Part shown: one piece after another, positions 1 to 64,000 of the stretch | Numbering within the stretch: the stretch's first letter is position 1 | Layout of the letters: every line of letters starts with the position of its first letter | Assembly: GCF_018390635.1 (NCBI RefSeq) | Contig: NZ_JAHBGE010000011.1 | Coordinates: forward strand, 62,001 to 126,000 | Direction: 5' to 3' | From: Ancylobacter lacus | GTDB lineage: Bacteria; Pseudomonadota; Alphaproteobacteria; Rhizobiales; Xanthobacteraceae | Length of the DNA: 64,000 bases | Notes under the pieces: model-generated | What the model was told of the DNA's origin: nothing | What the model saw: the letters and a program-made list of their open reading frames with translations, nothing else | Databases searched by the model: none | Position numbers and translations under genes: made by a program

Positions 1-1309
1 GCACGCGGCCGGCCTCGGGGAAGGCCGCGTCGTGACCGATGAGGAGACCGATGCGTCCGATCCGGGTATCGAACACACCCCACTGCGCGCCAGGCGTCGC
101 CCAATTAGGGTCGGTGGCGTCGAGATGCAGCTTGCGGTAGCAGCCGACCAGCCCCTCCGGCCCGGCGAGCGCCGCGCTGTTGTACAGCGTGCCGCCCTCC
201 TCCTCGGCGAAGCCGGCGGCGATATAGAGACCATGGCGGGCGGCCAGCGCGATGAGGCCGGCCACCGCGGCGCCGTCCCGCGGCACCGGGTTCGGCGCGT
301 CGAGCCCGGTGAGGGCGCGCTCCGGCAGCACCACCATCTCCGCGCCGTCGGCCCGCGCCGCGGCCACCAGCTCGCCGATCCGGGCGAGATTGGCCTCGAT
401 GCCGCCGCCGGGCGCGAACTGCGCCACCGCCACCCGCGAACGACGGCCCGGCGGCAGCGGACGGTGACCGTAGAGGCCGAAGAAGTCGAGCGGGTTCCAG
501 CTATAGGTGCTGGTCGGCAGCTCCATGTAGAGCTCGGGCCGGCGCTGGGCGAAGGCGGGCTCGCCGAGCACGCGGCGGGCGCGGGCCTTCTCGAGGTCGA
601 CCTGCGCATAGGCGATGCCGTCGCCGGCATCAACCACCGCCTCGATCGCGCCGTCCGGGCCGATCACGCAGCTTCCGCCGGAGAACTGCACCGTGCGCTC
701 CAGCCCCCAGCGGTTCGCCTCGATGACATAGGTGCTGTTCTCGAAGGCGCGGGTGATCCAGTAGGGCGCCGGGGTGCGCTCGGCCAGCCAGTTCGAGATG
801 TGGCAGATGATGTCCGCCCCCTGCAGCGCCACCAGACGCGCGGTCTCGACGAAATGGATGTCCATGCAGATCAGCATGGCGATGCGCCCGACCGGTGTCT
901 CGAAAACCCGGTGGCCGAGGTCGCCCGGCGCCGACCATTTCGGCTCGGAGATATAGGGGTGGGTCTTGCGGTGGGTGCCGACCACGCCGGCCGGGCCGAT
1001 CAGCACCGCCGAATTGAAGTAGAGCCCGGTTTCGGCATCGACCTCGGGCAGGCCGATGACGATGTGGCAGTCCTGCGCCTTCGCCAGCGCGGCGAAGCGC
1101 GCCGTCGTCGGTCCCGGCACCGGTTCGACCTGCGGCGCCACCTCCGCCCGGTCGAACCAGCAATAGCCGGTGGTGCCCATTTCCGGCGTCACGATGAGCT
1201 TCGCCCCGGCGGCGGCGGCCTCGCCGCAGAGTTCCAGAAGGCGCGAGACGTTGCGCTCCTTCTCGCCGAGGGTGGGCTCGAACTGGACGGTGGCGACCTT
1301 GTGCGGCAT
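1..1309 (-). CDS. Tandem-domain nitrilase-superfamily amidohydrolase (partial, C-terminus beyond window)
   Basis: Carbon-nitrogen hydrolase expected to cleave a small amide or nitrile in the cytoplasm. The open frame enters from position 1 and has no stop inside the window; the ATG at 1309 begins MPHKVATVQFEP, a typical family start. Domain 1 (about 1-275) carries the complete triad: E43 (TPEMG), K115 (HRKTHP) and C148 (LICMD). A second copy of the same fold starts near residue 290 (RVAVAQFAPGG). It has E330 (LPERALTG) and K393 (YRKLHL), but glycine 425 stands where the nucleophilic cysteine belongs (LLIGHD), so domain 2 should be inactive. It is the last visible gene of the amide operon, 120 bp after the formamidase. 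The family call is firm; the substrate is inferred from the neighbours. Confidence 0.88.
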   Translation of the reverse strand, partial: MPHKVATVQFEPTLGEKERNVSRLLELCGEAAAAGAKLIVTPEMGTTGYCWFDRAEVAPQVEPVPGPTTARFAALAKAQDCHIVIGLPEVDAETGLYFNSAVLIGPAGVVGTHRKTHPYISEPKWSAPGDLGHRVFETPVGRIAMLICMDIHFVETARLVALQGADIICHISNWLAERTPAPYWITRAFENSTYVIEANRWGLERTVQFSGGSCVIGPDGAIEAVVDAGDGIAYAQVDLEKARARRVLGEPAFAQRRPELYMELPTSTYSWNPLDFFGLYGHRPLPPGRRSRVAVAQFAPGGGIEANLARIGELVAAARADGAEMVVLPERALTGLDAPNPVPRDGAAVAGLIALAARHGLYIAAGFAEEEGGTLYNSAALAGPEGLVGCYRKLHLDATDPNWATPGAQWGVFDTRIGRIGLLIGHDAAFPEAGRV

Positions 1310-1390
1310 GGGCGAAGCTCCGGGCATGCGGGGGCGATCGGCGCCCGGGCGCGCGCCGCGGGTGCCGCTGGAAGGTGATGGGCCGGCTTC

Positions 1391-1420
1391 GCGGGGAGGA
1401 AGGCCACGCTCCCTCCCCGC
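1391..1420 (-). other. GC hairpin between formamidase and nitrilase genes
   Basis: Perfect 9-bp inverted repeat, GCGGGGAGG at 1391-1399 and CCTCCCCGC at 1412-1420, in the 120-bp gap. No T-tract follows on the minus strand, so it looks like an mRNA stabilising or partial attenuation structure rather than a full terminator. Confidence 0.4.
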
Positions 1421-1429
1421 GCGGCGGCG

Positions 1430-2422
1430 TCAGGGCACGAGGTAGGACTTCAGGATCGAGGCGCCGAGCGTGTATTTCGGGTCGACCATGTTGCCGACCC
1501 GCACGCGCCCGCACTGGGTGAGCAGCATGTAGGCCTCGATCTCGTCGAAGCCGTAATCCGACGCCATCCAGCGGATGAGGTCGCGATAGGCCATGCGGGC
1601 GGCATCCTCCATCGGCCGGGTCGAGCCGATCGACATGATGAAATCTTCGGTCTCGAGCCGCGGGGTGGAGAGCGTCCAGCCCTTGATGAGGTCGATCTGG
1701 ATGGTGGTGACGGTGGGGTGCTCCAGCGCCACGCCGCACAGCTCGCCATCGCCCTGGGTGGCGTGGCAGTCGCCGAGATAGACGAGGCCGCCCCTGGTGT
1801 TCACCGGGAGGTAGATGACCGCGCCGACGCCGACGTCGGGCAGGTCCATGTTGCCGCCGTAATAGTCCGGCTGCAGCGAGGTGATGGCCTCGATCTCCGG
1901 GGAGGTGCCGATGGTGCCGATGAAGGGCGCGTAAGGCAGGGTGAGCCGGTCGCTCCACTTGGTGCCTGTCTGGGCGTCGACATGCAGCTTCTTGACCTTG
2001 ATCGGCAACGGCGCGTTCAGCATCGCCGTGTCCTTGGTCGGCACCAGCCCGCCGAAATCCGGCATGATCAGCGTCGTGCCCACCGGCTGCTCGCCGCGCG
2101 GCACGATGCTCTTGATGTAGACCGCGATGGTGTCGCCCTTCTCCGCGCCATTGACGAAGATCGGGCCGTTCTGCGGGTTGAGATAGGGGAAGTTGAGGAT
2201 CTCGAGCGGGTTGTCAGTCTCGTGCTTGATCTTGCCCTCGAAGGCGTCGTGGGTCTCGGCGGAGACGACCGCGCCGGGATCGACGGTGAGGACCGGCTCG
2301 ACATAGGGCCCGTACACATAGTGGTACGTGCCCTGCGAGGCCTCGGTGATGGCGTGGGTTTCGCCCGCGCGGCCCTTGGCGAGGCCCTTGCGTGCCATGA
2401 TGGAAGTCTCGAGCCAGGACAT
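1430..2422 (-). CDS. fmdA: Formamidase / acetamidase (FmdA/AmdA family)
   Basis: Hydrolyses formamide or acetamide to ammonium and the carboxylate, a cytoplasmic nitrogen-assimilation step. The 330-residue product shows the FmdA_AmdA layout: N-terminal HAITEASQGTYHYVYGPYV, then the conserved acidic stretch AETHDAFEGKI, the NPQNGPIFVNGAEKGD loop, LGDCHATQGDGELCG and a C-terminal GRVRVGNMVDPKYT. The start is taken at 2422 because AAGGAG lies seven bases upstream; the open frame upstream of it is not conserved. It follows the importer genes after 25 bp. Formamide is the likeliest substrate because binding protein, sensor and amidase are clustered, but acetamide cannot be excluded. Confidence 0.9.
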   Translation of the reverse strand: MSWLETSIMARKGLAKGRAGETHAITEASQGTYHYVYGPYVEPVLTVDPGAVVSAETHDAFEGKIKHETDNPLEILNFPYLNPQNGPIFVNGAEKGDTIAVYIKSIVPRGEQPVGTTLIMPDFGGLVPTKDTAMLNAPLPIKVKKLHVDAQTGTKWSDRLTLPYAPFIGTIGTSPEIEAITSLQPDYYGGNMDLPDVGVGAVIYLPVNTRGGLVYLGDCHATQGDGELCGVALEHPTVTTIQIDLIKGWTLSTPRLETEDFIMSIGSTRPMEDAARMAYRDLIRWMASDYGFDEIEAYMLLTQCGRVRVGNMVDPKYTLGASILKSYLVP

Positions 2423-2447
2423 GTTCGTCTCCTTGTGGTGGCGTCGA

Positions 2448-3161
2448 TCAGACGGCGAGGTGGCGGCGCATGGCCTCGCCGTCGGCGAGAGCCGCGCGGT
2501 CGAGCTGGGCGACGATGCGGCCCTTGTCGAGCACGTAGCAACGCTGCGCCATGGCACGGATCATGTCGATATTCTGCTCGACCAGCACGATGGTGGTGCC
2601 GGTGGCGCGGTTGAGGTCGACCATGATGCGGGCGATGTCCTGCACGATGTTGGGCTGGATGCCCTCGGACGGCTCGTCGAGCAGGATCAGCGAGGGGTTG
2701 GCCACCAGCACGCGGCCGATGGCGAGCTGCTGCTGCTGGCCGCCCGACATGGTGCCGGCGCGCTGGTTCCAGCGCTCCCGCAGGATCGGGAAATAGCCGA
2801 GCACCCGCTCGCGATCGGCGACCGAGACGCCGCCGGCGCGCATGCCGCCCACCGCGATGTTCTCCCCCACGGTGAGCCGGGGAAACACATCGCGGCCCTG
2901 GGGCACATAGCCGACCCCGAGCCGGGCGCGGCGGTGCGCGGCAAGCCGCTCGACCGCGGCCCCCTTGTAGACGATCGAGCCCTCGGTGGCCGGGATGAGG
3001 CCGATCAGGCTCTTCATCAGGGTCGACTTGCCGACCCCGTTGCGGCCGATAACGGCGACGATCTCGCCCTCGCGCACCTCCAGATCGAGGCCCTGCAGCA
3101 CGGGCTTGCCGCCATACCCCGCGCGCAGGCCGAGGGTGGCGAGCATCACTTCCTTACGCAT
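2448..3161 (-). CDS. urtE: ABC importer ATPase, UrtE type (urea/short-chain amide)
   Basis: The second ATP-binding subunit of the branched-chain-amino-acid-like (HAAT) importer, energising uptake at the inner membrane. It has 237 residues. Walker A is GRNGVGKST, with the Val that is characteristic of UrtE/LivF-type subunits; the signature is MSGGQQQQLAIGR and Walker B is LILLDEPSEG. The start at 3161 has GGAGG upstream and overlaps the end of urtD by 8 bp, which implies translational coupling. Context (amide sensor, formamidase, nitrilase) suggests amides or urea as cargo; the sequence alone cannot separate UrtE from FmdF-like or LivF-like proteins. Confidence 0.88.
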   Translation of the reverse strand: MRKEVMLATLGLRAGYGGKPVLQGLDLEVREGEIVAVIGRNGVGKSTLMKSLIGLIPATEGSIVYKGAAVERLAAHRRARLGVGYVPQGRDVFPRLTVGENIAVGGMRAGGVSVADRERVLGYFPILRERWNQRAGTMSGGQQQQLAIGRVLVANPSLILLDEPSEGIQPNIVQDIARIMVDLNRATGTTIVLVEQNIDMIRAMAQRCYVLDKGRIVAQLDRAALADGEAMRRHLAV

Positions 3162-3897
3162 GGGCGCCCTCCGGCTTTGCGTGGTCGGGGGCCTTGCCGA
3201 GATAGATGTCCGCCACCCGCTCGTCGGCCACGATGGCGTCGATCGAGCCCTGCGCGAACACCTGCCCCAGATGCAGGACCGTGACCTTGTGGGCGACCTG
3301 ACGGACGAAGGCCATGTCGTGTTCCACCGCGAGCACGGTCATGCCCTCGGCGTTCAGCCGCTTCACCATCTCGCCGGTGGCGTGGGTCTCCTCCGGCGAC
3401 ATGCCGGCGGTGGGCTCGTCCAGCAGCAGCAGGCGCGGCTTGAGGCTGATCGCCATGCCGATCTCCAGCCACTGCTTCTGGCCGTGGCTGAGATTGCCGG
3501 CGAGCCGCCCCGCCTCCGGCGCGAGGTTGAGGAAATCGAGCAGGCGCCCGATCTCCGCCGCCAGGCCGGCCGGTTCGTAATGGTGCTGCATCGCGATTTC
3601 GAGGTTCTGCCGCACGCTCAGCGCCTTGAAGATGCCAGGCACCTGGAACTTCACGCTCATGCCGCGGCGGATGCGCTGGAACGGCTTGAAGGCGGTGATG
3701 TCCTCCCCCGCGAACAGGATGCTGCCGGAGCTGGGGGCATGCTCGCCGAGGATGAGCCGGAACAGGGTCGACTTGCCCGCCCCGTTCGGCCCGATCAGGC
3801 AGTGCACCTCGCCTGCCTCCAGCGCGAGATCGACATTGTTGGTGACGTGCAGCCCGCCGAACCGCTTGTTGAGGGCGCGGGTTTCAAGGATCGGCAT
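3154..3897 (-). CDS. urtD: ABC importer ATPase, UrtD type (urea/short-chain amide)
   Basis: First ATP-binding subunit of the HAAT-type importer, 247 residues. Walker A is GPNGAGKST, the signature is LSHGQKQWLEIGMA (HGQKQ in place of SGGQ is the UrtD/LivG style), and Walker B is LLLLDEPTAGMS followed by the switch region VEHDM. The ATG at 3897 shares bases with the TGA of the upstream permease (TGATG), and the 3' end overlaps urtE, so the permease and both ATPases are translationally linked. It is expected to pair with UrtE under the UrtB/UrtC membrane dimer. Confidence 0.9.
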   Translation of the reverse strand: MPILETRALNKRFGGLHVTNNVDLALEAGEVHCLIGPNGAGKSTLFRLILGEHAPSSGSILFAGEDITAFKPFQRIRRGMSVKFQVPGIFKALSVRQNLEIAMQHHYEPAGLAAEIGRLLDFLNLAPEAGRLAGNLSHGQKQWLEIGMAISLKPRLLLLDEPTAGMSPEETHATGEMVKRLNAEGMTVLAVEHDMAFVRQVAHKVTVLHLGQVFAQGSIDAIVADERVADIYLGKAPDHAKPEGAHA

Positions 3898-4973
3898 CAG
3901 GCATCTCCCGCAGGCGAGGCGGCGCGGCGGCCACGGAACAGGCGGGCGATGAGACCGGCGGCGGCGAAGGCGAGCCCGTTGGGCGCGATCAGCACGGTGA
4001 GCACCAGCAGGACGCCCATCACCACCAGCGCGTACTGGCTGCCGTGGATGGTCAACGCCTGGAACACCGAGAGCACCACCACCGTGCCGACCAGCGTGGT
4101 GGTGAGGTCGGAGCGACCGCCCACCGCGACCCAGACGATCGGCAGCGCCGCGGCCGTCATCCCCATGCTGGAGGGGGTGATGTACTGGCCCCAGCTGGTG
4201 TAGAGCACGCCCGACAGCCCCGCCAGCGCCGCCCCGATGACGAAGGCGCCGAGCTGGTATTTGCGGATGTCGTAGCCGAGCATCTCCGCCCGCTCCGGAT
4301 TCTCGCGGATGGCGACCAGCACATTGCCGAAGGGCGAGTTCACGAGGATGCGCAGGCCGAGATAGACCACCACCAGCAGCCCCAGCACGACGTAATAGAG
4401 CTGCACGTCGGGGAACAGCACGATATCGCCGCCGGGCCAGGGCACGGTGAGCGGGGGCATGTTGCTCATGCCGTTGAAGCCGTTGAGCCGGGCGGCGCCG
4501 ATCTTCCATTCCGGCCCGGCGGTCTGCGCCATGAAGCGCTCCAGCACCAGCGTCACCGACAGGGTGACGATGCCGAGGAACACGCCGGAGATGCGGCCGA
4601 AATACAGGAAGTAGCCCAGCAGCACCGCGAACAGCGCCGCCACCGCCATGGCCAGCACCACCGCCACCAGCGTGAAGCCGTAGGCGGCGCCGAAATTGAT
4701 GGTGAGGATGCCGTAGCTGTAGCCGGCGATGCCGAAGAAGGCGGTCTGGCCGAAGCTCAGCGCGCCGCCATAGCCCCAGATGAGGCTGAGACCCAGCGCC
4801 ATGAAGATCCAGGTGAAGAAGTACACGGTGTTGCCTACGGTGTAGCCGTCGCTGAAGACGGGATAGGCGCAGGCGCCCGCCAGCACGACCAAGAAGCCGA
4901 TCCAGAAGCCCGGCCCGCGGCCCAGCGTCTGCGGGCCTTCGAGGCGGCGGAAGAAGCGGAGAAGAGCGTTCAT
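3897..4973 (-). CDS. urtC: ABC importer permease, UrtC type
   Basis: Inner-membrane permease of the amide/urea importer, 358 residues. The hydrophobic profile has about ten membrane segments, with the LivM/UrtC hallmarks GYGGALSFGQTAFFGIAGY near residue 70 and the coupling-loop sequence RAEMLGYDIRKYQLGAFVIGAALAG. The C-terminus is short and basic (RLFRGRRAAS). The start at 4973 begins MNALLRFFRRLEG, a normal cytoplasmic N-terminus. It lies 17 bp after urtB and overlaps urtD by one base. Confidence 0.9.
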   Translation of the reverse strand: MNALLRFFRRLEGPQTLGRGPGFWIGFLVVLAGACAYPVFSDGYTVGNTVYFFTWIFMALGLSLIWGYGGALSFGQTAFFGIAGYSYGILTINFGAAYGFTLVAVVLAMAVAALFAVLLGYFLYFGRISGVFLGIVTLSVTLVLERFMAQTAGPEWKIGAARLNGFNGMSNMPPLTVPWPGGDIVLFPDVQLYYVVLGLLVVVYLGLRILVNSPFGNVLVAIRENPERAEMLGYDIRKYQLGAFVIGAALAGLSGVLYTSWGQYITPSSMGMTAAALPIVWVAVGGRSDLTTTLVGTVVVLSVFQALTIHGSQYALVVMGVLLVLTVLIAPNGLAFAAAGLIARLFRGRRAASPAGDA

Positions 4974-4990
4974 GGCTGTTGTTCCCCGGC

Positions 4991-5863
4991 TCAGGCGCGT
5001 TCGCGCAGCAGGAAGCCGGAAATGCCCCTGGGCAGGACCCGGATGACGATGATGACGGCGAGCAGCAGGCCGATCTGGCCGAAGAGCTGGCCGTAGAGCG
5101 AGGTCATGGTCGCCTTGACCACCGCCAGCACCGCCGCCGCCGGCGCGGTGCCGAGGAAGACGTCGGCGCCCCCGACCACCACGGTGACGAAGGCCTCCAT
5201 GATGAAGGTGGTGCCCATGGTCGGCACCAGCGTCATGGTCGGGGCGTAGAGCCCGCCGGCCAGTCCGGCAAGGCCGGCGCCCAGCGCGAAGGTCAGGCTG
5301 TAGACCAGCCGGGTGTCGACGCCGAGCGCCGCCGCCATGTGCGGCACCTGGATGGTGGCCCGCGCCATGACCCCGAAGCGGGTCGCGTTGAACAGCACGT
5401 AGAGCCCGACCAGCACCGCCACCGCCGCGCCGAACAGCACGAGCCGGTACACCGAATAGGAATAGCCGCCGACCTGGAAGCTGCCGAAGGGTGTGCCGAC
5501 GCCGGCCAGTGTCGAACCCAGCAGGATCAGCGTGCCCTGCGTCGCGATGAGGCTCAGGCCCCAGGTGGCGACGATGGTGTCGAGCGGGCGGGTGTAGAGA
5601 TGGCGGATCACCACCCGCTCCACCAGCACCCCCACCAGCCCCGAGACCAGCGCGCCGAGCGCGATGGACAGCGGCAGCGGCAGCCCGGCATGGGTGGCGG
5701 AGACCGTGACATAGGCGCCGCACATGATGAACTCGCCATGGGCGAGGTTGATGACGCCCATCATGCCGAAGATGACGGCGAGCCCGCAGGCGGACAGGAC
5801 CAGGAAGGCGAAGGCGTCGCCGAACTGGTAGAGCGCGGAGAAGGCGAGGGTTCCGACATCCAT
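4991..5863 (-). CDS. urtB: ABC importer permease, UrtB type (short form)
   Basis: Second membrane subunit of the amide/urea importer, 290 residues. Family signatures include GLAVIFGMMGVINLAHGEFIM near residue 30 and the glycine-rich GGADVFLGTAPAAAV near the C-terminus. True urea UrtB proteins usually carry a long N-terminal extension; this one starts directly with the membrane domain and so resembles LivH or the short-chain-amide FmdE-like permeases. That supports an amide cargo rather than urea. It is separated from the binding-protein gene by 145 bp holding a strong hairpin. Confidence 0.88.
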   Translation of the reverse strand: MDVGTLAFSALYQFGDAFAFLVLSACGLAVIFGMMGVINLAHGEFIMCGAYVTVSATHAGLPLPLSIALGALVSGLVGVLVERVVIRHLYTRPLDTIVATWGLSLIATQGTLILLGSTLAGVGTPFGSFQVGGYSYSVYRLVLFGAAVAVLVGLYVLFNATRFGVMARATIQVPHMAAALGVDTRLVYSLTFALGAGLAGLAGGLYAPTMTLVPTMGTTFIMEAFVTVVVGGADVFLGTAPAAAVLAVVKATMTSLYGQLFGQIGLLLAVIIVIRVLPRGISGFLLRERA

Positions 5864-5895
5864 CGGCAGGGGCCTTGCGGTTCGGGAGGAAGGGA

Positions 5896-5930
5896 TGCCC
5901 CGGCCCTTGAGGGGGTCTCGGGCCGGGGCA
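5896..5930 (-). other. Perfect GC hairpin after the amide-binding protein gene
   Basis: Inverted repeat of 11 bp (TGCCCCGGCCC at 5896-5906, GGGCCGGGGCA at 5920-5930) with a 13-nt loop in the gap between the binding-protein gene and urtB. There is no U-tract. Such hairpins protect the upstream mRNA or reduce read-through, giving more binding protein than permease. A second, imperfect GC-rich inverted repeat follows at about 5930-5965. Confidence 0.6.
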
Positions 5931-6008
5931 GGCCGGGAGAGCCGCGCAGGCGCGGGCTTCCGGGCATTGGCGGGCGCGCCGAGAGGACACGCCCCTCGGC
6001 CACGCCGA

Positions 6009-7247
6009 TCAGGGCTTCGGCGGCGGGTTGGACGGGGTGTACTGCGCGCTCGGGTCGTTCTTGGTGAGGTCGCAGCCGGCCTCGCCGAGCCAGTACGGCT
6101 TGATGTCCTGCCAGACCTTCGGGAAGTCGATGGAATGGTCGGCGTTCACATGCGCGAGGTAGATGGTGTGCGACATGTGCTGGCTCTTGGGGTCGAGGCA
6201 GACCTTGCCCTCCGGCGCGTCCATGCAGACATCGCCCTTGGCGATCTCCTTGCGCAGGTCCTCGCGCTTGGTGGACTTCGCCCGCTCCACCATCTGCTTG
6301 TAGAGGTAGACCGCGAGGTAGGAGTTCTCGGCCTCCTGGTTCACATAGGGCTCGCTCGGGAACTTCGCCTTGAACTTCTCGAAGAACGCCTTGGAGGCCG
6401 GGGTGTCGATTTCCTCGATGTAGTTGGTGGTGACGTACATGTCCTTGAGCGATGGCGGCTTGAAGCGCTTGTGCTCGTAGCCCTGCCCGACATTGACCGA
6501 GGAGGCCATCGGCAGGTTGACGTTGGCGGAGGCGGCCTGCTCGTAATAGGAGGCCTGCGCGGTGCCGACCAGCAGCGTCACCACGAAATCGGGCTTGGCC
6601 TTCTGGATGTTCTGGATGTTCTGCGAGAACTGCGACACGCCGAGCGGGATGAAGTCCTCGCCGACCATCTCGCCGCCGTTCTCCTTCACGATCTTGCGGA
6701 CCCATTCGGCCGAGATCTGGCCGAAATTGTAGTCGGCGGCCAGCGTGTAGACCTTCTTGCCGTACTTCTCCATCATCCACGGGATGAGGGTGGAGAACTG
6801 CTGCTCCGGTACCGCGCCGGTGACGATCATGTTGGCGTCGCAGACGCCGCCTTCATACTGGTTGTTGTAGAAGGCCAGCCCGTCGAACTGGTTCACGATC
6901 GGGCGGTAGGCCTCGCGCGAGGCGGACGAGAAGCCGGCGAACACCACGTCGACCTTGTCGCGCTGGAGCACGCGGCGCATGAACTCCTGGTAGCGGGTGT
7001 TGTCGGACTGGGTGTCGTAGATCACCAGCTCCAGCGGGCGCCCGTCGATGCCGCCGGCCTTGTTGATCTCCTCCGCCGCGAGCTGGATGGCGTGGACCTT
7101 GCCAATGGTCGCCGCCGCGAAGTCGCCGGACTGGTCCTCCAGCACGCCGAGCTTGATGGGATCGGCGGCGAAGGCCTGGCCGATGCTGAGCAAAAGCGTC
7201 CCCGCGAGGGCTGCGGCACGCAGCCCCCGGATGGTCTTGCCGGTCAT
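6009..7247 (-). CDS. Periplasmic amide/urea-binding protein (UrtA/FmdD family)
   Basis: Binding protein of the HAAT importer, 412 residues, exported to the periplasm. The signal peptide is MTGKTIRGLRAAALAGTLLLS with cleavage probably after QAFA. The mature part opens with DPIKLGVLEDQSGDFAAA and has the Peripla_BP_5 fold typical of UrtA, FmdD and AmiC. NQEAENSYLAVYLYKQMVE is the conserved C-terminal lobe segment, and paired cysteines in GDVCMDAPEGKVCLDP may form a disulfide. It is the first importer gene, 22 bp after amiR. Because the regulator is an AmiC-type sensor, the ligand is probably a short aliphatic amide; urea is the alternative. Confidence 0.88.
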   Translation of the reverse strand: MTGKTIRGLRAAALAGTLLLSIGQAFAADPIKLGVLEDQSGDFAAATIGKVHAIQLAAEEINKAGGIDGRPLELVIYDTQSDNTRYQEFMRRVLQRDKVDVVFAGFSSASREAYRPIVNQFDGLAFYNNQYEGGVCDANMIVTGAVPEQQFSTLIPWMMEKYGKKVYTLAADYNFGQISAEWVRKIVKENGGEMVGEDFIPLGVSQFSQNIQNIQKAKPDFVVTLLVGTAQASYYEQAASANVNLPMASSVNVGQGYEHKRFKPPSLKDMYVTTNYIEEIDTPASKAFFEKFKAKFPSEPYVNQEAENSYLAVYLYKQMVERAKSTKREDLRKEIAKGDVCMDAPEGKVCLDPKSQHMSHTIYLAHVNADHSIDFPKVWQDIKPYWLGEAGCDLTKNDPSAQYTPSNPPPKP

Positions 7248-7269
7248 GTGTCGTCTCCTGGTGGAAGGT

Positions 7270-7929
7270 TTATTGTCCTTCGGCGCGCAGCCCCGCGCCG
7301 CATTCGCGCGCCCCCTGGTCGAGGGCGGGCGCCCGCCTCGTCAGATAGGCCTCGCAATAGTCCTCGAGGCTCTGCCGCGATCGCATGCTCTCGCGACGGA
7401 GCCAGTCATAGGCCGCGTCATCATCGAGCCCGGCCTCGTTCATCCGGGCGATGATGGCTTTGACCACGGCGCGGCGCCCGCGCCGGCGGCGATCCATGTC
7501 GTCGAGGCGGGCCCGCAGCTCGCCGCGCAACAGGAACTGGTTGATGCCGAGGAAGAGGGCGGTATAGACCGCCGCCCCCTGCACCGGCTTGCGCAGGAAC
7601 GCCGTCGCCCCGAGATTGATCAGGTGCTTCAGCCGGCTCGGCGCCTCGACGCCCACCAGCCCGATGACCGGCACCGGCGGCTGGCGCGAGGCGGCGTCGA
7701 TCTCCAGTGCCACGGCGGCGTCGAGATCGCCGTCGATGAACAGGATGTCGCGCTCGGCCTGGAGGCCGGCGAGGTCGATGTCCGCGCGCCCGTCGACAAG
7801 GGGCGGCAGCACCGCGCTCACCCCCAGCTTGCCGAGCGTGTTCTGCAGCGCCTCCACCGCCGCGCCGTGGGAGGTGACGATCCAGGCCCGGCCACCATTG
7901 AAGTTCTGGAGCAATCGAGGAGCCGTCAT
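7270..7929 (-). CDS. amiR: AmiR-type ANTAR antitermination regulator
   Basis: RNA-binding positive regulator of amidase genes, 219 residues. Residues 1-120 form a degenerate receiver-like domain (ARDILFIDGDLDAAVALEI) without the usual phospho-acceptor pocket, as in Pseudomonas AmiR. The C-terminal 80 residues match an ANTAR module: helical coiled-coil linker RARLDDMDRRRRGRRAVVKA, then IARMNEAGLDDDAAYDWLRRESMRSRQSLED. Its ATG overlaps the amiC stop (ATGA), so sensor and effector are co-translated, which suits the known AmiC-AmiR complex in which AmiC silences AmiR until amide binds. The likely target is the terminator in the amiC leader. Confidence 0.9.
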   Translation of the reverse strand: MTAPRLLQNFNGGRAWIVTSHGAAVEALQNTLGKLGVSAVLPPLVDGRADIDLAGLQAERDILFIDGDLDAAVALEIDAASRQPPVPVIGLVGVEAPSRLKHLINLGATAFLRKPVQGAAVYTALFLGINQFLLRGELRARLDDMDRRRRGRRAVVKAIIARMNEAGLDDDAAYDWLRRESMRSRQSLEDYCEAYLTRRAPALDQGARECGAGLRAEGQ

Positions 7930-9077
7930 TTCACCACTCGCAGGGATGGGGTGCGGGATGCGATCGCGTAGCGCGGCGAAGACTGGACGAGATAGGGGTC
8001 CGGCCGCACCGGGCCGGGCGCCTCCACCAGAATGTCGAAGCGGGCTTCGGCATTGGAGCGGCCGATGCGTGGCGTGAGGAAGGCGTGCAGCGTCTGCGGG
8101 TCGATGCAGACATCGCCCTGCGGCGCCGCGAGGCGCTGGCGGGTGACGGCGGCCTTCACCGCGTGGAGATCGTCGGTACCGGCTTCGGCGAGCGCGCCGA
8201 TCAGCAGCTTCATCGCGATATAGGAGGCCTCGGCGTCCGCCGAGGTTGAGGGGCCGGCCGGGAAGGCCTGCCGATAGGCCCGGGTGAAGGCCGCATTGGC
8301 GGGGTTGTCGAGCGAGGAGAAATAGACGCTCGAGGAGAGATGGCCGTCCACCGCCTCCGGCCCGATCTCTTCCAGCTCCGGCTCGGAAAGCGTGCAGCTC
8401 GCGACCGGGAAGGTGCGGGCCTGGTCGATGCCCCGCGCCGTGCAGGCGGCGCGGAACGCGCGGAAGAAGGCGTAGGCGCTGGTGCCGATGAGGTTGTTGA
8501 AGACGAAGGCCGGGCGCGCCTCGAGGATGGCCTCGACCATCTGCTCGACCTCGGTGTCGCCCACCGCGACATAGCGCTCCGCCAGCACCTCGCCGCCCCG
8601 TGCGGTCATCGCCTCGCGAAAGATGCGGGTGTTCTCCCACGCCCAGATGTAGTTGGAGCCGACGCAGAAGGCGCGGCGCCCGACATGGGCCAGCATATGC
8701 TCCACCAGGGGCAGCACGTGCTGGTTGGGCGAGGCGCCGGTGTAGATGACATTGCTCGCGCTCTCGAAGCCCTCATAGTGCGAGGGATACCACAGCAGCG
8801 CGTCGTGCTTCTCGAAACAGGGGATCACCTCCTTGCGGGAAGAGGAGGTGTAGCAGCCCACGACATGGCGGATGCCCGAGGCGATCAGTTCCTGGCTCAG
8901 CGCGGCGTAGCGCGCGAGGTCGCCGCCGGGATTGACGACCACCGGCTCCACCGAGGCGCCCGCCGCCGCGTTCTCCGCCACCGCCAGCAGCGCGCCGTTC
9001 AGCATGGAGCGCGCCACCACGCTGTAGGGGCCCGTGGTGGAGAACATCACGCCGACGCGGTAGGACTTCGCGGCCAT
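7926..9077 (-). CDS. amiC: AmiC-type amide sensor, negative regulator of AmiR
   Basis: Cytoplasmic amide-binding sensor, 383 residues, about the length of Pseudomonas AmiC. It has a Peripla_BP_5 fold but no signal peptide: it starts MAAKSYRVGVMFSTTGPYSVV. Conserved pieces include GCYTSSSRKEVIPCFEKHDALLWYP, YEGFESASNVIYTGASPNQH and GSNYIWAWENTRIFREA. By analogy it sequesters AmiR and releases it when amide binds. The start at 9077 is chosen because the sequence upstream is the terminator leader and lacks homology. It is the first gene of the operon and so should be controlled by the system it encodes (autoregulation). Confidence 0.9.
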   Translation of the reverse strand: MAAKSYRVGVMFSTTGPYSVVARSMLNGALLAVAENAAAGASVEPVVVNPGGDLARYAALSQELIASGIRHVVGCYTSSSRKEVIPCFEKHDALLWYPSHYEGFESASNVIYTGASPNQHVLPLVEHMLAHVGRRAFCVGSNYIWAWENTRIFREAMTARGGEVLAERYVAVGDTEVEQMVEAILEARPAFVFNNLIGTSAYAFFRAFRAACTARGIDQARTFPVASCTLSEPELEEIGPEAVDGHLSSSVYFSSLDNPANAAFTRAYRQAFPAGPSTSADAEASYIAMKLLIGALAEAGTDDLHAVKAAVTRQRLAAPQGDVCIDPQTLHAFLTPRIGRSNAEARFDILVEAPGPVRPDPYLVQSSPRYAIASRTPSLRVVK

Positions 9078-9088
9078 TCGCCTGATCC

Positions 9089-9127
9089 AAAATAAAAAAC
9101 GCCCGCCAGCCGCTAGGGCTGTGGGCG
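9089..9127 (-). terminator. Intrinsic leader terminator upstream of amiC (attenuator)
   Basis: On the minus strand the RNA reads CGCCC-A-CAGCC-loop CTAGC-GGCTG-GC-GGGCG followed by six U and AUUUU. The two 5-bp helices are separated by a small internal loop, and the U-tract ends only about 12 bases before the amiC ATG. A factor-independent terminator inside a 5' leader is the expected target of an ANTAR antiterminator such as the AmiR encoded two genes downstream. Confidence 0.85.
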
Positions 9128-9128
9128 T

Positions 9129-9149
9129 CGTTGCCACCAACCTGCAACG
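9129..9149 (-). promoter_or_regulatory. Leader hairpin just upstream of the amiC terminator
   Basis: Perfect 6-bp stem CGTTGC/GCAACG around a 9-nt loop, one base before the terminator stem. ANTAR proteins bind paired short hairpins, the second overlapping the terminator; this is a possible first hairpin, but its loop is larger than the usual hexanucleotide and the assignment is tentative. Confidence 0.45.
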
Positions 9150-9250
9150 CGGCGGAGCCACGTCGTCGTTGGAACTGTTCACCAGATTGACGCGATAATG
9201 GGCAGCCTTGCCCCGCGCTTCAAATTTAGGCTCGCTTGCACGCGCCTTTT

Positions 9251-9256
9251 TGTCAA
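9251..9256 (-). promoter_or_regulatory. Candidate -35 box for the amiC operon
   Basis: A perfect TTGACA on the minus strand, in the 254-bp gap between the NIPSNAP gene and amiC and about 175 bp before the ATG. The -10 element is unclear: the AT-rich CCTAAATTTG lies a few bases too far downstream for ideal spacing. The same gap holds a GCCGCC-GGAG-GGCGGC hairpin at 9310-9325 that may weakly terminate the upstream operon. Confidence 0.35.
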
Positions 9257-9331
9257 GCGGTTTTCGCCCTTCATGCCCAGCCCGCTGCACGCGTCGGCGG
9301 ACGGGCGCGGCCGCCGGAGGGCGGCGACCGT

Positions 9332-9646
9332 TCAGGCCAGCGGGGAAAACGCCGTCGGCAGCAGGATCTTGTTCTCCATCACCTCGATCAGCGCCTGGAT
9401 CTTCGGCAGGAAGGCCTGCCACGCCGGATCGGCGGCGAGGGCGGCGCGGCGGGCGGCGCGGTCGTCAAGGCTGGCATAGGCCCAGATGTGGACGATCTCG
9501 TTCAGCGGCCCGATGTCGCTGGAGAAATAGCCGACCAGCGTGCCGAGATGGCCGCGCTGGATGGCGATGCCTTCCTCGCCGACCAGCTTCACATAAGCCG
9601 GCACGGCGCCGGTCTTCAGCCGGTAGGTGCGCATCTCATAGATCAT
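9332..9646 (-). CDS. NIPSNAP-family protein
   Basis: Small dimeric alpha-beta-barrel protein of 104 residues. The N-terminal MIYEMRTYRLKTGAVPAYV and the later YFSSDIGPLNEIVHIWAYASLDDRAARRA are diagnostic for NIPSNAP. The biochemical role of bacterial members is unsettled; they often sit in operons for degradation of aromatic or nitrogenous compounds. It is the last gene of the five-gene minus-strand operon, 13 bp after the aldehyde dehydrogenase. Confidence 0.85.
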   Translation of the reverse strand: MIYEMRTYRLKTGAVPAYVKLVGEEGIAIQRGHLGTLVGYFSSDIGPLNEIVHIWAYASLDDRAARRAALAADPAWQAFLPKIQALIEVMENKILLPTAFSPLA

Positions 9647-9659
9647 GGCGGGGCCTCTC

Positions 9660-11138
9660 TCAGCGCATCACGAAGGGGTCGGCAATCGGCTCATCCGAGG
9701 TGCGGATCCAGACCGACTTGGTGCGGGTATAGTCGCGGATCGACTCCGCCCCGCCCTCGCGGCCGAGCCCGGACTGGCCGTAGCCGCCGAACGGCACGAT
9801 GGGGGAAACCGCGCGGTAGGTGTTCACCCACACGATGCCGGCGCGCAGCCGGCGGATCAGCCGGTGGGTGCGGGTAAGGTCCCGGGTGAAGATGCCCGAG
9901 GCGAGACCGAACGGGCTGTCATTGGCCAGTGCGACCGCCTCCTCCTCGCCGTCGAAGGCGATGACGCTCAGCACCGGCCCGAACAGCTCTTCGGCGGCAC
10001 AGGGAACTTCGTTGCCGGCGCAGGACAGGATGGTCGGCTGGAAATAGATGCCCTCATCAAGTCCCTCCGGCCGCCCGCCGCCGGTGACGAGGCGAGCGCC
10101 GGCGGCAAGGCTGGCGGCGATCGTCGCCTCGATGTGGCTGCGCTGGCGGGCGGTGGCGAGCGGCCCCATCTCGGTGGCGGGGTCCTGCGGATCGCCGATG
10201 CGGATGCGCCGGGCCTTCTCGACCAGCAGCGCCAGCAGCCGGTCGTGCACCGCCCGTTCGACGAAGAGGCGCGAGCCGGCGACGCAGCTCTGCCCGCTGG
10301 CGGCAAAGATGCCGGCGACGATGGCGTTGGCGGCGCTTTCGAGGTCTGCATCGGCGAACACCATCACCGGCGACTTTCCACCAAGCTCCAGCGTGGTGTA
10401 GGCGAGATTTTCCGCGGTGTTGCGCACGACATGGCGGGCGGTCGCCGGCCCGCCGGTGAAGGCGACGCGCGCCACCAGCGGATGCGCGGTGAGGGTGCGC
10501 CCGCACTCCTCGCCGAAGCCGGTGAGGATGTTGACCACACCGGGGGGAAAGCCCGCCTCGTGCACCAGCCGGGCGAAGGCCAGCAGCGGCGCCGGCCCCT
10601 CCTCCGAGGCCTTCAGCACCACGGTGCAGCCCGCCGCCAGCGCCGGGCCGAGCTTCACCGCGGACAGGAAGAGCTGCGAATTCCACGGCACCACGGCGGC
10701 CACCACGCCGATCGGCTCGCGGCGCAGCCACGCCTCCATGTCGGGCTTGTCGACCGGCAGGTGGGCGCCTTCCACCTTGTCCGCCAGACCGGCGAAATAG
10801 CGATAATACTCCGCAACATAGCCTATCTGCGCGCGGGTTTCGCGGATGATCTTGCCGGTGTCGCGGGTTTCCAGTTCGGCGAGGTGGGCGGCGTTCGCCG
10901 CCACCAGATCGGCGAGGCGCAGCAGCAGCCGGCCGCGCTGACTGGCGGTGAGGCCGGCCCAGGCGGGCTCGCCGAAGGCGCGGTGCGCCGCCTTCACCGC
11001 GCGGTCGACATCGGCCGCGGTGGCGGCGGGCATGCTGGCCCAGGGCCGGCCGGTGGAGGGATCGAGGCTCTCGAAGCGGCTGCCGCCCTCGACGAACGCT
11101 CCGTCGATATAGAGCCTGAAGTCGTCTGCGCCGCTCAT
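9660..11138 (-). CDS. NAD(P)-dependent aldehyde dehydrogenase
   Basis: Oxidises an aldehyde to the acid in the cytoplasm, 492 residues. It contains the general-base motif LELGGKSP, the catalytic cysteine in ASGQSCVAGSR, PWNSQLFLSAVKLGPALAAGCT of the Rossmann domain and the C-terminal FGGYGQSGLGREGGAE. The ATG at 11138 (MSGADDF) is preferred to an in-frame GTG at 11153 because GGGAGG precedes it at normal spacing. It lies 11 bp after the flavin-dependent monooxygenase gene, so it probably removes an aldehyde released by that enzyme or by the hydrolase. The substrate is unknown. Confidence 0.9.
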   Translation of the reverse strand: MSGADDFRLYIDGAFVEGGSRFESLDPSTGRPWASMPAATAADVDRAVKAAHRAFGEPAWAGLTASQRGRLLLRLADLVAANAAHLAELETRDTGKIIRETRAQIGYVAEYYRYFAGLADKVEGAHLPVDKPDMEAWLRREPIGVVAAVVPWNSQLFLSAVKLGPALAAGCTVVLKASEEGPAPLLAFARLVHEAGFPPGVVNILTGFGEECGRTLTAHPLVARVAFTGGPATARHVVRNTAENLAYTTLELGGKSPVMVFADADLESAANAIVAGIFAASGQSCVAGSRLFVERAVHDRLLALLVEKARRIRIGDPQDPATEMGPLATARQRSHIEATIAASLAAGARLVTGGGRPEGLDEGIYFQPTILSCAGNEVPCAAEELFGPVLSVIAFDGEEEAVALANDSPFGLASGIFTRDLTRTHRLIRRLRAGIVWVNTYRAVSPIVPFGGYGQSGLGREGGAESIRDYTRTKSVWIRTSDEPIADPFVMR

Positions 11139-11149
11139 CCCCGCCTCCC

Positions 11150-12187
11150 TCACGCGAAAGCCGGCATCACGTCGCGGATGAACAGCTCCAGCGACTTGCG
11201 CTTGCGTTCATGGCTGATGCCGCTGTCGATCCAGATCGAGAACTCGTCATAGCCCATCGCCTCATAGCCTTTCAGCCGCGCGATCACCTCGTCTGCCTGG
11301 CCGATGACGAGGTTCCGGCGCACCACCTCCGGCGCATATTGCGGCATGCCGGCGCGTTCCTCAGCGGTCAGGGGGTCCATGATCGCCTGGCGGATCGGCC
11401 GCTTGTTGGCGAACCACGCGCCGAACAGGCCGTAGAACCGGGAGAGGTCGTCCGCCAGCGCCTCCGCCTCCGCCTCGCTGTCGGCGACGAAGGCGTGCTG
11501 CAGCAGCATGATCTTGGGGCGCGGCACCTCGGGATGGTTCGCCACCGCGGTGTCGAAGCGCTCCTTCAGGATGGCAACCTCGCCGTCCCCCGAGGCGAGC
11601 GGCGTCACCTGCACGTGGCAGCCCTGCGCCACCGCGAAATCGTGGCTGCTGGGGTCGCGCGCCGCGACCCAGATCGGCACCCCGCCCGGCTGCACCGGCT
11701 TCGGGCTGGCGGTGGAGGTGGGAAACGACCAGAACTGGCCGTCATGGGCATAGTCGCCTTCCCACAGCCTCTTCAGCGCCGGGATGATCTCGCGCATGCG
11801 CAGTCCCGCGCCCATGGCGTCGAGGCCGGGCAGCATCCGCTCATATTCGAACACGTAGGCGCCGCGGGCGATGCCGAGCTCCAGCCGGCCATTGGTGGCG
11901 ACGTCGGTCATCGCCGCCTCGCCGGCGAGCCGCAGCGGGTGCCAGAACGGCGCCACGACATTGCCGGTGCCGAGCCGGATGCGCGAGGTGCGGGCACCGA
12001 GATGGGCGAGCTGGATGAAGGGGTTCGGCGCGATGGTGAACTCCATCGCGTGGTGCTCGCCGATCCACACCGTCTCGAAGCCGGCCTCCTCGACCAGCAG
12101 CGCCAGCTCCTCCAGCTCCTCGAAGAGCCGCCGGTGCGGAATGGCGGGGTCGGCGCGTTCCATATGGACGAAGAGGGAGAATTTCAT
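11150..12187 (-). CDS. LLM-class (luciferase-like) flavin-dependent monooxygenase
   Basis: Flavin-dependent oxidoreductase of 345 residues with a TIM-barrel bacterial-luciferase fold. Motifs: start MKFSLFVHMERAD, GFETVWIGEHHAMEFTIAPNP, RLGTGNVVAPFWHPLRLAGEAAMTD, and GRLELGIARGAYVFEYE around the flavin site. It should need reduced FMN or F420; a flavin reductase is not in the operon. Placed between an alpha/beta hydrolase and an aldehyde dehydrogenase, it plausibly performs the initial oxygenation of an imported organic compound. The substrate cannot be deduced. Confidence 0.88.
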   Translation of the reverse strand: MKFSLFVHMERADPAIPHRRLFEELEELALLVEEAGFETVWIGEHHAMEFTIAPNPFIQLAHLGARTSRIRLGTGNVVAPFWHPLRLAGEAAMTDVATNGRLELGIARGAYVFEYERMLPGLDAMGAGLRMREIIPALKRLWEGDYAHDGQFWSFPTSTASPKPVQPGGVPIWVAARDPSSHDFAVAQGCHVQVTPLASGDGEVAILKERFDTAVANHPEVPRPKIMLLQHAFVADSEAEAEALADDLSRFYGLFGAWFANKRPIRQAIMDPLTAEERAGMPQYAPEVVRRNLVIGQADEVIARLKGYEAMGYDEFSIWIDSGISHERKRKSLELFIRDVMPAFA

Positions 12188-12239
12188 CGGCGTCCGGTTC
12201 CGGGAGTGGAGGCGGCGGGTTGGCGCAGGCGTGGTCGGG

Positions 12240-13088
12240 TCAGGCCCGGGCAGCGCGGGCGGCGGGAGCCGCCGGCAGCCCGTCGAGGAAGCGCAGCAGG
12301 GCGGCGTTCACCGCCGTGGGCGCGGTCAGGTTCATCATGTGGCGTTCGCCGGCCAGCACCTCGCACCGGCCGAGCGGCACGGCTGCGGCCATCGCCTGCG
12401 ACATGGCCGGCGTCGAGTTCGGATCGCCATCCGCGGTCATGAACAGCGCCGGCACCGCGAGGCTCGGGAGATTGGCGCGGTGGGCCTCGTCGGAGGTGGC
12501 GAACAGCCGGTAGGTGCGGGCATAGCCGACGGGATCGCAGGCCTCCAGCAGGCGCAGCACGGTGGCGGCATGGTCCGCCAGCGCCGGGGGCACCGGCGTG
12601 CCGAACCAGCGGTCGACCGCGGCGGCATGGGAAGCGCCGGCCCCCTGCTCGGCCAGCGCGGCCGCGCGGGCCTCCACCGCCGCACGCTGCTCCGGGCTAC
12701 GGCAATACACGGCGTTCAGCGCCACCACCCCGCACACCCGGCCGGGATGCGCCAGCGCCACGTCGAGCGCGACCAGTGCACCCATGGAATGGCCGATGAC
12801 GACCGCCTGAGACAGGCCGAGCGCGTCCATCAGCCCGACCACCTGCGCGCTATAGTCCGAGAGGCGGGCATCGGCGGGCGGCAGGCTGGAGCCGCCATGG
12901 CCCGGCATGTCGAGCGCGATCACCTCATGGTTCGCGGCGAGGACGGCCACCTGCGGCTCCCACGCCTCCAGCGCCATGCCGACGCCGTGGACGAGGATGA
13001 CGGGCAGGCCCCTCCCCTGCCGGAGGTAGCGGACGCGCAGGCGCGCGCCGTCCCGGCCCGGAACCCAGGCAATGGCGGGCTCAGACAT
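12240..13088 (-). CDS. Alpha/beta-hydrolase fold enzyme
   Basis: Serine hydrolase of 282 residues. The oxyanion region is VILVHGVGM, the nucleophile elbow is GHSMGALVAL (Ser in GHSMG), an acid lies near FMTADGDPNSTP and the catalytic histidine is in GERHMMNLTAP. No signal peptide. It overlaps the DUF1185 gene by 8 bp and precedes the monooxygenase by 52 bp. It could hydrolyse an ester, lactone or amide intermediate made by the monooxygenase. Confidence 0.85.
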   Translation of the reverse strand: MSEPAIAWVPGRDGARLRVRYLRQGRGLPVILVHGVGMALEAWEPQVAVLAANHEVIALDMPGHGGSSLPPADARLSDYSAQVVGLMDALGLSQAVVIGHSMGALVALDVALAHPGRVCGVVALNAVYCRSPEQRAAVEARAAALAEQGAGASHAAAVDRWFGTPVPPALADHAATVLRLLEACDPVGYARTYRLFATSDEAHRANLPSLAVPALFMTADGDPNSTPAMSQAMAAAVPLGRCEVLAGERHMMNLTAPTAVNAALLRFLDGLPAAPAARAARA

Positions 13089-13668
13089 CGGTGCCGCCCA
13101 GATCCTTCAGGTCCTGGTAGCGGTCGCCGATGCGGTGATGCGGCCGCCCGCCGATCGAGGCGCCGAGCGCGACCACGATCTCGTCCGGCGCCGGGGCGTC
13201 GAGAATGGAGAACTGGATGGTGAGGTAATGCGAGCGCCGCCCCTCATCCAGCTTGTCCATCAGCGGGATGACGACCGGGGTGTTGGGACCGCCCCGGGTA
13301 TTGGTGAAGGCGAGGTAGCTCTTCGCCCCCACCGCCTTGCGGTAGTGATTGCCGAAGCGCAGCGTGTGGATGAGGGCGGAGGCGTGCTCGATCTCGCCGG
13401 AGGTGCCGACGATGGCCGCCTTGCCATAGCCCTCCACCGCCTCGCCGGAGCCGGCCAGCCGGAGGATTTCCGCGGTGAGCGTGGCGCCGAGCTCCGGCGC
13501 GATGGCGTGAATCTCGGGCTTCAGGTCCTCAACGAAACCCTGCCCCGCCCAGGGGTTCTTCAGCACCGCCGCCGCCGCGAAAAGCTGGAGCGGCCGGGGC
13601 GCCGCGCGCCCGCCCTCGATCAGCGTGGTTTCGACGTAGGTGACGATCTTTCTCAGCGCGAGCGGCAT
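13081..13668 (-). CDS. DUF1185 family protein (amino-acid-synthesis-like)
   Basis: Product of 195 residues starting MPLALRKIVTYVETTLIEGGR, recognisable as DUF1185, which databases label 'amino acid synthesis'; no reaction is firmly established. Conserved stretches are GQGFVEDLKPEI, GKAAIVGTSGEIEHASALIHT and NTRGGPNTPVVIPLMDK. The ATG at 13668 is chosen over a further upstream frame that would run through the operator. It is the first gene of the operon, directly behind the operator at 13696-13723, with the GntR gene divergent. Confidence 0.75.
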   Translation of the reverse strand: MPLALRKIVTYVETTLIEGGRAAPRPLQLFAAAAVLKNPWAGQGFVEDLKPEIHAIAPELGATLTAEILRLAGSGEAVEGYGKAAIVGTSGEIEHASALIHTLRFGNHYRKAVGAKSYLAFTNTRGGPNTPVVIPLMDKLDEGRRSHYLTIQFSILDAPAPDEIVVALGASIGGRPHHRIGDRYQDLKDLGGTDV

Positions 13669-13695
13669 GAACGGTTCCGGGAGGATCGAGGAGCT

Positions 13696-13735
13696 TCTTA
13701 TGATAAGATGGTATACCATAAGATTGTCGCGTCAA
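13696..13735. promoter_or_regulatory. Divergent operator/promoter between DUF1185 operon and gntR
   Basis: Contains the perfect 12-bp palindrome ATGGTATACCAT (13708-13719), with a TGGT/ACCA core typical of FadR-type GntR operators. An adjoining inverted repeat TCTTAT-G-ATAAGA (13696-13708) and a third ATAAGA copy (13718-13723) flank it. On the minus strand, TTGACG (13730-13735) lies 16 bases from TACCAT (13708-13713), so the palindrome overlaps the presumed -10 of the DUF1185 operon and repression there is likely. Confidence 0.65.
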
Positions 13736-13785
13736 TTGCCTTGGGGCGGATTGCGGGCGACAACGAACGGACAACGGGAATCACG

Positions 13786-14490
13786 ATGGTCGCGATGGCG
13801 CAGGGCACCCCGGACACAGCGGAGATGCGGGTCGACCGCAGCGTCACCACGCTGCGCGGGCTGACGCTGGAAAAGATGCGGGATGCCATTCTCGACTTCC
13901 GCTTCCGCCCCGGCGAGCGGCTGGTGGAGCGTACCCTGTGCGAGCGCCTCGGGGTGAGTCGCAGTGTGGTGCGCGAGGTGCTCCGCCATCTGGAAGCCGA
14001 AGGGCTGGTGGAGACCATTCCCCATCAGGGCCCCGCCGTGGCGCGGCCGGACCCGGCGCAGGCGGCGCAGATCTATGAGATACGCGGCCTGCTGGAGAGC
14101 GAGGCGGCGCGCGCCTGCGCGCTGCAGGCCAGCGATGCCGCGATCGACGAACTCGCCGCCGCCATCGACCAGATCGACGCCGCGTTCCAGACCGGCAGCC
14201 CCCGCGCCGTGCTGAAGGCGACGACGGACTTCTACGAAATCCTGTTCCGGGCCGCCGGCAAGCCCGTGGCGTGGGAGGTCGTGCGCTCGCTCAACGCCCG
14301 GATCAACCATCTGCGCGGCATGACCGTCGTGACCCCGGAACGCCACGCCCATGCCATCGCCGAGATGCGCGCGCTGCACGCAGCGATCCGCCGCCGCGAT
14401 GGCGAGGCGGCGTGGCGCGCCAGCGCCGACCACGTCGCCATGGTGGCACGCCTCGCCGCCGAACGCCTTGCAAGCCTGCCGCCGGGCTGA
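13786..14490 (+). CDS. GntR-family (FadR/FCD) transcriptional regulator
   Basis: DNA-binding regulator of 234 residues. An N-terminal winged helix (about 20-85) has GERLVERTLCERLGVSRSVVREVLRHLEAEGLVE; the C-terminal all-helical FCD ligand domain follows (YEIRGLLESEAARACAL, RHAHAIAEMRALHAAIRRRD). It is divergent from the DUF1185 operon across a 117-bp gap holding the ATGGTATACCAT palindrome, so it is the probable repressor of that operon and of itself. The start at 13786 is tentative; an ATG three codons later also fits. Confidence 0.88.
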   Translation: MVAMAQGTPDTAEMRVDRSVTTLRGLTLEKMRDAILDFRFRPGERLVERTLCERLGVSRSVVREVLRHLEAEGLVETIPHQGPAVARPDPAQAAQIYEIRGLLESEAARACALQASDAAIDELAAAIDQIDAAFQTGSPRAVLKATTDFYEILFRAAGKPVAWEVVRSLNARINHLRGMTVVTPERHAHAIAEMRALHAAIRRRDGEAAWRASADHVAMVARLAAERLASLPPG

Positions 14491-14572
14491 AACCAGACGC
14501 GCCCGCCAGCGGCGCCGTCAGCGGCGGGATCGGCGCGGCGAGGCCTTGGCGGCCCGCCGGCGCGGGATGCCC

Positions 14573-15841
14573 TCACCTCTCGGGATAGATCGGGAAGGCG
14601 CGGCACAGCGCCACGACCTCATCCTTGACCTCGGCGAGGGTCGCCGCGTCCTGCGGCGCCTGCATCACCCGCTCGATCCAGCCGGCGATGGTGGCGAACT
14701 CGGCCGTGCCGAAGCCGCGCGTGGTGCCGGCATTGCTGGAGAGCCGCAGCCCCGAAGGCGCTTCCGGCGGGCGGGGATCGAACGGAATCTGGTTCTTGTT
14801 CACGGCAAGGCCGGCATGCTCCAGCGCCTTGGCGACGATCTCACCGGTGAGGCCGCGCGGGGTGAGGTCCACCAGCATCAACCCCATGTCGGTGCCGCCG
14901 GAGACGATCCGCACATTCTGGGCGCCCAGCGCCTGCGCCAGCGCGCGGGCATTGGCGAGCACGGCCTCGTTATAGGCGCGAAATTCCGGCCGCAGCGCCT
15001 CGCCAAGGCAGGCCGCCTTGCCGGCGACGGCGTGCAGCATCACCGACCCCTGCACCCCGGGAAAGATGCCGTAATTGATGCGGTCGCTCAGCGCCGGGTC
15101 GTTCCACAGCACCAGCCCGCCGCGGGCACCGCGCAACGACTTGTAGGTGGTGGTGGTGACGACATGGGCGTGCGGCACCGGATCGGGGTAGAGGCCGGTC
15201 GCCACCAGCCCGGCGAAATGGGCCATGTCGACCATGAGATAGGCGCCCACCTCGTCGGCGATGGCCCGGAGCGCGGCGAAGTCCATCGCCCGGAAATAGG
15301 CCGAGCCGCCGGCGACGATCATTCGCGGCGCGTGCTCCCGCGCGAGGTCGCGGATCTCGTCGAGGTCGAGCCGCTCGGTCTCCCGGTTCACGCCGTAGCG
15401 GATAATGGAATAGTCGCGTCCGGTGAGGGTGGCGGGGTGGCCATGGCTGATGTGACCGCCGGCGGCCACGTTCATCGACAGCACGGTGTCGCCCAGCTTC
15501 AGCAGGCCGAGGAACACGCCGGCATTGGCGTTCGAGCCGGAATGGGGCTGCACATTGGCGAAGCGGGCGCCGAACAGGCGCCGCGCCCGCTCGATGGCCA
15601 GCGCCTCGATGGCGTCGGCGAATTCCGCACCACCGTAATAGCGGGCATAGGCAGGGCCTTCGACCGTCTTGTTGGTCAGCACCGAGCCCTGCGCCTCCAG
15701 CACGAGGCGGGAGACGATGTTCTCGGACGCGATGAGCTCGATCCCGTCGGCCTGCCGGCTCTCCTCGCCGCGGATGGCGGCGGCGAGTTCGGGGTCGGCG
15801 TCGAGGCCGGCGGTGAAGTAGCCGTGATGAAGTGTCGACAT
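14573..15841 (-). CDS. Serine-hydroxymethyltransferase-like PLP enzyme (variant active site)
   Basis: PLP-dependent enzyme of 422 residues, clearly SHMT-family: ELIASENIVSRLV, the LTNKTVEGPAYARYYGG segment, VQPHSGSNAN and the PLP lysine K234 in TTTTYKSLRGARGG. Two departures from housekeeping GlyA stand out: Tyr233 replaces the nearly invariant His before the lysine (THK), and the C-terminal segment reads RLSSNAGTTRGFG rather than the usual RLGTPAxTTRG type. It may act on a substituted serine or a beta-hydroxy amino acid instead of L-serine/THF. It ends the left arm of the two-armed locus, 38 bp after the aldehyde dehydrogenase. Confidence 0.85.
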   Translation of the reverse strand: MSTLHHGYFTAGLDADPELAAAIRGEESRQADGIELIASENIVSRLVLEAQGSVLTNKTVEGPAYARYYGGAEFADAIEALAIERARRLFGARFANVQPHSGSNANAGVFLGLLKLGDTVLSMNVAAGGHISHGHPATLTGRDYSIIRYGVNRETERLDLDEIRDLAREHAPRMIVAGGSAYFRAMDFAALRAIADEVGAYLMVDMAHFAGLVATGLYPDPVPHAHVVTTTTYKSLRGARGGLVLWNDPALSDRINYGIFPGVQGSVMLHAVAGKAACLGEALRPEFRAYNEAVLANARALAQALGAQNVRIVSGGTDMGLMLVDLTPRGLTGEIVAKALEHAGLAVNKNQIPFDPRPPEAPSGLRLSSNAGTTRGFGTAEFATIAGWIERVMQAPQDAATLAEVKDEVVALCRAFPIYPER

Positions 15842-15879
15842 CGGGCCTCACGAGGTGGCGGACAGGGCGAAGTGTCACC

Positions 15880-17355
15880 TCACCGGATATACCACCCCCA
15901 GGGGTCGTCCGACTCGTAGCGTGTGATCTGCTTCACCTCGAGATAGTTCGACAGCCCCCAGCGGCCGAGCTCCCGGCCGATGCCGGACTGCTTGTAGCCG
16001 CCCCACGGCGCCTCGGTGAAGGTGGGCTGCGAGCAGTTGATCCACACGATGCCGGCCCGGAGCGCGCGGGCGACGCGCTCGCAGCGGACGAGGTCCTTCG
16101 ACATCACCGCGCCGGCCAGCCCGAAGCGGCTGTCATTGGCCATGCGGACGGCGTCCGCCTCGTCGGTGAAGGGCTTCACGCACACCACGGGGCCGAAGAT
16201 TTCTTCGCGCCAGACCTCGCTGGTCTCGTCCATGTCGGCGAGAACGGTCGGCTGGAGGAAATAGCCGACATTCCGGTCGGCCGGCCGGCCACCGCCGGTC
16301 ACGATCCGTGCGCCCTGCTCGACGCCGCGGGCGATGGCGGCGAGAATCTTGTCGTACTGGCCCCTGGAGACGATGGGGCCGAGCAGCGTTCCCTCCTCAA
16401 GCCCGCTGCCGATGCGGATGCGCGCGGCTTCGGCAGCGAGGCGCTCCAGCACCGCATCATAGGCCGAAGCCTCGATCAGCACCCGGGAGGTGGCGGAACA
16501 GACCTGGCCCTGGTTCCAGAAGATGCCGAACATGATCCATTCCACAGCCTTCTCGATATCGCTGTCGGCGAAGACGATGAAGGGCGACTTGCCGCCGAGT
16601 TCCAGGCTCACCTTCTTGATGTCGGCGGCGGCGGCGGCCATCACCTTGCGGCCGGTCGGCACCGAGCCGGTGAAGGCGAGCTTGTCGACCGCGGGATGGC
16701 TGGTCAGCGGCGCGCCCGCCTCCGGGCCGAGGCCGGTGACGATGTTGAGCACGCCCGGCGGCAACCCGACCTCCTCGGCGATGGCGCCGAGTTCCAGCGC
16801 GGTGAGCGGCGTCAGTTCGGACGGCTTCAGCACAAGGGTGCAGCCCGCCGCCAGCGCCGGCGCTACCTTCCACGTCGCCATCAGCAGCGGGTAGTTCCAC
16901 GGCACGATGGCGCCGACCACCCCCATCGGCTCCAGCACCACGCTGGAGGAGAAGCGCGCATCGGCCAGCGCCACCACCTCGTCGGGGTCGGTGTCGAGCT
17001 TTTCGGCGAGGCCGGCATAGAAGCCGAAGCAGCCGGCGACATCGTCGATGTCCCACAGCGCCTCCGGCAGCGGCTTGCCATTGTCCAGCACCTCCAGCCG
17101 CGCCAGTTCCTCCCGGCGCGCGGTGACGGCGGCGGCGATCGCGCGGAGATAGCCGGCACGCTCGGTCCCGCTCAGCCGCGGCCACGGCCCCTCGTCGAAG
17201 GCGCGACGGGCGGCCGCGACGGCGCGGTCGATGTCGGCGGCGGTGCCGGCGGGTGCCTGATGGATCACCCGCTCGGTGGCGGGATCGACCACGGGAAAGG
17301 TGCCGCCGGCGGCGGGGGCGGTCCAGTGTCCGTCGATGAAGAGCTGGGTCTGCAT
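15880..17355 (-). CDS. Aldehyde dehydrogenase, betaine/aminoaldehyde type
   Basis: NAD(P)+-dependent dehydrogenase of 491 residues. Key motifs are PWNYPLLMATWKVAPALAAGCT, SLELGGKSP (general base Glu), NQGQVCSATSR (nucleophile Cys) and the C-terminal WGGYKQSGIGRELGRWGLSNYLEVKQ. This pattern is typical of betaine-aldehyde and aminoaldehyde dehydrogenases. The preceding glycosyltransferase gene is 16 bp away and the SHMT-like gene follows, so an amine-derived aldehyde is a reasonable guess. Confidence 0.9.
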   Translation of the reverse strand: MQTQLFIDGHWTAPAAGGTFPVVDPATERVIHQAPAGTAADIDRAVAAARRAFDEGPWPRLSGTERAGYLRAIAAAVTARREELARLEVLDNGKPLPEALWDIDDVAGCFGFYAGLAEKLDTDPDEVVALADARFSSSVVLEPMGVVGAIVPWNYPLLMATWKVAPALAAGCTLVLKPSELTPLTALELGAIAEEVGLPPGVLNIVTGLGPEAGAPLTSHPAVDKLAFTGSVPTGRKVMAAAAADIKKVSLELGGKSPFIVFADSDIEKAVEWIMFGIFWNQGQVCSATSRVLIEASAYDAVLERLAAEAARIRIGSGLEEGTLLGPIVSRGQYDKILAAIARGVEQGARIVTGGGRPADRNVGYFLQPTVLADMDETSEVWREEIFGPVVCVKPFTDEADAVRMANDSRFGLAGAVMSKDLVRCERVARALRAGIVWINCSQPTFTEAPWGGYKQSGIGRELGRWGLSNYLEVKQITRYESDDPWGWYIR

Positions 17356-17371
17356 GGGAGGCCTCGCGGAA

Positions 17372-18685
17372 TCAGGCGGTTCGTTCGGGCTTCGGGCGGC
17401 GCGTCGCGGCGCGGGGAACGACGAGCTTCAGTATCTCCGCCGCGGCACGGGCGGCCCCGCCGGCGGCCTGCATGATGGCGGCGTTCGCGCTCAGCCGGGC
17501 GCGCATGGCGCGGTCGCCGAGCAGCCCGCCAATGGCGTCGGCGAGTTCCTCCTCGCGCCAGCGGTAGCGGTCGAGCCGCCGGCCGACGCCGGCCTCCTGC
17601 GCGCGGGTCGCGTTGTCGTGGCCGTCCCAGCAATAGGGCATCACCAGCGAGGGCACGCCGAAATAAAGCGCTTCGCAGAAGCTGTTATTGCCGCCGTGGT
17701 GGATGAAGAGATCGGCCTGCGCCACCACGGAAGGCTGGGGAAACCAGCTGTCAACCAGCACATTGTCGGGAACCTGGCTGTACTCCTCGCGCCAGTGCCC
17801 GGCATTCACCAGGAAGCGTGCGGGAATGCCGGCGAAGACGCCGATCATCCGCCGGATCATGCCGACATCCATGGCGCCGAGCGAGCCGAAGCTGGTGAGC
17901 GCCAGCGGGGCGTCGTTGTGGCTGGCGAAGCGCGGCACGGTGTAGGGCGCCTCGCGCCGCACGCAGCCCTCGAGAAAGACGAAGCGCCGGGGGTCGAGCT
18001 TCCTCGCCCGCTCGTGGCGGATGATCGTCGGCGCCAGCAGAAGGTTGAGATGGGGCGAGGGCTCCAGGAAGCCGGGCCCCGGGCGCAGCCCGCAATCGGC
18101 CAGAAAGGCCGAGAGGCGCCGGTGGGCCGGCGCCACCGCCCGGTCGTAACGCGCGGCGAACGCCTCCCACGCCGCCGGATCGCCCGAGGGCGCGCCGGAG
18201 AGGTAAGGCGGGATGCGCGGGTCCGGAACCTCCGTCTCGGCGCAGGAGACCACCCGCACCCACGGCACGCCCGCCGTGGCGACGGCGGGGAACATGACGA
18301 CGTTGTCCAGCACGATGACATCCGGCTTCAGCCGGGCGATGAGCTGGCGCAGCGGCTCCTCCGCGCGGATGGCGGTGTCGACGATCGCCTCCCAGGTGGG
18401 CGCGACGTAGGAGTCGATCTGGTCGAGCGCGGACTGGGCGAAGGCGTCCTTGTGGCGCTCGATGAAGTCGTTCCAGTCGGTCGCGGCCTCGGGCCGACCG
18501 TCGGCGAGCTGGTATTCGGTGAAGCCATATTCCGCGAAGATGCCGCCGAAGCCGGGATGGCAGATGAACACCGGCTCCGCTCCGGCGCGTCGCAGCTCCT
18601 GGGCGATGCCGACGCAGTTCAGCGCGGCGCCGTAGCTGGCCTCGGGGAACAGCGCGACGAGGGGGGAGCGGGCGCCGCCGGTCAC
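17372..18685 (-). CDS. UGT/MGT-like glycosyltransferase A (GT1, GT-B fold)
   Basis: Probable NDP-sugar-dependent glycosyltransferase acting on a small molecule, 437 residues. The N-terminal acceptor half begins LVALFPEASYGAALNCVGIAQEL; the donor half contains LTSFGSLGAMDVG and the UGT-type signature FIHHGGNNSFCEALYFGVPS followed by WDGHDNATR, matching the donor-site D(Q/H)xxNA pattern. No signal or membrane segment. It aligns along its whole length with the second glycosyltransferase on the other arm at 23693. Start overlap with the upstream gntR stop (ATGA) implies coupling. Neither donor nor acceptor is known. Confidence 0.85.
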   Translation of the reverse strand: MTGGARSPLVALFPEASYGAALNCVGIAQELRRAGAEPVFICHPGFGGIFAEYGFTEYQLADGRPEAATDWNDFIERHKDAFAQSALDQIDSYVAPTWEAIVDTAIRAEEPLRQLIARLKPDVIVLDNVVMFPAVATAGVPWVRVVSCAETEVPDPRIPPYLSGAPSGDPAAWEAFAARYDRAVAPAHRRLSAFLADCGLRPGPGFLEPSPHLNLLLAPTIIRHERARKLDPRRFVFLEGCVRREAPYTVPRFASHNDAPLALTSFGSLGAMDVGMIRRMIGVFAGIPARFLVNAGHWREEYSQVPDNVLVDSWFPQPSVVAQADLFIHHGGNNSFCEALYFGVPSLVMPYCWDGHDNATRAQEAGVGRRLDRYRWREEELADAIGGLLGDRAMRARLSANAAIMQAAGGAARAAAEILKLVVPRAATRRPKPERTA

Positions 18686-19647
18686 GAAACCGCCCGGAAC
18701 AGGCTCGGCACGCCCCGGCCGGCAAGGCGCGGACGCTGCGCGCTCGACAGCCGCAGATGCACCGACATGAGATCGGCGGCCAGCTCCATCTGCCCGCGCT
18801 CGATATGCTCGAGGATCTGGAGATGCTCCTGGTTCGACTGCATCAGCCGGAACGTGCCGACATGGGAGCTGCCCGCCACCTTGCGACGGCGGCGGTGATG
18901 GCCGGCCAGCGCCTCGGCGATGAAGGGGTTGCCGCAGCCGCGGGCGACCAGCAGGTGGAAGTCGAGATCGATGCGGTCGAAAAGACCGCGGTCGAAGCCG
19001 GCCTCGGGCATCGCCCGCAGCAGCAGCATGGACTGCCGCAGCGCCGCCATGGCGGTGAAATCCCTGCGGAAATCCGGCAGGGAAAGCGCCAGCGGCTCCA
19101 TCGCCAGCCGGAACTCATAGCTGCGGGCGGTGGCGTCGGGCCCGACGGCGAACTGCTTCAGCAGCCATTGCTGACCCGGGGCGCGCTCCGCCAGATTTTC
19201 CTCTGCCAGCTCTAAAAGGACATTTTGTACCGTCTGCCGGGGCACATCATAACGGCGCTGCAGCGAGGCGACGGTCTGGGTCTCGGCGATGCGGCCGGCG
19301 GCGAGGTCGCGCAGCACGGCGTCGTGAATCTCGCTCTCGCGGTCGGTGGCGATGCCGGCGTCGAGCCGCCCGCCCGCCACCGGATCGGTCGCCAGCACAT
19401 AGCCGCCCTCGGAATCGGGGGTGGCCAGCCCCTGCTCGGCAAGTATCTGCAAAGCCTTGCGAACCGGGGTGCGGGAGACGTTGCACAACGACGCCAGCGC
19501 CTGTTCGGCGAGCCGCTCCCCCGGCGACATGCCGCGCTCGGCCGCGACGTCCAGTATCCGTCGCGCCAATGAGACATGGCGATGATTGAGCCGCCTGGGT
19601 TCCGTGCCGGTCACGATGCGCGTCCTCTCGGGGATGTCATTGTGCAT
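18682..19647 (-). CDS. GntR/FCD regulator with two winged-helix domains
   Basis: Transcription factor of 321 residues. Two consecutive wHTH segments are visible: about 25-80 (GERLAEQALASLCNVSRTPVRKALQILAEQGL) and about 92-150 (TVASLQRRYDVPRQTVQNVLLELAEENL), followed by an FCD-type helical ligand domain (YEFRLAMEPLALSLP, DLDFHLLVARGCGNPFIAEAL). Most GntR proteins have one HTH and dimerise; a tandem pair suggests binding of extended or paired sites. The ATG at 19647 is supported by MHNDIPERTR and by lack of homology upstream. It heads the left arm, divergent from the importer gene by 157 bp. Confidence 0.82.
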   Translation of the reverse strand: MHNDIPERTRIVTGTEPRRLNHRHVSLARRILDVAAERGMSPGERLAEQALASLCNVSRTPVRKALQILAEQGLATPDSEGGYVLATDPVAGGRLDAGIATDRESEIHDAVLRDLAAGRIAETQTVASLQRRYDVPRQTVQNVLLELAEENLAERAPGQQWLLKQFAVGPDATARSYEFRLAMEPLALSLPDFRRDFTAMAALRQSMLLLRAMPEAGFDRGLFDRIDLDFHLLVARGCGNPFIAEALAGHHRRRRKVAGSSHVGTFRLMQSNQEHLQILEHIERGQMELAADLMSVHLRLSSAQRPRLAGRGVPSLFRAVS

Positions 19648-19743
19648 TTGCGCGGTGTTCCTGCAAGCGCGAATGCCCCGCCCTGCACAATCGGCGCGCA
19701 TGTCGACGAAAGAGGCTTGACGTTTTTTTTCCTCAAATAATAC
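19640..19743. promoter_or_regulatory. Divergent control region of the two-armed glycosyltransferase locus
   Basis: Two halves of a 7-bp inverted repeat, TTGTGCA (19640-19646) and TGCACAA (19684-19690), lie 44 bp apart centre to centre, about four helical turns, which would suit a two-HTH GntR dimer. For the plus-strand importer gene, TTGACG (19717-19722) is followed by an AT-rich -10 candidate TAATAC (19738-19743; spacing slightly short). Operator assignment is inference. Confidence 0.45.
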
Positions 19744-19804
19744 TCCCACCATCGCCGGGCCATGAAGCCGGCTCCGCTCCAGCACAGCAGCCAAGGAGTC
19801 TCCC

Positions 19805-20863
19805 GTGAATGCGCATGTAGGGAAGGCGGTCTCCCGCGGGGCCGCAGCGTTGTTCGGCCTCGTTCTCGGGATCGGCACCGCCTCCGCCGCCGATCTCGTG
19901 ATCTCGAACTGGGACGGCTACATGCCCAAGGACATCGCCGAGAAATTCAAGGCGGCGACGGGGCTGGAGATCGAGGTGGTGAACCACGCCACCAACGAGG
20001 AGATCATGGGCAAGCTCATGGCCAGCGGCGGCAAGGGCTATGACGTCGTCTTCGTGTCCTCGCCCTTCGCCGAGGTGCTGAACAACCAGAAGCTGCTCGC
20101 CCCGCTCGACAAGGCCGCGATCCCGAACCTCGCCAACCTCTACCCCCAGGCGGCGGCGCTGGCCTATGACCCCGGCAACAGCTTCTCCGTGCCCTACAGC
20201 TGGGGCACGACCGGCCTGTGCTACCGCTCCGACCTCATCTCGCCCGCGCCGACGAGCTGGTGGGACCTGCTGAAGCCTTCCGACGCGGTGAAGGGCAAGA
20301 CCACCATGCTCGCGACCGACCGCTGGCTGATGGCCGCCGGCCTGCTCGCCAACGGCTATTCGGTGAACGCCACCGACCCCGCCCAGATCAAGACGGCGAC
20401 CGACACCCTCATCGCCGCCAAGAAGACCCTGCTCGCCTATGACGACACCACCTTCTATTCGAAGCTGGTCTCCGGCGAGGCGGTGCTGGTGCACGCCTGG
20501 GACGGCTGGTGCAACTACGGCATCACCGAGAATGCCGCGATCAAGTTCGTGGTGCCCAAGGAAGGGTCCGACGTCTTCGTCGACACCATCGTCGTGCTCA
20601 AGAGCTCCGAGCACAAGGACGCGGCGATGAAGTTCCTGAACTACATCCTCGACGCCAAGAACCACGCCTGGGTGGCGGAGAACATCCTCTACAAGGTGCC
20701 GAACAAGCCGGCGATGGAAAGCCTCGACAAGGCGCTGTTCGAAAAATACCCGAACCTGGCGATGACCCCGGACGAACTGCTGAAGAACGAGCTGCTGCGG
20801 GACCTCGGCCCGGCGCAGAAGCTGTATTCGCGCGCCGTCAGCGAGATCAAGGCCGCCAACTGA
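19805..20863 (+). CDS. Periplasmic amine/polyamine-type binding protein (PotD family)
   Basis: Extracytoplasmic receptor of 352 residues. The signal peptide ends near LGIGTASA; mature ADLVISNWDGYMPKDIAEKFKAATG is the PotD/PotF opening. Ligand-cleft landmarks include YSWGTTGLCYRSDLI and VHAWDGWCNYGI, the latter rich in Trp and acidic residues. The ligand is probably a cationic amine or amino-sugar-like compound, but polyamine specificity is not proven. It is the first gene of the right arm, followed by an 8-bp GC hairpin before the permease. Confidence 0.88.
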   Translation: MNAHVGKAVSRGAAALFGLVLGIGTASAADLVISNWDGYMPKDIAEKFKAATGLEIEVVNHATNEEIMGKLMASGGKGYDVVFVSSPFAEVLNNQKLLAPLDKAAIPNLANLYPQAAALAYDPGNSFSVPYSWGTTGLCYRSDLISPAPTSWWDLLKPSDAVKGKTTMLATDRWLMAAGLLANGYSVNATDPAQIKTATDTLIAAKKTLLAYDDTTFYSKLVSGEAVLVHAWDGWCNYGITENAAIKFVVPKEGSDVFVDTIVVLKSSEHKDAAMKFLNYILDAKNHAWVAENILYKVPNKPAMESLDKALFEKYPNLAMTPDELLKNELLRDLGPAQKLYSRAVSEIKAAN

Positions 20864-20871
20864 GCCGATGC

Positions 20872-20890
20872 CGCCGCGCCCGGCGCGGCG
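20872..20890 (+). other. GC hairpin after the PotD-like gene
   Basis: Perfect stem CGCCGCGC/GCGCGGCG with a 3-nt loop, starting nine bases after the binding-protein stop codon and before the permease gene. No U-tract; likely differential mRNA stability within the operon. Confidence 0.5.
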
Positions 20891-20920
20891 ACGCCCCTGC
20901 CGACCCACGGAGCCGCCGCG

Positions 20921-21781
20921 ATGTCGCCGCCGGACATGAAATCGGGCCTGCTGGTCACGCCGGCGGTGGCGTGGCTGGTGATCTTCATGCTGGCCCCCTG
21001 CCTGCTGGTGCTGAGCTATGCCTTTCTGGAGCGCGGCACCTGGGGCGGCGTGGAATACACGCTGACGCTGGAAAACATCGCCCGCGCCTTCGATCCGCTC
21101 TACGCCCGGGTGTTCCTCACCTCGGCCCGCATCGCGGCGCTGGCGACGCTGTTCGCGGTGCTGCTGGCCTATCCCGCCGCCTATGCCATCGCCCGCGCGC
21201 CGAGGCGGTGGCAGCCGGTGCTGCTGTTCTTCGCGGTGCTGCCGTTCTGGAGCAACTACCTCATCCGCACCTATGCCTGGATCGTGCTGCTGAACCGCGA
21301 GGGGCTGGTCAACAACCTGCTGAAGGCGCTCGGCTATCGCGGCGAGCCGCTCTCGATGCTCTATTCCGAGCCGGCGGTGATCCTCGGCCTCGTCTACAAC
21401 TACCTGCCCTTCGTCATCCTCGCGATCTATTCCGCGCTTTCGCGCCTCAACCCCGAGCTGATCGAGGCCTCGCACGACCTCGGCGGCGGCGCCCTGCGCA
21501 CCTTCTGGCGGGTGACGCTGCCGCTGAGCCTGCCGGGAGTCGCCGCGGGCGGGGTGTTCGTGTTCGTGCTCTCCATCGGCAATTTCGTCACCCCCGCCCT
21601 GCTCGGTGGCGGGCGCTTCCAGATGATCGGCAACCTCGTCTACGACCAGTTCCTCGCCGCCAACGACTGGCCGTTCGGCGCCGCGCTCGGCATGGTGCTC
21701 ATCGCCATCATGACCGCGTTGCTGCTGGTGCAGGCACGGCTCGCCGCCCGCGCCGGGGGCGACACGGCGAGGCCGGCATGA
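20921..21781 (+). CDS. ABC importer permease, PotB type
   Basis: Inner-membrane permease of 286 residues with six predicted helices. The family coupling motif is present as EASHDLGGGALRTFWRVTLPLSLPG. It begins MSPPDMKSGLLVTPAVAWLVIFMLAPCLLV and ends in a membrane helix. The downstream permease start overlaps its stop (ATGA). It should pair with the PotC-type subunit. Confidence 0.9.
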   Translation: MSPPDMKSGLLVTPAVAWLVIFMLAPCLLVLSYAFLERGTWGGVEYTLTLENIARAFDPLYARVFLTSARIAALATLFAVLLAYPAAYAIARAPRRWQPVLLFFAVLPFWSNYLIRTYAWIVLLNREGLVNNLLKALGYRGEPLSMLYSEPAVILGLVYNYLPFVILAIYSALSRLNPELIEASHDLGGGALRTFWRVTLPLSLPGVAAGGVFVFVLSIGNFVTPALLGGGRFQMIGNLVYDQFLAANDWPFGAALGMVLIAIMTALLLVQARLAARAGGDTARPA

Positions 21782-22566
21782 GCAGCGTGCGCGCGCCTTC
21801 CCGCCTCGGTGGCCTCGTGCTGGCGGCGATCTTCGCCTTCCTGTACGTGCCCATCGCCGTGCTCGTGCTGCTCTCCTTCAACGCCAGCGGCCTGCCGACC
21901 GCCTGGACCGGCTTCTCGCTGAAATGGTACGGCGCGCTGGCCGGCAACGCGAACATCCTGCACGCGGCCTGGAACACGCTCGTCGTCGGGCTGGCGGCCA
22001 CCGCGATCTCAACCGTGCTCGGCACGCTGCTGGCCATCGGGCTGGAAACCCGGCGGCGCAAGGGCACCGCCATCGAGGCGCTGGCCTTCGCGCCCATGGT
22101 AATTCCCGACATCGTGCTGGCGGTGGCGCTGCTCACCTTCTTCTCCAGCCTCGACATCACGCTCGGCCTGCCCACCATCGTCGTCAGCCACGTGATCTTC
22201 GACCTCGCCTTCGTCAATGCGGTGGTGCGGGCGCGGCTGAAGCATTTCGATTTCTCGATCGTGGAAGCCTCCCGCGATCTCGGCGCCGGCTACGTCACCA
22301 CCTTCCGCCGCATCCTGCTGCCGGCGCTGGCTCCCGCCATCATCGCCGGGGCGCTGCTGGCCTTCACCCTGTCGATCGACGAGTTCATCATCGCCTTCTT
22401 CACCGCCGGGGCGGGACGCTCCTCCATCACCCTGCCCATGCAGATCTATTCGATGATCCGGTTCGGCATCACGCCGGAGGTGAACGCCCTCGCCACCCTC
22501 GTCATGGGCCTGAGCGCGACAGTGCTGATGATCTCGCAATGGCTCAACAAGGAGCAGGCGCCATGA
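21778..22566 (+). CDS. ABC importer permease, PotC type
   Basis: Second permease, 262 residues. The coupling loop is EASRDLGAGYVTTFRRILLPALAPAI and the preceding helix set is FVNAVVRARLKHFDFSIV, normal for PotC/PotI. The segment LSIDEFIIAFFTAGAG is the conserved family feature near the cytoplasmic gate. ATGA overlaps on both sides tie it to the PotB-type and PotA-type genes. Confidence 0.9.
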   Translation: MSSVRAPSRLGGLVLAAIFAFLYVPIAVLVLLSFNASGLPTAWTGFSLKWYGALAGNANILHAAWNTLVVGLAATAISTVLGTLLAIGLETRRRKGTAIEALAFAPMVIPDIVLAVALLTFFSSLDITLGLPTIVVSHVIFDLAFVNAVVRARLKHFDFSIVEASRDLGAGYVTTFRRILLPALAPAIIAGALLAFTLSIDEFIIAFFTAGAGRSSITLPMQIYSMIRFGITPEVNALATLVMGLSATVLMISQWLNKEQAP

Positions 22567-23648
22567 ATGCGCGTGAACGCGCGGCCGCGGCCGCTCCGCC
22601 AACCCACCCGGCGGTGCTGCGCATCGAGACGGTGTCGAAGGCGTTCGGCGCGGTCACGGCGGTGGATCGCGTCTCGCTCGACATCAGGCCGAACGAGTTC
22701 TTCGCGCTGCTCGGCCCATCCGGCTGCGGCAAGACCACCCTGCTGCGGATGCTGGCCGGCTTCGAGACGCCGACCGGCGGGCGCATCCTGCTCGACGGGC
22801 AGGACATCTCGCCGCTGCCGCCGGAAAGGCGACCGCTTAACCTCATGTTCCAGTCCTACGCCCTGTTCCCGCACATGAGCGTGCGGGCGAACCTCGCCTA
22901 TGGGCTGGAGATGGAACGCCGCCCCCGCGCCGAGATCACGCGGCGGGTCGACGAGCTGCTCGCCACCACCGGCCTCTCCGCGCTGGCCGACCGCCGGCCG
23001 GACCAGCTCTCCGGCGGCCAGAAGCAGCGCGTCGCGCTGGCCCGCGCGCTCATCAAGCGGCCCAAGGTTCTGCTGCTCGACGAGCCGCTCGGCGCGCTCG
23101 ACAAGAAGCTGCGCGAGCAGATGCAGCTGGAGCTGAAGAGGCTGCAGCACGAGGTGGGCATCACCTTCGTCATGGTCACCCACGACCAGGAGGAAGCGCT
23201 TGTCATGGCCGACCGCATGGCGATCCTGCGCGACGGACGGCTTCTGCAGTGCGGCACGCCGCAAGAGGTCTACGAGACCCCGGTGGACCGCTTCGTCGCC
23301 GACTTCATCGGGGTGATGAACTTCATCGAGGGCGCGGTGGACCCTGGCGGCGTGTTCCGCGCCCCGGGCCTCGACGTGCCCCTCGCCCGCCCCGCCGGCA
23401 CGGGCGCCCTCGCGGTGCGGCCGGAGGCGGTGGAGGTGCTGGCCGGCCCGGCAGCGGGTATGCCGGGCACGGTGCTGGACGTCGCCTATCACGGCCTCGA
23501 CCGGGTGCTGCATGTCCGCACCGAGGCCGCCCCGCTGCTGCGGGTGCGGGTCGCCGCCCGGCACGCGGCGGAGTGGCGTGCCGGCGATGCGGTCTCGCTG
23601 CGGATCGAGCCCGCGCATTGCCTGTTCTTTCCCGACCCCGCCCCGTGA
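22563..23648 (+). CDS. ABC importer ATPase, PotA type
   Basis: ATPase of 361 residues energising the amine importer. Walker A is GPSGCGKTT, the Q-loop lies in MFQSYALFPHM, the signature is LSGGQKQRVALARAL and Walker B is VLLLDEPLGALD, followed by VTHDQEEAL. The C-terminal TOBE_2 domain (about 280-360) ends in AHCLFFPDPAP. Start by ATGA overlap with the PotC-type gene. The glycosyltransferase gene follows after 44 bp. Confidence 0.92.
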   Translation: MNARERAAAAAPPTHPAVLRIETVSKAFGAVTAVDRVSLDIRPNEFFALLGPSGCGKTTLLRMLAGFETPTGGRILLDGQDISPLPPERRPLNLMFQSYALFPHMSVRANLAYGLEMERRPRAEITRRVDELLATTGLSALADRRPDQLSGGQKQRVALARALIKRPKVLLLDEPLGALDKKLREQMQLELKRLQHEVGITFVMVTHDQEEALVMADRMAILRDGRLLQCGTPQEVYETPVDRFVADFIGVMNFIEGAVDPGGVFRAPGLDVPLARPAGTGALAVRPEAVEVLAGPAAGMPGTVLDVAYHGLDRVLHVRTEAAPLLRVRVAARHAAEWRAGDAVSLRIEPAHCLFFPDPAP

Positions 23649-23692
23649 ACCCACGGACAACCGAACCGACCGAGCCGGAGGAAGCCCCGACC

Positions 23693-24979
23693 ATGACGCA
23701 GAAGACCATCGCCTTCTTCCCGGAAGCGGCCTATGGGCCCGCGCTCAACTCCGTCGGCATCGCGCAGGCGGTGGAGGCGCTCGGCCACAAGGCCGTCTTC
23801 CTGTCCGATCCCGGCTTCGTCGGCGTCTATGAGGGCTACGGCTTCGAGGCCCACCCGGTGAACCTCTCCGCCCCGATGCCGCCGGAGCAGATGGCGAAGT
23901 TCTGGGAGGACTTCATCAACGGCCACATCCCCAACTTCCGCAAGGCGCCGATCGACCAGATCGACAACTATGTGAAGGACTGCTGGACCGCCATCGTCGA
24001 CAGCGCGAAATGGGCGCAGAAGGACCTGCCCGACGTGCTTGCCCGGGTGAAGCCGGACCTCATCTGCGTCGACAACGTCATCCTGTTCCCGGCCATCAAG
24101 CAGCATGGCGTGCCCTGGGTGCGCATCATCTCCTGCTCGGAGAACGAGATCGAGGACGAGGCGATTCCGCCCCACCTGTCCGGCTGCCGGCAGGACGACA
24201 CCGCCGGCCACGCCGCCTTCCGCGACCGCTTCAACGCCGCGATCCAGCCGATCCACGACGACTACAACGCCTTCCTGGCCGAGAACGGGCTGGAGCCCTA
24301 CCCCCTCGGCCAGTTCTTCGAGGCCTCGCCCTTCATGAACCTGCTGCTCTACCCCGAGCCGGTGAAGTTCGACCGCGCCCACCCGCTCGACCCCGCGCGG
24401 TTCCAGTATCTGGAAGGCTGCGTGCGCCGCGAGAAGCCCTATGAGGTTCCCGCCTTCGCCGCGAACGCCGACAAGCCGCTGCTCTACGTCTCCTTCGGCA
24501 GCCTCGGCGCCGGCGACACCGAGCTGCTGAAGCGGCTCATCGCCACCATCGGCACCCTGCCCTACCGGGCGCTGGTGAATGTCGGCGACTACAAGGACCA
24601 GTACGCCGACGTGCCGCCGAACGTGGTGATCGACAGCTGGTTCCCGCAGCCCTCGGTCATCCCGCAGGTGGACGCGGTGATCCACCACGGCGGCAACAAC
24701 TCCTTCACGGAATGCCTGTTCTTCGGCAAGCCGGCGATCATCATGCCCTATGTCTGGGATGGCCACGACAACGCCACCCGGGTGGAGGAGACCGGCCACG
24801 GCTTCAGGATGCCGCGCTACGACTGGACCGATGCCGATCTCGCCGCCCGGCTGGAGGCCTGCATCACCGATCCCGCGATGAAGGCGAAGCTCGCCGCGAC
24901 CAGCGCCCACATGCAGGCGCGCAACGGGCAGAAGAAGGCCGCCGGCATCCTCGACGGGCTGCTGGAGGCGCGGGCGTGA
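23693..24979 (+). CDS. UGT/MGT-like glycosyltransferase B (GT1, GT-B fold)
   Basis: Second GT-B glycosyltransferase, 428 residues, paralogous to that at 17372. The N-terminal half starts KTIAFFPEAAYGPALNSVGIAQAV; shared acceptor-side features are KPDLICVDNVILFPA and FQYLEGCVRREKPYE. The donor-side signature is VIHHGGNNSFTECLFFGKPA then WDGHDNATRVEETG. GGAGGAAG eight bases upstream supports the ATG at 23693. It overlaps the next cupin gene (GTGA). Having one copy per arm suggests two successive or alternative acceptors, or a heteromer; this is inference. Confidence 0.85.
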   Translation: MTQKTIAFFPEAAYGPALNSVGIAQAVEALGHKAVFLSDPGFVGVYEGYGFEAHPVNLSAPMPPEQMAKFWEDFINGHIPNFRKAPIDQIDNYVKDCWTAIVDSAKWAQKDLPDVLARVKPDLICVDNVILFPAIKQHGVPWVRIISCSENEIEDEAIPPHLSGCRQDDTAGHAAFRDRFNAAIQPIHDDYNAFLAENGLEPYPLGQFFEASPFMNLLLYPEPVKFDRAHPLDPARFQYLEGCVRREKPYEVPAFAANADKPLLYVSFGSLGAGDTELLKRLIATIGTLPYRALVNVGDYKDQYADVPPNVVIDSWFPQPSVIPQVDAVIHHGGNNSFTECLFFGKPAIIMPYVWDGHDNATRVEETGHGFRMPRYDWTDADLAARLEACITDPAMKAKLAATSAHMQARNGQKKAAGILDGLLEARA

Positions 24980-25338
24980 GCGCGCATCTGGCCTCCTCCG
25001 CGCCACACATCCACGGCGCCACCGCCTATAACGACCTCGTCGACTGGGGCGAGCAGCCCGACTGCGCGGAGGGGCCCTCCCGCTCCTCCGGCCGCCTGCT
25101 GTTCAAGGGCCCCGGCAACCAGCCTGAGACCGGCATCTGGGTGTGCACGCCCGGTCGCTGGCGGCTTGCCATCCCCCGCGACGAGTTCTGCCACTTCGTC
25201 GCCGGCCGGGCGGTCTATCGCTCGGACACCGGCGAGACCATCGAGGTCGGACCCGGCACGGCGGTGATGTTCCCCGCCGGCTGGACCGGCGAATGCACCG
25301 TGATCGAGACGATGCGCAACATCTACATGCTGGCGTGA
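24976..25338 (+). CDS. Small cupin protein 1 (cupin_3/DUF861 type)
   Basis: Single-domain cupin of 120 residues. The start is GTG, overlapping the glycosyltransferase TGA (GTGA). Shared pattern with its neighbour: LVDWG, SRSSGRLLFKGP, GIWVCTPGRW, RDEFCHFVAGRAVY and VMFPAGWTGECTV. The cupin_3 group includes ureidoglycine aminohydrolase-like and sugar- or amine-handling proteins. The histidine-poor barrel (one His in DEFCHF) argues against a classical metal dioxygenase. The role is unknown. Confidence 0.78.
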   Translation: MSAHLASSAPHIHGATAYNDLVDWGEQPDCAEGPSRSSGRLLFKGPGNQPETGIWVCTPGRWRLAIPRDEFCHFVAGRAVYRSDTGETIEVGPGTAVMFPAGWTGECTVIETMRNIYMLA

Positions 25339-25386
25339 GCGGCGTTCCGCCCGCGTCACCTCCTCCCCCGTCCTGAAGGCACCGCC

Positions 25387-25734
25387 ATGACCGCCACCCC
25401 GCTCATCCGCAACCCGCTCGCCCTCACCGATCTCGTCGACTGGGGCGCGATCCCCACCATGATCGAGGGCGAGAGCCGCACCTCCGGCGTGCTCATCCAC
25501 AAGGGGCCGGACGGCCAGTCCGAATGCGGCCTGTGGGTCTGCACCCCCGGCAAATGGGAGTGCCACGTCACCCGCGACGAGTTCTGCCACTTCCTGGAGG
25601 GCCGCAGCACCTATGTGCACGAGAGCGGCGAGGTGATCGAGATCGTGCCTGACACCGCCGCCTTCTTCCCGAAGGACTGGAAGGGTGTCTGCACCGTCCA
25701 TGAGACGGTGAAGAAGGTCTACATGATCCGCTGA
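25387..25734 (+). CDS. Small cupin protein 2 (cupin_3/DUF861 type)
   Basis: Product of 115 residues, tandem paralogue of the preceding gene, 48 bp downstream. The same positions are kept: LVDWGAIP, SRTSGVLIHKGP, GLWVCTPGKWE, RDEFCHFLEGRSTY and FFPKDWKGVCTV. Retention of two diverged copies side by side suggests a heteromer or two related ligands. No signal peptide. The function is not assignable beyond a cupin fold with probable small-molecule binding. Confidence 0.78.
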   Translation: MTATPLIRNPLALTDLVDWGAIPTMIEGESRTSGVLIHKGPDGQSECGLWVCTPGKWECHVTRDEFCHFLEGRSTYVHESGEVIEIVPDTAAFFPKDWKGVCTVHETVKKVYMIR

Positions 25735-25791
25735 GTCGCGGCGCGTCTTCCCGCCGGCGCGCCGGCGGGCTCTCCAGCACAGGTGCCCTCC

Positions 25792-27303
25792 ATGATCCGC
25801 TTCGACCCCGCCCGGCCGGTGTTCTTCGCCCGCGGACGCTATCTCCCCGCGGCGGGCGGGACCTCCCCGGTGATCGATCCCGCCACCCTCGCCATAGTCG
25901 GCACCATCGCGGCGACGCGGCCGGACGAGATGGAATGGGTGCTGGAGGCGGCGCGGCAGGCCCAGCGCGGCTGGGGCCGGCTCGACGCCAGAAGCCGGGC
26001 CGCGGCGCTGCACAAGATCGCGGCGCGGATCGAGCAGGCCGACATGCGCCCGCTCGCCGAGCTGATGACGCGGGAGATGGGCAAGCCCTACCCGGAATCC
26101 ATCGGCGAGGTGGCCAACTGCGCGCCGGTCTTCCGCTATTTCGCCGAGATGGCCCGCGACGAGGCCGGCAAGGTGGCCGGCACCACCCAGGCCGGCTCGT
26201 TCCAGTATGCCCGCTATGAGCCGCTGGGCCTGAGCGTGCACATCATGCCCTTCAACTTCCCCATCCTGCTGATGTGCTGGACGGTGGCGGCGTCGCTGGC
26301 GGCGGGCAATGGCTGCATCCTGAAACCGGCCCCGGCGACGACGCTCACCACCCTCGCCTTCATGGAGATGTTCGCCGACCTGCCGGAAGGGCTGGTCGCG
26401 TGCCTGCCGGGCGGGGCGGAACTGGCACAGGCGCTGATCGAATCGCCGCTCACCCACGCGGTCGCCTTCACCGGCTCCACCGCCGCCGCCAGCGCGGTGG
26501 CGGCAGCGGCCGGTGCCCGCATGAAGCCGGCGGTGATCGAGGGCGGCGGCAGCGACCCGCTGATCGTCACCGCCCATGCCCCGCTCGACGTCGCGGCGGC
26601 CGGCGCGGTGACCGCCGCCTTCCACATGTCGGGGCAGGTCTGCACCTCGGCGGAACGGCTCTTCGTGGTGGACGCGGTGCACGACGCCTTCGTGGAGCGC
26701 TTCGCCGCGCAGACCGCGCGGCTGCGGATCGGAAACGGCCTTGGCCGCCACGAGATCGGCCCGCTGGTCAGCGAGGCGGCGCGCGCCAAGGTCATCCGCC
26801 TCGTGGAGGACGCGACGGCGAAGGGCGCCCGGATCGTCGCCGGCGGCCGCATCCCGCCCGACCAGCCGGTCGGCTGGTTCTATGAGCCGACCATCCTCAC
26901 CGGTTGCACCCCGGACATGGCCATCCTGCAGGAGGAATGCTTCGGCCCGGTCGCCGCCCTCACCCGCGTCGCCGATTTCGACGAGGCGGTCGCCCGCGCC
27001 AATGACAGCGCCTTCGGCCTCGGCGCCTCGGTCTTCACCACCTCGCTCGAAGAGGCGATGGAGGCGGCGGAGCGGCTCGAAGCCGGCATGGTGTGGGTGA
27101 ACAACCCGCTGATCGACAACGACGCCCTGCCCTTCGGCGGCTGGAAGCGCTCCGGCATGGGGCGCGAACTCTCCCGCCTCGGCCTCGACACCTTCCGCCG
27201 CGCCAAGATGGTGGTCATCGACCACAAGCCGGCGGTGCAGGGCTGGTGGTACCCATACCCCGACGACTGGTTCCATGACGCCGGCGGGCGCAAGCACGTC
27301 TAG
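25792..27303 (+). CDS. Aldehyde dehydrogenase with EGGGSDP variant
   Basis: Aldehyde dehydrogenase of 503 residues. The nucleophile is in MSGQVCTSAERL; the general-base segment is VIEGGGSDPLIV, where the usual ELGGK is replaced by EGGGS (compare ELGGSDP in succinate-semialdehyde dehydrogenases of the YneI/Sad group). PFNFPILLMCWTVAASLAAGNG is the Rossmann motif. The C-terminus GGWKRSGMGRELSRLG is followed by an aromatic tail (GWWYPYPDDWF). The ATG at 25792 is preferred over a GTG three codons earlier. It is the second aldehyde dehydrogenase of the two-armed locus. Confidence 0.88.
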   Translation: MIRFDPARPVFFARGRYLPAAGGTSPVIDPATLAIVGTIAATRPDEMEWVLEAARQAQRGWGRLDARSRAAALHKIAARIEQADMRPLAELMTREMGKPYPESIGEVANCAPVFRYFAEMARDEAGKVAGTTQAGSFQYARYEPLGLSVHIMPFNFPILLMCWTVAASLAAGNGCILKPAPATTLTTLAFMEMFADLPEGLVACLPGGAELAQALIESPLTHAVAFTGSTAAASAVAAAAGARMKPAVIEGGGSDPLIVTAHAPLDVAAAGAVTAAFHMSGQVCTSAERLFVVDAVHDAFVERFAAQTARLRIGNGLGRHEIGPLVSEAARAKVIRLVEDATAKGARIVAGGRIPPDQPVGWFYEPTILTGCTPDMAILQEECFGPVAALTRVADFDEAVARANDSAFGLGASVFTTSLEEAMEAAERLEAGMVWVNNPLIDNDALPFGGWKRSGMGRELSRLGLDTFRRAKMVVIDHKPAVQGWWYPYPDDWFHDAGGRKHV

Positions 27304-27371
27304 GCCCGCGCGGGCCCGCCACGCCTGAACCGAAGACCCGCCCCTTCCCGGCGCGACTGACAGGACATCCC

Positions 27372-28568
27372 ATGATCATCACCCTTCTCGGCGGCGCCGG
27401 CCTCATGGGCGCGGGCATCGCGCGCGACCTGCTCTCCGACCGCGCCATCGTCGATTTCGCGACGCTGCGCATCTGCGACGCGGTGCGCCCGCGCATGGAG
27501 GCACTGGCCGCCGAGCTCGCCGATCCCCGCGTCGCGCTGGTGGACCTCGACGCCGCCGACCCCGGCGCCCTGGCCGCGGCGCTGGAGGGCGCGGACATCT
27601 GCATCAACTGCGTGCCGACCCTGCTCGGCCACCAGATGGCGATCTTCGAGGCGGCGCTGGCGGCACGGGTGCCCTATCTCGATCTCGGCGGGCTTGGGGT
27701 CTACACCGTGAAGCAGAAGGCCGAGCACGCCCGCTTCCGCGACGCCGGGGTCACCGCGGTGATCGGCGCCGGCGCCGATCCCGGCATGTCGAACGTCATC
27801 TGCCGCGCCGTGGCGGACGAGCTGGACGAGATCGACGCCATCAATCTCTACTGGGCCGCGGAACTGGTCGGCGACGAGAATCCGGTGCTGATGCCGCCCT
27901 ACAGCATCTCCACCGTGCTGGCCGAATACGCCCACCCCAGCACCCAGTTCTACGACGGGCGCCATGTCGAATGCCCGCCCATGAGCGGCGTCGAGGTGCT
28001 GGAGCTGCCGGAGCCGTGGGGGCGCTGCGAGTTCATGCACTCGCCCCATTCCGAGCAGCTCACCGTGCCGCTGGCCGCCGGCATCGCCGACAAGGGCATC
28101 CGCGAATTCACCTGGAAGCTGCACCTGCCCCACCGCGAGCACGAGGCCTGGGTCGGGCTGGTGAAGGCCGGCTTCGGCGCCTATGACGACCCGGTGGAGA
28201 TCGGCGGGGTGAAGGTGAAGCCGCTCGACGTGCTCAGCAAGGTCATCGAGCGCAACATCGCCCGCAACGCCGAGCGTATGCCGGCGCAGGACAGCCACGA
28301 GATCCACTTCGCCATCGGCCGCGGCCGGCGGGGCGGGGTCGAGCATGTGGTGCGGATCGAGGTGGTGGTGACGCCGGACCCGCTCTATCAGGGCTATACC
28401 GACGCCTGCACCTCGATGAACGGCGCCATTGCCGCCCAGCTCATCCTGAAGACGCCGCGCCGCCCGGGCGTGTGGGCGCCGGAAGAGTATTTCGACATAC
28501 CGAGCTACTTCGCCGAGCTGGAGAAGCGCCATTTCCGCATCTCGAAGACGGTGACCCCCGCCGCCTGA
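27372..28568 (+). CDS. Saccharopine-dehydrogenase-like NAD(P)-binding protein
   Basis: Oxidoreductase of 398 residues. It opens with a Rossmann motif, ITLLGGAGLMGAGIARDLL, and then has DICINCVPTLLGHQMAIFEAALAARVPYLDLGG and GAGADPGMSNVICR, matching the saccharopine dehydrogenase NADP-binding and C-terminal domains. The family catalyses reductive condensation or oxidative cleavage of amino acids with keto acids or aldehydes (saccharopine, carboxynorspermidine). Here it could join or split an amine and a carbonyl compound. It is the last gene of the right arm; 68 bp separate it from the aldehyde dehydrogenase. Confidence 0.82.
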   Translation: MIITLLGGAGLMGAGIARDLLSDRAIVDFATLRICDAVRPRMEALAAELADPRVALVDLDAADPGALAAALEGADICINCVPTLLGHQMAIFEAALAARVPYLDLGGLGVYTVKQKAEHARFRDAGVTAVIGAGADPGMSNVICRAVADELDEIDAINLYWAAELVGDENPVLMPPYSISTVLAEYAHPSTQFYDGRHVECPPMSGVEVLELPEPWGRCEFMHSPHSEQLTVPLAAGIADKGIREFTWKLHLPHREHEAWVGLVKAGFGAYDDPVEIGGVKVKPLDVLSKVIERNIARNAERMPAQDSHEIHFAIGRGRRGGVEHVVRIEVVVTPDPLYQGYTDACTSMNGAIAAQLILKTPRRPGVWAPEEYFDIPSYFAELEKRHFRISKTVTPAA

Positions 28569-28677
28569 TCGCAGGGCCGGCGGCTTGCCCGGCGCGGAGC
28601 CGGCGCGCCGTTCCGCATTATCCACCCGTCCGAACGCCGCGGCGCTGCGTAGAAGGGCGGGGGCATGGGAGGCGGTG

Positions 28678-29700
28678 ATGGAACGGGCGGCAGCGGCGCA
28701 CATCGCCATCGTCGGCGCCGGCATGGCGGGCCTCGCGGCGGCGCGGCGGCTGCAGGCCGCCGGCTTCGCCGTCACGCTGGTCGACAAGGGCCGCGACGTC
28801 GGCGGGCGCATGGCCACCCGCCGTGCCACCGGCTTCGCGTTCGATCACGGCGCGCAGTTCTTCACCGCCCGCAGCGAGAGCTTCCGCGCCGTGGTGGCGC
28901 AGTGGCGCGCGGCCGGGCAGGCCGACATCTGGGACGCCTCCACCGGCGGCGCGGGCGCCCTGGCGGAGGGGGCGGCCGAGCCGATGCTGGTCGGCACCCC
29001 CGGCATGACCGCGCCGTGCCGGGCGATGGCGGCGGGTCTGCCGGTGGCTCTGGCCTGCACCGTGACCGGCCTCCACCGGGACGGCGTGGGCTACACGCTG
29101 TCCACCGCGACCGGTCCGGTCGATACGCCGGGCAATGGCCGGTTTGACGCCGTGCTGCTTGCCGTGCCCGCACCGCAGGCGGCGGCGCTGGTCGCACCGC
29201 TGCGGCCCGGCTGGGCCGGGCGGCTGGCAAGCATCCGCTACGCGCCGTGCTGGGCACTGATGGCCGGCTTCGAGGGACGGCGGGCGCTGCCCCCCAGCCG
29301 GCGGCCCATGGATGACATGCTGCGGTGGATCGCCCACGACTCCGGCAAGCCGGGACGGGCGGAAGACGGCACGGCCGTCGTCGCCCATGCCATGCCGGAC
29401 TGGTCGCGGGCAAATCTCGAACGACCGGCGGAGGAGATCGCCCCGCTCATGCTGGCTCGGCTGCGGGAGGTGAGCGGGATCACCGCCTCGCCGGTCCATC
29501 TCGCCGCCCATCGCTGGCGCTATGCGCTGGTCGAGCAGCCGCTGGGAGAGGCCTGCCTGTGGGACCCCGCAACCCGTCTCGGCCTGTGCGGCGACGGCTG
29601 CCTCGCCCCGCGGGTGGAGGCCGCCTTCGCCAGCGGTGAGGCGCTGGCCGCCCGGCTGATCGCCGATCTCACGCCAACGCCATCGGGGAAGGCGCCATGA
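28678..29700 (+). CDS. FAD/NAD(P)-dependent oxidoreductase, renalase/amine-oxidase-like
   Basis: Flavoprotein of 340 residues. The dinucleotide motif IAIVGAGMAGLAAARRL is at the N-terminus; VDKGRDVGGRMATRR and FDHGAQFFTAR are the FAD-contact segments characteristic of renalase-like enzymes. The C-terminal LGLCGDGCLAPRVEAAFASGEALA binds the FAD. The start at 28678 has GGGAGG upstream; the in-frame region further upstream is non-homologous. The next gene overlaps by 4 bp. The substrate is unknown. Confidence 0.82.
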   Translation: MERAAAAHIAIVGAGMAGLAAARRLQAAGFAVTLVDKGRDVGGRMATRRATGFAFDHGAQFFTARSESFRAVVAQWRAAGQADIWDASTGGAGALAEGAAEPMLVGTPGMTAPCRAMAAGLPVALACTVTGLHRDGVGYTLSTATGPVDTPGNGRFDAVLLAVPAPQAAALVAPLRPGWAGRLASIRYAPCWALMAGFEGRRALPPSRRPMDDMLRWIAHDSGKPGRAEDGTAVVAHAMPDWSRANLERPAEEIAPLMLARLREVSGITASPVHLAAHRWRYALVEQPLGEACLWDPATRLGLCGDGCLAPRVEAAFASGEALAARLIADLTPTPSGKAP

Positions 29701-30119
29701 CGGAGGTCGCCGCGCCGGAACACCCCACCGCCGAAGAGGAACCCGATCTGACGGTCTATTACGACGGCGGCTGCCCGTTGTGCCGCGCCGAGATTGCCCA
29801 TTACCGCCGTCAGGAAGGCGCGCACCGCGTCGCCTTCACCGATGTGTCCGACACCGGCTGCCAGCCCGGGCCGGACCTCGACCGCGCCACGGCGCTGGCA
29901 CGCTTCCATGTGCGGGACCGCGAGGGACGGCTCGTCTCCGGCGCCGCCGCCTTCGTGCGGGTGTGGGCGACGCTGCCGCGCTGGCGCTGGGCCGCCCGGC
30001 TGGCGCGCCTGCCGGGCGCGACCGCGCTACTGGAGGCGGGCTACCGCGCCTTCCTGCCGCTGCGGCCGCGCCTCGCCCGGCTGGTGCGCCGGTTCGGCGG
30101 TGGAAGCGGGCCGCGCTGA
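29697..30119 (+). CDS. DCC-family thiol-disulfide oxidoreductase (DUF393)
   Basis: Product of 140 residues with the family hallmark YYDGGCPLCRAEIAHYRR, a CxxC pair, close to the N-terminus, and the later FHVRDREGRLVSGAAAFVRVWATLP. Members are thought to act in thiol-disulfide exchange; precise roles are unknown. It is co-transcribed with the FAD enzyme (ATGA overlap) and converges on the aldo/keto reductase gene 34 bp downstream. Confidence 0.85.
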   Translation: MTEVAAPEHPTAEEEPDLTVYYDGGCPLCRAEIAHYRRQEGAHRVAFTDVSDTGCQPGPDLDRATALARFHVRDREGRLVSGAAAFVRVWATLPRWRWAARLARLPGATALLEAGYRAFLPLRPRLARLVRRFGGGSGPR

Positions 30120-30153
30120 ACGGCCCGCTCCCCGCGCCCGCCGCCGGAGCCCC

Positions 30154-31173
30154 TCAGGCGCGATAGGCGCCCTGCCGCTGCAGCATCCAGCCGGGATACT
30201 CCGCCGGCAGCTTCGACACCGCATCCAGCGCGGCGAGATCGGCGGCGTCGAGCTGCACCGCCGTCGCGGCGATATTGTCGGCGAGCTGGTCGACCCGCTT
30301 GGCGCCGACGATGACGCTGGTCACCGCCTTCTGGTGCAGCAGCCACGCCAGCGCGATCTGCGCGACGCTGACGCCCTTCGCCTCGGCGATCGGCCGCATC
30401 GCCGCGATCACCGCCGCGCCGCGCGGCAGGTCGACCGGCGGGAAGTCGAAGGTGGCGCGGCGCCCGTCGGCGGCGGCGCCGGTGCCGTCATACTTGCCGG
30501 AGAGATAGCCGCCGGCCAGCGGGCTCCACACCATCAGACCGACGCCCTCGGAGGCCAGCATCGGCACCACCTCGCGCTCGAGGTCGCGGCCGACGAGGGT
30601 GTAATAGGCCTGCAGCGAGATGAGGGGAGCGAGGCGGCGGGCCTCGGCGATGCCAACCGCCTTCGCCACCTGCCAGGCCGCCCAGTTCGACAGCCCGAGG
30701 TAGCGGACATGGCCATGGCGGACGAGGGTGTCGAGCGCCTCCAGCGTTTCGACGATGGGCGTCGCCGGGTCGAAGCCGTGGATCTGGTAGAGATCGATAT
30801 GGTCGAGGCCGAGCCGGGTCAGGCTGGCCTTGCACTGGGCGAGGATGTGGCCGCGCGAGGCGCCCCGCGCGTTCGGCCCGGCGCCCATCGGCCCCAGCAC
30901 CTTGGTCGCGATCACCACCTCGTCGCGCGGCACGGCGAGGCTGCGCAGCGCCTGCCCGAGCAGGGTTTCGCTGCGGCCCTCCGCATAGACATTGGCGGTG
31001 TCGATGAAGTTGATGCCGGCGTCGAGCGCGGTCTTCACCAGCGCTTCCGCCTCGCGGCTGTCGAGCCGGCCGATCTGGCCCCACATGGTGGCCTCGCCAC
31101 CCCCGAAGGTCATGGTGCCGAGGCACAGTTCCGAGACGAAAAGCCCGCTCTGTCCGAGTTGCCTGTAGCGCAT
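30154..31173 (-). CDS. Aldo/keto reductase
   Basis: NADPH-dependent carbonyl reductase of 339 residues with a TIM-barrel fold. Features: MRYRQLGQSGLFVSELCLGTMTFGG, the catalytic Asp/Tyr region FIDTANVYAEGRSE, Lys in VIATKVLG, QIHGFDPATP and the C-terminal VIVGAKRVDQLADN cofactor loop. AAGGAG precedes the ATG at 31173. It is divergent from the shikimate-dehydrogenase-like gene. The AraC regulator 1 kb away may control both. Confidence 0.9.
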   Translation of the reverse strand: MRYRQLGQSGLFVSELCLGTMTFGGGEATMWGQIGRLDSREAEALVKTALDAGINFIDTANVYAEGRSETLLGQALRSLAVPRDEVVIATKVLGPMGAGPNARGASRGHILAQCKASLTRLGLDHIDLYQIHGFDPATPIVETLEALDTLVRHGHVRYLGLSNWAAWQVAKAVGIAEARRLAPLISLQAYYTLVGRDLEREVVPMLASEGVGLMVWSPLAGGYLSGKYDGTGAAADGRRATFDFPPVDLPRGAAVIAAMRPIAEAKGVSVAQIALAWLLHQKAVTSVIVGAKRVDQLADNIAATAVQLDAADLAALDAVSKLPAEYPGWMLQRQGAYRA

Positions 31174-31432
31174 GGAAGGTCTCCTTCTGCCCCGATGGGT
31201 CGAAAGGGAGATAGCGCGCCGAACGCGCACGGCGCGCCGCCGATCCTCTCAACCTCGTGCACGATCCTATCAGTCTCGCCCCGACGGTCGGGCGGCACCC
31301 TTGGGCGGCACGGGGCGCGCGCGGGTCCATTCCGTCGACATTGAGGGCCGCCGGCGCGTGCTTTAGCCTGTCGCGGCAGCGGGCCGGCGGGACGACGCGC
31401 CGTCCACCCGGAAGCCGCAGAGGAGCCTGCCC
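31174..31432. other. Divergent intergenic region, 259 bp
   Basis: Gap between the aldo/keto reductase and the shikimate-dehydrogenase-like gene. It must hold the promoters of both, but I see no clear -35/-10 pair, palindrome or small gene. An AGGAG ribosome-binding site precedes the plus-strand gene. Confidence 0.5.
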
Positions 31433-32254
31433 ATGACCCGTCCGCCGATCGGCCCCGCCACCCGGCTCTGCATGTCGCTGGCCGCGCGTCCCGGCCGGTT
31501 CGGCTCGCGCTTCCACAACGCGCTCTACGAGGCGCTGGGGCTGGACTATGTCTACAAGGCCTTCACAACGACCGATCTTCCCGCCGCGATCGGTGGCATA
31601 AGGGCGCTCGGCATCCGCGGCTGCGCCATTTCCATGCCGTTCAAGGAAGCGGTGATCCCGCTGCTCGACGGGCTGGAGGGCTCGGCGGCGGCGATCGACA
31701 GCGTGAACACCATCGTCAACGATGCCGGCCGCCTCACCGGCTTCAATACCGACTACACCGCCATCGCCACCCTGCTCGACGAGGCGGGCATCGCCCCTTC
31801 GACGCCGTTCCTGCTGCGCGGCTCCGGCGGCATGGCCAAGGCGGTGGCGGCGGCGCTGCGCGACCGCGGCCACCGCGCCGGCACGCTGATCGCCCGCAAC
31901 GCGGCGGCGGGGCGCCCGCTCGCGGCGCTCTACGGTTTCGACTGGGCGGCGGAAGCGACCGGGCGAAGCGCCCCGCTCATCATCAACGCCACGCCGCTCG
32001 GCATGGCCGGCGCGGATCCGACGGCGCTGGCCTTCGACGACGCGACCATCGCCGCGGCCGACATCGTGTTCGACGTGGTCGCCATCCCCATCGACACCCC
32101 GCTGATGCAGGCCGCCGCGCGCGCCGGCAAGCGGCGCATCTCGGGCGCGGATGTCGCGGTGCTGCAGGCGGTCGAGCAGTTCGTGCTCTACACCGGCATC
32201 CGGCCCAGTGCGGAGCTGATCGAGGCGGCGGCCGCCGCCGCCCGCGCGGCCTGA
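31433..32254 (+). CDS. Shikimate-5-dehydrogenase-like protein (SDH-L type)
   Basis: NAD(P)-dependent oxidoreductase of 273 residues of the AroE superfamily. The substrate loop reads CAISMPFKEAVIPLLD, where AroE has NVTxPxK; the lysine is kept. Further motifs are DSVNTIVND, TGFNTDYTAI and ATPLGM. The cofactor loop is altered (LLRGSGGMAKAVAAAL instead of GAGGAS). This matches the SDH-L subgroup (Haemophilus HI0607 type), which is weakly active on shikimate and of uncertain physiological substrate. The AraC gene follows after 9 bp. Confidence 0.82.
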   Translation: MTRPPIGPATRLCMSLAARPGRFGSRFHNALYEALGLDYVYKAFTTTDLPAAIGGIRALGIRGCAISMPFKEAVIPLLDGLEGSAAAIDSVNTIVNDAGRLTGFNTDYTAIATLLDEAGIAPSTPFLLRGSGGMAKAVAAALRDRGHRAGTLIARNAAAGRPLAALYGFDWAAEATGRSAPLIINATPLGMAGADPTALAFDDATIAAADIVFDVVAIPIDTPLMQAAARAGKRRISGADVAVLQAVEQFVLYTGIRPSAELIEAAAAAARAA

Positions 32255-32263
32255 GGCGGGACC

Positions 32264-33193
32264 ATGCTCGACCTCGTTTCACCACCCATACCCGCCGCGA
32301 CCGCCGGGGGGCTCGCCAGCCTCGCCGGGCGGCTCACACGTGGCTTCGCCCGCTTCGGCCGGGAAACCCCGGTGCCCGGCCTCATGGTGACGCGCGCCGA
32401 CGCGCCGAGCGGTCTGATCCATGCGGTCTACGAACCCTCCTTCTGCCTCGTGGTCCAGGGCCGGAAGGCCAGCATGCTGGGCGAGTCCGTCCTCACCTAT
32501 GCCGCCGGCCAGTGCCTGCTGGCGATGGTCGACGTTCCGGTGAGCGTGCGCATCACCGAGGCAAGCGCCGAGCGGCCCTATCTCGCCCTCAGCCTCTCCA
32601 TCGATCCCGCCATGGTCGCCGAATTGCTGGTCGAGCAGGGCGAAAGGCTCGACAGCGGGGCCGGCTTCGCCGCGCTGAGGGTCGCGGAGCTCGACCCCCG
32701 GCTGTGCGACCCGCTCGCCCGCCTGCTCGACCTGCTGGAGGCGCCGGAGGACCTGCCGGTGCTCGGCCCGCTCATCCGGCGCGAGATCGTGTGGCGGCTG
32801 CTCGGCGGCCCGCTGGGCGGCACCCTGCGACAGATCGGGCTGCGCGATACCCATGCCGCGCGGATCGGCCGGGCCGCCGCCTGGATCCGCGCGCATTACG
32901 CCGCGCCGCTGCGCGTGGCCGATCTCGCCGCGCTGGCGCATATGAGCCCGGCCTCGTTCCACCGCCACTTCAAGGCGGTGACGACCCTGAGCCCGGTGCA
33001 GTTCCAGAAGCAGGTGCGGCTGCAGGAGGCCCGGCGCCGGCTGATGGCGCATGAAGAGGTGGCGAGCGTAGGCTATGCCATCGGCTATGAGAGCCCCTCG
33101 CAGTTCAGCCGGGACTATCGGCGGCTGTTCGGCACCCCGCCGGGACGCGACGGCGCGGCAATGCGCGCCAGCCTTGCCGCCGGGGCGGCCTGA
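32264..33193 (+). CDS. AraC-family transcriptional regulator
   Basis: Regulator of 309 residues with an N-terminal AraC_N ligand domain (YEPSFCLVVQGRKASMLGESVLTYAAGQCLL) and a C-terminal double HTH (LRVADLAALAHMSPASFHRHFKAVTTLSPVQFQKQVRLQEARRRL, then VGYAIGYESPSQFSRDYRRLFGTPP). This subclass usually sits beside reductase or dehydrogenase genes and controls them. Targets here are probably the two flanking oxidoreductase genes. Confidence 0.9.
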   Translation: MLDLVSPPIPAATAGGLASLAGRLTRGFARFGRETPVPGLMVTRADAPSGLIHAVYEPSFCLVVQGRKASMLGESVLTYAAGQCLLAMVDVPVSVRITEASAERPYLALSLSIDPAMVAELLVEQGERLDSGAGFAALRVAELDPRLCDPLARLLDLLEAPEDLPVLGPLIRREIVWRLLGGPLGGTLRQIGLRDTHAARIGRAAAWIRAHYAAPLRVADLAALAHMSPASFHRHFKAVTTLSPVQFQKQVRLQEARRRLMAHEEVASVGYAIGYESPSQFSRDYRRLFGTPPGRDGAAMRASLAAGAA

Positions 33194-33325
33194 CCGCACC
33201 GGCGGAACCGGCCGCCATGCCTCGCCGCGGGTGTCCCGCGTCCGCGTCGGCGGCTTGCGGCGGCAGGCCGGGAGGGCCTAGTTTCCGCTCCCCATTCTCC
33301 ACGAGGCCGCCAGCCCGGAGCCGCC

Positions 33326-33853
33326 ATGGCGACGCGACCGATCCTCCGGTTTCCCGACCCGCGCCTCCGCCAGCCGGCCGCGGCGGTGACGGCGTTCGAC
33401 GCCGGCCTGCGCGCGCTGGCCGAGGACCTGCGCGATACGATGCGCGCGGCGCCCGGCATCGGCATCACCGCGCCCCATATCGGCGTGATGCTGCGCATGG
33501 TGGTGCTGGAACTGACGCCCGGCGCCGTGCGCTTCTACGCCAATCCCCGCCTCGTCGAGGTTTCGGCCGAGCGCCTGCGCCACACCGAAGGCAGCGTCTC
33601 CATGCCCGGCGTCACCGAGGAGGTCGAACGCCACGCCCGGGTGCGGGTCGCCTATCACGACCTCGACGGCGCCGCGCGCGAGGAGGAGGCCGAGGGGCTG
33701 CTCGCGGTCTGCCACCAGCATGAGATCGACCAGCTCGACGGCATCTTCTGGATCGACCGGCTCTCGCGGCTGAAGCGCGAGCGCCTGCTCAAACGGCATG
33801 ACCGTCAGCGGAAAAGCTCCGCATCCCTTATGGACAAGAGCGGGCGCCTGTAG
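33326..33853 (+). CDS. Peptide-deformylase-like protein lacking two metal ligands
   Basis: Product of 175 residues with clear deformylase homology (LRFPDPRLRQPAAAV, GIGITAPHIG, EGSVSMPG, QHEIDQLDGIFW). All three motifs are altered. The metal cysteine of EGCLS is serine (S90). The second zinc-ligand histidine of HExxH is glutamine (H132, E133, Q136). The motif-I glutamine is histidine. It should not bind Fe/Zn normally and probably does not deformylate; a housekeeping def must exist elsewhere. Similar PDF-like proteins occur in Rhizobiales. It precedes the sedolisin gene by 84 bp. Confidence 0.85.
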   Translation: MATRPILRFPDPRLRQPAAAVTAFDAGLRALAEDLRDTMRAAPGIGITAPHIGVMLRMVVLELTPGAVRFYANPRLVEVSAERLRHTEGSVSMPGVTEEVERHARVRVAYHDLDGAAREEEAEGLLAVCHQHEIDQLDGIFWIDRLSRLKRERLLKRHDRQRKSSASLMDKSGRL

Positions 33854-33937
33854 TCTCGTGCCCAGGCATGTCTGCAAAGATCCGGCAGGCGCCCGCACTG
33901 CGCTCCCAGCCGGACAGATGGACAGGTGGGGGACGAC

Positions 33938-36895
33938 ATGGCCAAGGAAATCGCAAATTCGACCTTCCTTCAGGCGACCAGCTACGGCCTTGTGCCCGAT
34001 AGCGAGCTGACGACCAGCACGCTGGCGCAAATCAAATCCGCCTACGGCGCCAGCTCCGCCCTGAACGCCGCTGACTGGGCCAGCACCTATGGCAGCGACC
34101 TCAAGGTCAAGGTGGCCCTGGTGCTCGATCGGGCGGAAGACGCCTCCACCCTTCTCGACGGCGACTGGGCCGAGCGGCAGAACGCCCTGCCCGATTCCGC
34201 CGACACCAAGGCGTTCGAGGACTTCTGGAACCAGTACGGCGCCAAGGATTCCGACTACGCCGCAGTGACCCATGCGCTGAAAAACATGGACGGCGTGAAG
34301 CTCCTGAAGGATTCGGACGGCTATGTGACCAGCGCGGAGTCCCGCACCGTCTGGGTCGAGCTCACCGCGGAAGGCTTTCACAACCTGTTCGGCAAGGAGC
34401 TCTACGGCATAGTCGGCGACAACTATGCCCCGGCGGTGTGGGAGGGCAACGTCTCGCTGCCGGACGAGATCGCGAACGTCGTCGGCGGGTTCTGGGTGGA
34501 CCAGGTCGCGGCGGCCGATGGCCAGAACATGGGCGCGGAGGGCGTCACCCTTTCACAGGGCGCGCAGGGAACGGCCAATTACAGCTACGGCGACGCCAAG
34601 GGTGGCGTCACCGGTACTCCCACCGCACTCGCGGATTACTACAACTTCCCCCTCAACGCCCAGAACCTGCTGGACGAGATCGACACGCCGACCGTCGGTC
34701 TCGTAGAGCCACGGCTCGATCAGGCAAGCTATGATCTGCTGCTTCAAGGGCTTAACGACTACCGCACCAAGGTGCTGGGCATCGCGCCGCTCAGCAAGGA
34801 CGAACTGCTGCGGACCCAGCCGGACCCGTCGAGCGGCACCAAGCCCGACCACCTGAAGACGGAGCTGACACTCGACGTCTCCATCGTCTCCGGCGCCGCG
34901 CCGTCCAGCGACATGGTGTTCTATTCGAAGCTGGCGGGGGATTCGACGACCTTCGCGGCAACACAGCAGGCGATCTGGGACCTCACGAACAACCCGGCGG
35001 TGCTCACCTCCTCCTATTCCGACACCAATCGCTATGCCGCCGACACCCCGTTCGCCTGGGCTTATGACCAGCTCATGGAGGACGGCGTGCTGCGCAACGT
35101 CACGCTGCTGATGTCGGCCGGCGACGGAGGGTCCAGCCAAGAATACGCCAACGGCGTCACCACGGTCCACCAGACCCACGCCAATCAGTGGGCGCTGGTG
35201 GTGAGCGGAACCTCGCTGTCCGCGGTCAACACCGCCGAGCAGGACACGACCGTCACCACCCTGGTGGACAAGGCCCTCGCGCTCGATCTGGACACGGTGT
35301 TCGACCTCACCGCTTCCGGGCTGAAGGTGCTGCCGACCGACCTGCCCGACCTCGCCACCGACCAGCCGCTCTCTGACGTCGCCGCACTGCTGGAAGCGGT
35401 CTGGAACCAGTATTACATCAAGGACACCAGACTCAGTCCCGGCTACGCCGACAACTTCTCCGGCGCCGGCGGCGTGGATGACGTCCAGCCGATTCCGCAA
35501 TATCAGCTCGATTTCGGGCTGGTTCCCAGCGATGCCTTTTCCGGGGCGACGGGGCGGGGCGTGCCGGACGTCGCGGCGCTCGCCGGCGGCAGCATGTTCT
35601 ACTACGTGCTGACCACCATGCGGGAGGGCTCGGACTCCTCGAAGAACAGCTTCACCTACGGCCCCAATGGCGGCACCAGCGCGGCAACCCCGATGTGGGC
35701 TTCGCTGACCGCGCAGATCGATGCCGTCTTCGAGGACGCCGGGCTCCCGCATCTCGGCTATTACAATGACCTGCTGTACCAGTCCGCCGCCGTCACCCCC
35801 GGCGCCTTCAACGACGTCTCGCTCGGCAACAATGTCTCGACCTACTACGTGGTGGACAAGGACACCGCCGGGGCCGTCTACGACGAGGGGCTGGGCAGCT
35901 GGATCATGCCGACCGGGCTCGGCTATGCCGCGGAGGACGGCTACGATCTGGCCTCCGGGCTCGGCACGCCGAACGGCCTGCTGCTCGCCCGCACGCTGAT
36001 GACCCTCGCCGAGACGCAGCTTCATGGCGAGGCGCCGGAGACCCTGAGCGGCGTGGGGAGCTTCACCGGCAGCTCGACCGTGGACCAGACCTTCCTGGTC
36101 CAGTCCACCCTCGGCGGCGGCGGCGCCGTGGAGATCGCCGGCGAGGCGTTCGATTTCGGCACCGCGGGCTCCACCGCCTGGACCGCCCGCCTCGCGCAGC
36201 AGGCGCTGCAGTCCGACTTCTCGTCCGATCTCACCCGCTTCCTCGACGGCGCCAGCCAGTCCACCGCGGCAACCCTGCAGGCCAGCGCCGGGCAGGTTCT
36301 CGGCGTCAGCGTCGACAGCGCGCAGGCCTCGCTCTACCAGTCCGACCTCACCAACGACTATGGCTTCGTCACCTGGGGCACGGCGAATGGCGGCGTCACC
36401 CTGGCGCGGCCGGTGGCGATCGCGACCACGCCCGACGGCGCGAACGATGTCGATGCCGTGGTGCGCCTGCGCCAGAACGGCGTCTATGACAGCTCGCTGA
36501 TGGTGTACAAGGTCGACGACCTCGACGGCCGCATCGGCGACCTGCAACCCGGCGATGCCGGCTATGCCGACGCCGCGGCGGCGCGCGCCTACCTCACCAC
36601 CGATGGCAGCCACAGCATCGACGGCCCCGGCTACGGCGCCTACACGCAGGCGGAGATCGCCGGCGTGGACAATGGCGACATCGTCGCCATGGCGCTCACC
36701 ACCGCCGGCGAGACCTATTGGGGCTTTGCCGAAGCCAACGAACTGAGCGGTGACCAGTACGTCACCCATCTGTGGAGCTACGGCCTCAACACCTGGGGCT
36801 TCGAGGACACACGCGGCGGCGGCGACCGCGACTATAACGACCTCATCGTCGGGCTCGATTTCACCAGCCCCGCCGGCCGCGGCCTACTGGTGTAA
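33938..36895 (+). CDS. Sedolisin-family (S53) serine-carboxyl protease with C-terminal DUF4114
   Basis: Secreted-type protease of 985 residues. Residues 1-190 resemble the kumamolisin activation (pro) domain. The catalytic set is visible: E309 and D313 (ELTLD), oxyanion D396 (SAGDGG) and S581 (GGTSAATP), with the trailing AEDGYDLASGLGTPNG of the calcium-binding end. D396 to S581 is longer than in sedolisin, so about 70 residues are inserted. The last 40 residues (FEDTRGGGDRDYNDLIVGLDF) match DUF4114, a calcium-associated module of secreted proteins. No Sec signal is present, and the hydrophobic tail suggests type I secretion. GGGGGA precedes the ATG; the lower GC and lysine use differ from neighbours. 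Confidence 0.88.
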   Translation: MAKEIANSTFLQATSYGLVPDSELTTSTLAQIKSAYGASSALNAADWASTYGSDLKVKVALVLDRAEDASTLLDGDWAERQNALPDSADTKAFEDFWNQYGAKDSDYAAVTHALKNMDGVKLLKDSDGYVTSAESRTVWVELTAEGFHNLFGKELYGIVGDNYAPAVWEGNVSLPDEIANVVGGFWVDQVAAADGQNMGAEGVTLSQGAQGTANYSYGDAKGGVTGTPTALADYYNFPLNAQNLLDEIDTPTVGLVEPRLDQASYDLLLQGLNDYRTKVLGIAPLSKDELLRTQPDPSSGTKPDHLKTELTLDVSIVSGAAPSSDMVFYSKLAGDSTTFAATQQAIWDLTNNPAVLTSSYSDTNRYAADTPFAWAYDQLMEDGVLRNVTLLMSAGDGGSSQEYANGVTTVHQTHANQWALVVSGTSLSAVNTAEQDTTVTTLVDKALALDLDTVFDLTASGLKVLPTDLPDLATDQPLSDVAALLEAVWNQYYIKDTRLSPGYADNFSGAGGVDDVQPIPQYQLDFGLVPSDAFSGATGRGVPDVAALAGGSMFYYVLTTMREGSDSSKNSFTYGPNGGTSAATPMWASLTAQIDAVFEDAGLPHLGYYNDLLYQSAAVTPGAFNDVSLGNNVSTYYVVDKDTAGAVYDEGLGSWIMPTGLGYAAEDGYDLASGLGTPNGLLLARTLMTLAETQLHGEAPETLSGVGSFTGSSTVDQTFLVQSTLGGGGAVEIAGEAFDFGTAGSTAWTARLAQQALQSDFSSDLTRFLDGASQSTAATLQASAGQVLGVSVDSAQASLYQSDLTNDYGFVTWGTANGGVTLARPVAIATTPDGANDVDAVVRLRQNGVYDSSLMVYKVDDLDGRIGDLQPGDAGYADAAAARAYLTTDGSHSIDGPGYGAYTQAEIAGVDNGDIVAMALTTAGETYWGFAEANELSGDQYVTHLWSYGLNTWGFEDTRGGGDRDYNDLIVGLDFTSPAGRGLLV

Positions 36896-36930
36896 CGCCC
36901 CGCCCCTCCTCTCCCCGGCGGGTGCCCGCG

Positions 36931-38200
36931 ATGAAGCTTTCCACCCTCATGGCGCCGCAGCGCCGGGTGTTTGCCGGCGTGTTCGTGCTGAGCGCCGCCA
37001 TCGACATCCTGTTTCTCACCGGCTCGCTCTTCATGCCGGGGGTCTATGACCGCGTCATACCCAGCAAGAGCCTGCCGACCCTCGTGGGGCTGTGCGCCAT
37101 CGTGGCGGCGCTCCAGCTGTTTCAGGCGCTGTTCGACACGCGGCGCGGCCGCTGGAGGCCGGGCTGGAGCGCCGGGTGTTCGAGGGGGTCGGCGCGCTGG
37201 CGCCGCGCGGCGGCCGTGGCGCCGACGCCCGGCAGACGGGAAGCACGCCCGGCGACGGCCTGCAGCCGCCGCGCGACCTGCAGACCGTCCGCGGCTTCCT
37301 TGCCGGGGCCGGTCCGCTCGCCGTGTTCGACCTGCCATGGATGCCGTTCTACGTCGCGATCTGCTGGGCCTTCCATCCTCTCATCGGCGTGGCGGTGCTG
37401 GTGGGCACCCTCGTTCTCGCCGGGCTGGCCGAAGGGCTCGGCCGGCACCGGCACGGCAGGCCTCGCAGGCGCTCGCGGCCCGGATGGCGCTGGCCGCAGC
37501 CGCCCGCCGCAACGCGAGGTGGTGCGGGCGCTCGGCATGGGCGGGCATCTGGGGGCGCGGTTCGAGACGCCCGGCCGCCACGATCGCGCCGAGCGGATCG
37601 GGAAAATCCTCGCTGCTGCGCCTTCTGGTCGGGGTCTGGCCCGCGGCACGCGGCGATGTCCGGCTGGACGGCGCCGCGCTTGGCCCGTGGGACGGGGAGG
37701 CACCCGGACGCCATCTCGGCCATGGCCCCCAGGATGTGGAACGGTTCGCCGGCGGCGCCACGGCGATCGCCTTTCCCGCGGAGCTGACGGCGCGCGCCGC
37801 CGACCCCGGGGTGGCCCGCGTCATCGCCGGGGAAACCCGCCTGTTCGAGCTGCGCGCCGCCACCCGCGCCGGCGAGAAGGCCCGGCTCGACGAGCGTATC
37901 GCCCAGCTACGGCAGGAGAGCGAGGGCCTCGGCAACCAGATCGAGGCCAAGGGCGAGGAACTCGACCTGATCGCGGCCGAGCTGGTGGGCCTGCGCAAGC
38001 TCTACCGCCAGAACCTCGTCGCGCTCCAGCGCGTCATGGCGCTGGAGCGCGAGCAGGCCCGGCTGAAGGGCGAGCGCGGCCAGCTCATCGCCGCCACCGC
38101 ACAGGCACGCGGCCGGATCAGCGAGACCGGGCTGCAGATCCTGCAGATCGGGCAGGACCTGCGCAGCGACGTCGCCAAGGACATCCGCGAGAGCCTTCCG
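36931..38200 (+). pseudogene. Decayed type I secretion ABC transporter fused to HlyD remnant
   Basis: Fragments of a PrtD/HlyD pair in shifting frames. Frame 1 (36931 to about 37145) encodes the ABC N-terminus, MKLSTLMAPQRRVFAGVFVL and FMPGVYDRVIPSKSLPTLV. Another frame (to about 37440) gives LQTVRGFLAGAGPLAVFDLPWMPFY. A short piece, VRALGMGGHLGARFE, follows; then SGSGKSSLLRLLVGVWP, a Walker A, and QDVERF. About 37750-38190 encodes an HlyD coiled coil (LFELRAATRAGEKARLDERIAQL, RLKGERGQLI). At least two frameshifts and two large internal deletions separate these, and the signature and Walker B are missing. It sits directly behind the sedolisin gene, whose exporter it probably was. Confidence 0.88.
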
Positions 38201-38439
38201 CGAGCATTGATGCGCCGGCATGGGCAGGGGCGACAGGAAGGCGGCGGCGGCGCCTGCGGCCGCGGCATCTGCCGCGCGATTGCGCCGGGCGGTTCCGATC
38301 CTCGGGACGGCCGCGGCGGAGAGGGCGTTGCCCAGTTTTTCACATTGCCTCGAATAGGGCGGGACTCTAGCGTTCCGAAACGACGGCGGCGGTCGCCCGG
38401 ACAGGCCGTGGCACCGGCCGCGACAACCGGAGACGCGAC

Positions 38440-39753
38440 GTGCCGCGACAGATGCATTTCATCGGCTTCTGCATCGCCGGGCCGAACTGGCACCACAATG
38501 GGAGCTGGCGGCACGACGAAAGCGACGCGCTCGACGCGCTGAACCCCGCCCGCTACGAGAACATCGCCCGCATTCTGGAGAGCGGGAAATTCGACGGGCT
38601 GTTCTTCGTCGACGTGCTGACGCTGTATGACAGCTTCGGGCAGAACTTCCGCGCCAATATCCGCCAGCCCGGACAGATGTTCATGCTGGAGCCGGTGCAG
38701 CTTCTCGCCGCCATGGCGCGGGTGACGACCCATCTCGGGCTCGCCGCCACCATGTCGACCGCCTTCTACCATCCCTTCCACATCGCGCGGACCTTCGCCA
38801 CGCTGGACCACATCAGCGGCGGGCGGGCGGCGTGGAACATCGTGACCTCGGCCAATGACCGCGAGGCGCAGAATTTCGGCCTCGACCGGCTGATGGAGCG
38901 CGGCCTGCGCTACGACCACGCCGAGGAGGTGCTGGAAGCCTGCCACGCGCTCTGGAACAGCTGGGACGAGGACGCCCTGATCCTCGACCGCGAAAACGCG
39001 ATCTATGCCGATCCCGACAAGGTGCACTATGTCGACTTCGAAGGGCGCTGGGTGAAGACCCGCGGCCCGCTGCAGACCCCGCGCTCGCCACAGGGCAGCC
39101 CGGTGCTGATGCAGGCCGGCTCGTCGGAGCGGGGGCGCGAGTTTGCCGCGCGCTGGGGCGAGGTGCTGTTCACCCTGCAGCACGACAAGGCGGACATGCA
39201 GGCCTTCCATGCCGACATCAAGGCGCGGATGCAGAAATATGGCCGCCCGCCCGAGCACTGCGCGGTGCTGCCGGCCATCGACATCGTCGTCGGCGAGACC
39301 GAATCCATCGCCCGGGAAAAGGCGGAGTATCTCAACTCGCTGGTCAGCCCGGAACTCGGCGTGGCGGAAATCGCCAACCACACCGGCGTCGACCTCTCGG
39401 GCTACCCGCTGGACGAGCCGCTGAAGGACATGGAGATCACCCAGGGCTCGCGCGGGGTGTTCGACGTCATCCTGCGCGGCAGCCAGAGCAAGAACCTCAC
39501 CCTGCGCGATGCCGGCCGGCACTACGCCATCAGCGAATTGACGCCGCAGCTCGTCGGCACGCCGCAGACGATCGCCGACCGCATGCAGGACCTGTTCGAA
39601 TCCGAGGCCTGCGACGGCTTCGTCATCGTGCCCTCGCTCACCCCCAGCGGCTATGTGCAGTTCGTGAAATCGGTGGTGCCGGAGCTTCAGCGCCGCGGCC
39701 TCTACCGCACGGACTACACCGGCCGCACCTTCCGGGAGAACCTGCGGAGCTGA
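38440..39753 (+). CDS. Flavin-dependent monooxygenase, NtaA/SnaA/DszA type
   Basis: FMNH2-dependent monooxygenase of 437 residues. Family motifs are GKFDGLFFVDVLTLYDSFG, EPVQLLAAMARVTTHLGLAATMSTAFYHPFHIARTFATLDHISGGRAAWNIVTS and LMQAGSSERGREFAARWGEVLF. Related enzymes oxidise aminopolycarboxylates, sulfonates or dibenzothiophene sulfone. The start is taken as GTG 38440 with GGAG upstream; ATG 38452 is the alternative. It leads the second amine-importer cluster, so an N-alkyl or amine substrate is plausible. No flavin reductase is nearby. Confidence 0.87.
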   Translation: MPRQMHFIGFCIAGPNWHHNGSWRHDESDALDALNPARYENIARILESGKFDGLFFVDVLTLYDSFGQNFRANIRQPGQMFMLEPVQLLAAMARVTTHLGLAATMSTAFYHPFHIARTFATLDHISGGRAAWNIVTSANDREAQNFGLDRLMERGLRYDHAEEVLEACHALWNSWDEDALILDRENAIYADPDKVHYVDFEGRWVKTRGPLQTPRSPQGSPVLMQAGSSERGREFAARWGEVLFTLQHDKADMQAFHADIKARMQKYGRPPEHCAVLPAIDIVVGETESIAREKAEYLNSLVSPELGVAEIANHTGVDLSGYPLDEPLKDMEITQGSRGVFDVILRGSQSKNLTLRDAGRHYAISELTPQLVGTPQTIADRMQDLFESEACDGFVIVPSLTPSGYVQFVKSVVPELQRRGLYRTDYTGRTFRENLRS

Positions 39754-39769
39754 AGGGGCAGATTGGTTT

Positions 39770-39798
39770 TCGTGAAAATCGTTCCTATATTTTCACGA
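39770..39798. promoter_or_regulatory. Inverted-repeat operator, probably for the XRE-cupin regulator
   Basis: Perfect 10-bp inverted repeat TCGTGAAAAT (39770-39779) / ATTTTCACGA (39789-39798), spacer 9, in the gap between the monooxygenase and permease genes. The half-site core TTTCACGA recurs at 39949-39956. An XRE-type regulator encoded in the same operon is the best candidate binder. Confidence 0.6.
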
Positions 39799-39912
39799 TC
39801 AACCACCCGATCCGCCCCAGCCGCAGCTTTGCGATGCACCCTGGAGCGGCTCTGCCGCGCCGCAGCACGTGCGTCGCGGCGGAGCGGGATGGCGTTTGCC
39901 TCGGACTCGACC

Positions 39913-39956
39913 TTGACACTTTCATCAAAATGAAAAATTCTCTCCTCGTTTCACGA
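39913..39956 (+). promoter_or_regulatory. Promoter with embedded operator for the second amine importer
   Basis: TTGACA at 39913-39918, then a 17-base spacer holding TTTCAT-CAAA-ATGAAA (39920-39935), and a weak -10 candidate AATTCT at 39936-39941. Just downstream, CTCGT-TTC-ACGAG (39944-39956) repeats the TTTCACGA half-site. Sites between and after the boxes indicate repression. Confidence 0.55.
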
Positions 39957-39969
39957 GACGGGGACGGGC

Positions 39970-40848
39970 ATGGCCGAGACCGGCACCACCGCGCAGAACG
40001 GACGGGCGGACGGCGTGTTCCGCGCCGCGCTGGCGCTGCCGGGCACCGCCGTCACGCTGGGGCTGATCCTGTTCGCCCTCGGCCTGCTCGCCCTGCTGGC
40101 GTTCCGCGTCAATGACGGCTCGCTGTTCGGCGCCGGCCTCACCCTCGGCAATTTCCGCACCCTCGCCGCCGAGCCGCTCTATGGCCTCGTCATCCTGCGC
40201 TCGCTGGTCATCGCCGGGCTGGTGACGCTGGCCACCGTCGTCACCGCCTTTCCCGTCGCCTATTATCTCTCCTTCCACGCCCGCGCCCGGGGACTGATCC
40301 TGTTCCTGGTGACGCTGCCGTTCTGGACCAGCTATCTCCTGCGCGTCTTCGCCTGGAAGATCGTGCTGGCCTATAATGGCGTGCTGAATTCCGGGCTGAT
40401 GGCGCTCGGCGTCTGGAGCGAACCCTCCACCGCGCTGCTCAACACCCCCGCGGCAGTGGTGCTGACGCTGGCCCACGCCTATGCCCCCTTCGCGATCCTG
40501 CCGATCCTGGTGGCGCTCGACGCCATTCCCCGCTCGCTGGTCGAGGCGGCGGCGGATCTGGGCGCCGGGCCCCTCACCATCTTCCGGCGCATCATCCTGC
40601 CCAACGCCATGCCCGGCGTGCTGGCCGGGGCGGTGGTGGTGTTCGTGCCGACGGTCGGCGACTACGTCACCCCCGCGCTGGTCGGCGGGCCTGCCAGCAC
40701 CATGATCGGCAGCCTCATCCAGGCCCAGTTCGGCAAGGCGCAGGACTGGCCCTTCGGCGCCGCGCTGGCGGTGGTGGTGATGCTGGTGATCCTCGCCGTC
40801 ATCCTGCTGGTCCGGCTGGCCGACCGCCGCTTCGGGAGCCGCACATGA
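39970..40848 (+). CDS. ABC importer permease, PotB type (second system)
   Basis: Inner-membrane permease of 292 residues with a polar N-terminal tail (MAETGTTAQNGRADG) before six hydrophobic helices. Coupling loop: EAAADLGAGPLTIFRRIILPNAMPG; gate region VPTVGDYVTPALVGGPASTMIG. Unlike the first importer, here the permeases precede the binding protein. The next permease overlaps by 4 bp (ATGA). Confidence 0.9.
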   Translation: MAETGTTAQNGRADGVFRAALALPGTAVTLGLILFALGLLALLAFRVNDGSLFGAGLTLGNFRTLAAEPLYGLVILRSLVIAGLVTLATVVTAFPVAYYLSFHARARGLILFLVTLPFWTSYLLRVFAWKIVLAYNGVLNSGLMALGVWSEPSTALLNTPAAVVLTLAHAYAPFAILPILVALDAIPRSLVEAAADLGAGPLTIFRRIILPNAMPGVLAGAVVVFVPTVGDYVTPALVGGPASTMIGSLIQAQFGKAQDWPFGAALAVVVMLVILAVILLVRLADRRFGSRT

Positions 40849-41660
40849 GCGCCGCCGCGACCCCGGGGACCGGATCGGGCCGGCGCTGGCTCGGCCTCTA
40901 CGTGCTGGCCTATCTGGTCTTCCTCTATCTGCCGGTGGCGCTGATCCCGCTGTTCTCCTTCAACGATTCGATCCAGGCGGCTTTCCCGCTGCAGGGCTTC
41001 ACGCTCGGCTGGTACCGCGGCCTCGCCGGCAATGCGGCGCTGCGCGCGGCGCTCGGCACCAGCCTGATGATCGGGCTCTCCGCCGCCTTCCTCGCCACGC
41101 TCTGCGGCCTCACCATCGCCTATGCCGAGCTGTCGGTCGGCTCCCGCCTCGCCCGGCTGGTCGCCGTGCTGGCGCGGATGCCGATCCTCATTCCCGGCGT
41201 GGTGGTCGGCATCGCGCTGCTGGTGGTGGTGAACCTGATCGGGCTCGGCCCCTCGCGGCTGGCCATCGTGCTCGGCCATGTGCTGGTGGCGCTGCCGACG
41301 ACGGTGATCGTCATCCGCGGCAGCCTCCGGGCGGTGCCGCGCAGCCTGCCGGAGGCGGCGCGCGACCTCGGCGCCTCGGAAGCGGCGGTGTTCGCCCGCA
41401 TCATGCTGCCGCTGGCGCTGCCGGCGGCCGCCTCGGCCTTCATGCTCGCCTTCCTCACCAGCTTCGACGAGTTCATCGTCGCCTTCTTCCTGGCGGGCAC
41501 CGACCCGACGCTGCCGCTCTACATCTGGAGCCAGCTCCGCTTCCCCAAATCCCTGCCCACGGTCATGGCGCTCGGCACGGCGATCCTCGCCGCTTCCGTC
41601 CTCATCGCCGCGACGGCGGAGATCCTGCGGCGCCGCGGCCTGCGGCGCCTGCCGTCCTGA
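40845..41660 (+). CDS. ABC importer permease, PotC type (second system)
   Basis: Permease of 271 residues partnering the previous gene. The coupling loop is EAARDLGASEAAVFARIMLPLALPAA and the conserved helix is LTSFDEFIVAFFLAGTDPTLPLYIWSQL. It starts by ATGA overlap and is followed after 45 bp by the binding-protein gene. The substrate is probably a small amine; the family includes putrescine, spermidine and aminoalkylphosphonate importers. Confidence 0.9.
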   Translation: MSAAATPGTGSGRRWLGLYVLAYLVFLYLPVALIPLFSFNDSIQAAFPLQGFTLGWYRGLAGNAALRAALGTSLMIGLSAAFLATLCGLTIAYAELSVGSRLARLVAVLARMPILIPGVVVGIALLVVVNLIGLGPSRLAIVLGHVLVALPTTVIVIRGSLRAVPRSLPEAARDLGASEAAVFARIMLPLALPAAASAFMLAFLTSFDEFIVAFFLAGTDPTLPLYIWSQLRFPKSLPTVMALGTAILAASVLIAATAEILRRRGLRRLPS

Positions 41661-41705
41661 CAATCCCAGAAGAACGCCCACAGCGTCGACCAGAGGAGAA
41701 TCCCC

Positions 41706-42776
41706 ATGCTGCCGAACACGTCCCGAAGGGTCCTCGCCCGGATCCTGGCCGCTGCGCTCGCCTGCACGACGGCTCTGCCGCCGCTGGCGGCGCACGCCGC
41801 CGACAAGCTGACCTACTTCACCTGGTCCGGCTATGAACTCCCGGAGTTCAGCACCGCCTTCAACGAGGCCCATCCCGACGGGGTCGAGACCTCCACCTTC
41901 GGCGACGATGACGACGCCTTCACCAAGGTGAAGGCCGGCTTCCGCCCCGACCTCGCCCATCCCTGCTACGACAAGGTCGCGCGCTGGGCCAAGGAAGGGC
42001 TGATCGAGCCGATCGACACCGCCCGGATCAAGAACTGGGACAAGATCTTCCCGGTGTTCCGCAACCTGCCGGACCTGCAGGCCGGGCCGGGCAAGGTGTG
42101 GATGGTGCCGTGGGACTGGGGCAACACCTCCATTCTCTACCGCACCGACCTGGTGAAGGACCCCGCCCCGAGCTGGAACCTGCTGTGGGACAAGGCCTAT
42201 GCCGGCCGCATGGCGACGATCGACGCGGTGCACGACACCCCGGTCGTCGCCGCCCTGCTGGTGGGGGTGAACCCCTTCGACATGTCGCCCGCCGACATGG
42301 ACAAAGTCGCCGCCAAGCTGCGCGAGCAGCGCCCGCTGCTCTCCAGCTACACCACCGACATGACCTCGGTGGAGCAGGCCCTCGCCAGCGGCCAGCTCGT
42401 GGCGGCGATGACCTGGAACGCCTCGGCGGTGGCGCTGAAGAAGCAGAACGTGCCGGTGGACTTCATGAAGCCCAAGGAAGGCATGCTCACCTGGGCCTGC
42501 GGCTTCGTGATGCTGAAGGACACGCCCCACGCCGATCTCGCCTATGACTTCATCAACAGCCGGCTGGAAGCCTCCTCCGGCAAGAAGCTGATCGAGGATT
42601 ACGGCTACGGCGCCTCCACCACCTCGGCCTTCGCCGCGGTGCCCAAGGAGACGCTGGAAAGCCTGCAGCTTCCGGCCGATCCCGAGGTCACGCTGAAGAG
42701 CACGGTGTTCACCGGGCCTATGAAGCAGGCCGACGATCTGGCCAAGATGTTCGAGAAGGTGAAGGCTGGCGGCTGA
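41706..42776 (+). CDS. Periplasmic amine-type binding protein (PotD/PotF family, second system)
   Basis: Binding protein of 356 residues with a signal peptide ending near PLAAHA; mature ADKLTYFTWSGYELPEFSTAFNEAH. Ligand-cleft features are WMVPWDWGNTSILYRTDLV and AMTWNASAVALKKQNV. The cleft tryptophans differ from those of the 19805 paralogue, so a different ligand is likely. It is followed by a 12-bp perfect hairpin before the regulator gene. Confidence 0.88.
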   Translation: MLPNTSRRVLARILAAALACTTALPPLAAHAADKLTYFTWSGYELPEFSTAFNEAHPDGVETSTFGDDDDAFTKVKAGFRPDLAHPCYDKVARWAKEGLIEPIDTARIKNWDKIFPVFRNLPDLQAGPGKVWMVPWDWGNTSILYRTDLVKDPAPSWNLLWDKAYAGRMATIDAVHDTPVVAALLVGVNPFDMSPADMDKVAAKLREQRPLLSSYTTDMTSVEQALASGQLVAAMTWNASAVALKKQNVPVDFMKPKEGMLTWACGFVMLKDTPHADLAYDFINSRLEASSGKKLIEDYGYGASTTSAFAAVPKETLESLQLPADPEVTLKSTVFTGPMKQADDLAKMFEKVKAGG

Positions 42777-42789
42777 TCCCCGCCTCCCT

Positions 42790-42816
42790 CCCCGGCGCCG
42801 TCGCACGGCGCCGGGG
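42790..42816 (+). other. 12-bp perfect hairpin after the second PotD-like gene
   Basis: CCCCGGCGCCGT (42790-42801), loop CGC, ACGGCGCCGGGG (42805-42816), 13 bases after the binding-protein stop and before the regulator. No T-tract. It probably protects the upstream transcript from 3' exonucleases. Confidence 0.6.
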
Positions 42817-42843
42817 CTCGAACCCGCCGACAGGGACCCGTGA

Positions 42844-43458
42844 ATGAGCGACGCTGTGGATGTGACCGACAAGACCGGACGGGACGCCGACGAGGCCGAC
42901 ATCCGGGTGGGGCGGCGTGTGCGCGCGCTGCGCATCGCCCGCAATCTCTCGCTGGCCGACCTCGCGGCGAAGGCCGGCATCTCCATCGGCGCCCTCAGCC
43001 AGATCGAGCGGGGCATGACCTCGCTGCGGGTCCGGGTCATCTGGCCGCTGGCCGCCGCGCTCGACGTCGAGCCTTCCGCGCTGATCGTGGCGGACGAGGC
43101 GGAGGAGAACGACCTCTACTGCGTGCGCGCCGGCAAGCGCCGTCCGCTCCCGGTGCAGTCGGAAGGCATCGCCAAGGACCTGCTGTCACCACCCGGCGCG
43201 GTGCTGACCGGCATGCTGGTGACGGTGGAACCCGGCGGCGGCACCGAAGGCTACGCCCATTCCGGCCACGAATTCGGCCTCGTGACCGAAGGCGAGATCG
43301 AACTGACGGTCGATTCCACCCGCTACCTCCTGAAGACCGGCGACAGCTTCGCCTTCAAGAGCACGCTGCTCCACGCCTTCCGCAACACCCGGGCCGAGCG
43401 CTGCAGCATCGTGTGGGTGAACACCCAGAAGGTGAAGGAGAACCGCGATGGCGAATGA
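42844..43458 (+). CDS. XRE-cupin transcriptional regulator (PuuR-like)
   Basis: Regulator of 204 residues. Helix-turn-helix at about 20-75 (RVRALRIARNLSLADLAAKAGISIGALSQIERGM), cupin sensor domain at about 110-190 (GYAHSGHEFGLVTEGEIELTV, LKTGDSFAFKSTLLHAFRN). PuuR-type proteins repress amine-catabolic genes and respond to the amine. The gene lies inside the operon it probably controls, between binding-protein and ATPase genes, and overlaps the ATPase gene by 11 bp. Candidate operators lie at 39770-39798 and 39920-39956. Confidence 0.9.
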   Translation: MSDAVDVTDKTGRDADEADIRVGRRVRALRIARNLSLADLAAKAGISIGALSQIERGMTSLRVRVIWPLAAALDVEPSALIVADEAEENDLYCVRAGKRRPLPVQSEGIAKDLLSPPGAVLTGMLVTVEPGGGTEGYAHSGHEFGLVTEGEIELTVDSTRYLLKTGDSFAFKSTLLHAFRNTRAERCSIVWVNTQKVKENRDGE

Positions 43459-44539
43459 AGCCCTGCTGCGGCTCGACGGGGTGAGCAAGCGCTTTGCCGG
43501 CGGCGTGCTGGGGCTGGACGACATCAGCCTCGACATCGCCGAGGGCGAGTTCCTCAGCCTGCTCGGACCTTCCGGCTGCGGCAAGACCACGACGCTGCGG
43601 GTGATCGCCGGCTTCGAGGCGCCGACCGCCGGGCGCCTCCTCATCGACGGGCGCGACATCACCACCCTCGGGCCCGCCGCCCGCCCGGTGAATACGGTCT
43701 TCCAGGACTACGCCCTGTTCCCGCACATGAACGTCGCCGAGAATGTCGGCTTCGGCCTGTCGCTGCGCCCTCTGGACGCGGCCGAACGCCGGCGGCGGGT
43801 CGCCGACGCCCTCGCCCGGGTCGGGCTGGCGGAAAAGGCGGACCAGCGGGTGCAGGCGCTCTCGGGCGGGCAGAAGCAGCGCGTGGCGCTCGCCCGCGCC
43901 ATCGTCTGCCAGCCGCGCCTGCTGCTGCTGGACGAGCCGCTCTCCGCGCTCGACGCCAATCTGCGCGAGCAGATGCAGCTCGAGCTGAAGCGGCTGCAGC
44001 GCGATCTCGGCACCACCTTCGTCATGGTGACGCACGACCAGACCGAGGCCCTGTCCATCTCCGACCGGATCGTAGTGATGAATCGCGGCCGCATCGAGCA
44101 GGCCGCCTCGCCGGCCACGCTCTATGACCGCCCGGCCACCCGCTTCGTCGCGAGCTTCATCGGCGCCATGAACCTGCTGCCGGGACGGATGGGCCCGGGA
44201 GAGGCGGCGGGCGCGACCGTGGAGGCCGGCGGCATGAGCCTGCGCGTCCCGCTCCCGGCCGCCCCGCCGGTGCCGCCCGGCGACATCCTGGTCGGCATCC
44301 GGCCCGAGGACGTCCAGCTCGGCAGCGAGGCCGGCGCCGCCGGCGCCGTTCCCGGCATTGTCGAGGGCACCTCGTTCCACGGCCGCAGCCTCCGGGTGCA
44401 TCTGCGCCTCGCCGGCGGCGCCGACCTCATCGCCGACGTCTCGCGCAGCGCCCTTCCCTCCGCGGTCGTGCAGGGCGAACGTCTGTTCGTCTCGATTCGG
44501 GCCGGCGCCGCCTGCGCGCTGCTGCCCGCCGACCGCTGA
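43448..44539 (+). CDS. ABC importer ATPase, PotA type (second system)
   Basis: ATPase of 363 residues. Walker A GPSGCGKTT, Q-loop VFQDYALFPHM, signature LSGGQKQRVALARAI, Walker B LLLLDEPLSALD, then VTHDQTEAL. The C-terminal TOBE_2 domain (about 285-360) contains ILVGIRPEDVQLG. AAGGAGAA lies before the ATG inside the regulator's last codons. It completes a permease-permease-receptor-ATPase importer. Confidence 0.92.
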   Translation: MANEALLRLDGVSKRFAGGVLGLDDISLDIAEGEFLSLLGPSGCGKTTTLRVIAGFEAPTAGRLLIDGRDITTLGPAARPVNTVFQDYALFPHMNVAENVGFGLSLRPLDAAERRRRVADALARVGLAEKADQRVQALSGGQKQRVALARAIVCQPRLLLLDEPLSALDANLREQMQLELKRLQRDLGTTFVMVTHDQTEALSISDRIVVMNRGRIEQAASPATLYDRPATRFVASFIGAMNLLPGRMGPGEAAGATVEAGGMSLRVPLPAAPPVPPGDILVGIRPEDVQLGSEAGAAGAVPGIVEGTSFHGRSLRVHLRLAGGADLIADVSRSALPSAVVQGERLFVSIRAGAACALLPADR

Positions 44540-44574
44540 TTTCCGTCTTCACCGCCCCCACAGGACCTTGTGCC

Positions 44575-45999
44575 ATGAGCCATCACCTCCAGTTCTTCAT
44601 CGACGGCCAGTGGGTCGACCCGGTCGAGCCGCGCCGGCTCGCGGTGATCGATCCCTCCACCGAGGAGGCCTACACCGAGATCGCGATCGGCACGGCGGCG
44701 GATGTCGACCGGGCGGTCGCCGCGGCGAAGGCCGCCTTTCCCGCCTTCGCCGCGACCGGCAAGGCCGAGCGGCTGGCGCTGCTGAAGCGCATCCTCGAGG
44801 TCTATAACGAGCGCTTCGACGACATCGCCGACGCGGTGAGCCGCGAGATGGGCGCCCCGCTCTCCTTCGCGCTGGACAGCCAGGCCTGGGCCGGGCGCGC
44901 CCACATGGAATCGACCATCGCCGCCTTCGAGGCGTTCGAATTCGAGGAAAGCCGCGGCAGCACCCGCATCGTGCGCGAGCCGATCGGGGTGTGCGCCCTC
45001 ATCACCCCCTGGAACTGGCCGCTGAACCAGATCGTCTGCAAGGTCGCCCCCGCCATCGCGGCGGGCTGCACCGTGGTGCTGAAGCCCTCCGAGATCGCGC
45101 CCATCAGCGGCATCGTCTTCGCCGAGGTGATGGAGGCCGCCGGCGTGCCGGCCGGCGTGTTCAACATGGTCAACGGCACCGGCCCGGAAGTCGGCCAGGT
45201 AATGGCCGGCCACCCGGACGTCGACATGGTCTCCTTCACCGGCTCGACCCGCGCCGGCATCATCGTGGCGAAGACCGCCGCCGACACGGTCAAGCGCGTC
45301 GCCCAAGAACTCGGCGGCAAGTCCGCCAACATCATCCTGCCGGATGCCGATTTCGAGACCGCGGTCAGCAAGGGCGTCAGCGCCTGCTTCAGCAACACCG
45401 GGCAGTCCTGCGACGCGCCCACCCGCATGCTGGTGCCGGCGGACCGCCACGACGAGGCCCTCGCCATCGCCCGCGCCACCGCCGAGACCGTGAAGGTGGG
45501 CGACCCCCGCGCCGCCGACACCGATCTCGGCCCGGTGGTGAGCGAGCTGCAGTTCGGCAAGATCCAGCGCCTGATCGAGGCCGGCATCGCCGAGGGCGCG
45601 ACGCTCGTCACCGGCGGCCCCGGCCGGCCGGAGGGGCTGAACCGCGGCTATTACGTCCGCCCCACCGTGTTCGGCCATGTGACGCCGGACATGACGATCG
45701 CCCGCGAGGAGATCTTCGGCCCGGTGCTGTCGATCCTGTCCTATGCCGACGAGGACGACGCGGTCGCCATCGCCAACGACACCGTCTATGGCCTCGCCGC
45801 CTATGTCCAGTCGGCCGACCTCGACCACGCCCGCAAGGTCGCGCTGCGGCTGCGGGCCGGCTCGGTCTATCTGAACTACCCCGCCTGGGACACGATGGCG
45901 CCCTTCGGCGGCTACAAGCAGTCCGGCAATGGCCGTGAATACGCCGACTGGGCCATTCACGACTTCACCGAGATCAAGGGCGTGGTCGGCTGGGGCTGA
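44575..45999 (+). CDS. Aldehyde dehydrogenase (second amine cluster)
   Basis: NAD(P)+-dependent dehydrogenase of 474 residues. Nucleophile cysteine in NTGQSCDAPTRML, general base in QELGGKSAN, Rossmann ITPWNWPLNQIVCKVAPAIAAGCT, and the C-terminal FGGYKQSGNGREYADWAIHDFTEIKG. It lies 35 bp after the ATPase gene and ends the operon. With the flavin monooxygenase at 38440 it could complete oxidation of an imported amine to a carboxylate. Confidence 0.9.
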   Translation: MSHHLQFFIDGQWVDPVEPRRLAVIDPSTEEAYTEIAIGTAADVDRAVAAAKAAFPAFAATGKAERLALLKRILEVYNERFDDIADAVSREMGAPLSFALDSQAWAGRAHMESTIAAFEAFEFEESRGSTRIVREPIGVCALITPWNWPLNQIVCKVAPAIAAGCTVVLKPSEIAPISGIVFAEVMEAAGVPAGVFNMVNGTGPEVGQVMAGHPDVDMVSFTGSTRAGIIVAKTAADTVKRVAQELGGKSANIILPDADFETAVSKGVSACFSNTGQSCDAPTRMLVPADRHDEALAIARATAETVKVGDPRAADTDLGPVVSELQFGKIQRLIEAGIAEGATLVTGGPGRPEGLNRGYYVRPTVFGHVTPDMTIAREEIFGPVLSILSYADEDDAVAIANDTVYGLAAYVQSADLDHARKVALRLRAGSVYLNYPAWDTMAPFGGYKQSGNGREYADWAIHDFTEIKGVVGWG

Positions 46000-46048
46000 G
46001 CCGGCCGAGCCGGACGCCGGAGCCCGCGAGGGCTCCGGTGCGGCCGCC

Positions 46049-47194
46049 TTACGCGCTGGTGTCGACCGCCATCTGGATCGCGCGCAGCCGTGCCCATTCG
46101 CGGCTGAAGCGCTCCAGCACCGCGCTGCCGCGCTCTGCCGCGGCGGCCGACGCGGCGGCGTGCAGCGCCTCCGCCACCGGCACGCCGGGGAGGTTCGCGG
46201 CGCGTGACAGGCCCGCTGCCACCAGCCGGCTGCGCGTCTCGGGGGTGCGCACCGCTGCCAGCGCCCGGACCATTCCCGGCACATCGTCGGGATCGACGAT
46301 CCCGGTGGCACCGCCGGCAACCTCCACCGTCGCCCCGCCCTTCGAACACACCACCGGGCAGCCGGCGGACATCGCCTCCGCGACCGCTATGCCGAAGCCG
46401 TCGCCGCGCGAGGGGACCACCAGCGCCTCGGCGCCGCCATAGGCGCGGGCGAGTTCCTCGTCGGTCAGAAAGGCCTGCCGCACCTCGACGCCGGCCGGCA
46501 GCCCTTCCATGGCGGCGGCCGGAAGGCCCGGCTCGCCGCCGACCCACAGCACATCCGCCGAGGCATCCCGGCTCGCCCGCAGCGCCTCGAACACCAGGCC
46601 ATTGCCCGGCTGCGGCGCGCCGTCTCCCATCACCACGTAATAGGGCCTGGGCAGCCGATGGCGCCCGCGAAACGCCGCGATCTCCGCCGCCGGCCGCGGC
46701 CGGAACACGCCGGCATCGACGCCGGGATGGGCGATCGCCACCCGGTCCGCGGGAATCTCCGGATAGAACCGGCGCAGCTCCCCGGCGGTCGACCGGGAGA
46801 GGCAGAGGAACCGCCGGGCATGGGCGATCGCGATCGCCTTCTCCCGCCATTGCCGCGCGGAGAGGTCGAAGCCCAGCACCTCCGGGATCATGTCGGGAAC
46901 CAGCAGCACCGAAGGGAGCGTGACCGGGGTGGTGGTGGCGGTCGAGAGGAACACCTCGGCCCCGACCTCCTGGCCGATCCGGTCGATCAGGAAGGAATCC
47001 GCTGCCGTGCTCCGGGCGGCGTAGGAGGGGAAGGCCAGCCGCTCGACGCCGGGAATGTCCGGCAGGCCGCCACGGTCCAGCACCGCGATCTCCAGCCCGT
47101 CCCGCTGGGCAAGGCGCGGCAGCAGGCGCGCCCAGAGGCGGGTGATGCCATTCTGGCCCGCCTGGAACAGCATGCCGTCGACCAGCAGCTTCAT
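46049..47194 (-). CDS. Glycosyltransferase family 4 (GT-B)
   Basis: Retaining glycosyltransferase of 381 residues, probably for a surface polysaccharide. The start MKLLVDGMLFQAGQNGITRLWARLLP (ATG 47194, GGGAGG upstream) and the donor-site region YGGAEALVVPSRGDGFGIAVAEAMSAGCPVVCSKGG with the E(x7)E-type acidic pair are typical. The YYVVMGDGAPQPGNGLVFEALRA hinge follows the acceptor domain. It lies 37 bp downstream of a GT2-type glycosyltransferase on the same strand. No export or polymerase genes are adjacent, so the product is not defined. Confidence 0.85.
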   Translation of the reverse strand: MKLLVDGMLFQAGQNGITRLWARLLPRLAQRDGLEIAVLDRGGLPDIPGVERLAFPSYAARSTAADSFLIDRIGQEVGAEVFLSTATTTPVTLPSVLLVPDMIPEVLGFDLSARQWREKAIAIAHARRFLCLSRSTAGELRRFYPEIPADRVAIAHPGVDAGVFRPRPAAEIAAFRGRHRLPRPYYVVMGDGAPQPGNGLVFEALRASRDASADVLWVGGEPGLPAAAMEGLPAGVEVRQAFLTDEELARAYGGAEALVVPSRGDGFGIAVAEAMSAGCPVVCSKGGATVEVAGGATGIVDPDDVPGMVRALAAVRTPETRSRLVAAGLSRAANLPGVPVAEALHAAASAAAAERGSAVLERFSREWARLRAIQMAVDTSA

Positions 47195-47231
47195 CACATC
47201 CTCCCGCCGCGCCCCCGGCGCCCCTCCGGTG

Positions 47232-48680
47232 TCAGAACCGGTCCTTGATCGCCCGCAGCGCACCCTGCACCTGCGCGAACCGGCTCGCGTCGGAGGCGGG
47301 GTAGCGGCCGCCGATGGCCGCGGCAAAATCCTCGTCCGACATGGTCAGGAACGGCGAGATCAGCCGGCGGGCGTACTGCCGCCGCACCCGCCGCCACTCC
47401 TGCACCCCCCGCGTCTCCGGCGCGGTCGAGAGGCCTTCGGGGTTCTGGAAATAGACCACGTGAGCCTCGTTGATCTTGAAGAACGCCTTGCCCGCCGCGG
47501 CGCAGCGCAGCCAGAATTCGTAATCGCCGGCCGAACGGTAGGTGATGTCGAACAGGCCGAGCTCCGGGTGCAGCGCAGCCCGCCACATCGGCGCGTTGTG
47601 GGGGGCGTTGAAGTACAGCAGGTTGTTCGGTGTCACGATGGGCAGGTCGCTCCTGAAGCCGAAGGCGGCGACCGTGTCGAAGTCCAGTTCGCCGTCGAAG
47701 CTGTAATAGACGTCCTGATAGACGATGTCGGCGAAGCCGTGGGCGTCGAGCGCCGCCGCCTGCAGCTCGAACGAGTCGCGGCGGCGCAGGTCGTCGAGAT
47801 TGGTGTTCGTGAGATAGGCACCGCGGGCAAGGCGGACACCCTCGTTCCAGGCGTCGTAAATGCCGATCCGGTAGTTCATCCGCCGATAGACGATATTGGG
47901 ATAGACGGCCTGATAGCGGCGGATGAGCTCCTCCTCGCCCTCGGGCGAGTTGGCGTCGATGATGATCAGCTCCGCCTGGTCGAAGATCGTCTGCGAAACC
48001 ATGTTCTCGAGGAAGGTCTCGAGATAGCGGCGGCCCCGATAAAGGCTGGCGATGGCGGAGACCCGGTAGACGCCGGTATGGCGGAAGCGGCGTTCCTCCA
48101 GCGGCACCGGCGGCGTCTTCGGCGGCCGTGGCGGCAGCTCGGCGGCCCGCGCCTCCCAGACCGCGCGTGTCAGGATTCGCGAGGTGCCGGGCAGGCGCAC
48201 GAGATCGGGGTCGTGCGGGGTATCGTCGGGGGACCGCGCCCGGGTCACATAATCGATGACCAGCTGACGGATGAGCTGGTCACGGCGACCACGATCGCCC
48301 CTGAGACGACCGGCATAGGCTTCCAGCTCGGCCGGCTCGGTGGCGGCGTTCTGAAACAGCACCTCGGCGAGCAGGACCACGAACTCGCCATCGGGGAGCG
48401 CGTCGAGCACGTCACCCGAAACGTTGCGGGGCGGACGGGACGGGCCGGCGGAGACGCGTCGGGACGCCGCAGAAGCGGCTTTCGTTGCGCCGGGCGTCTC
48501 GGACGGGGACCAGAGAAGCTTTCGGCCCATGCGCGCGACGCGCTGGGGCGAAACCCGGCGGCGCAGCACAAGCAGGTAGAATAGTCTGCAGAGCAGCAGA
48601 AAGGCCTTGTACCGGGAGGGACGGCGCGCAGGAAGGGGCGGCAGACCTTCCGTCGCACCCCAGAACCCCTCCCCCTCCAT
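47232..48680 (-). CDS. Glycosyltransferase family 2 protein with N-terminal extension
   Basis: GT-A type glycosyltransferase of 482 residues. The catalytic domain begins near residue 195: YRVSAIASLYRGRRYLETFLENMVSQTIFDQAELIIIDANSPEG, then YDAWNEGVRLARGAYLTNTNLDDLRR (DxD-like NLDD) and RSAGDYEFWLRCAAAGKAFFKINE. The first 190 residues are basic and proline-rich with no family match I recognise. The ATG at 48680 is tentative. Transcribed ahead of the GT4 gene. Confidence 0.8.
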   Translation of the reverse strand: MEGEGFWGATEGLPPLPARRPSRYKAFLLLCRLFYLLVLRRRVSPQRVARMGRKLLWSPSETPGATKAASAASRRVSAGPSRPPRNVSGDVLDALPDGEFVVLLAEVLFQNAATEPAELEAYAGRLRGDRGRRDQLIRQLVIDYVTRARSPDDTPHDPDLVRLPGTSRILTRAVWEARAAELPPRPPKTPPVPLEERRFRHTGVYRVSAIASLYRGRRYLETFLENMVSQTIFDQAELIIIDANSPEGEEELIRRYQAVYPNIVYRRMNYRIGIYDAWNEGVRLARGAYLTNTNLDDLRRRDSFELQAAALDAHGFADIVYQDVYYSFDGELDFDTVAAFGFRSDLPIVTPNNLLYFNAPHNAPMWRAALHPELGLFDITYRSAGDYEFWLRCAAAGKAFFKINEAHVVYFQNPEGLSTAPETRGVQEWRRVRRQYARRLISPFLTMSDEDFAAAIGGRYPASDASRFAQVQGALRAIKDRF

Positions 48681-48888
48681 TATGCCTATCCCCGGATAGT
48701 CCAGCTTCCCCCGCTCTATCTTTTCACTCTGGACCTGTCGAGGCACCGGCCGCCTGTCGCATGGGTCTTTACCCGCTAATGCTTCGGACCGGCGAAAATT
48801 TGCAAGATAATACCTTCCCTTAGGGCGCGGCGCGGCGAGCCGAACGGCAGGCGCCGCGCCGGTCGGAAATCCGGCGGGCGGCACACCG
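48681..48888. other. Intergenic region upstream of the GT2 gene, 208 bp
   Basis: Holds an AT-rich patch near 48795-48820 in which the minus strand reads TTGCAA and CATTAG with 18 bases between, a weak promoter candidate for the glycosyltransferase pair. A 9-bp inverted repeat GGCGCGGCG/CGCCGCGCC (48824-48832, 48852-48860) lies downstream of the DoxX gene; it has no T-tract. Confidence 0.35.
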
Positions 48889-49398
48889 TCAGGGCGCGCT
48901 GCCCGGCACGGCGCGGCGAGGGGCGAGGCGCCACGCGAGAAGGTGATCCAGCGCGATACGGCCGGGGCCATAGGTGAGGATGGCCAGCGCCATCGCCGCC
49001 CAGGGCAGGTGAAAGTTCGCCCAGCCGTCGGGAAGGGTGAGCTGGATGACCGCCGTCATCACGAGAAGGCCAAGCGCGGCAAAACGTGTCGCCAGACCGA
49101 GGACCAGCAGGATCGGAAGAACGATCTCCCCGGAGCCGGACAGGAAGGCCATGAGGTGCGGCAGGGGATAGGCGATCTCATGCCCGAACAGATGCAGCCG
49201 GAATTCCTCCGTGAACAGATACACCGCGCTGTCGGAAAGCTGCAGCACGCCGTCCCATTTCGTCAGGCCCGAACTGAAGAATGGCACCGCCAGCGCGATG
49301 CGCAGGGCAAGCTGGGTGACGGACATCGGAAAGCGCGCGAGCACGCCCGCTGCCTCCGCCGCAGCGCCCGCCACGCGCAAAAGGGCTCCACCGCTCAT
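48889..49398 (-). CDS. DoxX-family membrane protein of the bufferin operon
   Basis: Membrane protein of 169 residues with four hydrophobic helices: QLALRIALAVPFFSSGLTKWDG, then LPHLMAFLSGSGEIVLPILLVLGLATRFAALGLLVMTAVIQL. DoxX proteins commonly end bufferin (DUF2282-DUF692-DUF2063) operons and are suspected to serve redox or thiol chemistry at the membrane. The start overlaps the DUF2063 stop (ATGA), confirming operon membership. Confidence 0.85.
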   Translation of the reverse strand: MSGGALLRVAGAAAEAAGVLARFPMSVTQLALRIALAVPFFSSGLTKWDGVLQLSDSAVYLFTEEFRLHLFGHEIAYPLPHLMAFLSGSGEIVLPILLVLGLATRFAALGLLVMTAVIQLTLPDGWANFHLPWAAMALAILTYGPGRIALDHLLAWRLAPRRAVPGSAP

Positions 49399-50207
49399 GA
49401 CACGCTCTCCCCGTCCGCCTCGTTCACAAGACCCGTCACCGCACCGAGCGTGAACAGACCCACCAGATGGCCGCCGGCATCGAAGCCGGCATCGGCGCCG
49501 AGAGCCGCCTCGGCCGCTTCGCCCAGCGTGCGCCGCCGCAGCAGCGCCTCGAGGAAGGCGACTCCCCCGGCCGACAGCCGGTGCATCAGCACATCCGCAT
49601 CCGGCCGGACGACAACGACGTTCTCGGCCCGCCATTCCACGCCTTCACCGGAGGGATCGTCGCCCTGATGCGCCAGCCAGATCGAGAGAACGGGATAGGG
49701 CGAGGCCACCAGCCGCAGCGAGGGGTGGAGCGCCAGCCGCACCTCCGCCACCGCCTCGGCCGGAACCGTGGCGAGGATGGTGCCGGAGGCGGCCACCGCC
49801 TCCGCGGCGTGGTAGGCCTCGCCCCAGGCCCATTCCAACCGGGCGACGTCGGCGAGGTACGGCACCTCCCCGGCCGGGCCGAACCCGGCGATGAAGTCCG
49901 GGAAACCGTCGCCATAGCGCATCAGCAGCGGCGAGCGGGGCTTGGTGGCGCCGACATAGACCCGCGCCATGGCCCGAAAGAACGCGTCGCCGACGAGGCG
50001 CCCACAGACCGGGAAGCGGGCCGCCAGCGCCTCCGTCAGCCCCACCATCACATTGTTGCGGTAGACCGCGAAACGCCGTGCATCGGCCCGGCCGGCGGAG
50101 CCATGGACGCCTTCAGGCACCGGCGCCTCGGGGTCGAGCAGCGCCGCGCCGAAGTCCCGCTGCCGGTCGGCAAGCAGGGGCGCTCCCTCAACCGGCGAGT
50201 TTAGCAT
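49395..50207 (-). CDS. bufC: BufC-type DUF2063 partner of the MNIO enzyme
   Basis: Product of 270 residues. The N-terminal DUF2063 domain reads [51 protein letters not shown], then [19 protein letters not shown]. In bufferin systems this protein delivers the precursor peptide to the DUF692 enzyme. It overlaps bufB by 20 bp and the DoxX gene by 4 bp. Its second half has lower similarity to anything I recognise. Confidence 0.85.
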
Positions 50208-51102
50208 GGCGCCCTCCGGCCCGGGCCATCGCCGCCGACAGCACGGCCTGCGCACGCTGCGCCTCGCCGAGCAGCACGGGCCACTCCGGGACGTCGTTGT
50301 CCCATTCGATCAAGGTCGGCACAGGGCCGAGCCGGTCCACGACATGGCCGTACAACGCCCACACCTGCGCCGCCACGGGCGAGTCGTGCGCGTCGATCAG
50401 CAGCGGCGCGCCGTTGTCGTCGAGGGTCTCCGCCGCACCGGCGAGATGAATCTCGCCGACATGGGCCAGCGGAAACGCGTCGAGATAGGCGAAGGGGTCA
50501 TAGCCGTGGTTGGTGGCGGAAACGGCGACATTGGCGACATCCAGCAGCAGGCCGCAGCCCGTGCGCGCGACCACCTCCGCGAGGAAATCGACCTCCGCGA
50601 TGGTGCTCTCCGCGAAGACCACATAGGTCGAGGGATTCTCCAGCAGCATGCGCCGGCCCAGCACGTCCTGAACCTCGTCGACATGGCGGCAGACCCGCGC
50701 CAGCGCGGCCTCGGTATAGGGCAGCGGCAGGAGATCGTTGAGGAAGCCGGTCTCGTGGGTCGACCAGGCCAGATGCTCGGAGAACAGGCCGGGCTCGAAA
50801 CGCGCGATCAGCCCTTTCAGCCGGGCGAGATGCTCGCGGTCGAGCGGCCGGTCCGCACCGATGGAAAGCCCGACGCCGTGGAGCGAAACCGGGTAACGCT
50901 CGCGGATCGCCGCGAGGTAGCGCAGCGGCGGTCCGCCATCGCCCATGTAGTTTTCGGCGTGAACCTCGAAGAAGCCGATCGGGGGCGCGCCGTCGAGGAT
51001 GGCGCGGTAATGCTGCGGCTTGAGGCCGACGCCCGCGCGCGGCGGGATCGCAGCCGCACCACCCGGTGAGGGTGAACGGTACGCGGTGGTCATCATGTCC
51101 AT
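50188..51102 (-). CDS. bufB: BufB-type MNIO enzyme (DUF692), RiPP-modifying iron oxygenase
   Basis: Multinuclear non-heme iron oxidative enzyme of 304 residues with a TIM-barrel fold. The hallmark start is [15 protein letters not shown]; metal-ligand segments are [47 protein letters not shown] and HVGEIHLAG. Such enzymes convert cysteines of a precursor into thiooxazoles or related groups. The DUF2282 gene upstream supplies the precursor and DUF2063 downstream is the partner. Start at 51102 (GAAGG upstream); in-frame ATGs at 51096 and 51093 are alternatives. Confidence 0.9.
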
Positions 51103-51145
51103 GTCCTTCGGTGCCGGGAGGCCGCGGGGCCGGGCGGGCAGAGCG

Positions 51146-51208
51146 CCCTGCCGCCGCGAGGAGGGCGGCAGGGCCAGGGCCGCAGGCGGCCGGTTCGGAC
51201 CGGCCGCC
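51146..51208 (-). other. Two perfect 10-bp hairpins between bufA and bufB
   Basis: GGCGGCCGGT-TCGG-ACCGGCCGCC at 51185-51208 and CCCTGCCGCC/GGCGGCAGGG at 51146-51155 and 51164-51173. Both lie between the precursor gene and the enzyme gene and lack T-tracts. They probably set a high precursor-to-enzyme mRNA ratio. Confidence 0.65.
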
Positions 51209-51232
51209 GGTACGTCATCGCCCGGAAAGCAC

Positions 51233-51264
51233 GTCAGCTCTTGGGGACGTCAGCTCTTGGGGAC
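51233..51264 (-). repeat. 16-bp tandem duplication spanning the bufA stop codon
   Basis: Two exact adjacent copies of a 16-bp unit (51233-51248 and 51249-51264; unit GTCAGCTCTTGGGGAC on the plus strand). The copy at 51249 contains the bufA stop at 51250 and its last codons (PKS); the other lies just beyond the stop. Confidence 0.9.
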
Positions 51265-51555
51265 GTCGCGCGTCAGCGCGGTGAGCGAGCCCGTCCGCTC
51301 GCCGGGCAGCTTCATCGTGGTGCAGGTGCCCTTCGGCACCAGCTTCCAGGAGTTGCCCTGGTAATCCACCCGGGACGTGCCGGCGCAGGTTGTGCCGGGA
51401 CCGGCGGCACAGTCATTGTGGCCCTTCATCGCGACGCCGAAGCACTTTTCCTTGGCGGCATCCTGAGCCGCCACCGGCTGGGCCAGAAGAAGTACAGCCG
51501 TGGCAAAGGCACCCGCCGCGCTCAGCGCGCCGGACTTGGTGAGCAGATCAGACAT
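51250..51555 (-). CDS. bufA: BufA-type bufferin precursor (DUF2282)
   Basis: Secreted RiPP precursor of 101 residues. The signal peptide is [21 protein letters not shown] with cleavage near PVAAQ. The mature part has four cysteines, C38, C49, C57 and C78, in [23 protein letters not shown] and LVPKGTC, the conserved bufferin arrangement. Family work shows such peptides are matured by the DUF692/DUF2063 pair and bind copper in the periplasm. The ATG at 51555 is chosen because GGAG lies eight bases away; a GTG two codons upstream is too close to it. First gene of the operon. Confidence 0.9.
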
Positions 51556-51663
51556 AGTCACTCTCCTGCAGATGATGTTCGGGGAGATCTGAAGATATTC
51601 ACGGGGGATCGACTGGCCAGTTCGTCGGAAGGGATGGAGATCATGTGTGCTGCACGACCATTC

Positions 51664-51688
51664 TTCGTCGTCGGACGACCCGTGTTAC
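51664..51688 (-). promoter_or_regulatory. Candidate ECF-sigma promoter of the buf operon
   Basis: Minus-strand GTAACA (51683-51688), 15-base spacer, CGAA (51664-51667), about 110 bp before the bufA ATG. It resembles the GTAACC/CGAA promoters used by Caulobacter SigF, which controls bufferin genes there. No sigma or anti-sigma gene is in the window, so it would act in trans. Confidence 0.5.
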
Positions 51689-52156
51689 AGCGCTCACGAA
51701 CCCGTGATAGGATTTTGTTGGAACCATCGCGCCGGGACCATCGCGCGGAGGCACGCGCAGCGCGGCGCGCGGGCGCGCCGGTGCGGGGCACGGGGCAGCG
51801 GCATGTGCCGGAGGCCGGCATTGGAAGGGTGTCGGGGAGGCGACGGGCGTTGATTCCGGCCGGCAGGACGGCGCCTGACACCCCTCGAACGGGCGCGGTC
51901 GATCGACGGCACCCGCGCCGCAGCCGGCTGGCCGCGGCGGCGTCACGCATCTCCAAGCGGGAAGCCGTACAGGCGGGCGGACGTCAGGGGGCGCCCGCCC
52001 GCCTGCGGAGGCCGTGTGTCTGGGAATGGAAAAGGTCGCTTCGTCCCGAAGGGGACAGGGACAGAGGCATCGGCAGGAACAGGACCTCGCGACGGGCCCC
52101 GCCCCTTCAGCCACGCCCTTGACGGCGCGGCCGCCTCGCGACGCGCGACGCCGGGC
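51689..52156. other. Intergenic region between the acidic repeat protein and buf genes
   Basis: About 470 bp without a convincing gene; open frames here are low-complexity Arg/Pro/Ala shadows. It contains a 9-bp inverted repeat AGGCGGGCG/CGCCCGCCT (51971-51979, 51996-52004) downstream of the acidic protein gene, possibly its transcript end, but without a T-tract. Confidence 0.55.
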
Positions 52157-52189
52157 AGGCGTCAGGCGTCAGGCGTCAGGCGTCAGGCG
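52157..52189 (-). repeat. Heptanucleotide tandem repeat at the end of the acidic protein gene
   Basis: Four exact copies of AGGCGTC (52157-52184) plus a partial fifth (to 52189). The gene's stop codon (52183-52185) lies inside it; each unit on the minus strand carries TGA, so gain or loss of units leaves the stop close by. Confidence 0.9.
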
Positions 52190-52881
52190 AGGAAATCGTC
52201 CAGACTGACCTGCGGTGCCGGCACGATGTCGGCGATGCCGTCACCGGTCCGGTCCGGCCCAGAGCCCACCGCGGCGGCAAAGGCGTCATCCGCCGCCTCG
52301 CGCGGATCGGCCGGGACGGAAGCCTCGAACGACAGCGCGTCGTCCGCCCCCTCAAGGCGCGCCGTGTCGACGCCGGAGAAGTCGAGATGGTCGGCCCCGT
52401 CCGCGCCGGAGGCGAAGAGCAGGCCATCCCCCGCACCCGCCTCGAACGAGGCGCCATCTTCCGACGGCTTGATCACAGCCGATTCTGCGAAGCCTTCATA
52501 CAACTGCCCCGGCTCCTGCGGCTTGGTGTGACTGAAGCCGATTTCCTCCGTCGGGCGGTCGTCCTCGCTGCTGCCGCCAGCCGCGCCGGCGGTGCCGACC
52601 GGACCGGACGTATCCTCCGACAACGGCTTGGGCGAGAACGGGCCCCCCGGCTGGGTAAAGCCAATGCCGATTTTCTCCGTCGGGCGGTCGTCCCCGCTGC
52701 TGCCGCCGGGCGTTGCGGTGAGGCCCGCCGCGTCGGCCGCGGCATCCGCTGTCGGCCCCGGCTCCGGCGGCTTGGCGAAGCTGAAGCCGATCCCCTCCGA
52801 CGGGTGATCGTTACCGGCGCCGGGCGTTGCGGCCATCACGGCATCGGCGGCGGACGGATCGAGGTTACCGGCGGGGGCCAT
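52183..52881 (-). CDS. Acidic repeat protein ending in DFLA, probable type I secretion cargo
   Basis: Protein of 232 residues, rich in Asp, Glu, Gly, Ala and Pro and without cysteine, membrane helix or Sec signal. Three imperfect repeats of about 30-45 residues recur at about 20-135: DHPSEGIGFSFAKPPEPG, DDRPTEKIGIGFTQPG and DDRPTEEIGFSHTKPQEPG. The C-terminus is SLDDFLA, an Asp followed by hydrophobic residues, the tail motif of substrates of PrtD-type exporters. It is divergent from an intact type I ABC/HlyD pair 237 bp away. No family is recognised. The ATG at 52881 has GGGAG upstream. Confidence 0.75.
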   Translation of the reverse strand: MAPAGNLDPSAADAVMAATPGAGNDHPSEGIGFSFAKPPEPGPTADAAADAAGLTATPGGSSGDDRPTEKIGIGFTQPGGPFSPKPLSEDTSGPVGTAGAAGGSSEDDRPTEEIGFSHTKPQEPGQLYEGFAESAVIKPSEDGASFEAGAGDGLLFASGADGADHLDFSGVDTARLEGADDALSFEASVPADPREAADDAFAAAVGSGPDRTGDGIADIVPAPQVSLDDFLA

Positions 52882-53118
52882 CGGCCACTCCCTTGATGAG
52901 AACGGCATAGAGGTAGCATATAAAGGCCTGCTCGCGGGAGCGGGACGGGGATCACGCTGGCGGGAGGTCGATCACGCCACGGTGTTTCGCCCCTTTGCCG
53001 CGCTGCGTCACCCCGCCCCCTGGCCGAGCCGCCGATTCATGAACGCGCCCGCACGCCCCGCCCCGGATGTCCGTCCCGCCACCCGCCGGGCGGGCGGGCC
53101 CGCGTCGCGGAACCGGCC

Positions 53119-54816
53119 GTGAGCCGCGCCGCCGCCGGGGAGACGCCGGTTGCGCGCGCGCTGCGCGCCGTGCGCGGCGCCCTGCTCGGCGTCGGGGTGC
53201 TGAGCGGGGCGAGCAACCTGCTGATGCTCACCGGCCCGCTCTTCATGATCCAGATCTACGACCGGGTGCTGACCAGCCGCAGCGTGCCGACGCTGGTCGC
53301 GCTCAGCGCGCTGGTGCTGGTCATCTATGTCGGCCTCGCCCTCATCGACATCCTGCGCAGCCGGGTGCTGGCCCGCATCGGCGAGCGCATCGACGAGACG
53401 CTGGGCCCCGCCAGCTTCCGCCTCGCGCTGGAGCTGCCGCTCGCGGGCCCGCAGAGCGGCGCGGCGCGGCCGGTGGGCGATCTCGACCAGATCCGCGGCT
53501 TCCTCGCCGGGCCGGGGCCGATCGCGCTGTGCGACCTGCCGTGGCTGCCGGTGTATCTCGCCGTGGTCTTCGCCTTTCACCCCTGGCTCGGCTGGCTCGC
53601 GGTGGCGGGTGCGGCCCTGCTGATGGGCAGCACACTCGCCAACGAACTCGCGCTGCGCGCGCCGGTGCGGGAGGCCGCGAGCCTCGCCATTCGGCGCAGC
53701 GACCTCATCGAGGCCGGGCGGCGCAACGCCGAGGCGCTGCACGCCATGGGGATGGCGCCGGCCTATGCCGCGACCTGGGGCCGGATCAACGAGAGCCACG
53801 CCCGGCTGCGGCTGCGCATCGCCGACACGGCCGGGTTCCACGGCAGCCTCACCCGCGCGCTGCGGCTGGCGCTGCAGTCGGCCGCGCTCGCGCTCGGGGC
53901 GCAGCTGGTGATCCGGCAGGAGCTCTCGCCGGGCGTGATGATCGCCGCCTCCATCGTCATCGCCCGGGCGCTGGCGCCGATCGAGCAGGTGGTGGCCAAC
54001 TGGCGCGGCTTCATCGCGGCGCGGCAGGCGCGGACGCGGCTGGAGAAGCTGCTCGCCCCGCCGCCGGAATCCGAGGCGCTCGCCCTGCCGCGCCCTTCCG
54101 GCAGCCTCGCGGTCGAACGGATCGCCGTCGCGCCGCCGGGGGCGAGCCGCCTCGCGGTGCTGGAGGCCAGCTTCCGGCTGGAGGCGGGCCAGGGGCTCGG
54201 CATCGTCGGGCCGAGCGGCTCGGGAAAATCAAGCCTCGCCCGGGCGCTGGTGGGAAGCTGGCCGTGCACGCGCGGCACCATCAGGCTGGATGGCGCGGAG
54301 CTGAAGCAGTGGCGGCCGGAGGCGCTGGGCCGCCATGTCGGCTATCTCCCGCAGGATGTGGAGCTGTTCGACGGCACCGTGGCGGAGAACATCGCCCGCT
54401 TCGAGCCCGGGGCTCCGGCCGAGGAGGTGCTGGCCGCGGCGCGCAACGCCAATTGCCACGAGATGATCCTGCACTTCCCGGAGGGCTACGACACCCGCAT
54501 CGGGGTGGCCGGCGCCGCGCTCTCGGCCGGCCAGCGCCAGCGCATCGGCCTCGCCCGCGCGCTGTACCGCCGGCCCTTCCTCATCGTGCTCGACGAGCCC
54601 AATGCCAGCCTCGACATGGAAGGCGAGGCGGCGCTTGCCGCCGCCATCCTCGACGCCCGCCGCGGCGGCGCCATCGTCATCGCCATCGCCCACCGCACCC
54701 AGCTGCTCGGCACGCTCGACCAGCTCCTCATCCTGAAGGATGGCCGGGTGGCCGATCTCGGGCCGCGGGCGGAGGTGCTCGCCCGGCTGAAGATGCCGGC
54801 GGAAGAACGGCCATGA
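53119..54816 (+). CDS. Type I secretion ABC transporter, PrtD family
   Basis: Inner-membrane exporter of 565 residues. The transmembrane domain (about 20-310) includes LTGPLFMIQIYDRVLTSRSVPTL and QIRGFLAGPGPIALCDLPWLPVYLAVVFAFHP. The nucleotide-binding domain has Walker A GPSGSGKSS, Q-loop YLPQDVELFDG, signature ALSAGQRQRIGLARAL and Walker B FLIVLDEPNASLD. No C39 peptidase domain, so cargo needs an uncleaved C-terminal signal. GTG start with GGAA upstream. The HlyD gene overlaps (ATGA). No TolC gene is present; it is normally encoded elsewhere. It is homologous to the pseudogene at 36931. Confidence 0.92.
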   Translation: MSRAAAGETPVARALRAVRGALLGVGVLSGASNLLMLTGPLFMIQIYDRVLTSRSVPTLVALSALVLVIYVGLALIDILRSRVLARIGERIDETLGPASFRLALELPLAGPQSGAARPVGDLDQIRGFLAGPGPIALCDLPWLPVYLAVVFAFHPWLGWLAVAGAALLMGSTLANELALRAPVREAASLAIRRSDLIEAGRRNAEALHAMGMAPAYAATWGRINESHARLRLRIADTAGFHGSLTRALRLALQSAALALGAQLVIRQELSPGVMIAASIVIARALAPIEQVVANWRGFIAARQARTRLEKLLAPPPESEALALPRPSGSLAVERIAVAPPGASRLAVLEASFRLEAGQGLGIVGPSGSGKSSLARALVGSWPCTRGTIRLDGAELKQWRPEALGRHVGYLPQDVELFDGTVAENIARFEPGAPAEEVLAAARNANCHEMILHFPEGYDTRIGVAGAALSAGQRQRIGLARALYRRPFLIVLDEPNASLDMEGEAALAAAILDARRGGAIVIAIAHRTQLLGTLDQLLILKDGRVADLGPRAEVLARLKMPAEERP

Positions 54817-56207
54817 ACGCCTTCACCCCCGGCGACCGCCCGGCCGAACCGCGCCCCACCGGACCGCACCCCGTTTCCGCGTCCGGGGTACCCGCCCCGG
54901 CAGCGCCCGCCTCGCCGGTGGCGCGGGCGATCCGGCGCGAGCTGGCCCTCGGCTTCGGCATCGTCGCCCTGCTGATCGGCGGGCTCGGCGGCTGGGCGGC
55001 GACGACCGAACTCGCCGGCGCGGTGATCGGCCACGGCACGCTGGTGGTGGATGGCCGCGTCAAGCAGGTGCAGGCCCGCGACGGCGGCACCGTCGCCGCC
55101 ATCGCGGTGGCCGATGGCGATCATGTCGCGGCCGGCGACCTGCTGATCCGGCTCGACGACACGCTGACGCGGGCCAGCCTCGCCATCGTCGACGACCAGA
55201 TGCTGCATCTGGCGGCGCAGCGCATGCGGCTGATCGGCGAACGCGACGACGCCGCCAGCCTCCTCGTGCCGGACGAGCTGCGGCCGGGCGCCGGGGGCTC
55301 CGGTACGGCCGCCGGCCTCGTCGCCTCCGAACAGGCGCTGTTCGAGGCCCGCCGCGCGCTGGCGGCAAGCCAGAAGCGCCAGCTTCATGAGCGCATCGCC
55401 CAGATTCACCGCGAGATCGAGGGGCTGACCGAGCGACGCGACGCCAAGACCGAGGAACTCGGCTGGAACGCGCAGGAGCTGGACAGCATCCAGATCCTGA
55501 ACCGCAAGAACCTCGCCACCCTCGGCCAGGTGGCGGAGCTGAGCCGGCTGCGGGCCCGGCTTCTCGGCGAGCACGGCCAGCTCGTCTCGGAGATCGCCCG
55601 CGCCGACGGCCGCATCGCCGAAACCGAACTGCAGATTCTGGAGATCGACCAGGCCCGGCAGGCCGAGGCCATGGCCAATCTGCGCGAGATCGAGGCGAAG
55701 CTCGCCGAGCTGGCGGGGCAGCGGATAGCCGCGCGCGACCGGCTTCAGCAGATGGAGCTGCGCGCCCCGCAGGCCGGCATCGTCCATGACCTCGCCGTGC
55801 ACACCGTGGGCGGCGTGGTCGCGCCCGGCGAGACGGTGATGCAGATCGTGCCGAGCGCCGAGGCGCTGGTCGCCGAGATGCGGCTGAACCCGGCCGACAT
55901 CGACCAGGTCCAGCCCGGCGAGGCCGCCCTGCTGCGGCTCAGCGCCTTCAGCCAGCGCACCACGCCCGAACTCGCCGGCGCGGTAGCCGCGGTCTCCGCC
56001 GACGTGCTGGTGGACAAGACCAGCGGGGAGAGCTGGTACACCGCGCGGATCGCGCTCGACCCGGCATCGGTGGCCGCGCTCGGGCCGCTGAAGCTGGTGC
56101 CCGGCATGCCGGTGGAGGTGTTCGTGAACACCGGCCCCCGGCTCGCCCTCTCCTATTTCCTCAAGCCGCTGCAGGACCAGCTCCGGCGCGCCTTCCGCGA
56201 GGACTAG
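54813..56207 (+). CDS. Type I secretion membrane-fusion protein (HlyD/PrtE family)
   Basis: Periplasmic adaptor of 464 residues. A Pro-rich N-terminus, one membrane helix (about 45-66, LGFGIVALLIGGLGGWAA), the lipoyl-like half VIGHGTLVVDGRVKQVQARDGGTV, then a long coiled coil (about 150-310, e.g. LHERIAQIHREIEGLTERRD) and the second lipoyl half MELRAPQAGIVHDLAVHTVGGVVAPGETVMQIVP. It bridges the ABC exporter and TolC. It starts at 54813; the open frame upstream is a shadow of the ABC gene. Confidence 0.92.
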   Translation: MNAFTPGDRPAEPRPTGPHPVSASGVPAPAAPASPVARAIRRELALGFGIVALLIGGLGGWAATTELAGAVIGHGTLVVDGRVKQVQARDGGTVAAIAVADGDHVAAGDLLIRLDDTLTRASLAIVDDQMLHLAAQRMRLIGERDDAASLLVPDELRPGAGGSGTAAGLVASEQALFEARRALAASQKRQLHERIAQIHREIEGLTERRDAKTEELGWNAQELDSIQILNRKNLATLGQVAELSRLRARLLGEHGQLVSEIARADGRIAETELQILEIDQARQAEAMANLREIEAKLAELAGQRIAARDRLQQMELRAPQAGIVHDLAVHTVGGVVAPGETVMQIVPSAEALVAEMRLNPADIDQVQPGEAALLRLSAFSQRTTPELAGAVAAVSADVLVDKTSGESWYTARIALDPASVAALGPLKLVPGMPVEVFVNTGPRLALSYFLKPLQDQLRRAFRED

Positions 56208-56400
56208 CCGGGAGCTGCCGGGTCCGGGCCTCGTCCGGCGCGGCCGCCTGCCCGGCTTCCCCATGCGGCGCACGGGCCGGCAGCGACGAGCCGCACGCCG
56301 GGGCCACCCGCCACGCGCGCCACCCCGCACCCGGCGGAACCTGCCCATGGGGCATGGCCCCACGCTGTGGCGGGCGTGACCGGCGCCACGAATTAGCTGT

Positions 56401-56436
56401 TGCCAGTGTCAGCGAAAGCGGTATTGTACGTACAAG
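56401..56436 (+). promoter_or_regulatory. Promoter and palindromic operator of the HutC-type gntR gene
   Basis: TTGCCA (56401-56406), 16-base spacer, TATTGT (56423-56428). The perfect 12-bp palindrome TTGTACGTACAA (56425-56436) overlaps the -10 and start region, 24 bp before the gntR ATG, a classical layout for autorepression by a HutC-family GntR protein. Confidence 0.75.
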
Positions 56437-56460
56437 ACTGACAACACCGTCACGGCTTCC

Positions 56461-57210
56461 ATGCGCAGCATTGACCGCCACTCGCCGGAACCCTACTACC
56501 TCCAGCTCGTCCGCCTGGTGGAAGAGGATATCGACGCCGGCAAATACGCGGTGGGCGACCGGCTGCCCGCCGAAACCGAGCTGTGCCGCCATTTCGATCT
56601 CGCCCGCTCCACGGTGCGGGAGACGCTGCGCAGCCTGCAGGAGAAGGGCCGCATCAAGATGGTGCCGCGCCGCGGCGCCTTCGTGGTCGACCCCCGGCAG
56701 AGCGGCTGGTCGCTGCAGGTCGCCGACGGCTTCTTCGAGGCGGAGGTGGATCATCACCGCCGCGATGTGGAGACGCAGGTGGTGGCGGCGGGACGGGCGG
56801 CGCTGCCGGTGGCGGCGGCCGATGCGCTGGGGCTTCCTGCCGGCGCGCCGGGCTACAGGCTGAAGCGCCTGCGCTATCTCGACGGCCAGATCGCGCTGCT
56901 CTCCATCAACTACCTCGTGCCGGAGGTGGCGCCGATCCTTGACGGCAGCGCGGTGCTGACCGGCAAGGCCTCGCTCAACCGCACCCTGCGCGATGGCGGC
57001 TTCAGCGTGTTCGGCGCGCGCCGCAGCGTGGAGGCGCAGGCCGCAACCGCCGAGCTGGCCAACTATCTGCACGTGCCGGTCGGCGCGCCCCTGCTCCTCG
57101 TCACCTCGGTGTCGTGGGGGCGCGACGAGAAGCCGTTCGACTACTACACCTCGTGGGTGCGCAGCGACGTCGTCAAGGTGACGATCGAGGCGCGCGCGCC
57201 GACCGACTGA
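56461..57210 (+). CDS. GntR-family regulator, HutC subfamily (UTRA domain)
   Basis: Regulator of 249 residues. Winged helix at about 10-75 (VGDRLPAETELCRHFDLARSTVRETLRSLQEKGRI), UTRA effector domain at about 95-240 (GYRLKRLRYLDGQIALLSINYLVP, LLLVTSVSWGRDEKPFDYYTSWVRSDVVKVTI). UTRA proteins usually sense a sugar or phosphosugar. It precedes an Rbs-type importer and polyol enzymes, which it probably represses; its own promoter holds a palindrome. Confidence 0.9.
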   Translation: MRSIDRHSPEPYYLQLVRLVEEDIDAGKYAVGDRLPAETELCRHFDLARSTVRETLRSLQEKGRIKMVPRRGAFVVDPRQSGWSLQVADGFFEAEVDHHRRDVETQVVAAGRAALPVAAADALGLPAGAPGYRLKRLRYLDGQIALLSINYLVPEVAPILDGSAVLTGKASLNRTLRDGGFSVFGARRSVEAQAATAELANYLHVPVGAPLLLVTSVSWGRDEKPFDYYTSWVRSDVVKVTIEARAPTD

Positions 57211-57688
57211 CGCGCCAGAGCGCGCAACCGTTGCCCGCGCATCCGCGTGGCTGAACCTCCGACGAGAAGACTCGCGGAACGTCAAGGAATGGGAGAAACG
57301 CCAGGATGAAGGACGCCCGAACGGCCTGACCGCCGCCAGCCCCGATCGACCTGCCGAGGCCCGCCACAGGGACGCCCCGCGCGCCCGGAGGCAGCCTTGC
57401 GCCGGCATCGCCGCCAAGCCCCCTCACACCGCCGCCCTGCCGCTGCGTGACGCCGTGCGCGTCCCCGCCGCCGCACGGGCCGTTGCCTGAAGCCGCCCGC
57501 CGCGCCCCCGCGCGACGAACGCGCCCCCATGCCCGAGCGCGCGCCGCACGCATCCCGCGCGGCGGACGGCGGCGCATGCCCGAAGCCCTTCGTGCCGGCC
57601 GCGGCGGACCGCCCGCAACGGCACGTCGCGACACGACCCAGAGCCGAGCGCGGGCCAGCGAAGTCCGCGCCACCCACAGGAGGACGCC
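57211..57688 (+). other. Long C-rich leader between gntR and the sugar-binding protein gene
   Basis: A gap of 478 bp without a supported gene; open frames are Arg/Pro/Ala-rich and compositionally shadow-like. The plus strand is strikingly C-rich and G-poor over about 57340-57560, which in RNA would be weakly structured and could serve as a Rho-loading or attenuation leader. An ATG-led seven-codon frame (MKDARTA) begins at 57306. I see no second copy of the TTGTACGTACAA operator. Confidence 0.45.
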
Positions 57689-58675
57689 GTGAAGGAAACC
57701 CCGATGACCCCCCGCACACCCTTTGTCCGCGCCGCCTTCGCCGCCGCGCTGGTGCTCACCCTCATCCCCGCCGGGCCGGCCGCCGCCGCCGGCTTCGATC
57801 AGGGCGCGCTGATCAAGCCCGTCACCAAGGTGAACCTCATCTTCATCCCGAAGGTGGTGCACCCCTGGTACGACGTGGTCGAGCAGGGGGTGAAGTTCGC
57901 CATCGCCGAATACAAGAAGGAGGGCATCGAGGTGAGCTACACCTGGGATGCCCCGCCCACCGCCGACATCGACCAGCAGAACCGCCGCATCGAGACCGAC
58001 ATCGGCCGCAATCCCGACGGGCTCGCCGTCTCCTGCCTCGACCCCGCCACCAACACCCAGCTGCTGAAGGAAGCGGTGAAGAACAAGGTGAACCTCATCA
58101 CCTTCGACACCTTCTGCGACGCCGCGTTCCCCTTCGTCGGCCACCGCAAGGACGAGCAGGACGGCCGCACCGCCGCGGACTATCTCGGCGAGAAGCTGGG
58201 CGGCAAGGGCAGCGTCGGCATCCTGGTCGGCAGCCTCACCGCGCCGAACCACGTCGCCCGGGTGAAGGGCTTCAAGGACGAGCTGGCCAAGAAGTACCCC
58301 GGCATCAGGATCGCCTTCGAGCAGCCGGACAACGACAATCTCGAACAGGCGGTCTCGATGGCCGAGAGCGGCCTGCAGGCGACGCCCGACCTCGGCGGCA
58401 TCTATGGCGCCAACGCCTCCGCCCCGATCGGCGCGGCCCGCGCGGTGATCGCCGCCAAGCGGGTCGGCAAGACGCTGGTGGTCGGCGCCGGCGACATTCC
58501 CGAGACCTACCAGCTCATCGAGGACGGCGTGATCTCCGCCATCACCGCCCAGCGCCAGTGGGAGATCGGCTACTGGGCGGTGCGCTACCTCGTCTCGGCC
58601 AAGCAGAACCACACCATCCCGATGGATCACGCCACCGGCGGCTTCCTGATGACCAGGGAAACCCTCGGCCACTAG
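57689..58675 (+). CDS. Periplasmic sugar/polyol-binding protein (RbsB family)
   Basis: Binding protein of 328 residues, Peripla_BP_4 fold. The signal peptide (FVRAAFAAALVLTLIPAGPAAAA) is cleaved near GPAAAA. The mature part has NLIFIPKVVHPWYDVVEQGVKFAIAEYKKEG and GIYGANASAPIGAARAVIAAKRVG. The GTG at 57689 with a perfect AGGAGG upstream is chosen; the ATG at 57704 would also leave a full signal peptide. A 10-bp hairpin follows the stop. The ligand is probably a sugar or polyol by context. Confidence 0.87.
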   Translation: MKETPMTPRTPFVRAAFAAALVLTLIPAGPAAAAGFDQGALIKPVTKVNLIFIPKVVHPWYDVVEQGVKFAIAEYKKEGIEVSYTWDAPPTADIDQQNRRIETDIGRNPDGLAVSCLDPATNTQLLKEAVKNKVNLITFDTFCDAAFPFVGHRKDEQDGRTAADYLGEKLGGKGSVGILVGSLTAPNHVARVKGFKDELAKKYPGIRIAFEQPDNDNLEQAVSMAESGLQATPDLGGIYGANASAPIGAARAVIAAKRVGKTLVVGAGDIPETYQLIEDGVISAITAQRQWEIGYWAVRYLVSAKQNHTIPMDHATGGFLMTRETLGH

Positions 58676-58685
58676 GTCTCCTCGA

Positions 58686-58711
58686 CCCCGGCGGGTGCCG
58701 TCCCGCCGGGG
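58686..58711 (+). other. 10-bp perfect hairpin after the sugar-binding protein gene
   Basis: CCCCGGCGGG (58686-58695), loop TGCCGT, CCCGCCGGGG (58702-58711), followed shortly by TTTT at 58715-58718. It could be a partial terminator or mRNA-protecting structure and should raise receptor level over the ATPase. Confidence 0.6.
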
Positions 58712-58765
58712 ACCTTTTCCCGAACCGTCCCGCCCCTGTCCACGCCGCCCGGCAAGGCCTTTCCC

Positions 58766-60268
58766 ATGCGCAGCGCTTTCGAAGTCCGCGACCTGTCGAA
58801 GAGCTTCGGCCATGTCCACGCCGTGCGCGAGGTGTCGCTGCGCGTCGGCGCCGGCGAGGTGGTCGCGGTCATCGGCGAGAACGGCGCCGGCAAGTCCTCG
58901 CTGATGTCGGTGATCTGCGGCCGGCTGACGCCGACCTCGGGCGAAATCCGCATCGACGGCCAGCCCGTGCAGTTCGCCTCGCCCAGCGAGGCCCAGCGCG
59001 CCGGCATCGCCATCGCCCCGCAGGAGATCAGCCTCGCCGCCGACCTCACCGTGCTGGAAAACGTGATGCTGGGCCGCCAGATCGCCCGGCGCGGCATCAT
59101 CGACTGGCGCGCCACCGAGGCCGAGGCCCGCCGCCACCTCGCCGCGCTCGACCCCTCCATCGATCCGCAGGCCCGCGCCGGGGCCATCACCGTCGCCCAG
59201 CAGCAGCTCGTGCAGATCGCCCGCGCCACCGCGACCGGGGCGCGGCTGCTGATCTTCGACGAGCCCACCGCCGCGCTCACCGAGCGCGAGACCGAGCGGC
59301 TGTTCGCCTTCATCCGCGCCTTCCGCCGCGAAGGCGGGCTGGTGCTCTACATCTCCCACCGGCTGGACGAAATCCTCGCCCTGGCCGACCGCATCGCCGT
59401 GCTGCGCGACGGCCGCCACGTCGCCGACCTCGATCCCCGCACCACCAGCAAGGACGAGATGATCCGCGCCATGGCCGGGCGCGACGTGAAGGAGCTCGAC
59501 CTGCGGTCGGCCATCCCCACCGCGGCGACCGGCGAGGTGGCGCTGGAGGTGCGCGGTCTCTCCCGGCCCGGCGAGTTCAGCGATGTGAGCTTCGACCTGC
59601 ACCGCGGCGAAATCCTCGGCATAGGCGGGCTGATCGGCGCCGGCCGCACCGAGACGGTGCGCTGCCTGTTCGGGGATACGCCCCGGCAGGCCGGCACGGT
59701 GAAGCTGTTCGGCCGCGAGGTCGCCTTTGCCGGCCCCGCCGACGCCATCGCCGCCGGCCTCGTCTACCTCCCCGAGGAGCGCCGGCGCGACGGCCTGTTT
59801 CCCGACCTCTCGGTGGCCGAGAACATCGTGCTGCCCAACCTCGCCAAATTCGCCGGCCGGCTCGGCATACGCTGGCTCGACGCCTTCGGCGCCGCCGACC
59901 GCTATGTGAACGCGATCCCGGTGAAGGTGCATTCCAGCCACCAGCTCATCTCCGAGCTGAGCGGCGGCAACCAGCAGAAATGCATCCTCGCCCGCTGGAT
60001 GATGAGCAAGTGCCGCATCCTGATGCTGGACGAGCCCACCCGGGGCATCGACGTCAAGGCCAAGTGGGAAATCCAGAAGCTGCTGCGCCAGCTCGCCCGC
60101 GACGGCATCTCGGTCCTCTACATCTCCTCGGAGCTGCAGGAGATCCTCGATGTCTGCGACCGGGTGATGCTCATGCATGAGGGGCGCGTGCGCGCCATCG
60201 TCCCGACGGAAGGGGCCACGCAGGAAAAGCTGCTCGGCCTCGCGATGAACGGAGCCCCCGCCCCATGA
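58766..60268 (+). CDS. Sugar ABC importer ATPase, RbsA type (two nucleotide-binding domains)
   Basis: Duplicated ATPase of 500 residues. Domain 1: Walker A GENGAGKSS, signature-region VAQQQLVQIARA, Walker B LLIFDEPTAAL. Domain 2 begins near 260: degenerate Walker A GGLIGAGRTE, signature LSGGNQQKCILARWM and ILMLDEPTRGIDVKAKWEIQ. This asymmetry is normal for RbsA/MglA. The following permease gene overlaps (ATGA). Confidence 0.92.
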   Translation: MRSAFEVRDLSKSFGHVHAVREVSLRVGAGEVVAVIGENGAGKSSLMSVICGRLTPTSGEIRIDGQPVQFASPSEAQRAGIAIAPQEISLAADLTVLENVMLGRQIARRGIIDWRATEAEARRHLAALDPSIDPQARAGAITVAQQQLVQIARATATGARLLIFDEPTAALTERETERLFAFIRAFRREGGLVLYISHRLDEILALADRIAVLRDGRHVADLDPRTTSKDEMIRAMAGRDVKELDLRSAIPTAATGEVALEVRGLSRPGEFSDVSFDLHRGEILGIGGLIGAGRTETVRCLFGDTPRQAGTVKLFGREVAFAGPADAIAAGLVYLPEERRRDGLFPDLSVAENIVLPNLAKFAGRLGIRWLDAFGAADRYVNAIPVKVHSSHQLISELSGGNQQKCILARWMMSKCRILMLDEPTRGIDVKAKWEIQKLLRQLARDGISVLYISSELQEILDVCDRVMLMHEGRVRAIVPTEGATQEKLLGLAMNGAPAP

Positions 60269-61371
60269 CCCCGCTCCGTCCCGCCCACGAGCCCCCCGTT
60301 CCCGAACCTTCCGCCGCTGCGGCGCCCGCCCGGCCCGCCGGTTCGACGCCGCGCGGCCTGCGCGCCGGTCCGCGGCGCCCCGACCTCTCCCGACAAGGAT
60401 TCCGTGCCGCCATGCCCGACACCACGGTTCAGAAACTGCGAAGCCGGATCGGTCGCTTCGAGGCCGCCGGCATCATCCTCGCCCTCGCGGTCATGTGCGG
60501 GCTGCTGGCGCTGGTGAGCGCCAATTTCGCCACCAGCTACAATCTGGCGGTGGTGCTGCGGCAGGCCTCCTTCGTCGGCATCATCGCGCTCGGGCAGACG
60601 CTGGTGCTGCTGATCGGCGGCATCGACCTCTCGGTCGGCGCGGCGGCGGGGCTGTCGGCCATCGTCGGCGGGCTGCTGCTGGTGCATCTGGGGGTGGACC
60701 CCTGGCTGGTCATCCCGCTCACCTGCCTGTTCGGCTTCGCGCTCGGCAGCCTCAACGGGGCGCTGGTGGCCTATGCCCGGCTCAACCCCTTCATCGTGAC
60801 GCTGGCGGCGTGGGAGATGTTCGCCGGCACCACCCTCGTCATCACCGGCGGCTCGCCCATCCGCCCGCTGGGCGCCGAGTTCCAGCAGTTCGGCCTCGGC
60901 GCGCCGTTCGGCATCCCGGTGCCGGTCATCGTGTTCGCCGTCATCGCCCTGGTGCTGGCCTTCGTGCTGAACCGCACCGCCTTCGGGCGCAACATCTACG
61001 CCATCGGCGGCAACCGGCACGCCGCGGTGCTGGTCGGCATCCCGGTGAAGCGGGTGGAGATGCTGGTGTTCGGCCTCTCCGGCAGCCTCGCCGCGCTGGC
61101 CGGCATCCTCTACGCCAGCCGGATGGACTCGGCGCAGCCTTCGGTCGGCGAGGGCTGGCTGATGCCCTCCATCACCGCGGCCATCATCGGCGGCGTCTCG
61201 CTGCGCGGCGGGCAGGGCACGGTCACCGGAACCGTCACCGGCGCGCTGCTGATGGCGGTGCTCGCCAACGGCATCGTGCTGCTCGACATCTCCAGCTACT
61301 GGCAGCGCGTCATCGTCGGCGCCGTGGTGCTGCTGGCCATCCTCATCGACCTCGTCCGCCGCCGCCGCTGA
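60265..61371 (+). CDS. Sugar ABC importer permease, RbsC type
   Basis: Inner-membrane permease of 368 residues by the ATGA-overlap start; the first 49 residues are Pro/Ala/Arg-rich and not conserved, so the ATG at 60412 (MPDTTVQKL) may be the true start. About nine helices follow, with the family motifs ALGQTLVLLIGGIDLSVGAAAGLSAI, NRTAFGRNIYAIGGNRHAA and AAIIGGVSLRGGQGTVTGTVTGALLM. A single permease gene suggests a homodimer. Confidence 0.88.
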   Translation: MTPLRPAHEPPVPEPSAAAAPARPAGSTPRGLRAGPRRPDLSRQGFRAAMPDTTVQKLRSRIGRFEAAGIILALAVMCGLLALVSANFATSYNLAVVLRQASFVGIIALGQTLVLLIGGIDLSVGAAAGLSAIVGGLLLVHLGVDPWLVIPLTCLFGFALGSLNGALVAYARLNPFIVTLAAWEMFAGTTLVITGGSPIRPLGAEFQQFGLGAPFGIPVPVIVFAVIALVLAFVLNRTAFGRNIYAIGGNRHAAVLVGIPVKRVEMLVFGLSGSLAALAGILYASRMDSAQPSVGEGWLMPSITAAIIGGVSLRGGQGTVTGTVTGALLMAVLANGIVLLDISSYWQRVIVGAVVLLAILIDLVRRRR

Positions 61372-61441
61372 GGCGACCACCCGCGCCGAGCCGGCCCGCG
61401 CGTGCGCCGCGCTTTCCCGAACCACAACCTTAGAGGGCATC

Positions 61442-62470
61442 ATGAGCCTCAACTCGCTGTTCGATAGTGCCGCCCGCGGGCACATGAACGCGGTGCGCAT
61501 CACCGAAGACCACCGCGTCTTCGTCGCCGAAGTGCCGGTGCCGACCCCGGCGGAGGACGAGGTGCTGATCCGCCCCGCCGCCTGCGGCCTGTGCGGCACC
61601 GACCTGCACATCCTGCACCACGGCTTCCCCGGCTCGGTCTATCCGGTCACGCCCTGCCACGAATTCTCCGGCCACATCGTCGCGGTGGGCGGCGCGGTGC
61701 GCGGGCTGCGGGAGGGCGACTTCGTCGCGGTGGACCCCAACGTCACCTGCGGCACCTGCCGCTGGTGCCGCGCCGGGCGGCCCAATCTGTGCCCGCACCT
61801 CTCGCCGATCGGCGTGGCCCGGCCCGGCGCGGCGGCCGAGTTCGTCGTCGCCCCGGCGCGCAACACCTTCCGGCTGCGGGACAGCCTGCGGGCCGATGTG
61901 GCGGCGATGATCGAGCCGCTGGCCTGCGTGCTGCACGCGGTCGATTCCTCGCAGGGCGTCAAGGACCGCGACGTGCTGGTGATGGGTGGGGGCACCATGG
62001 GCCTGCTCATCGCCATCGTCTGCGACATGTTCGGCGCGGGGCGCGTCACCATCGCCGATCCGTCCCCCGCCAAGCGCGCGATCGCCGGCCGCGCCGGCAT
62101 CGCCAACACCATCGACCCCGCCGCTCTCGGCGAGGTGCATTTCGACGTGGTGTTCGAGGCTGCCGGGGTGCGCCGCGCGCTCGAACAGGCCATCGACTGC
62201 GTCGAGAAGACCGGCGTGCTGGTGCAGGTCGGCGTCCACGACGCCGACGCCATGGTCGGCTTCAACCCCTTCCGCATCTATGAGCGCGAGCTGCGCATCA
62301 TCGGCTCGAACTCGCTCGCCGACAAATTCCCCGCCGCCGTCGACGTCATGAACGACATCGCCGACCGCGCCGCGGTGCTGATCGGCGAGACCTTCCCCGC
62401 CTGGGAGTTCGCGCGGGCCGCGCAGGCCATGGCCGCCGGCACCGGCATCAAGACCCAGCTCGCTTTCTGA
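61442..62470 (+). CDS. Zinc-dependent medium-chain dehydrogenase, polyol/sorbitol type
   Basis: NAD-dependent alcohol dehydrogenase of 342 residues. Catalytic zinc ligands lie in CGLCGTDLH and CHEFSGH; structural zinc cysteines in CGTCRWCRAGRPNLC; the Rossmann motif is VLVMGGGTMGLLIAI. The pattern GTDLHILHHGFPG resembles sorbitol/xylitol and threonine dehydrogenases. It is preceded by the importer (70 bp gap) and followed by an aldolase and a kinase, so it probably turns an imported polyol into a ketose. Confidence 0.9.
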   Translation: MSLNSLFDSAARGHMNAVRITEDHRVFVAEVPVPTPAEDEVLIRPAACGLCGTDLHILHHGFPGSVYPVTPCHEFSGHIVAVGGAVRGLREGDFVAVDPNVTCGTCRWCRAGRPNLCPHLSPIGVARPGAAAEFVVAPARNTFRLRDSLRADVAAMIEPLACVLHAVDSSQGVKDRDVLVMGGGTMGLLIAIVCDMFGAGRVTIADPSPAKRAIAGRAGIANTIDPAALGEVHFDVVFEAAGVRRALEQAIDCVEKTGVLVQVGVHDADAMVGFNPFRIYERELRIIGSNSLADKFPAAVDVMNDIADRAAVLIGETFPAWEFARAAQAMAAGTGIKTQLAF

Positions 62471-62508
62471 CCGGATCGCTTTCCCACATCGTCAAACAGG
62501 AGACCCAC

Positions 62509-63303
62509 GTGGCCAACCGCTATTCCACCAACTACCGGATGAACCGCATCTTCCGCGAGGACCGCGCCGCGCTCGTCGTGCCGATCGACCACGGCCTAGT
62601 CTGGGGCCGGGTGCCCGCGCTGGAAGCCCCGGTGGAGGTGATGCGCCGCTTCCTGCCCGAGGACATCACCGGCTTCATGGTGAGCACCGGCATCGTCAAG
62701 GCCAGCGAGGTCGAGCTCGCCCGCGCGCCCGCCATGTCGCGCATCCTCGCCATCGACGCCTTCTGGCCGACCTCCGCCCCCGAGACCGGCACCGGCTGCC
62801 TCGTCGCCAGCGTCGAGGACGCCGTGCGCATGGGCGTCGACTGCGTGAAGCTGCTGCTGCCGTGGAACGTCGTCGACGACGAGAAGGTCCGCTACTGCCA
62901 GCGCATCGGCACGGTGGTGTCCGAAGCCTCGAAGTGGCACATCCCGGTGATGGTCGAGCCGGTGTTCCTCAACACGCCGCGCTCGCCGGAGATCATCGAG
63001 AAGGAACTCGAAGTGGCGCGCGTCGGCTATGACCTCGGCGCCGACATCATCAAGATCACCTTCCCCGGCCCGGACGCCACCGCCAAGCTCTGCGCCGAGC
63101 TGGACATCCCGGTCGTGGTCGCCGGCGGCCCGCTGACGGGCGACAGCGCCTCGACCCTGCGCGACGTGCGGGACGCCATCGAGGCCGGCGCCCAGGGCGT
63201 GGTGGTCGGGCGCAAGGTGTGGCAGCGTCCGCCGGAGGAAGCCGCGCACGTCATCGCCGAAATGGCGCGGATCACCCGCACCAGCTTCAGCCGGCGCTGG
63301 TGA
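62509..63303 (+). CDS. Class I aldolase of the DeoC/FbaB/LsrF superfamily
   Basis: Schiff-base aldolase-like enzyme of 264 residues. AALVVPIDHGLVWG is the N-terminal DeoC/LacD signature; VMVEPVFLNTP and the lysine in ADIIKITFPG mark the active site, the latter corresponding to the Schiff-base lysine of LsrF-type proteins; VVVAGGPLTGDS and GAQGVVVGRKVWQ bind phosphate. GTG start with CAGGAG upstream. With dehydrogenase and kinase it could split a ketose phosphate. A thiolase-like LsrF role is the alternative. Confidence 0.85.
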   Translation: MANRYSTNYRMNRIFREDRAALVVPIDHGLVWGRVPALEAPVEVMRRFLPEDITGFMVSTGIVKASEVELARAPAMSRILAIDAFWPTSAPETGTGCLVASVEDAVRMGVDCVKLLLPWNVVDDEKVRYCQRIGTVVSEASKWHIPVMVEPVFLNTPRSPEIIEKELEVARVGYDLGADIIKITFPGPDATAKLCAELDIPVVVAGGPLTGDSASTLRDVRDAIEAGAQGVVVGRKVWQRPPEEAAHVIAEMARITRTSFSRRW

Positions 63304-63337
63304 GCGTCATGACCGGCGCCGGCCAGGGAGATCCGCC

Positions 63338-64000
63338 ATGACGGCGCGGCTGTGCGGAATCGATATCGGCACCACCAATCTCAAGGTGGTGCTGATGGAC
63401 GAGGCCGGCCGCTGCCTGTGGAGCCGCGCGGTTCCCACGCCGCGGATCGCCTTCCGTGGCGGCGTCGCCACCGATGCCGGGCATTTGCTCGACGCGGTGG
63501 AGGCGCTGGTGATCGAAGGCTGGCGGGCCGCGGGCGGCGGCCGGCCGCTGCGCGCCCTCGCCGCCACCGGGGTCGGCGAGGACGGCGTCGGGCTCGACGC
63601 CGGGCTGCGCCCCACCGGCCCGGCGCTGCCCTGGTTCGATGCGCGGGCCACGCGCGAGGCGGCCGAGCTGGCGCGTCATCCCGCTGTGGATGGACACATC
63701 GGTCTCCCCATCACACCGGACCGGACGGTGGCCAAATGGCTCTGGCTGCGCCGGCACGCGCCGGAACTGCTGGCCGGCGCCACCGGCTGGGTCGCCCTGA
63801 CCGACTATCCCGCTACCGTCTGGAGCGGGGTTGCCTTCATGAGCCGGACGCTGGCCGCGCGCACCGCCGCCTACAACGTCTTTTCCCGTGACTGGATACC
63901 ATCTCTGGTACAGGCGGCCGGCGCGCCGCCGCTGCCGCCGGTCCGCGATGCGGGAACGGTCATCGGCACCGTTTCCGGCGGCGCTCTACGCGCCAGCGGC
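63338..64000 (+). CDS. FGGY-family carbohydrate kinase (partial, C-terminus beyond window)
   Basis: N-terminal 221 residues of a sugar kinase; no stop before the window edge. The phosphate-binding motif CGIDIGTTNLKVVLMDEAG opens the protein, and later LPWFDARATREAAELA, TVAKWLWLRRHAPELL and ALTDYPATVWSG correspond to the xylulokinase-type substrate domain. The ATG at 63338 has AGGGAG upstream. Lies 34 bp after the aldolase. Expected to phosphorylate the ketose produced by the dehydrogenase. Confidence 0.9.
   Translation, partial: MTARLCGIDIGTTNLKVVLMDEAGRCLWSRAVPTPRIAFRGGVATDAGHLLDAVEALVIEGWRAAGGGRPLRALAATGVGEDGVGLDAGLRPTGPALPWFDARATREAAELARHPAVDGHIGLPITPDRTVAKWLWLRRHAPELLAGATGWVALTDYPATVWSGVAFMSRTLAARTAAYNVFSRDWIPSLVQAAGAPPLPPVRDAGTVIGTVSGGALRASG

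Follow-up and report, generated by a model that had tools for sequence, protein, structure and literature searches.

A conserved glycosyltransferase, cupin and importer gene set that may degrade an amine-like compound through a transiently glycosylated intermediate

Why should an operon with the look of amine catabolism carry two small-molecule glycosyltransferases? The question is raised by a locus of Ancylobacter lacus in a 64,000-nucleotide stretch of contig NZ_JAHBGE010000011.1 (positions 62,001 to 126,000, here called the window), where two divergent gene arms hold paired glycosyltransferases, paired cupins and a PotDBCA-type importer. Our tentative answer, to which we give somewhat less than an even chance, is that the locus represents one example of a widespread system in which an amine-like compound is imported and degraded via a transiently glycosylated intermediate, with recycling of the sugar.

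Layout of the locus and its control region

Pfam recovered every gene named in the initial annotation around the divergent control region, whose length of 157 bp was reproduced with our start codons (Table 1). PotC, PotA, GT2, CupA and GntR were matched on longer, mechanically called open-reading frames and their starts are our own choice, the GntR start being the ATG at 19647. The heptamer TTGACGT occurs in 81 of 92 distinct GntR-PotD intergenic regions, and in 82 of 93 when one duplicate is included, against a mean of 1.5 after mononucleotide shuffling; together with the T-run and AATAATACT it forms a putative promoter/operator element.

Table 1. Features of the locus (window positions)
Feature	Positions	Strand	Evidence
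SHMT, serine hydroxymethyltransferase	14573..15841	-	Pfam SHMT 1.9e-133
ALDH1, accessory aldehyde dehydrogenase	15880..17355	-	Pfam Aldedh
GT1, second glycosyltransferase paralogue, without catalytic His	17372..18685	-	Pfam EryCIII/UDPGT-type GT-B
GntR/FCD regulator, two HTH stretches	18682..19647	-	Pfam GntR (2 stretches) + FCD, ORF 18682-19878
Divergent control region, 157 bp	19648..19804	.	between chosen GntR and PotD starts
Promoter/operator-like conserved element: TTGACGT, T-run, AATAATACT	19717..19744	+	
PotD-type binding protein, pocket changed yet highly conserved	19805..20863	+	Pfam SBP_bac_8; PDB alignments
PotB-type permease	20921..21781	+	Pfam BPD_transp_1
PotC-type permease	21778..22566	+	Pfam BPD_transp_1 on ORF 20509-22566
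PotA-type ATPase	22563..23648	+	Pfam ABC_tran+TOBE_2 on ORF 21924-23648
GT2, core glycosyltransferase, without catalytic His	23693..24979	+	Pfam on ORF 23249-24979
CupA, Cupin_3 protein	24976..25338	+	Pfam on ORF 24712-25338; start overlaps GT2 end by 4 bp
CupB, Cupin_3 protein	25387..25734	+	Pfam
ALDH2, core aldehyde dehydrogenase	25783..27303	+	Pfam Aldedh
Saccharopine-dehydrogenase-like oxidoreductase, accessory	27372..28568	+	Pfam Sacchrp_dh

A conserved core shared by bacteria and archaea

Related loci were retrieved with GT2 and the best 80 of 403 confirmed stretches were retained, so this set leans to close relatives; counts refer to the 79 loci longer than 8 kb (L079, at 3.3 kb, was left out by length), and a gene was scored as present anywhere in the locus at or above an identity cut-off that ranged from 35 to 65%. 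Across these 79 of the best 80, GT2 was present in 79, PotC and PotA in 78 each, PotD and PotB in 77 each, the two-HTH GntR and CupB in 76 each, and GT1, CupA and ALDH2 in 75 each. Six loci, L024, L052, L068, L072, L074 and L082, several of them cut by contig ends, have no match at all for at least one gene among the importer, the cupins and ALDH2. The second set, a genome sample, comprised 32 GT2 regions from 31 of the 34 GT2-positive genomes besides the window's own (G268 is omitted, as are G569 and G637 with regions <8 kb; one region, L123, repeats locus L051 of the first set). Here CupB was found in 31 regions (absent from 1), CupA in 28, PotD in 27 (absent from 5), ALDH2 in 26 (absent from 6) and GT1 in 16, and within the flanks covered 13 of the 32 had no GT1, ALDH1, kinase, GS, DAO or saccharopine-dehydrogenase-like gene. 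A reverse search with CupB found a relative in 13 of 150 genomes, the window's own included; all of the remaining 12 were also GT2-positive, with the cupin no more than 1 kb from GT2.

The conserved core therefore consists of GT2, the two cupins, the PotDBCA-type importer and ALDH2, to which GT1 and the two-HTH GntR are usually joined. It is found in many soil bacteria and at least two haloarchaea, with bacterial hosts that include rhizobia, rhodobacters and a distant family (f44) of the same phylum. Because the arrangement, apart from SHMT, recurs across families and in archaea, it is not a product of chance. The proposal that all these genes travel together thus holds for the glycosyltransferases, cupins, importer and ALDH2, whether searched from GT2 or from the cupin, and fails for the saccharopine-dehydrogenase-like gene, present in 40 of the 79 loci (of the best 80 of 403) and 4 of the 32 regions. 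ALDH1 (38 of 79 and 7 of 32, in the same sets) likewise figures in the two arms first described; both genes are accessories. The closest PDB relatives of the saccharopine-dehydrogenase-like protein are 4ina (1.3e-13) and carboxyspermidine dehydrogenase 8deb (1e-9). The enzyme first described as SHMT-like scores above the NCBI subfamily cut-off NF000586 (536.6 vs 335 bits), which makes it an ordinary SHMT by sequence. No SHMT match of at least 60 bits occurs in the 79 loci of the best 80, and we reject its membership; it is probably a local addition outside the conserved system. The search listings of one open-licence library contained no description of the whole gene set, in line with the earlier view that it matches no described pathway.

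Two Streptomyces copies (37% identity) were rejected as members and retained merely as distant relatives. The first lies directly 3' of a PotDBCA set between transposase genes, with no cupin match; its PotD pocket keeps SNWDGY, AWDGW and VDT, has TERW in place of TDRW and differs in the S83-Y86 loop. The second has no importer or cupin match. An FAD amine-oxidoreductase-type gene downstream of the locus (28585-29700), considered as a missing amine oxidase, gained no support in that role, being found in 0 of the 79 loci at 40% identity.

Glycosyltransferases without the acceptor-activating histidine

GT1 and GT2 share 50% identity, both exceed the Pfam EryCIII-like_C / UDPGT gathering score, and the GT1 sequences form one clade (support 100/100); in the records examined, related proteins are annotated just as 'glycosyltransferase' or 'glycosyl transferase family 1'. 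Both miss the MGT subfamily cut-off TIGR01426 (260 bits; GT1 119.9, GT2 109.1), and this, with the absence of the catalytic histidine, led us to reject them as members of the plain macrolide type. The closest solved structures to GT2 are spider-mite UGT203A2 and UGT202A2. At what we take to be the position of the catalytic His of the His-Asp dyad, placed through alignment with the mite structure, none of 120 GT2 or 87 GT1 rows has His: GT2 has Pro in 119 and Met in 1, and GT1 has Ala in all 87. The HHGGNNS motif, the next Glu and the WDGHDN block are near-invariant across the 207 rows, the nucleotide-sugar motif is mostly kept and, with the two Streptomyces rows set aside, Glu11, Asp127 (the dyad position), Glu150 and Glu152 are nearly invariant. 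The residue following the donor motif's conserved Asp is Gln in the mite enzyme but Gly in 118 of 120 GT2 and 87 of 87 GT1 rows, which may mean an unusual donor or a loss of activity. Catalytically dead proteins, serving as nucleotide-sugar sensors or as scaffolds for the cupins, would be consistent with both replacements, but the near-invariance of those motifs and acidic residues points to a kept chemical function, which makes this reading highly improbable.

Since the acceptor-activating His is uniformly lost while the Asp at the dyad position is kept, the acceptor may be a nitrogen. Arabidopsis UGT76C enzymes, with Cys in place of the His, prefer N-acceptors over O-acceptors according to PMC12246196; in the same paper, changing Cys20 of UGT76C2 to Ala lowered N-glycosylation and raised O-glycosylation relative to wild type, with N-transfer still favoured, so loss of the His is by itself no proof of N-acceptors.

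The nearest structures also bring in detoxification, in which a toxic aldehyde or xenobiotic formed or encountered in the course of amine breakdown would be trapped as a stable glycoside, exported or stored off the main carbon path; the mite UGTs are suggested, in PMC4652392, to be of bacterial origin and detoxifying. However, the mite enzyme has the His that the operon proteins are without, a side detoxifier would not be expected to keep company with importer, cupins and ALDH in different families and in haloarchaea as GT2 does, and the sugar kinases of some operons suggest that the sugar is removed again; we consider this explanation unlikely.

The two cupins

CupA and CupB both score above the Pfam PF05899 (Cupin_3) gathering score. 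CupB, for which the fold was checked, has a confident AlphaFold2 model (mean pLDDT 96.1), and among the Foldseek matches listed its closest fold is 3bcw, followed by EutQ. CupB also resembles PpnP nucleoside phosphorylases, which take ranks 10, 16, 25, 34 and 50 among the 50 matches listed; this likeness of the predicted model is a lead for N-glycoside cleavage, no better than that to other cupins.

An importer with a changed and nearly invariant pocket

The PotA-type ATPase passes the potA model TIGR01187 (358.3 bits, cut-off 355.6); the PotB permease lies below the NCBIfam PotB cut-off (258.9 vs 348 bits) and the binding protein below the PotD equivalog cut-off (144 vs 582 bits). For the residues of E. 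coli PotD that we take to contact the polyamine, in the roles we assume for them, all 95 rows retain W34, Y37, W229, D257 and Y293. The pocket is nearly invariant among these rows and has lost acidic residues. E36 is replaced by Gly (94/95), Y85 by Pro (93/95), D168 by Thr (95/95), E171 by Trp (95/95) and W255 by Val, Ile or Leu (94/95). A plain polyamine is thus probably not the ligand, and the comparison weakens the idea of a strict polyamine importer. The amine-type importer of the initial annotation accordingly survives in part: family membership and amine-gene neighbours make it a likely importer of an amine-like compound, and the lost contact residues make a plain polyamine doubtful.

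Amine context and sugar salvage

GS genes (at least 55% identity) occur in 22 of the 79 loci from the best 80 of 403, and in 18 of the 79, mostly Mesorhizobium, GS-like and DAO-type oxidase genes adjoin GT1; the GS-like proteins scanned miss the GGputSyn cut-off of 650 (190.5 and 249.7). Saccharopine-dehydrogenase-like and GS-like genes never share a locus in this set (40 and 22 of 79), and this is weak evidence of mutual replacement since the clades account for it. Two haloarchaea carry the glycosyltransferase (62% identity), cupin, ALDH, a ROK kinase and a phosphohexomutase in gene islands with GS-family, FAD-oxidoreductase, glutamine-amidotransferase, aminotransferase and PotD-type importer genes; the kinase and mutase fall below NCBI cut-offs (149.8 vs 500 for ROK, 291.7 vs 439 for the mutase). 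The PotD-family importer, the GS-like and FAD-oxidase genes of some copies and these islands support the amine context first proposed.

A kinase absent from the window's operon (c6), lying between CupB and ALDH2, is present in 6 of the 79 loci (best 80 of 403) and in 13 of the 32 sampled regions. Its best NCBIfam family is AmgK, below the cut-off NF045698 (243.4 vs 500 bits), with the catalytic Asp and Asn kept. All six genomes tested hold, besides the operon copy, a second and less similar one elsewhere; 17 operon copies share a mean 58% identity with each other versus 38% with seven other copies (53% versus 37% with one row for family f44). The window's host, the one genome in which second-copy neighbours were viewed, has a housekeeping AmgK and NTP-transferase pair. 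By family, the AmgK-like kinase, or the ROK kinase with the phosphohexomutase, appears suited to turning free sugar into sugar-1-phosphate, and the two would give the same product by unrelated enzymes.

Salvage genes would also be expected if the imported compound were already an N- or O-glycoside, with the glycosyltransferase-fold proteins reversing the transfer or serving as binding partners, the cupins deglycosylating and the kinase salvaging; the missing acceptor-activating His and a nearly invariant pocket without several acidic residues agree with this. Yet a UDP-dependent reverse reaction should give UDP-sugar directly, leaving the kinase unneeded, and 5 of the 32 regions have no PotD relative nearby; we judge it distinctly unlikely. 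Two glycosyltransferases with a conserved nucleotide-sugar motif could instead make and keep a glycosylated amine (an osmolyte, signal or antibiotic), the importer recovering the precursor. The ALDHs, FAD oxidases and haloarchaeal islands point to breakdown, however, and the part scanned of the flank families recurring in at least 3 loci held no exporter or biosynthetic synthetase apart from GS-like, which leaves synthesis quite improbable.

Discussion

Returning to degradation through a transient glycoside, the PotDBCA-type importer would take in the putative amine-like compound. GT2, aided by GT1 in copies that have both, would then attach a sugar, perhaps of Glc or GlcNAc type and taken from a nucleotide-sugar, to a nitrogen on either the substrate or the amino-aldehyde derived from it. 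In the Puu putrescine pathway, an imported amine is masked by gamma-glutamylation, oxidised to an aldehyde and acted on by an ALDH, after which the mask is released; the sugar may be the counterpart of the gamma-glutamyl mask, keeping the aldehyde from cyclising or reacting. In this locus the saccharopine-dehydrogenase-like enzyme may supply the aldehyde, a task that could fall to FAD oxidases in other lineages; ALDH2, together with ALDH1 in copies that carry it, would oxidise the aldehyde to the acid. The conserved core shows no glycosyl hydrolase, and the labile glycosylamine might be opened by the cupins or spontaneously, a role for the cupins that we infer. In some operons the AmgK-like kinase would convert free sugar to sugar-1-phosphate; the haloarchaea would use their ROK kinase with the phosphohexomutase, and the window's host may draw on its housekeeping AmgK and NTP-transferase pair. 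Taken as a whole, the specific scheme of a removable sugar protecting group, in which family 1 enzymes without the His place a sugar on the nitrogen of an amine or amino-aldehyde, ALDH acts on the masked aldehyde, cupin or water releases amino acid and sugar, and a dedicated anomeric kinase or the ROK kinase with the mutase recharges the sugar, is rather unlikely. Glycosylation followed by cleavage and oxidation, as opposed to building a glycosylated amine, is favoured by the salvage genes of some copies, and the sequence fits both orders.

If true, this would be a new route of amine breakdown, shared by bacteria and archaea, in which a sugar takes the place of the gamma-glutamyl group and reversible glycosylation serves as a protecting step and not as detoxification or a biosynthetic end point. 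A large and conserved set of family 1 glycosyltransferases without the His would gain a function open to test, as would a Cupin_3 group lacking an assigned role and an AmgK-like paralogue liable to be confused with the cell-wall enzyme; from rhizobia and rhodobacters to f44 and haloarchaea, the breadth of hosts suggests that the compound is common in the environment. What is new here is the His-less pair, the kinases suited to sugar salvage in some operons and in the haloarchaea, and the gamma-glutamyl-amine-type genes adjoining some copies.

Comparison with known systems

GT1 and GT2 share the Pfam GT-B family and the conserved donor motif with family 1 enzymes such as MGT/OleD and spider-mite UGT203A2, but have Pro (GT2) or Ala (GT1) for His and score below the MGT cut-off. 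The cupins resemble EutQ-type Cupin_3 (DUF861) proteins in Pfam family (both) and fold (CupB), whereas here they are paired and start-overlapped with GT2, with no eut-type neighbours among the window open-reading frames scanned. Some operons share with AmgK-MurU peptidoglycan-recycling salvage a dedicated AmgK-like paralogue, here below the AmgK cut-off and, in an unsystematic look, with no cell-wall link or adjacent nucleotidyltransferase noticed. With the Puu system (PuuA/B/C/D and importer) the likeness lies in the importer and ALDH, and in some copies GS-like and FAD-oxidase genes lie alongside; the window open-reading frames scanned include no GS-like (PuuA-type) gene, and the conserved step is instead the glycosyltransferase with the cupins.

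Gene content and control region of the locus

All the genes of the glycosyltransferase, cupin and amine-importer locus that the initial annotation had read at 14573–28568 were found where it had placed them, and the two arms are separated by the same 157 bp with the start codons chosen in this analysis. Overlaps of 4 bp, the pattern expected of operons, occur in the window at PotB/PotC, PotC/PotA, GT2/CupA and GntR/GT1. Of 92 distinct GntR–PotD intergenic regions, 81 contain the motif TTGACGT. With one duplicate still included the count was 82 of 93, against an average of 1.5 after mononucleotide shuffling, and AATA[AC] follows the motif in 52 of those 82. Since these intergenic sequences share ancestry, this shows a conserved control region with a putative, not a proven, operator.

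The FAD gene downstream of the locus occurred in 0 of 79 related loci (from the best 80 of 403 GT2 relatives). Three genes of the cluster to the left, used as queries, did not recur in the best 80 GT2 loci, the only matches being weak hydrolase ones in the related regions L136 and L137.

Features of the window and of two related loci
Feature	Sequence	Position	Strand	Content
Left arm	Window		-	SHMT, aldehyde dehydrogenase ALDH1, glycosyltransferase GT1, GntR/FCD regulator with two HTH stretches
Right arm	Window		+	PotD, PotB, PotC, PotA, glycosyltransferase GT2, cupins CupA and CupB, aldehyde dehydrogenase ALDH2, saccharopine-dehydrogenase-like protein
GT2	Window	23693-24979	+	
TTGACGT	Window	starts 19717		In GntR–PotD intergenic region
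Directly after locus	Window	28585-30119	+	FAD amine-oxidoreductase-type gene, DCC1-like gene
Separate cluster, left of locus	Window	4991-13719	-	AA_synth (PF06684), alpha/beta hydrolase, luciferase-like monooxygenase, ALDH, two Peripla_BP_5/6 binding proteins, BPD_transp_2 permease
GT1-like gene pieces, DAO-like match	L155 (Pseudomonas frederiksbergensis plasmid)	9019-10300		Near type VI secretion genes
N-acylglucosamine 2-epimerase-family gene	L022	1665-3005	-	In the system's flank (one member scanned)

GT2 and a cupin form the heart of a widespread system

A scan of genome contigs with GT2 returned 439 stretches, 403 of them confirmed as relatives; the best 80 of these were kept, by their titles mostly from Rhizobiaceae, Phyllobacteriaceae and Rhodobacteraceae-type bacteria. 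Gene counts over the 79 of these 80 that exceed 8 kb gave a core of GT2 (79), PotC and PotA (78 each), PotD and PotB (77 each), GntR and CupB (76 each), and GT1, CupA and ALDH2 (75 each). The initial annotation's single co-travelling set therefore holds for the glycosyltransferases, cupins, importer and ALDH2, but not for SHMT (0/79), ALDH1 (38/79) or the saccharopine-dehydrogenase-like gene (40/79); the other variable genes were a glutamine synthetase (GS)-like gene (22), the DAO-type FAD oxidases DAO1 (18) and DAO2 (1) and an AmgK-like kinase (6).

Because these loci lean to close relatives, a sampling of genomes was added. Among 149 genomes from the window's family, three carried GT2 relatives, all of them Ancylobacter (four other listed genomes of the genus had none); the figures were 23 of 397 for the order and 8 of 398 for the phylum, the window's own genome included each time, and 9 of 99 for f44, a distant family of the same phylum. 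The 32 regions around GT2 from 31 of these genomes contained CupB (31), CupA (28), PotD (27), ALDH2 (26), GntR (20) and GT1 (16), and more variably the AmgK-like kinase (13), ALDH1 (7), the saccharopine-dehydrogenase-like gene (4), DAO2 (4), GS, DAO1 and DAO3 (1 each). With CupB as the query instead, 150 genomes of the order yielded 13 positives including the window's own, and all 12 others were GT2-positive with the cupin at most 1 kb from GT2. The gene-neighbourhood search suggested by the initial annotation thus finds GT2 and cupin together from either side. Forward and reverse counts place these two at the heart of the system, with the importer and ALDH2 as usual company and GT1 and GntR as a frequent addition; the system is real and widespread. 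The fragments on plasmid L155, where the rest of the system is absent, look like a decayed remnant.

The window GT2 shares at most 87% identity with Rhizobiaceae copies (best 80 of 403 loci) and 79–80% with those in two genomes of its own genus (L118/L160 and L119/L161), whose version of the system differs in having the AmgK-like kinase, ALDH1 and DAO2 and in lacking the saccharopine-dehydrogenase-like gene. The one of these two copies included in the tree (G084) clusters with a copy of Rhodobacteraceae type and away from the window GT2; most simply, the locus would have entered the genus more than once.

The importer and its partners

The window PotD is a clear PotD-family member whose best PDB relatives are spermidine/putrescine-binding proteins. 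Among what we take to be the ligand contacts of E. coli PotD, W34, Y37, W229, D257 and Y293 are kept and E36, Y85, D168, E171 and W255 are replaced, the replacements being near-invariant over 95 rows except at W255 (Val, Ile or Leu). A pocket changed yet near-invariant makes it probable that these copies share a single, non-standard ligand. A Streptomyces plasmid carries a 37% identical glycosyltransferase directly 3' of a PotDBCA set whose binding protein has much of this pocket in common, with no cupin match at the locus; at a second Streptomyces copy neither PotDBCA set nor cupin was matched.

Variable partners include the saccharopine-dehydrogenase-like gene, a distant relative of carboxyspermidine dehydrogenase; the GS-like gene with a DAO-type oxidase; and a DAO-type oxidase with ALDH1. 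None of the 79 loci (best 80 of 403) holds both a saccharopine-dehydrogenase-like and a GS-like gene, a mutual absence accounted for by clades, and 13 of 32 sampled regions show none of these partners, nor GT1, nor the kinase.

Proposed sugar recycling and pathway

In the 13 sampled regions and 6 loci that have it, the kinase gene (~345 aa) is flanked by CupB and ALDH2. Its closest match in NCBIfam is AmgK, an anomeric MurNAc/GlcNAc kinase, with a score of 243 bits that stays under the curated cut-off of 500; every row retains the catalytic Asp and Asn. The 17 operon copies share a mean 58% identity (53% with f44 counted once), against 38% (37%) with seven other copies, themselves 49% identical; in 6 of 6 genomes tested the operon copy is joined by a second, less similar one. 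GT1 is present in 13 of 13 sampled regions with the kinase and in 5 of 6 such loci among the 79, the sixth (L055) ending before the expected place. The window operon itself has no kinase gene, and the sole AmgK-like match in its genome is a TsaE–APH fusion overlapping an NTP_transferase gene, which is the arrangement of AmgK–MurU. The AmgK product is reported to be a sugar alpha-1-phosphate (PMC5371407).

Plasmids of two haloarchaea, Natronorubrum aibiense and Natrialba magadii, encode a glycosyltransferase with 62% identity to GT2. After it come one cupin, an ALDH, a ROK-family gene in the reverse orientation and a phosphohexomutase gene; the best families of the last two are ATP-dependent glucokinase (149.8 bits) and phosphoglucosamine mutase (291.7 bits), respectively, both scores below cut-off. 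The islands around these genes also encode glutamine-synthetase-family, FAD oxidoreductase, type 1 glutamine amidotransferase and aminotransferase proteins as well as PotD-type importers. In a further haloarchaeon, a GS-family protein is reported to be a glutamate-putrescine ligase (PMC8394153).

The epimerase-family gene beside L022 belongs to a family found in five of the best-80 loci (L022, L010, L021, L033 and L035; four titled Shinella, one Rhizobium), and is a possible further sugar-handling gene.

Free sugar would be converted to sugar-1-phosphate by the AmgK-like kinase or, in haloarchaea, by the ROK protein and mutase, and it is mainly because two such unrelated routes adjoin the same glycosyltransferase that we propose a sugar put on and then removed. 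An amine would be degraded via a transient N-glycoside and the sugar recycled, which is our best explanation and covers the core genes, though we hold it with slightly more doubt than belief. That the cupins open a glycosylamine is a guess; the CupB model (mean pLDDT 96.1) has as closest folds 3bcw (function not known), then EutQ.

Glycosyltransferase active site and relatives

In an alignment of 207 distinct rows (120 GT2, 87 GT1), the nucleotide-sugar block HHGGNNS, the next Glu and WDGHDN are near-invariant, and GT1 and GT2 alike show little or no variation at Glu11, Asp127, Arg144, Glu150 and Glu152, apart from Pro at Glu150 in both Streptomyces rows. GT1 forms one clade (support 100/100, tree of 65 thinned rows), which fits a GT1/GT2 split by one old duplication. 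The acceptor-activating His, which we take to be the second His of the OleI motif GHGHVNP and placed by structure-relative alignment, is replaced by Pro (119/120) or Met (1/120) in GT2 and by Ala (87/87) in GT1. From these sequences we infer an amine acceptor for GT1 and GT2. In Arabidopsis UGT76C enzymes, Cys in place of this His is linked to N-acceptor preference, and a Cys-to-Ala mutant still favours N-transfer, less than wild type (PMC12246196).

Among solved structures, GT2 comes closest to spider-mite UGT203A2 (2.4e-51) and UGT202A2 (5.7e-26), with bacterial macrolide glycosyltransferases ranking behind them. UGT203A2 has His at the acceptor-activating position and Gln after the donor-motif Asp, where Gly stands in 118/120 GT2 and 87/87 GT1 rows. 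Horizontal acquisition from bacteria has been suggested for mite UGTs (PMC4652392), and the operon family, though without the His kept in UGT203A2, may stand near their donor lineage.
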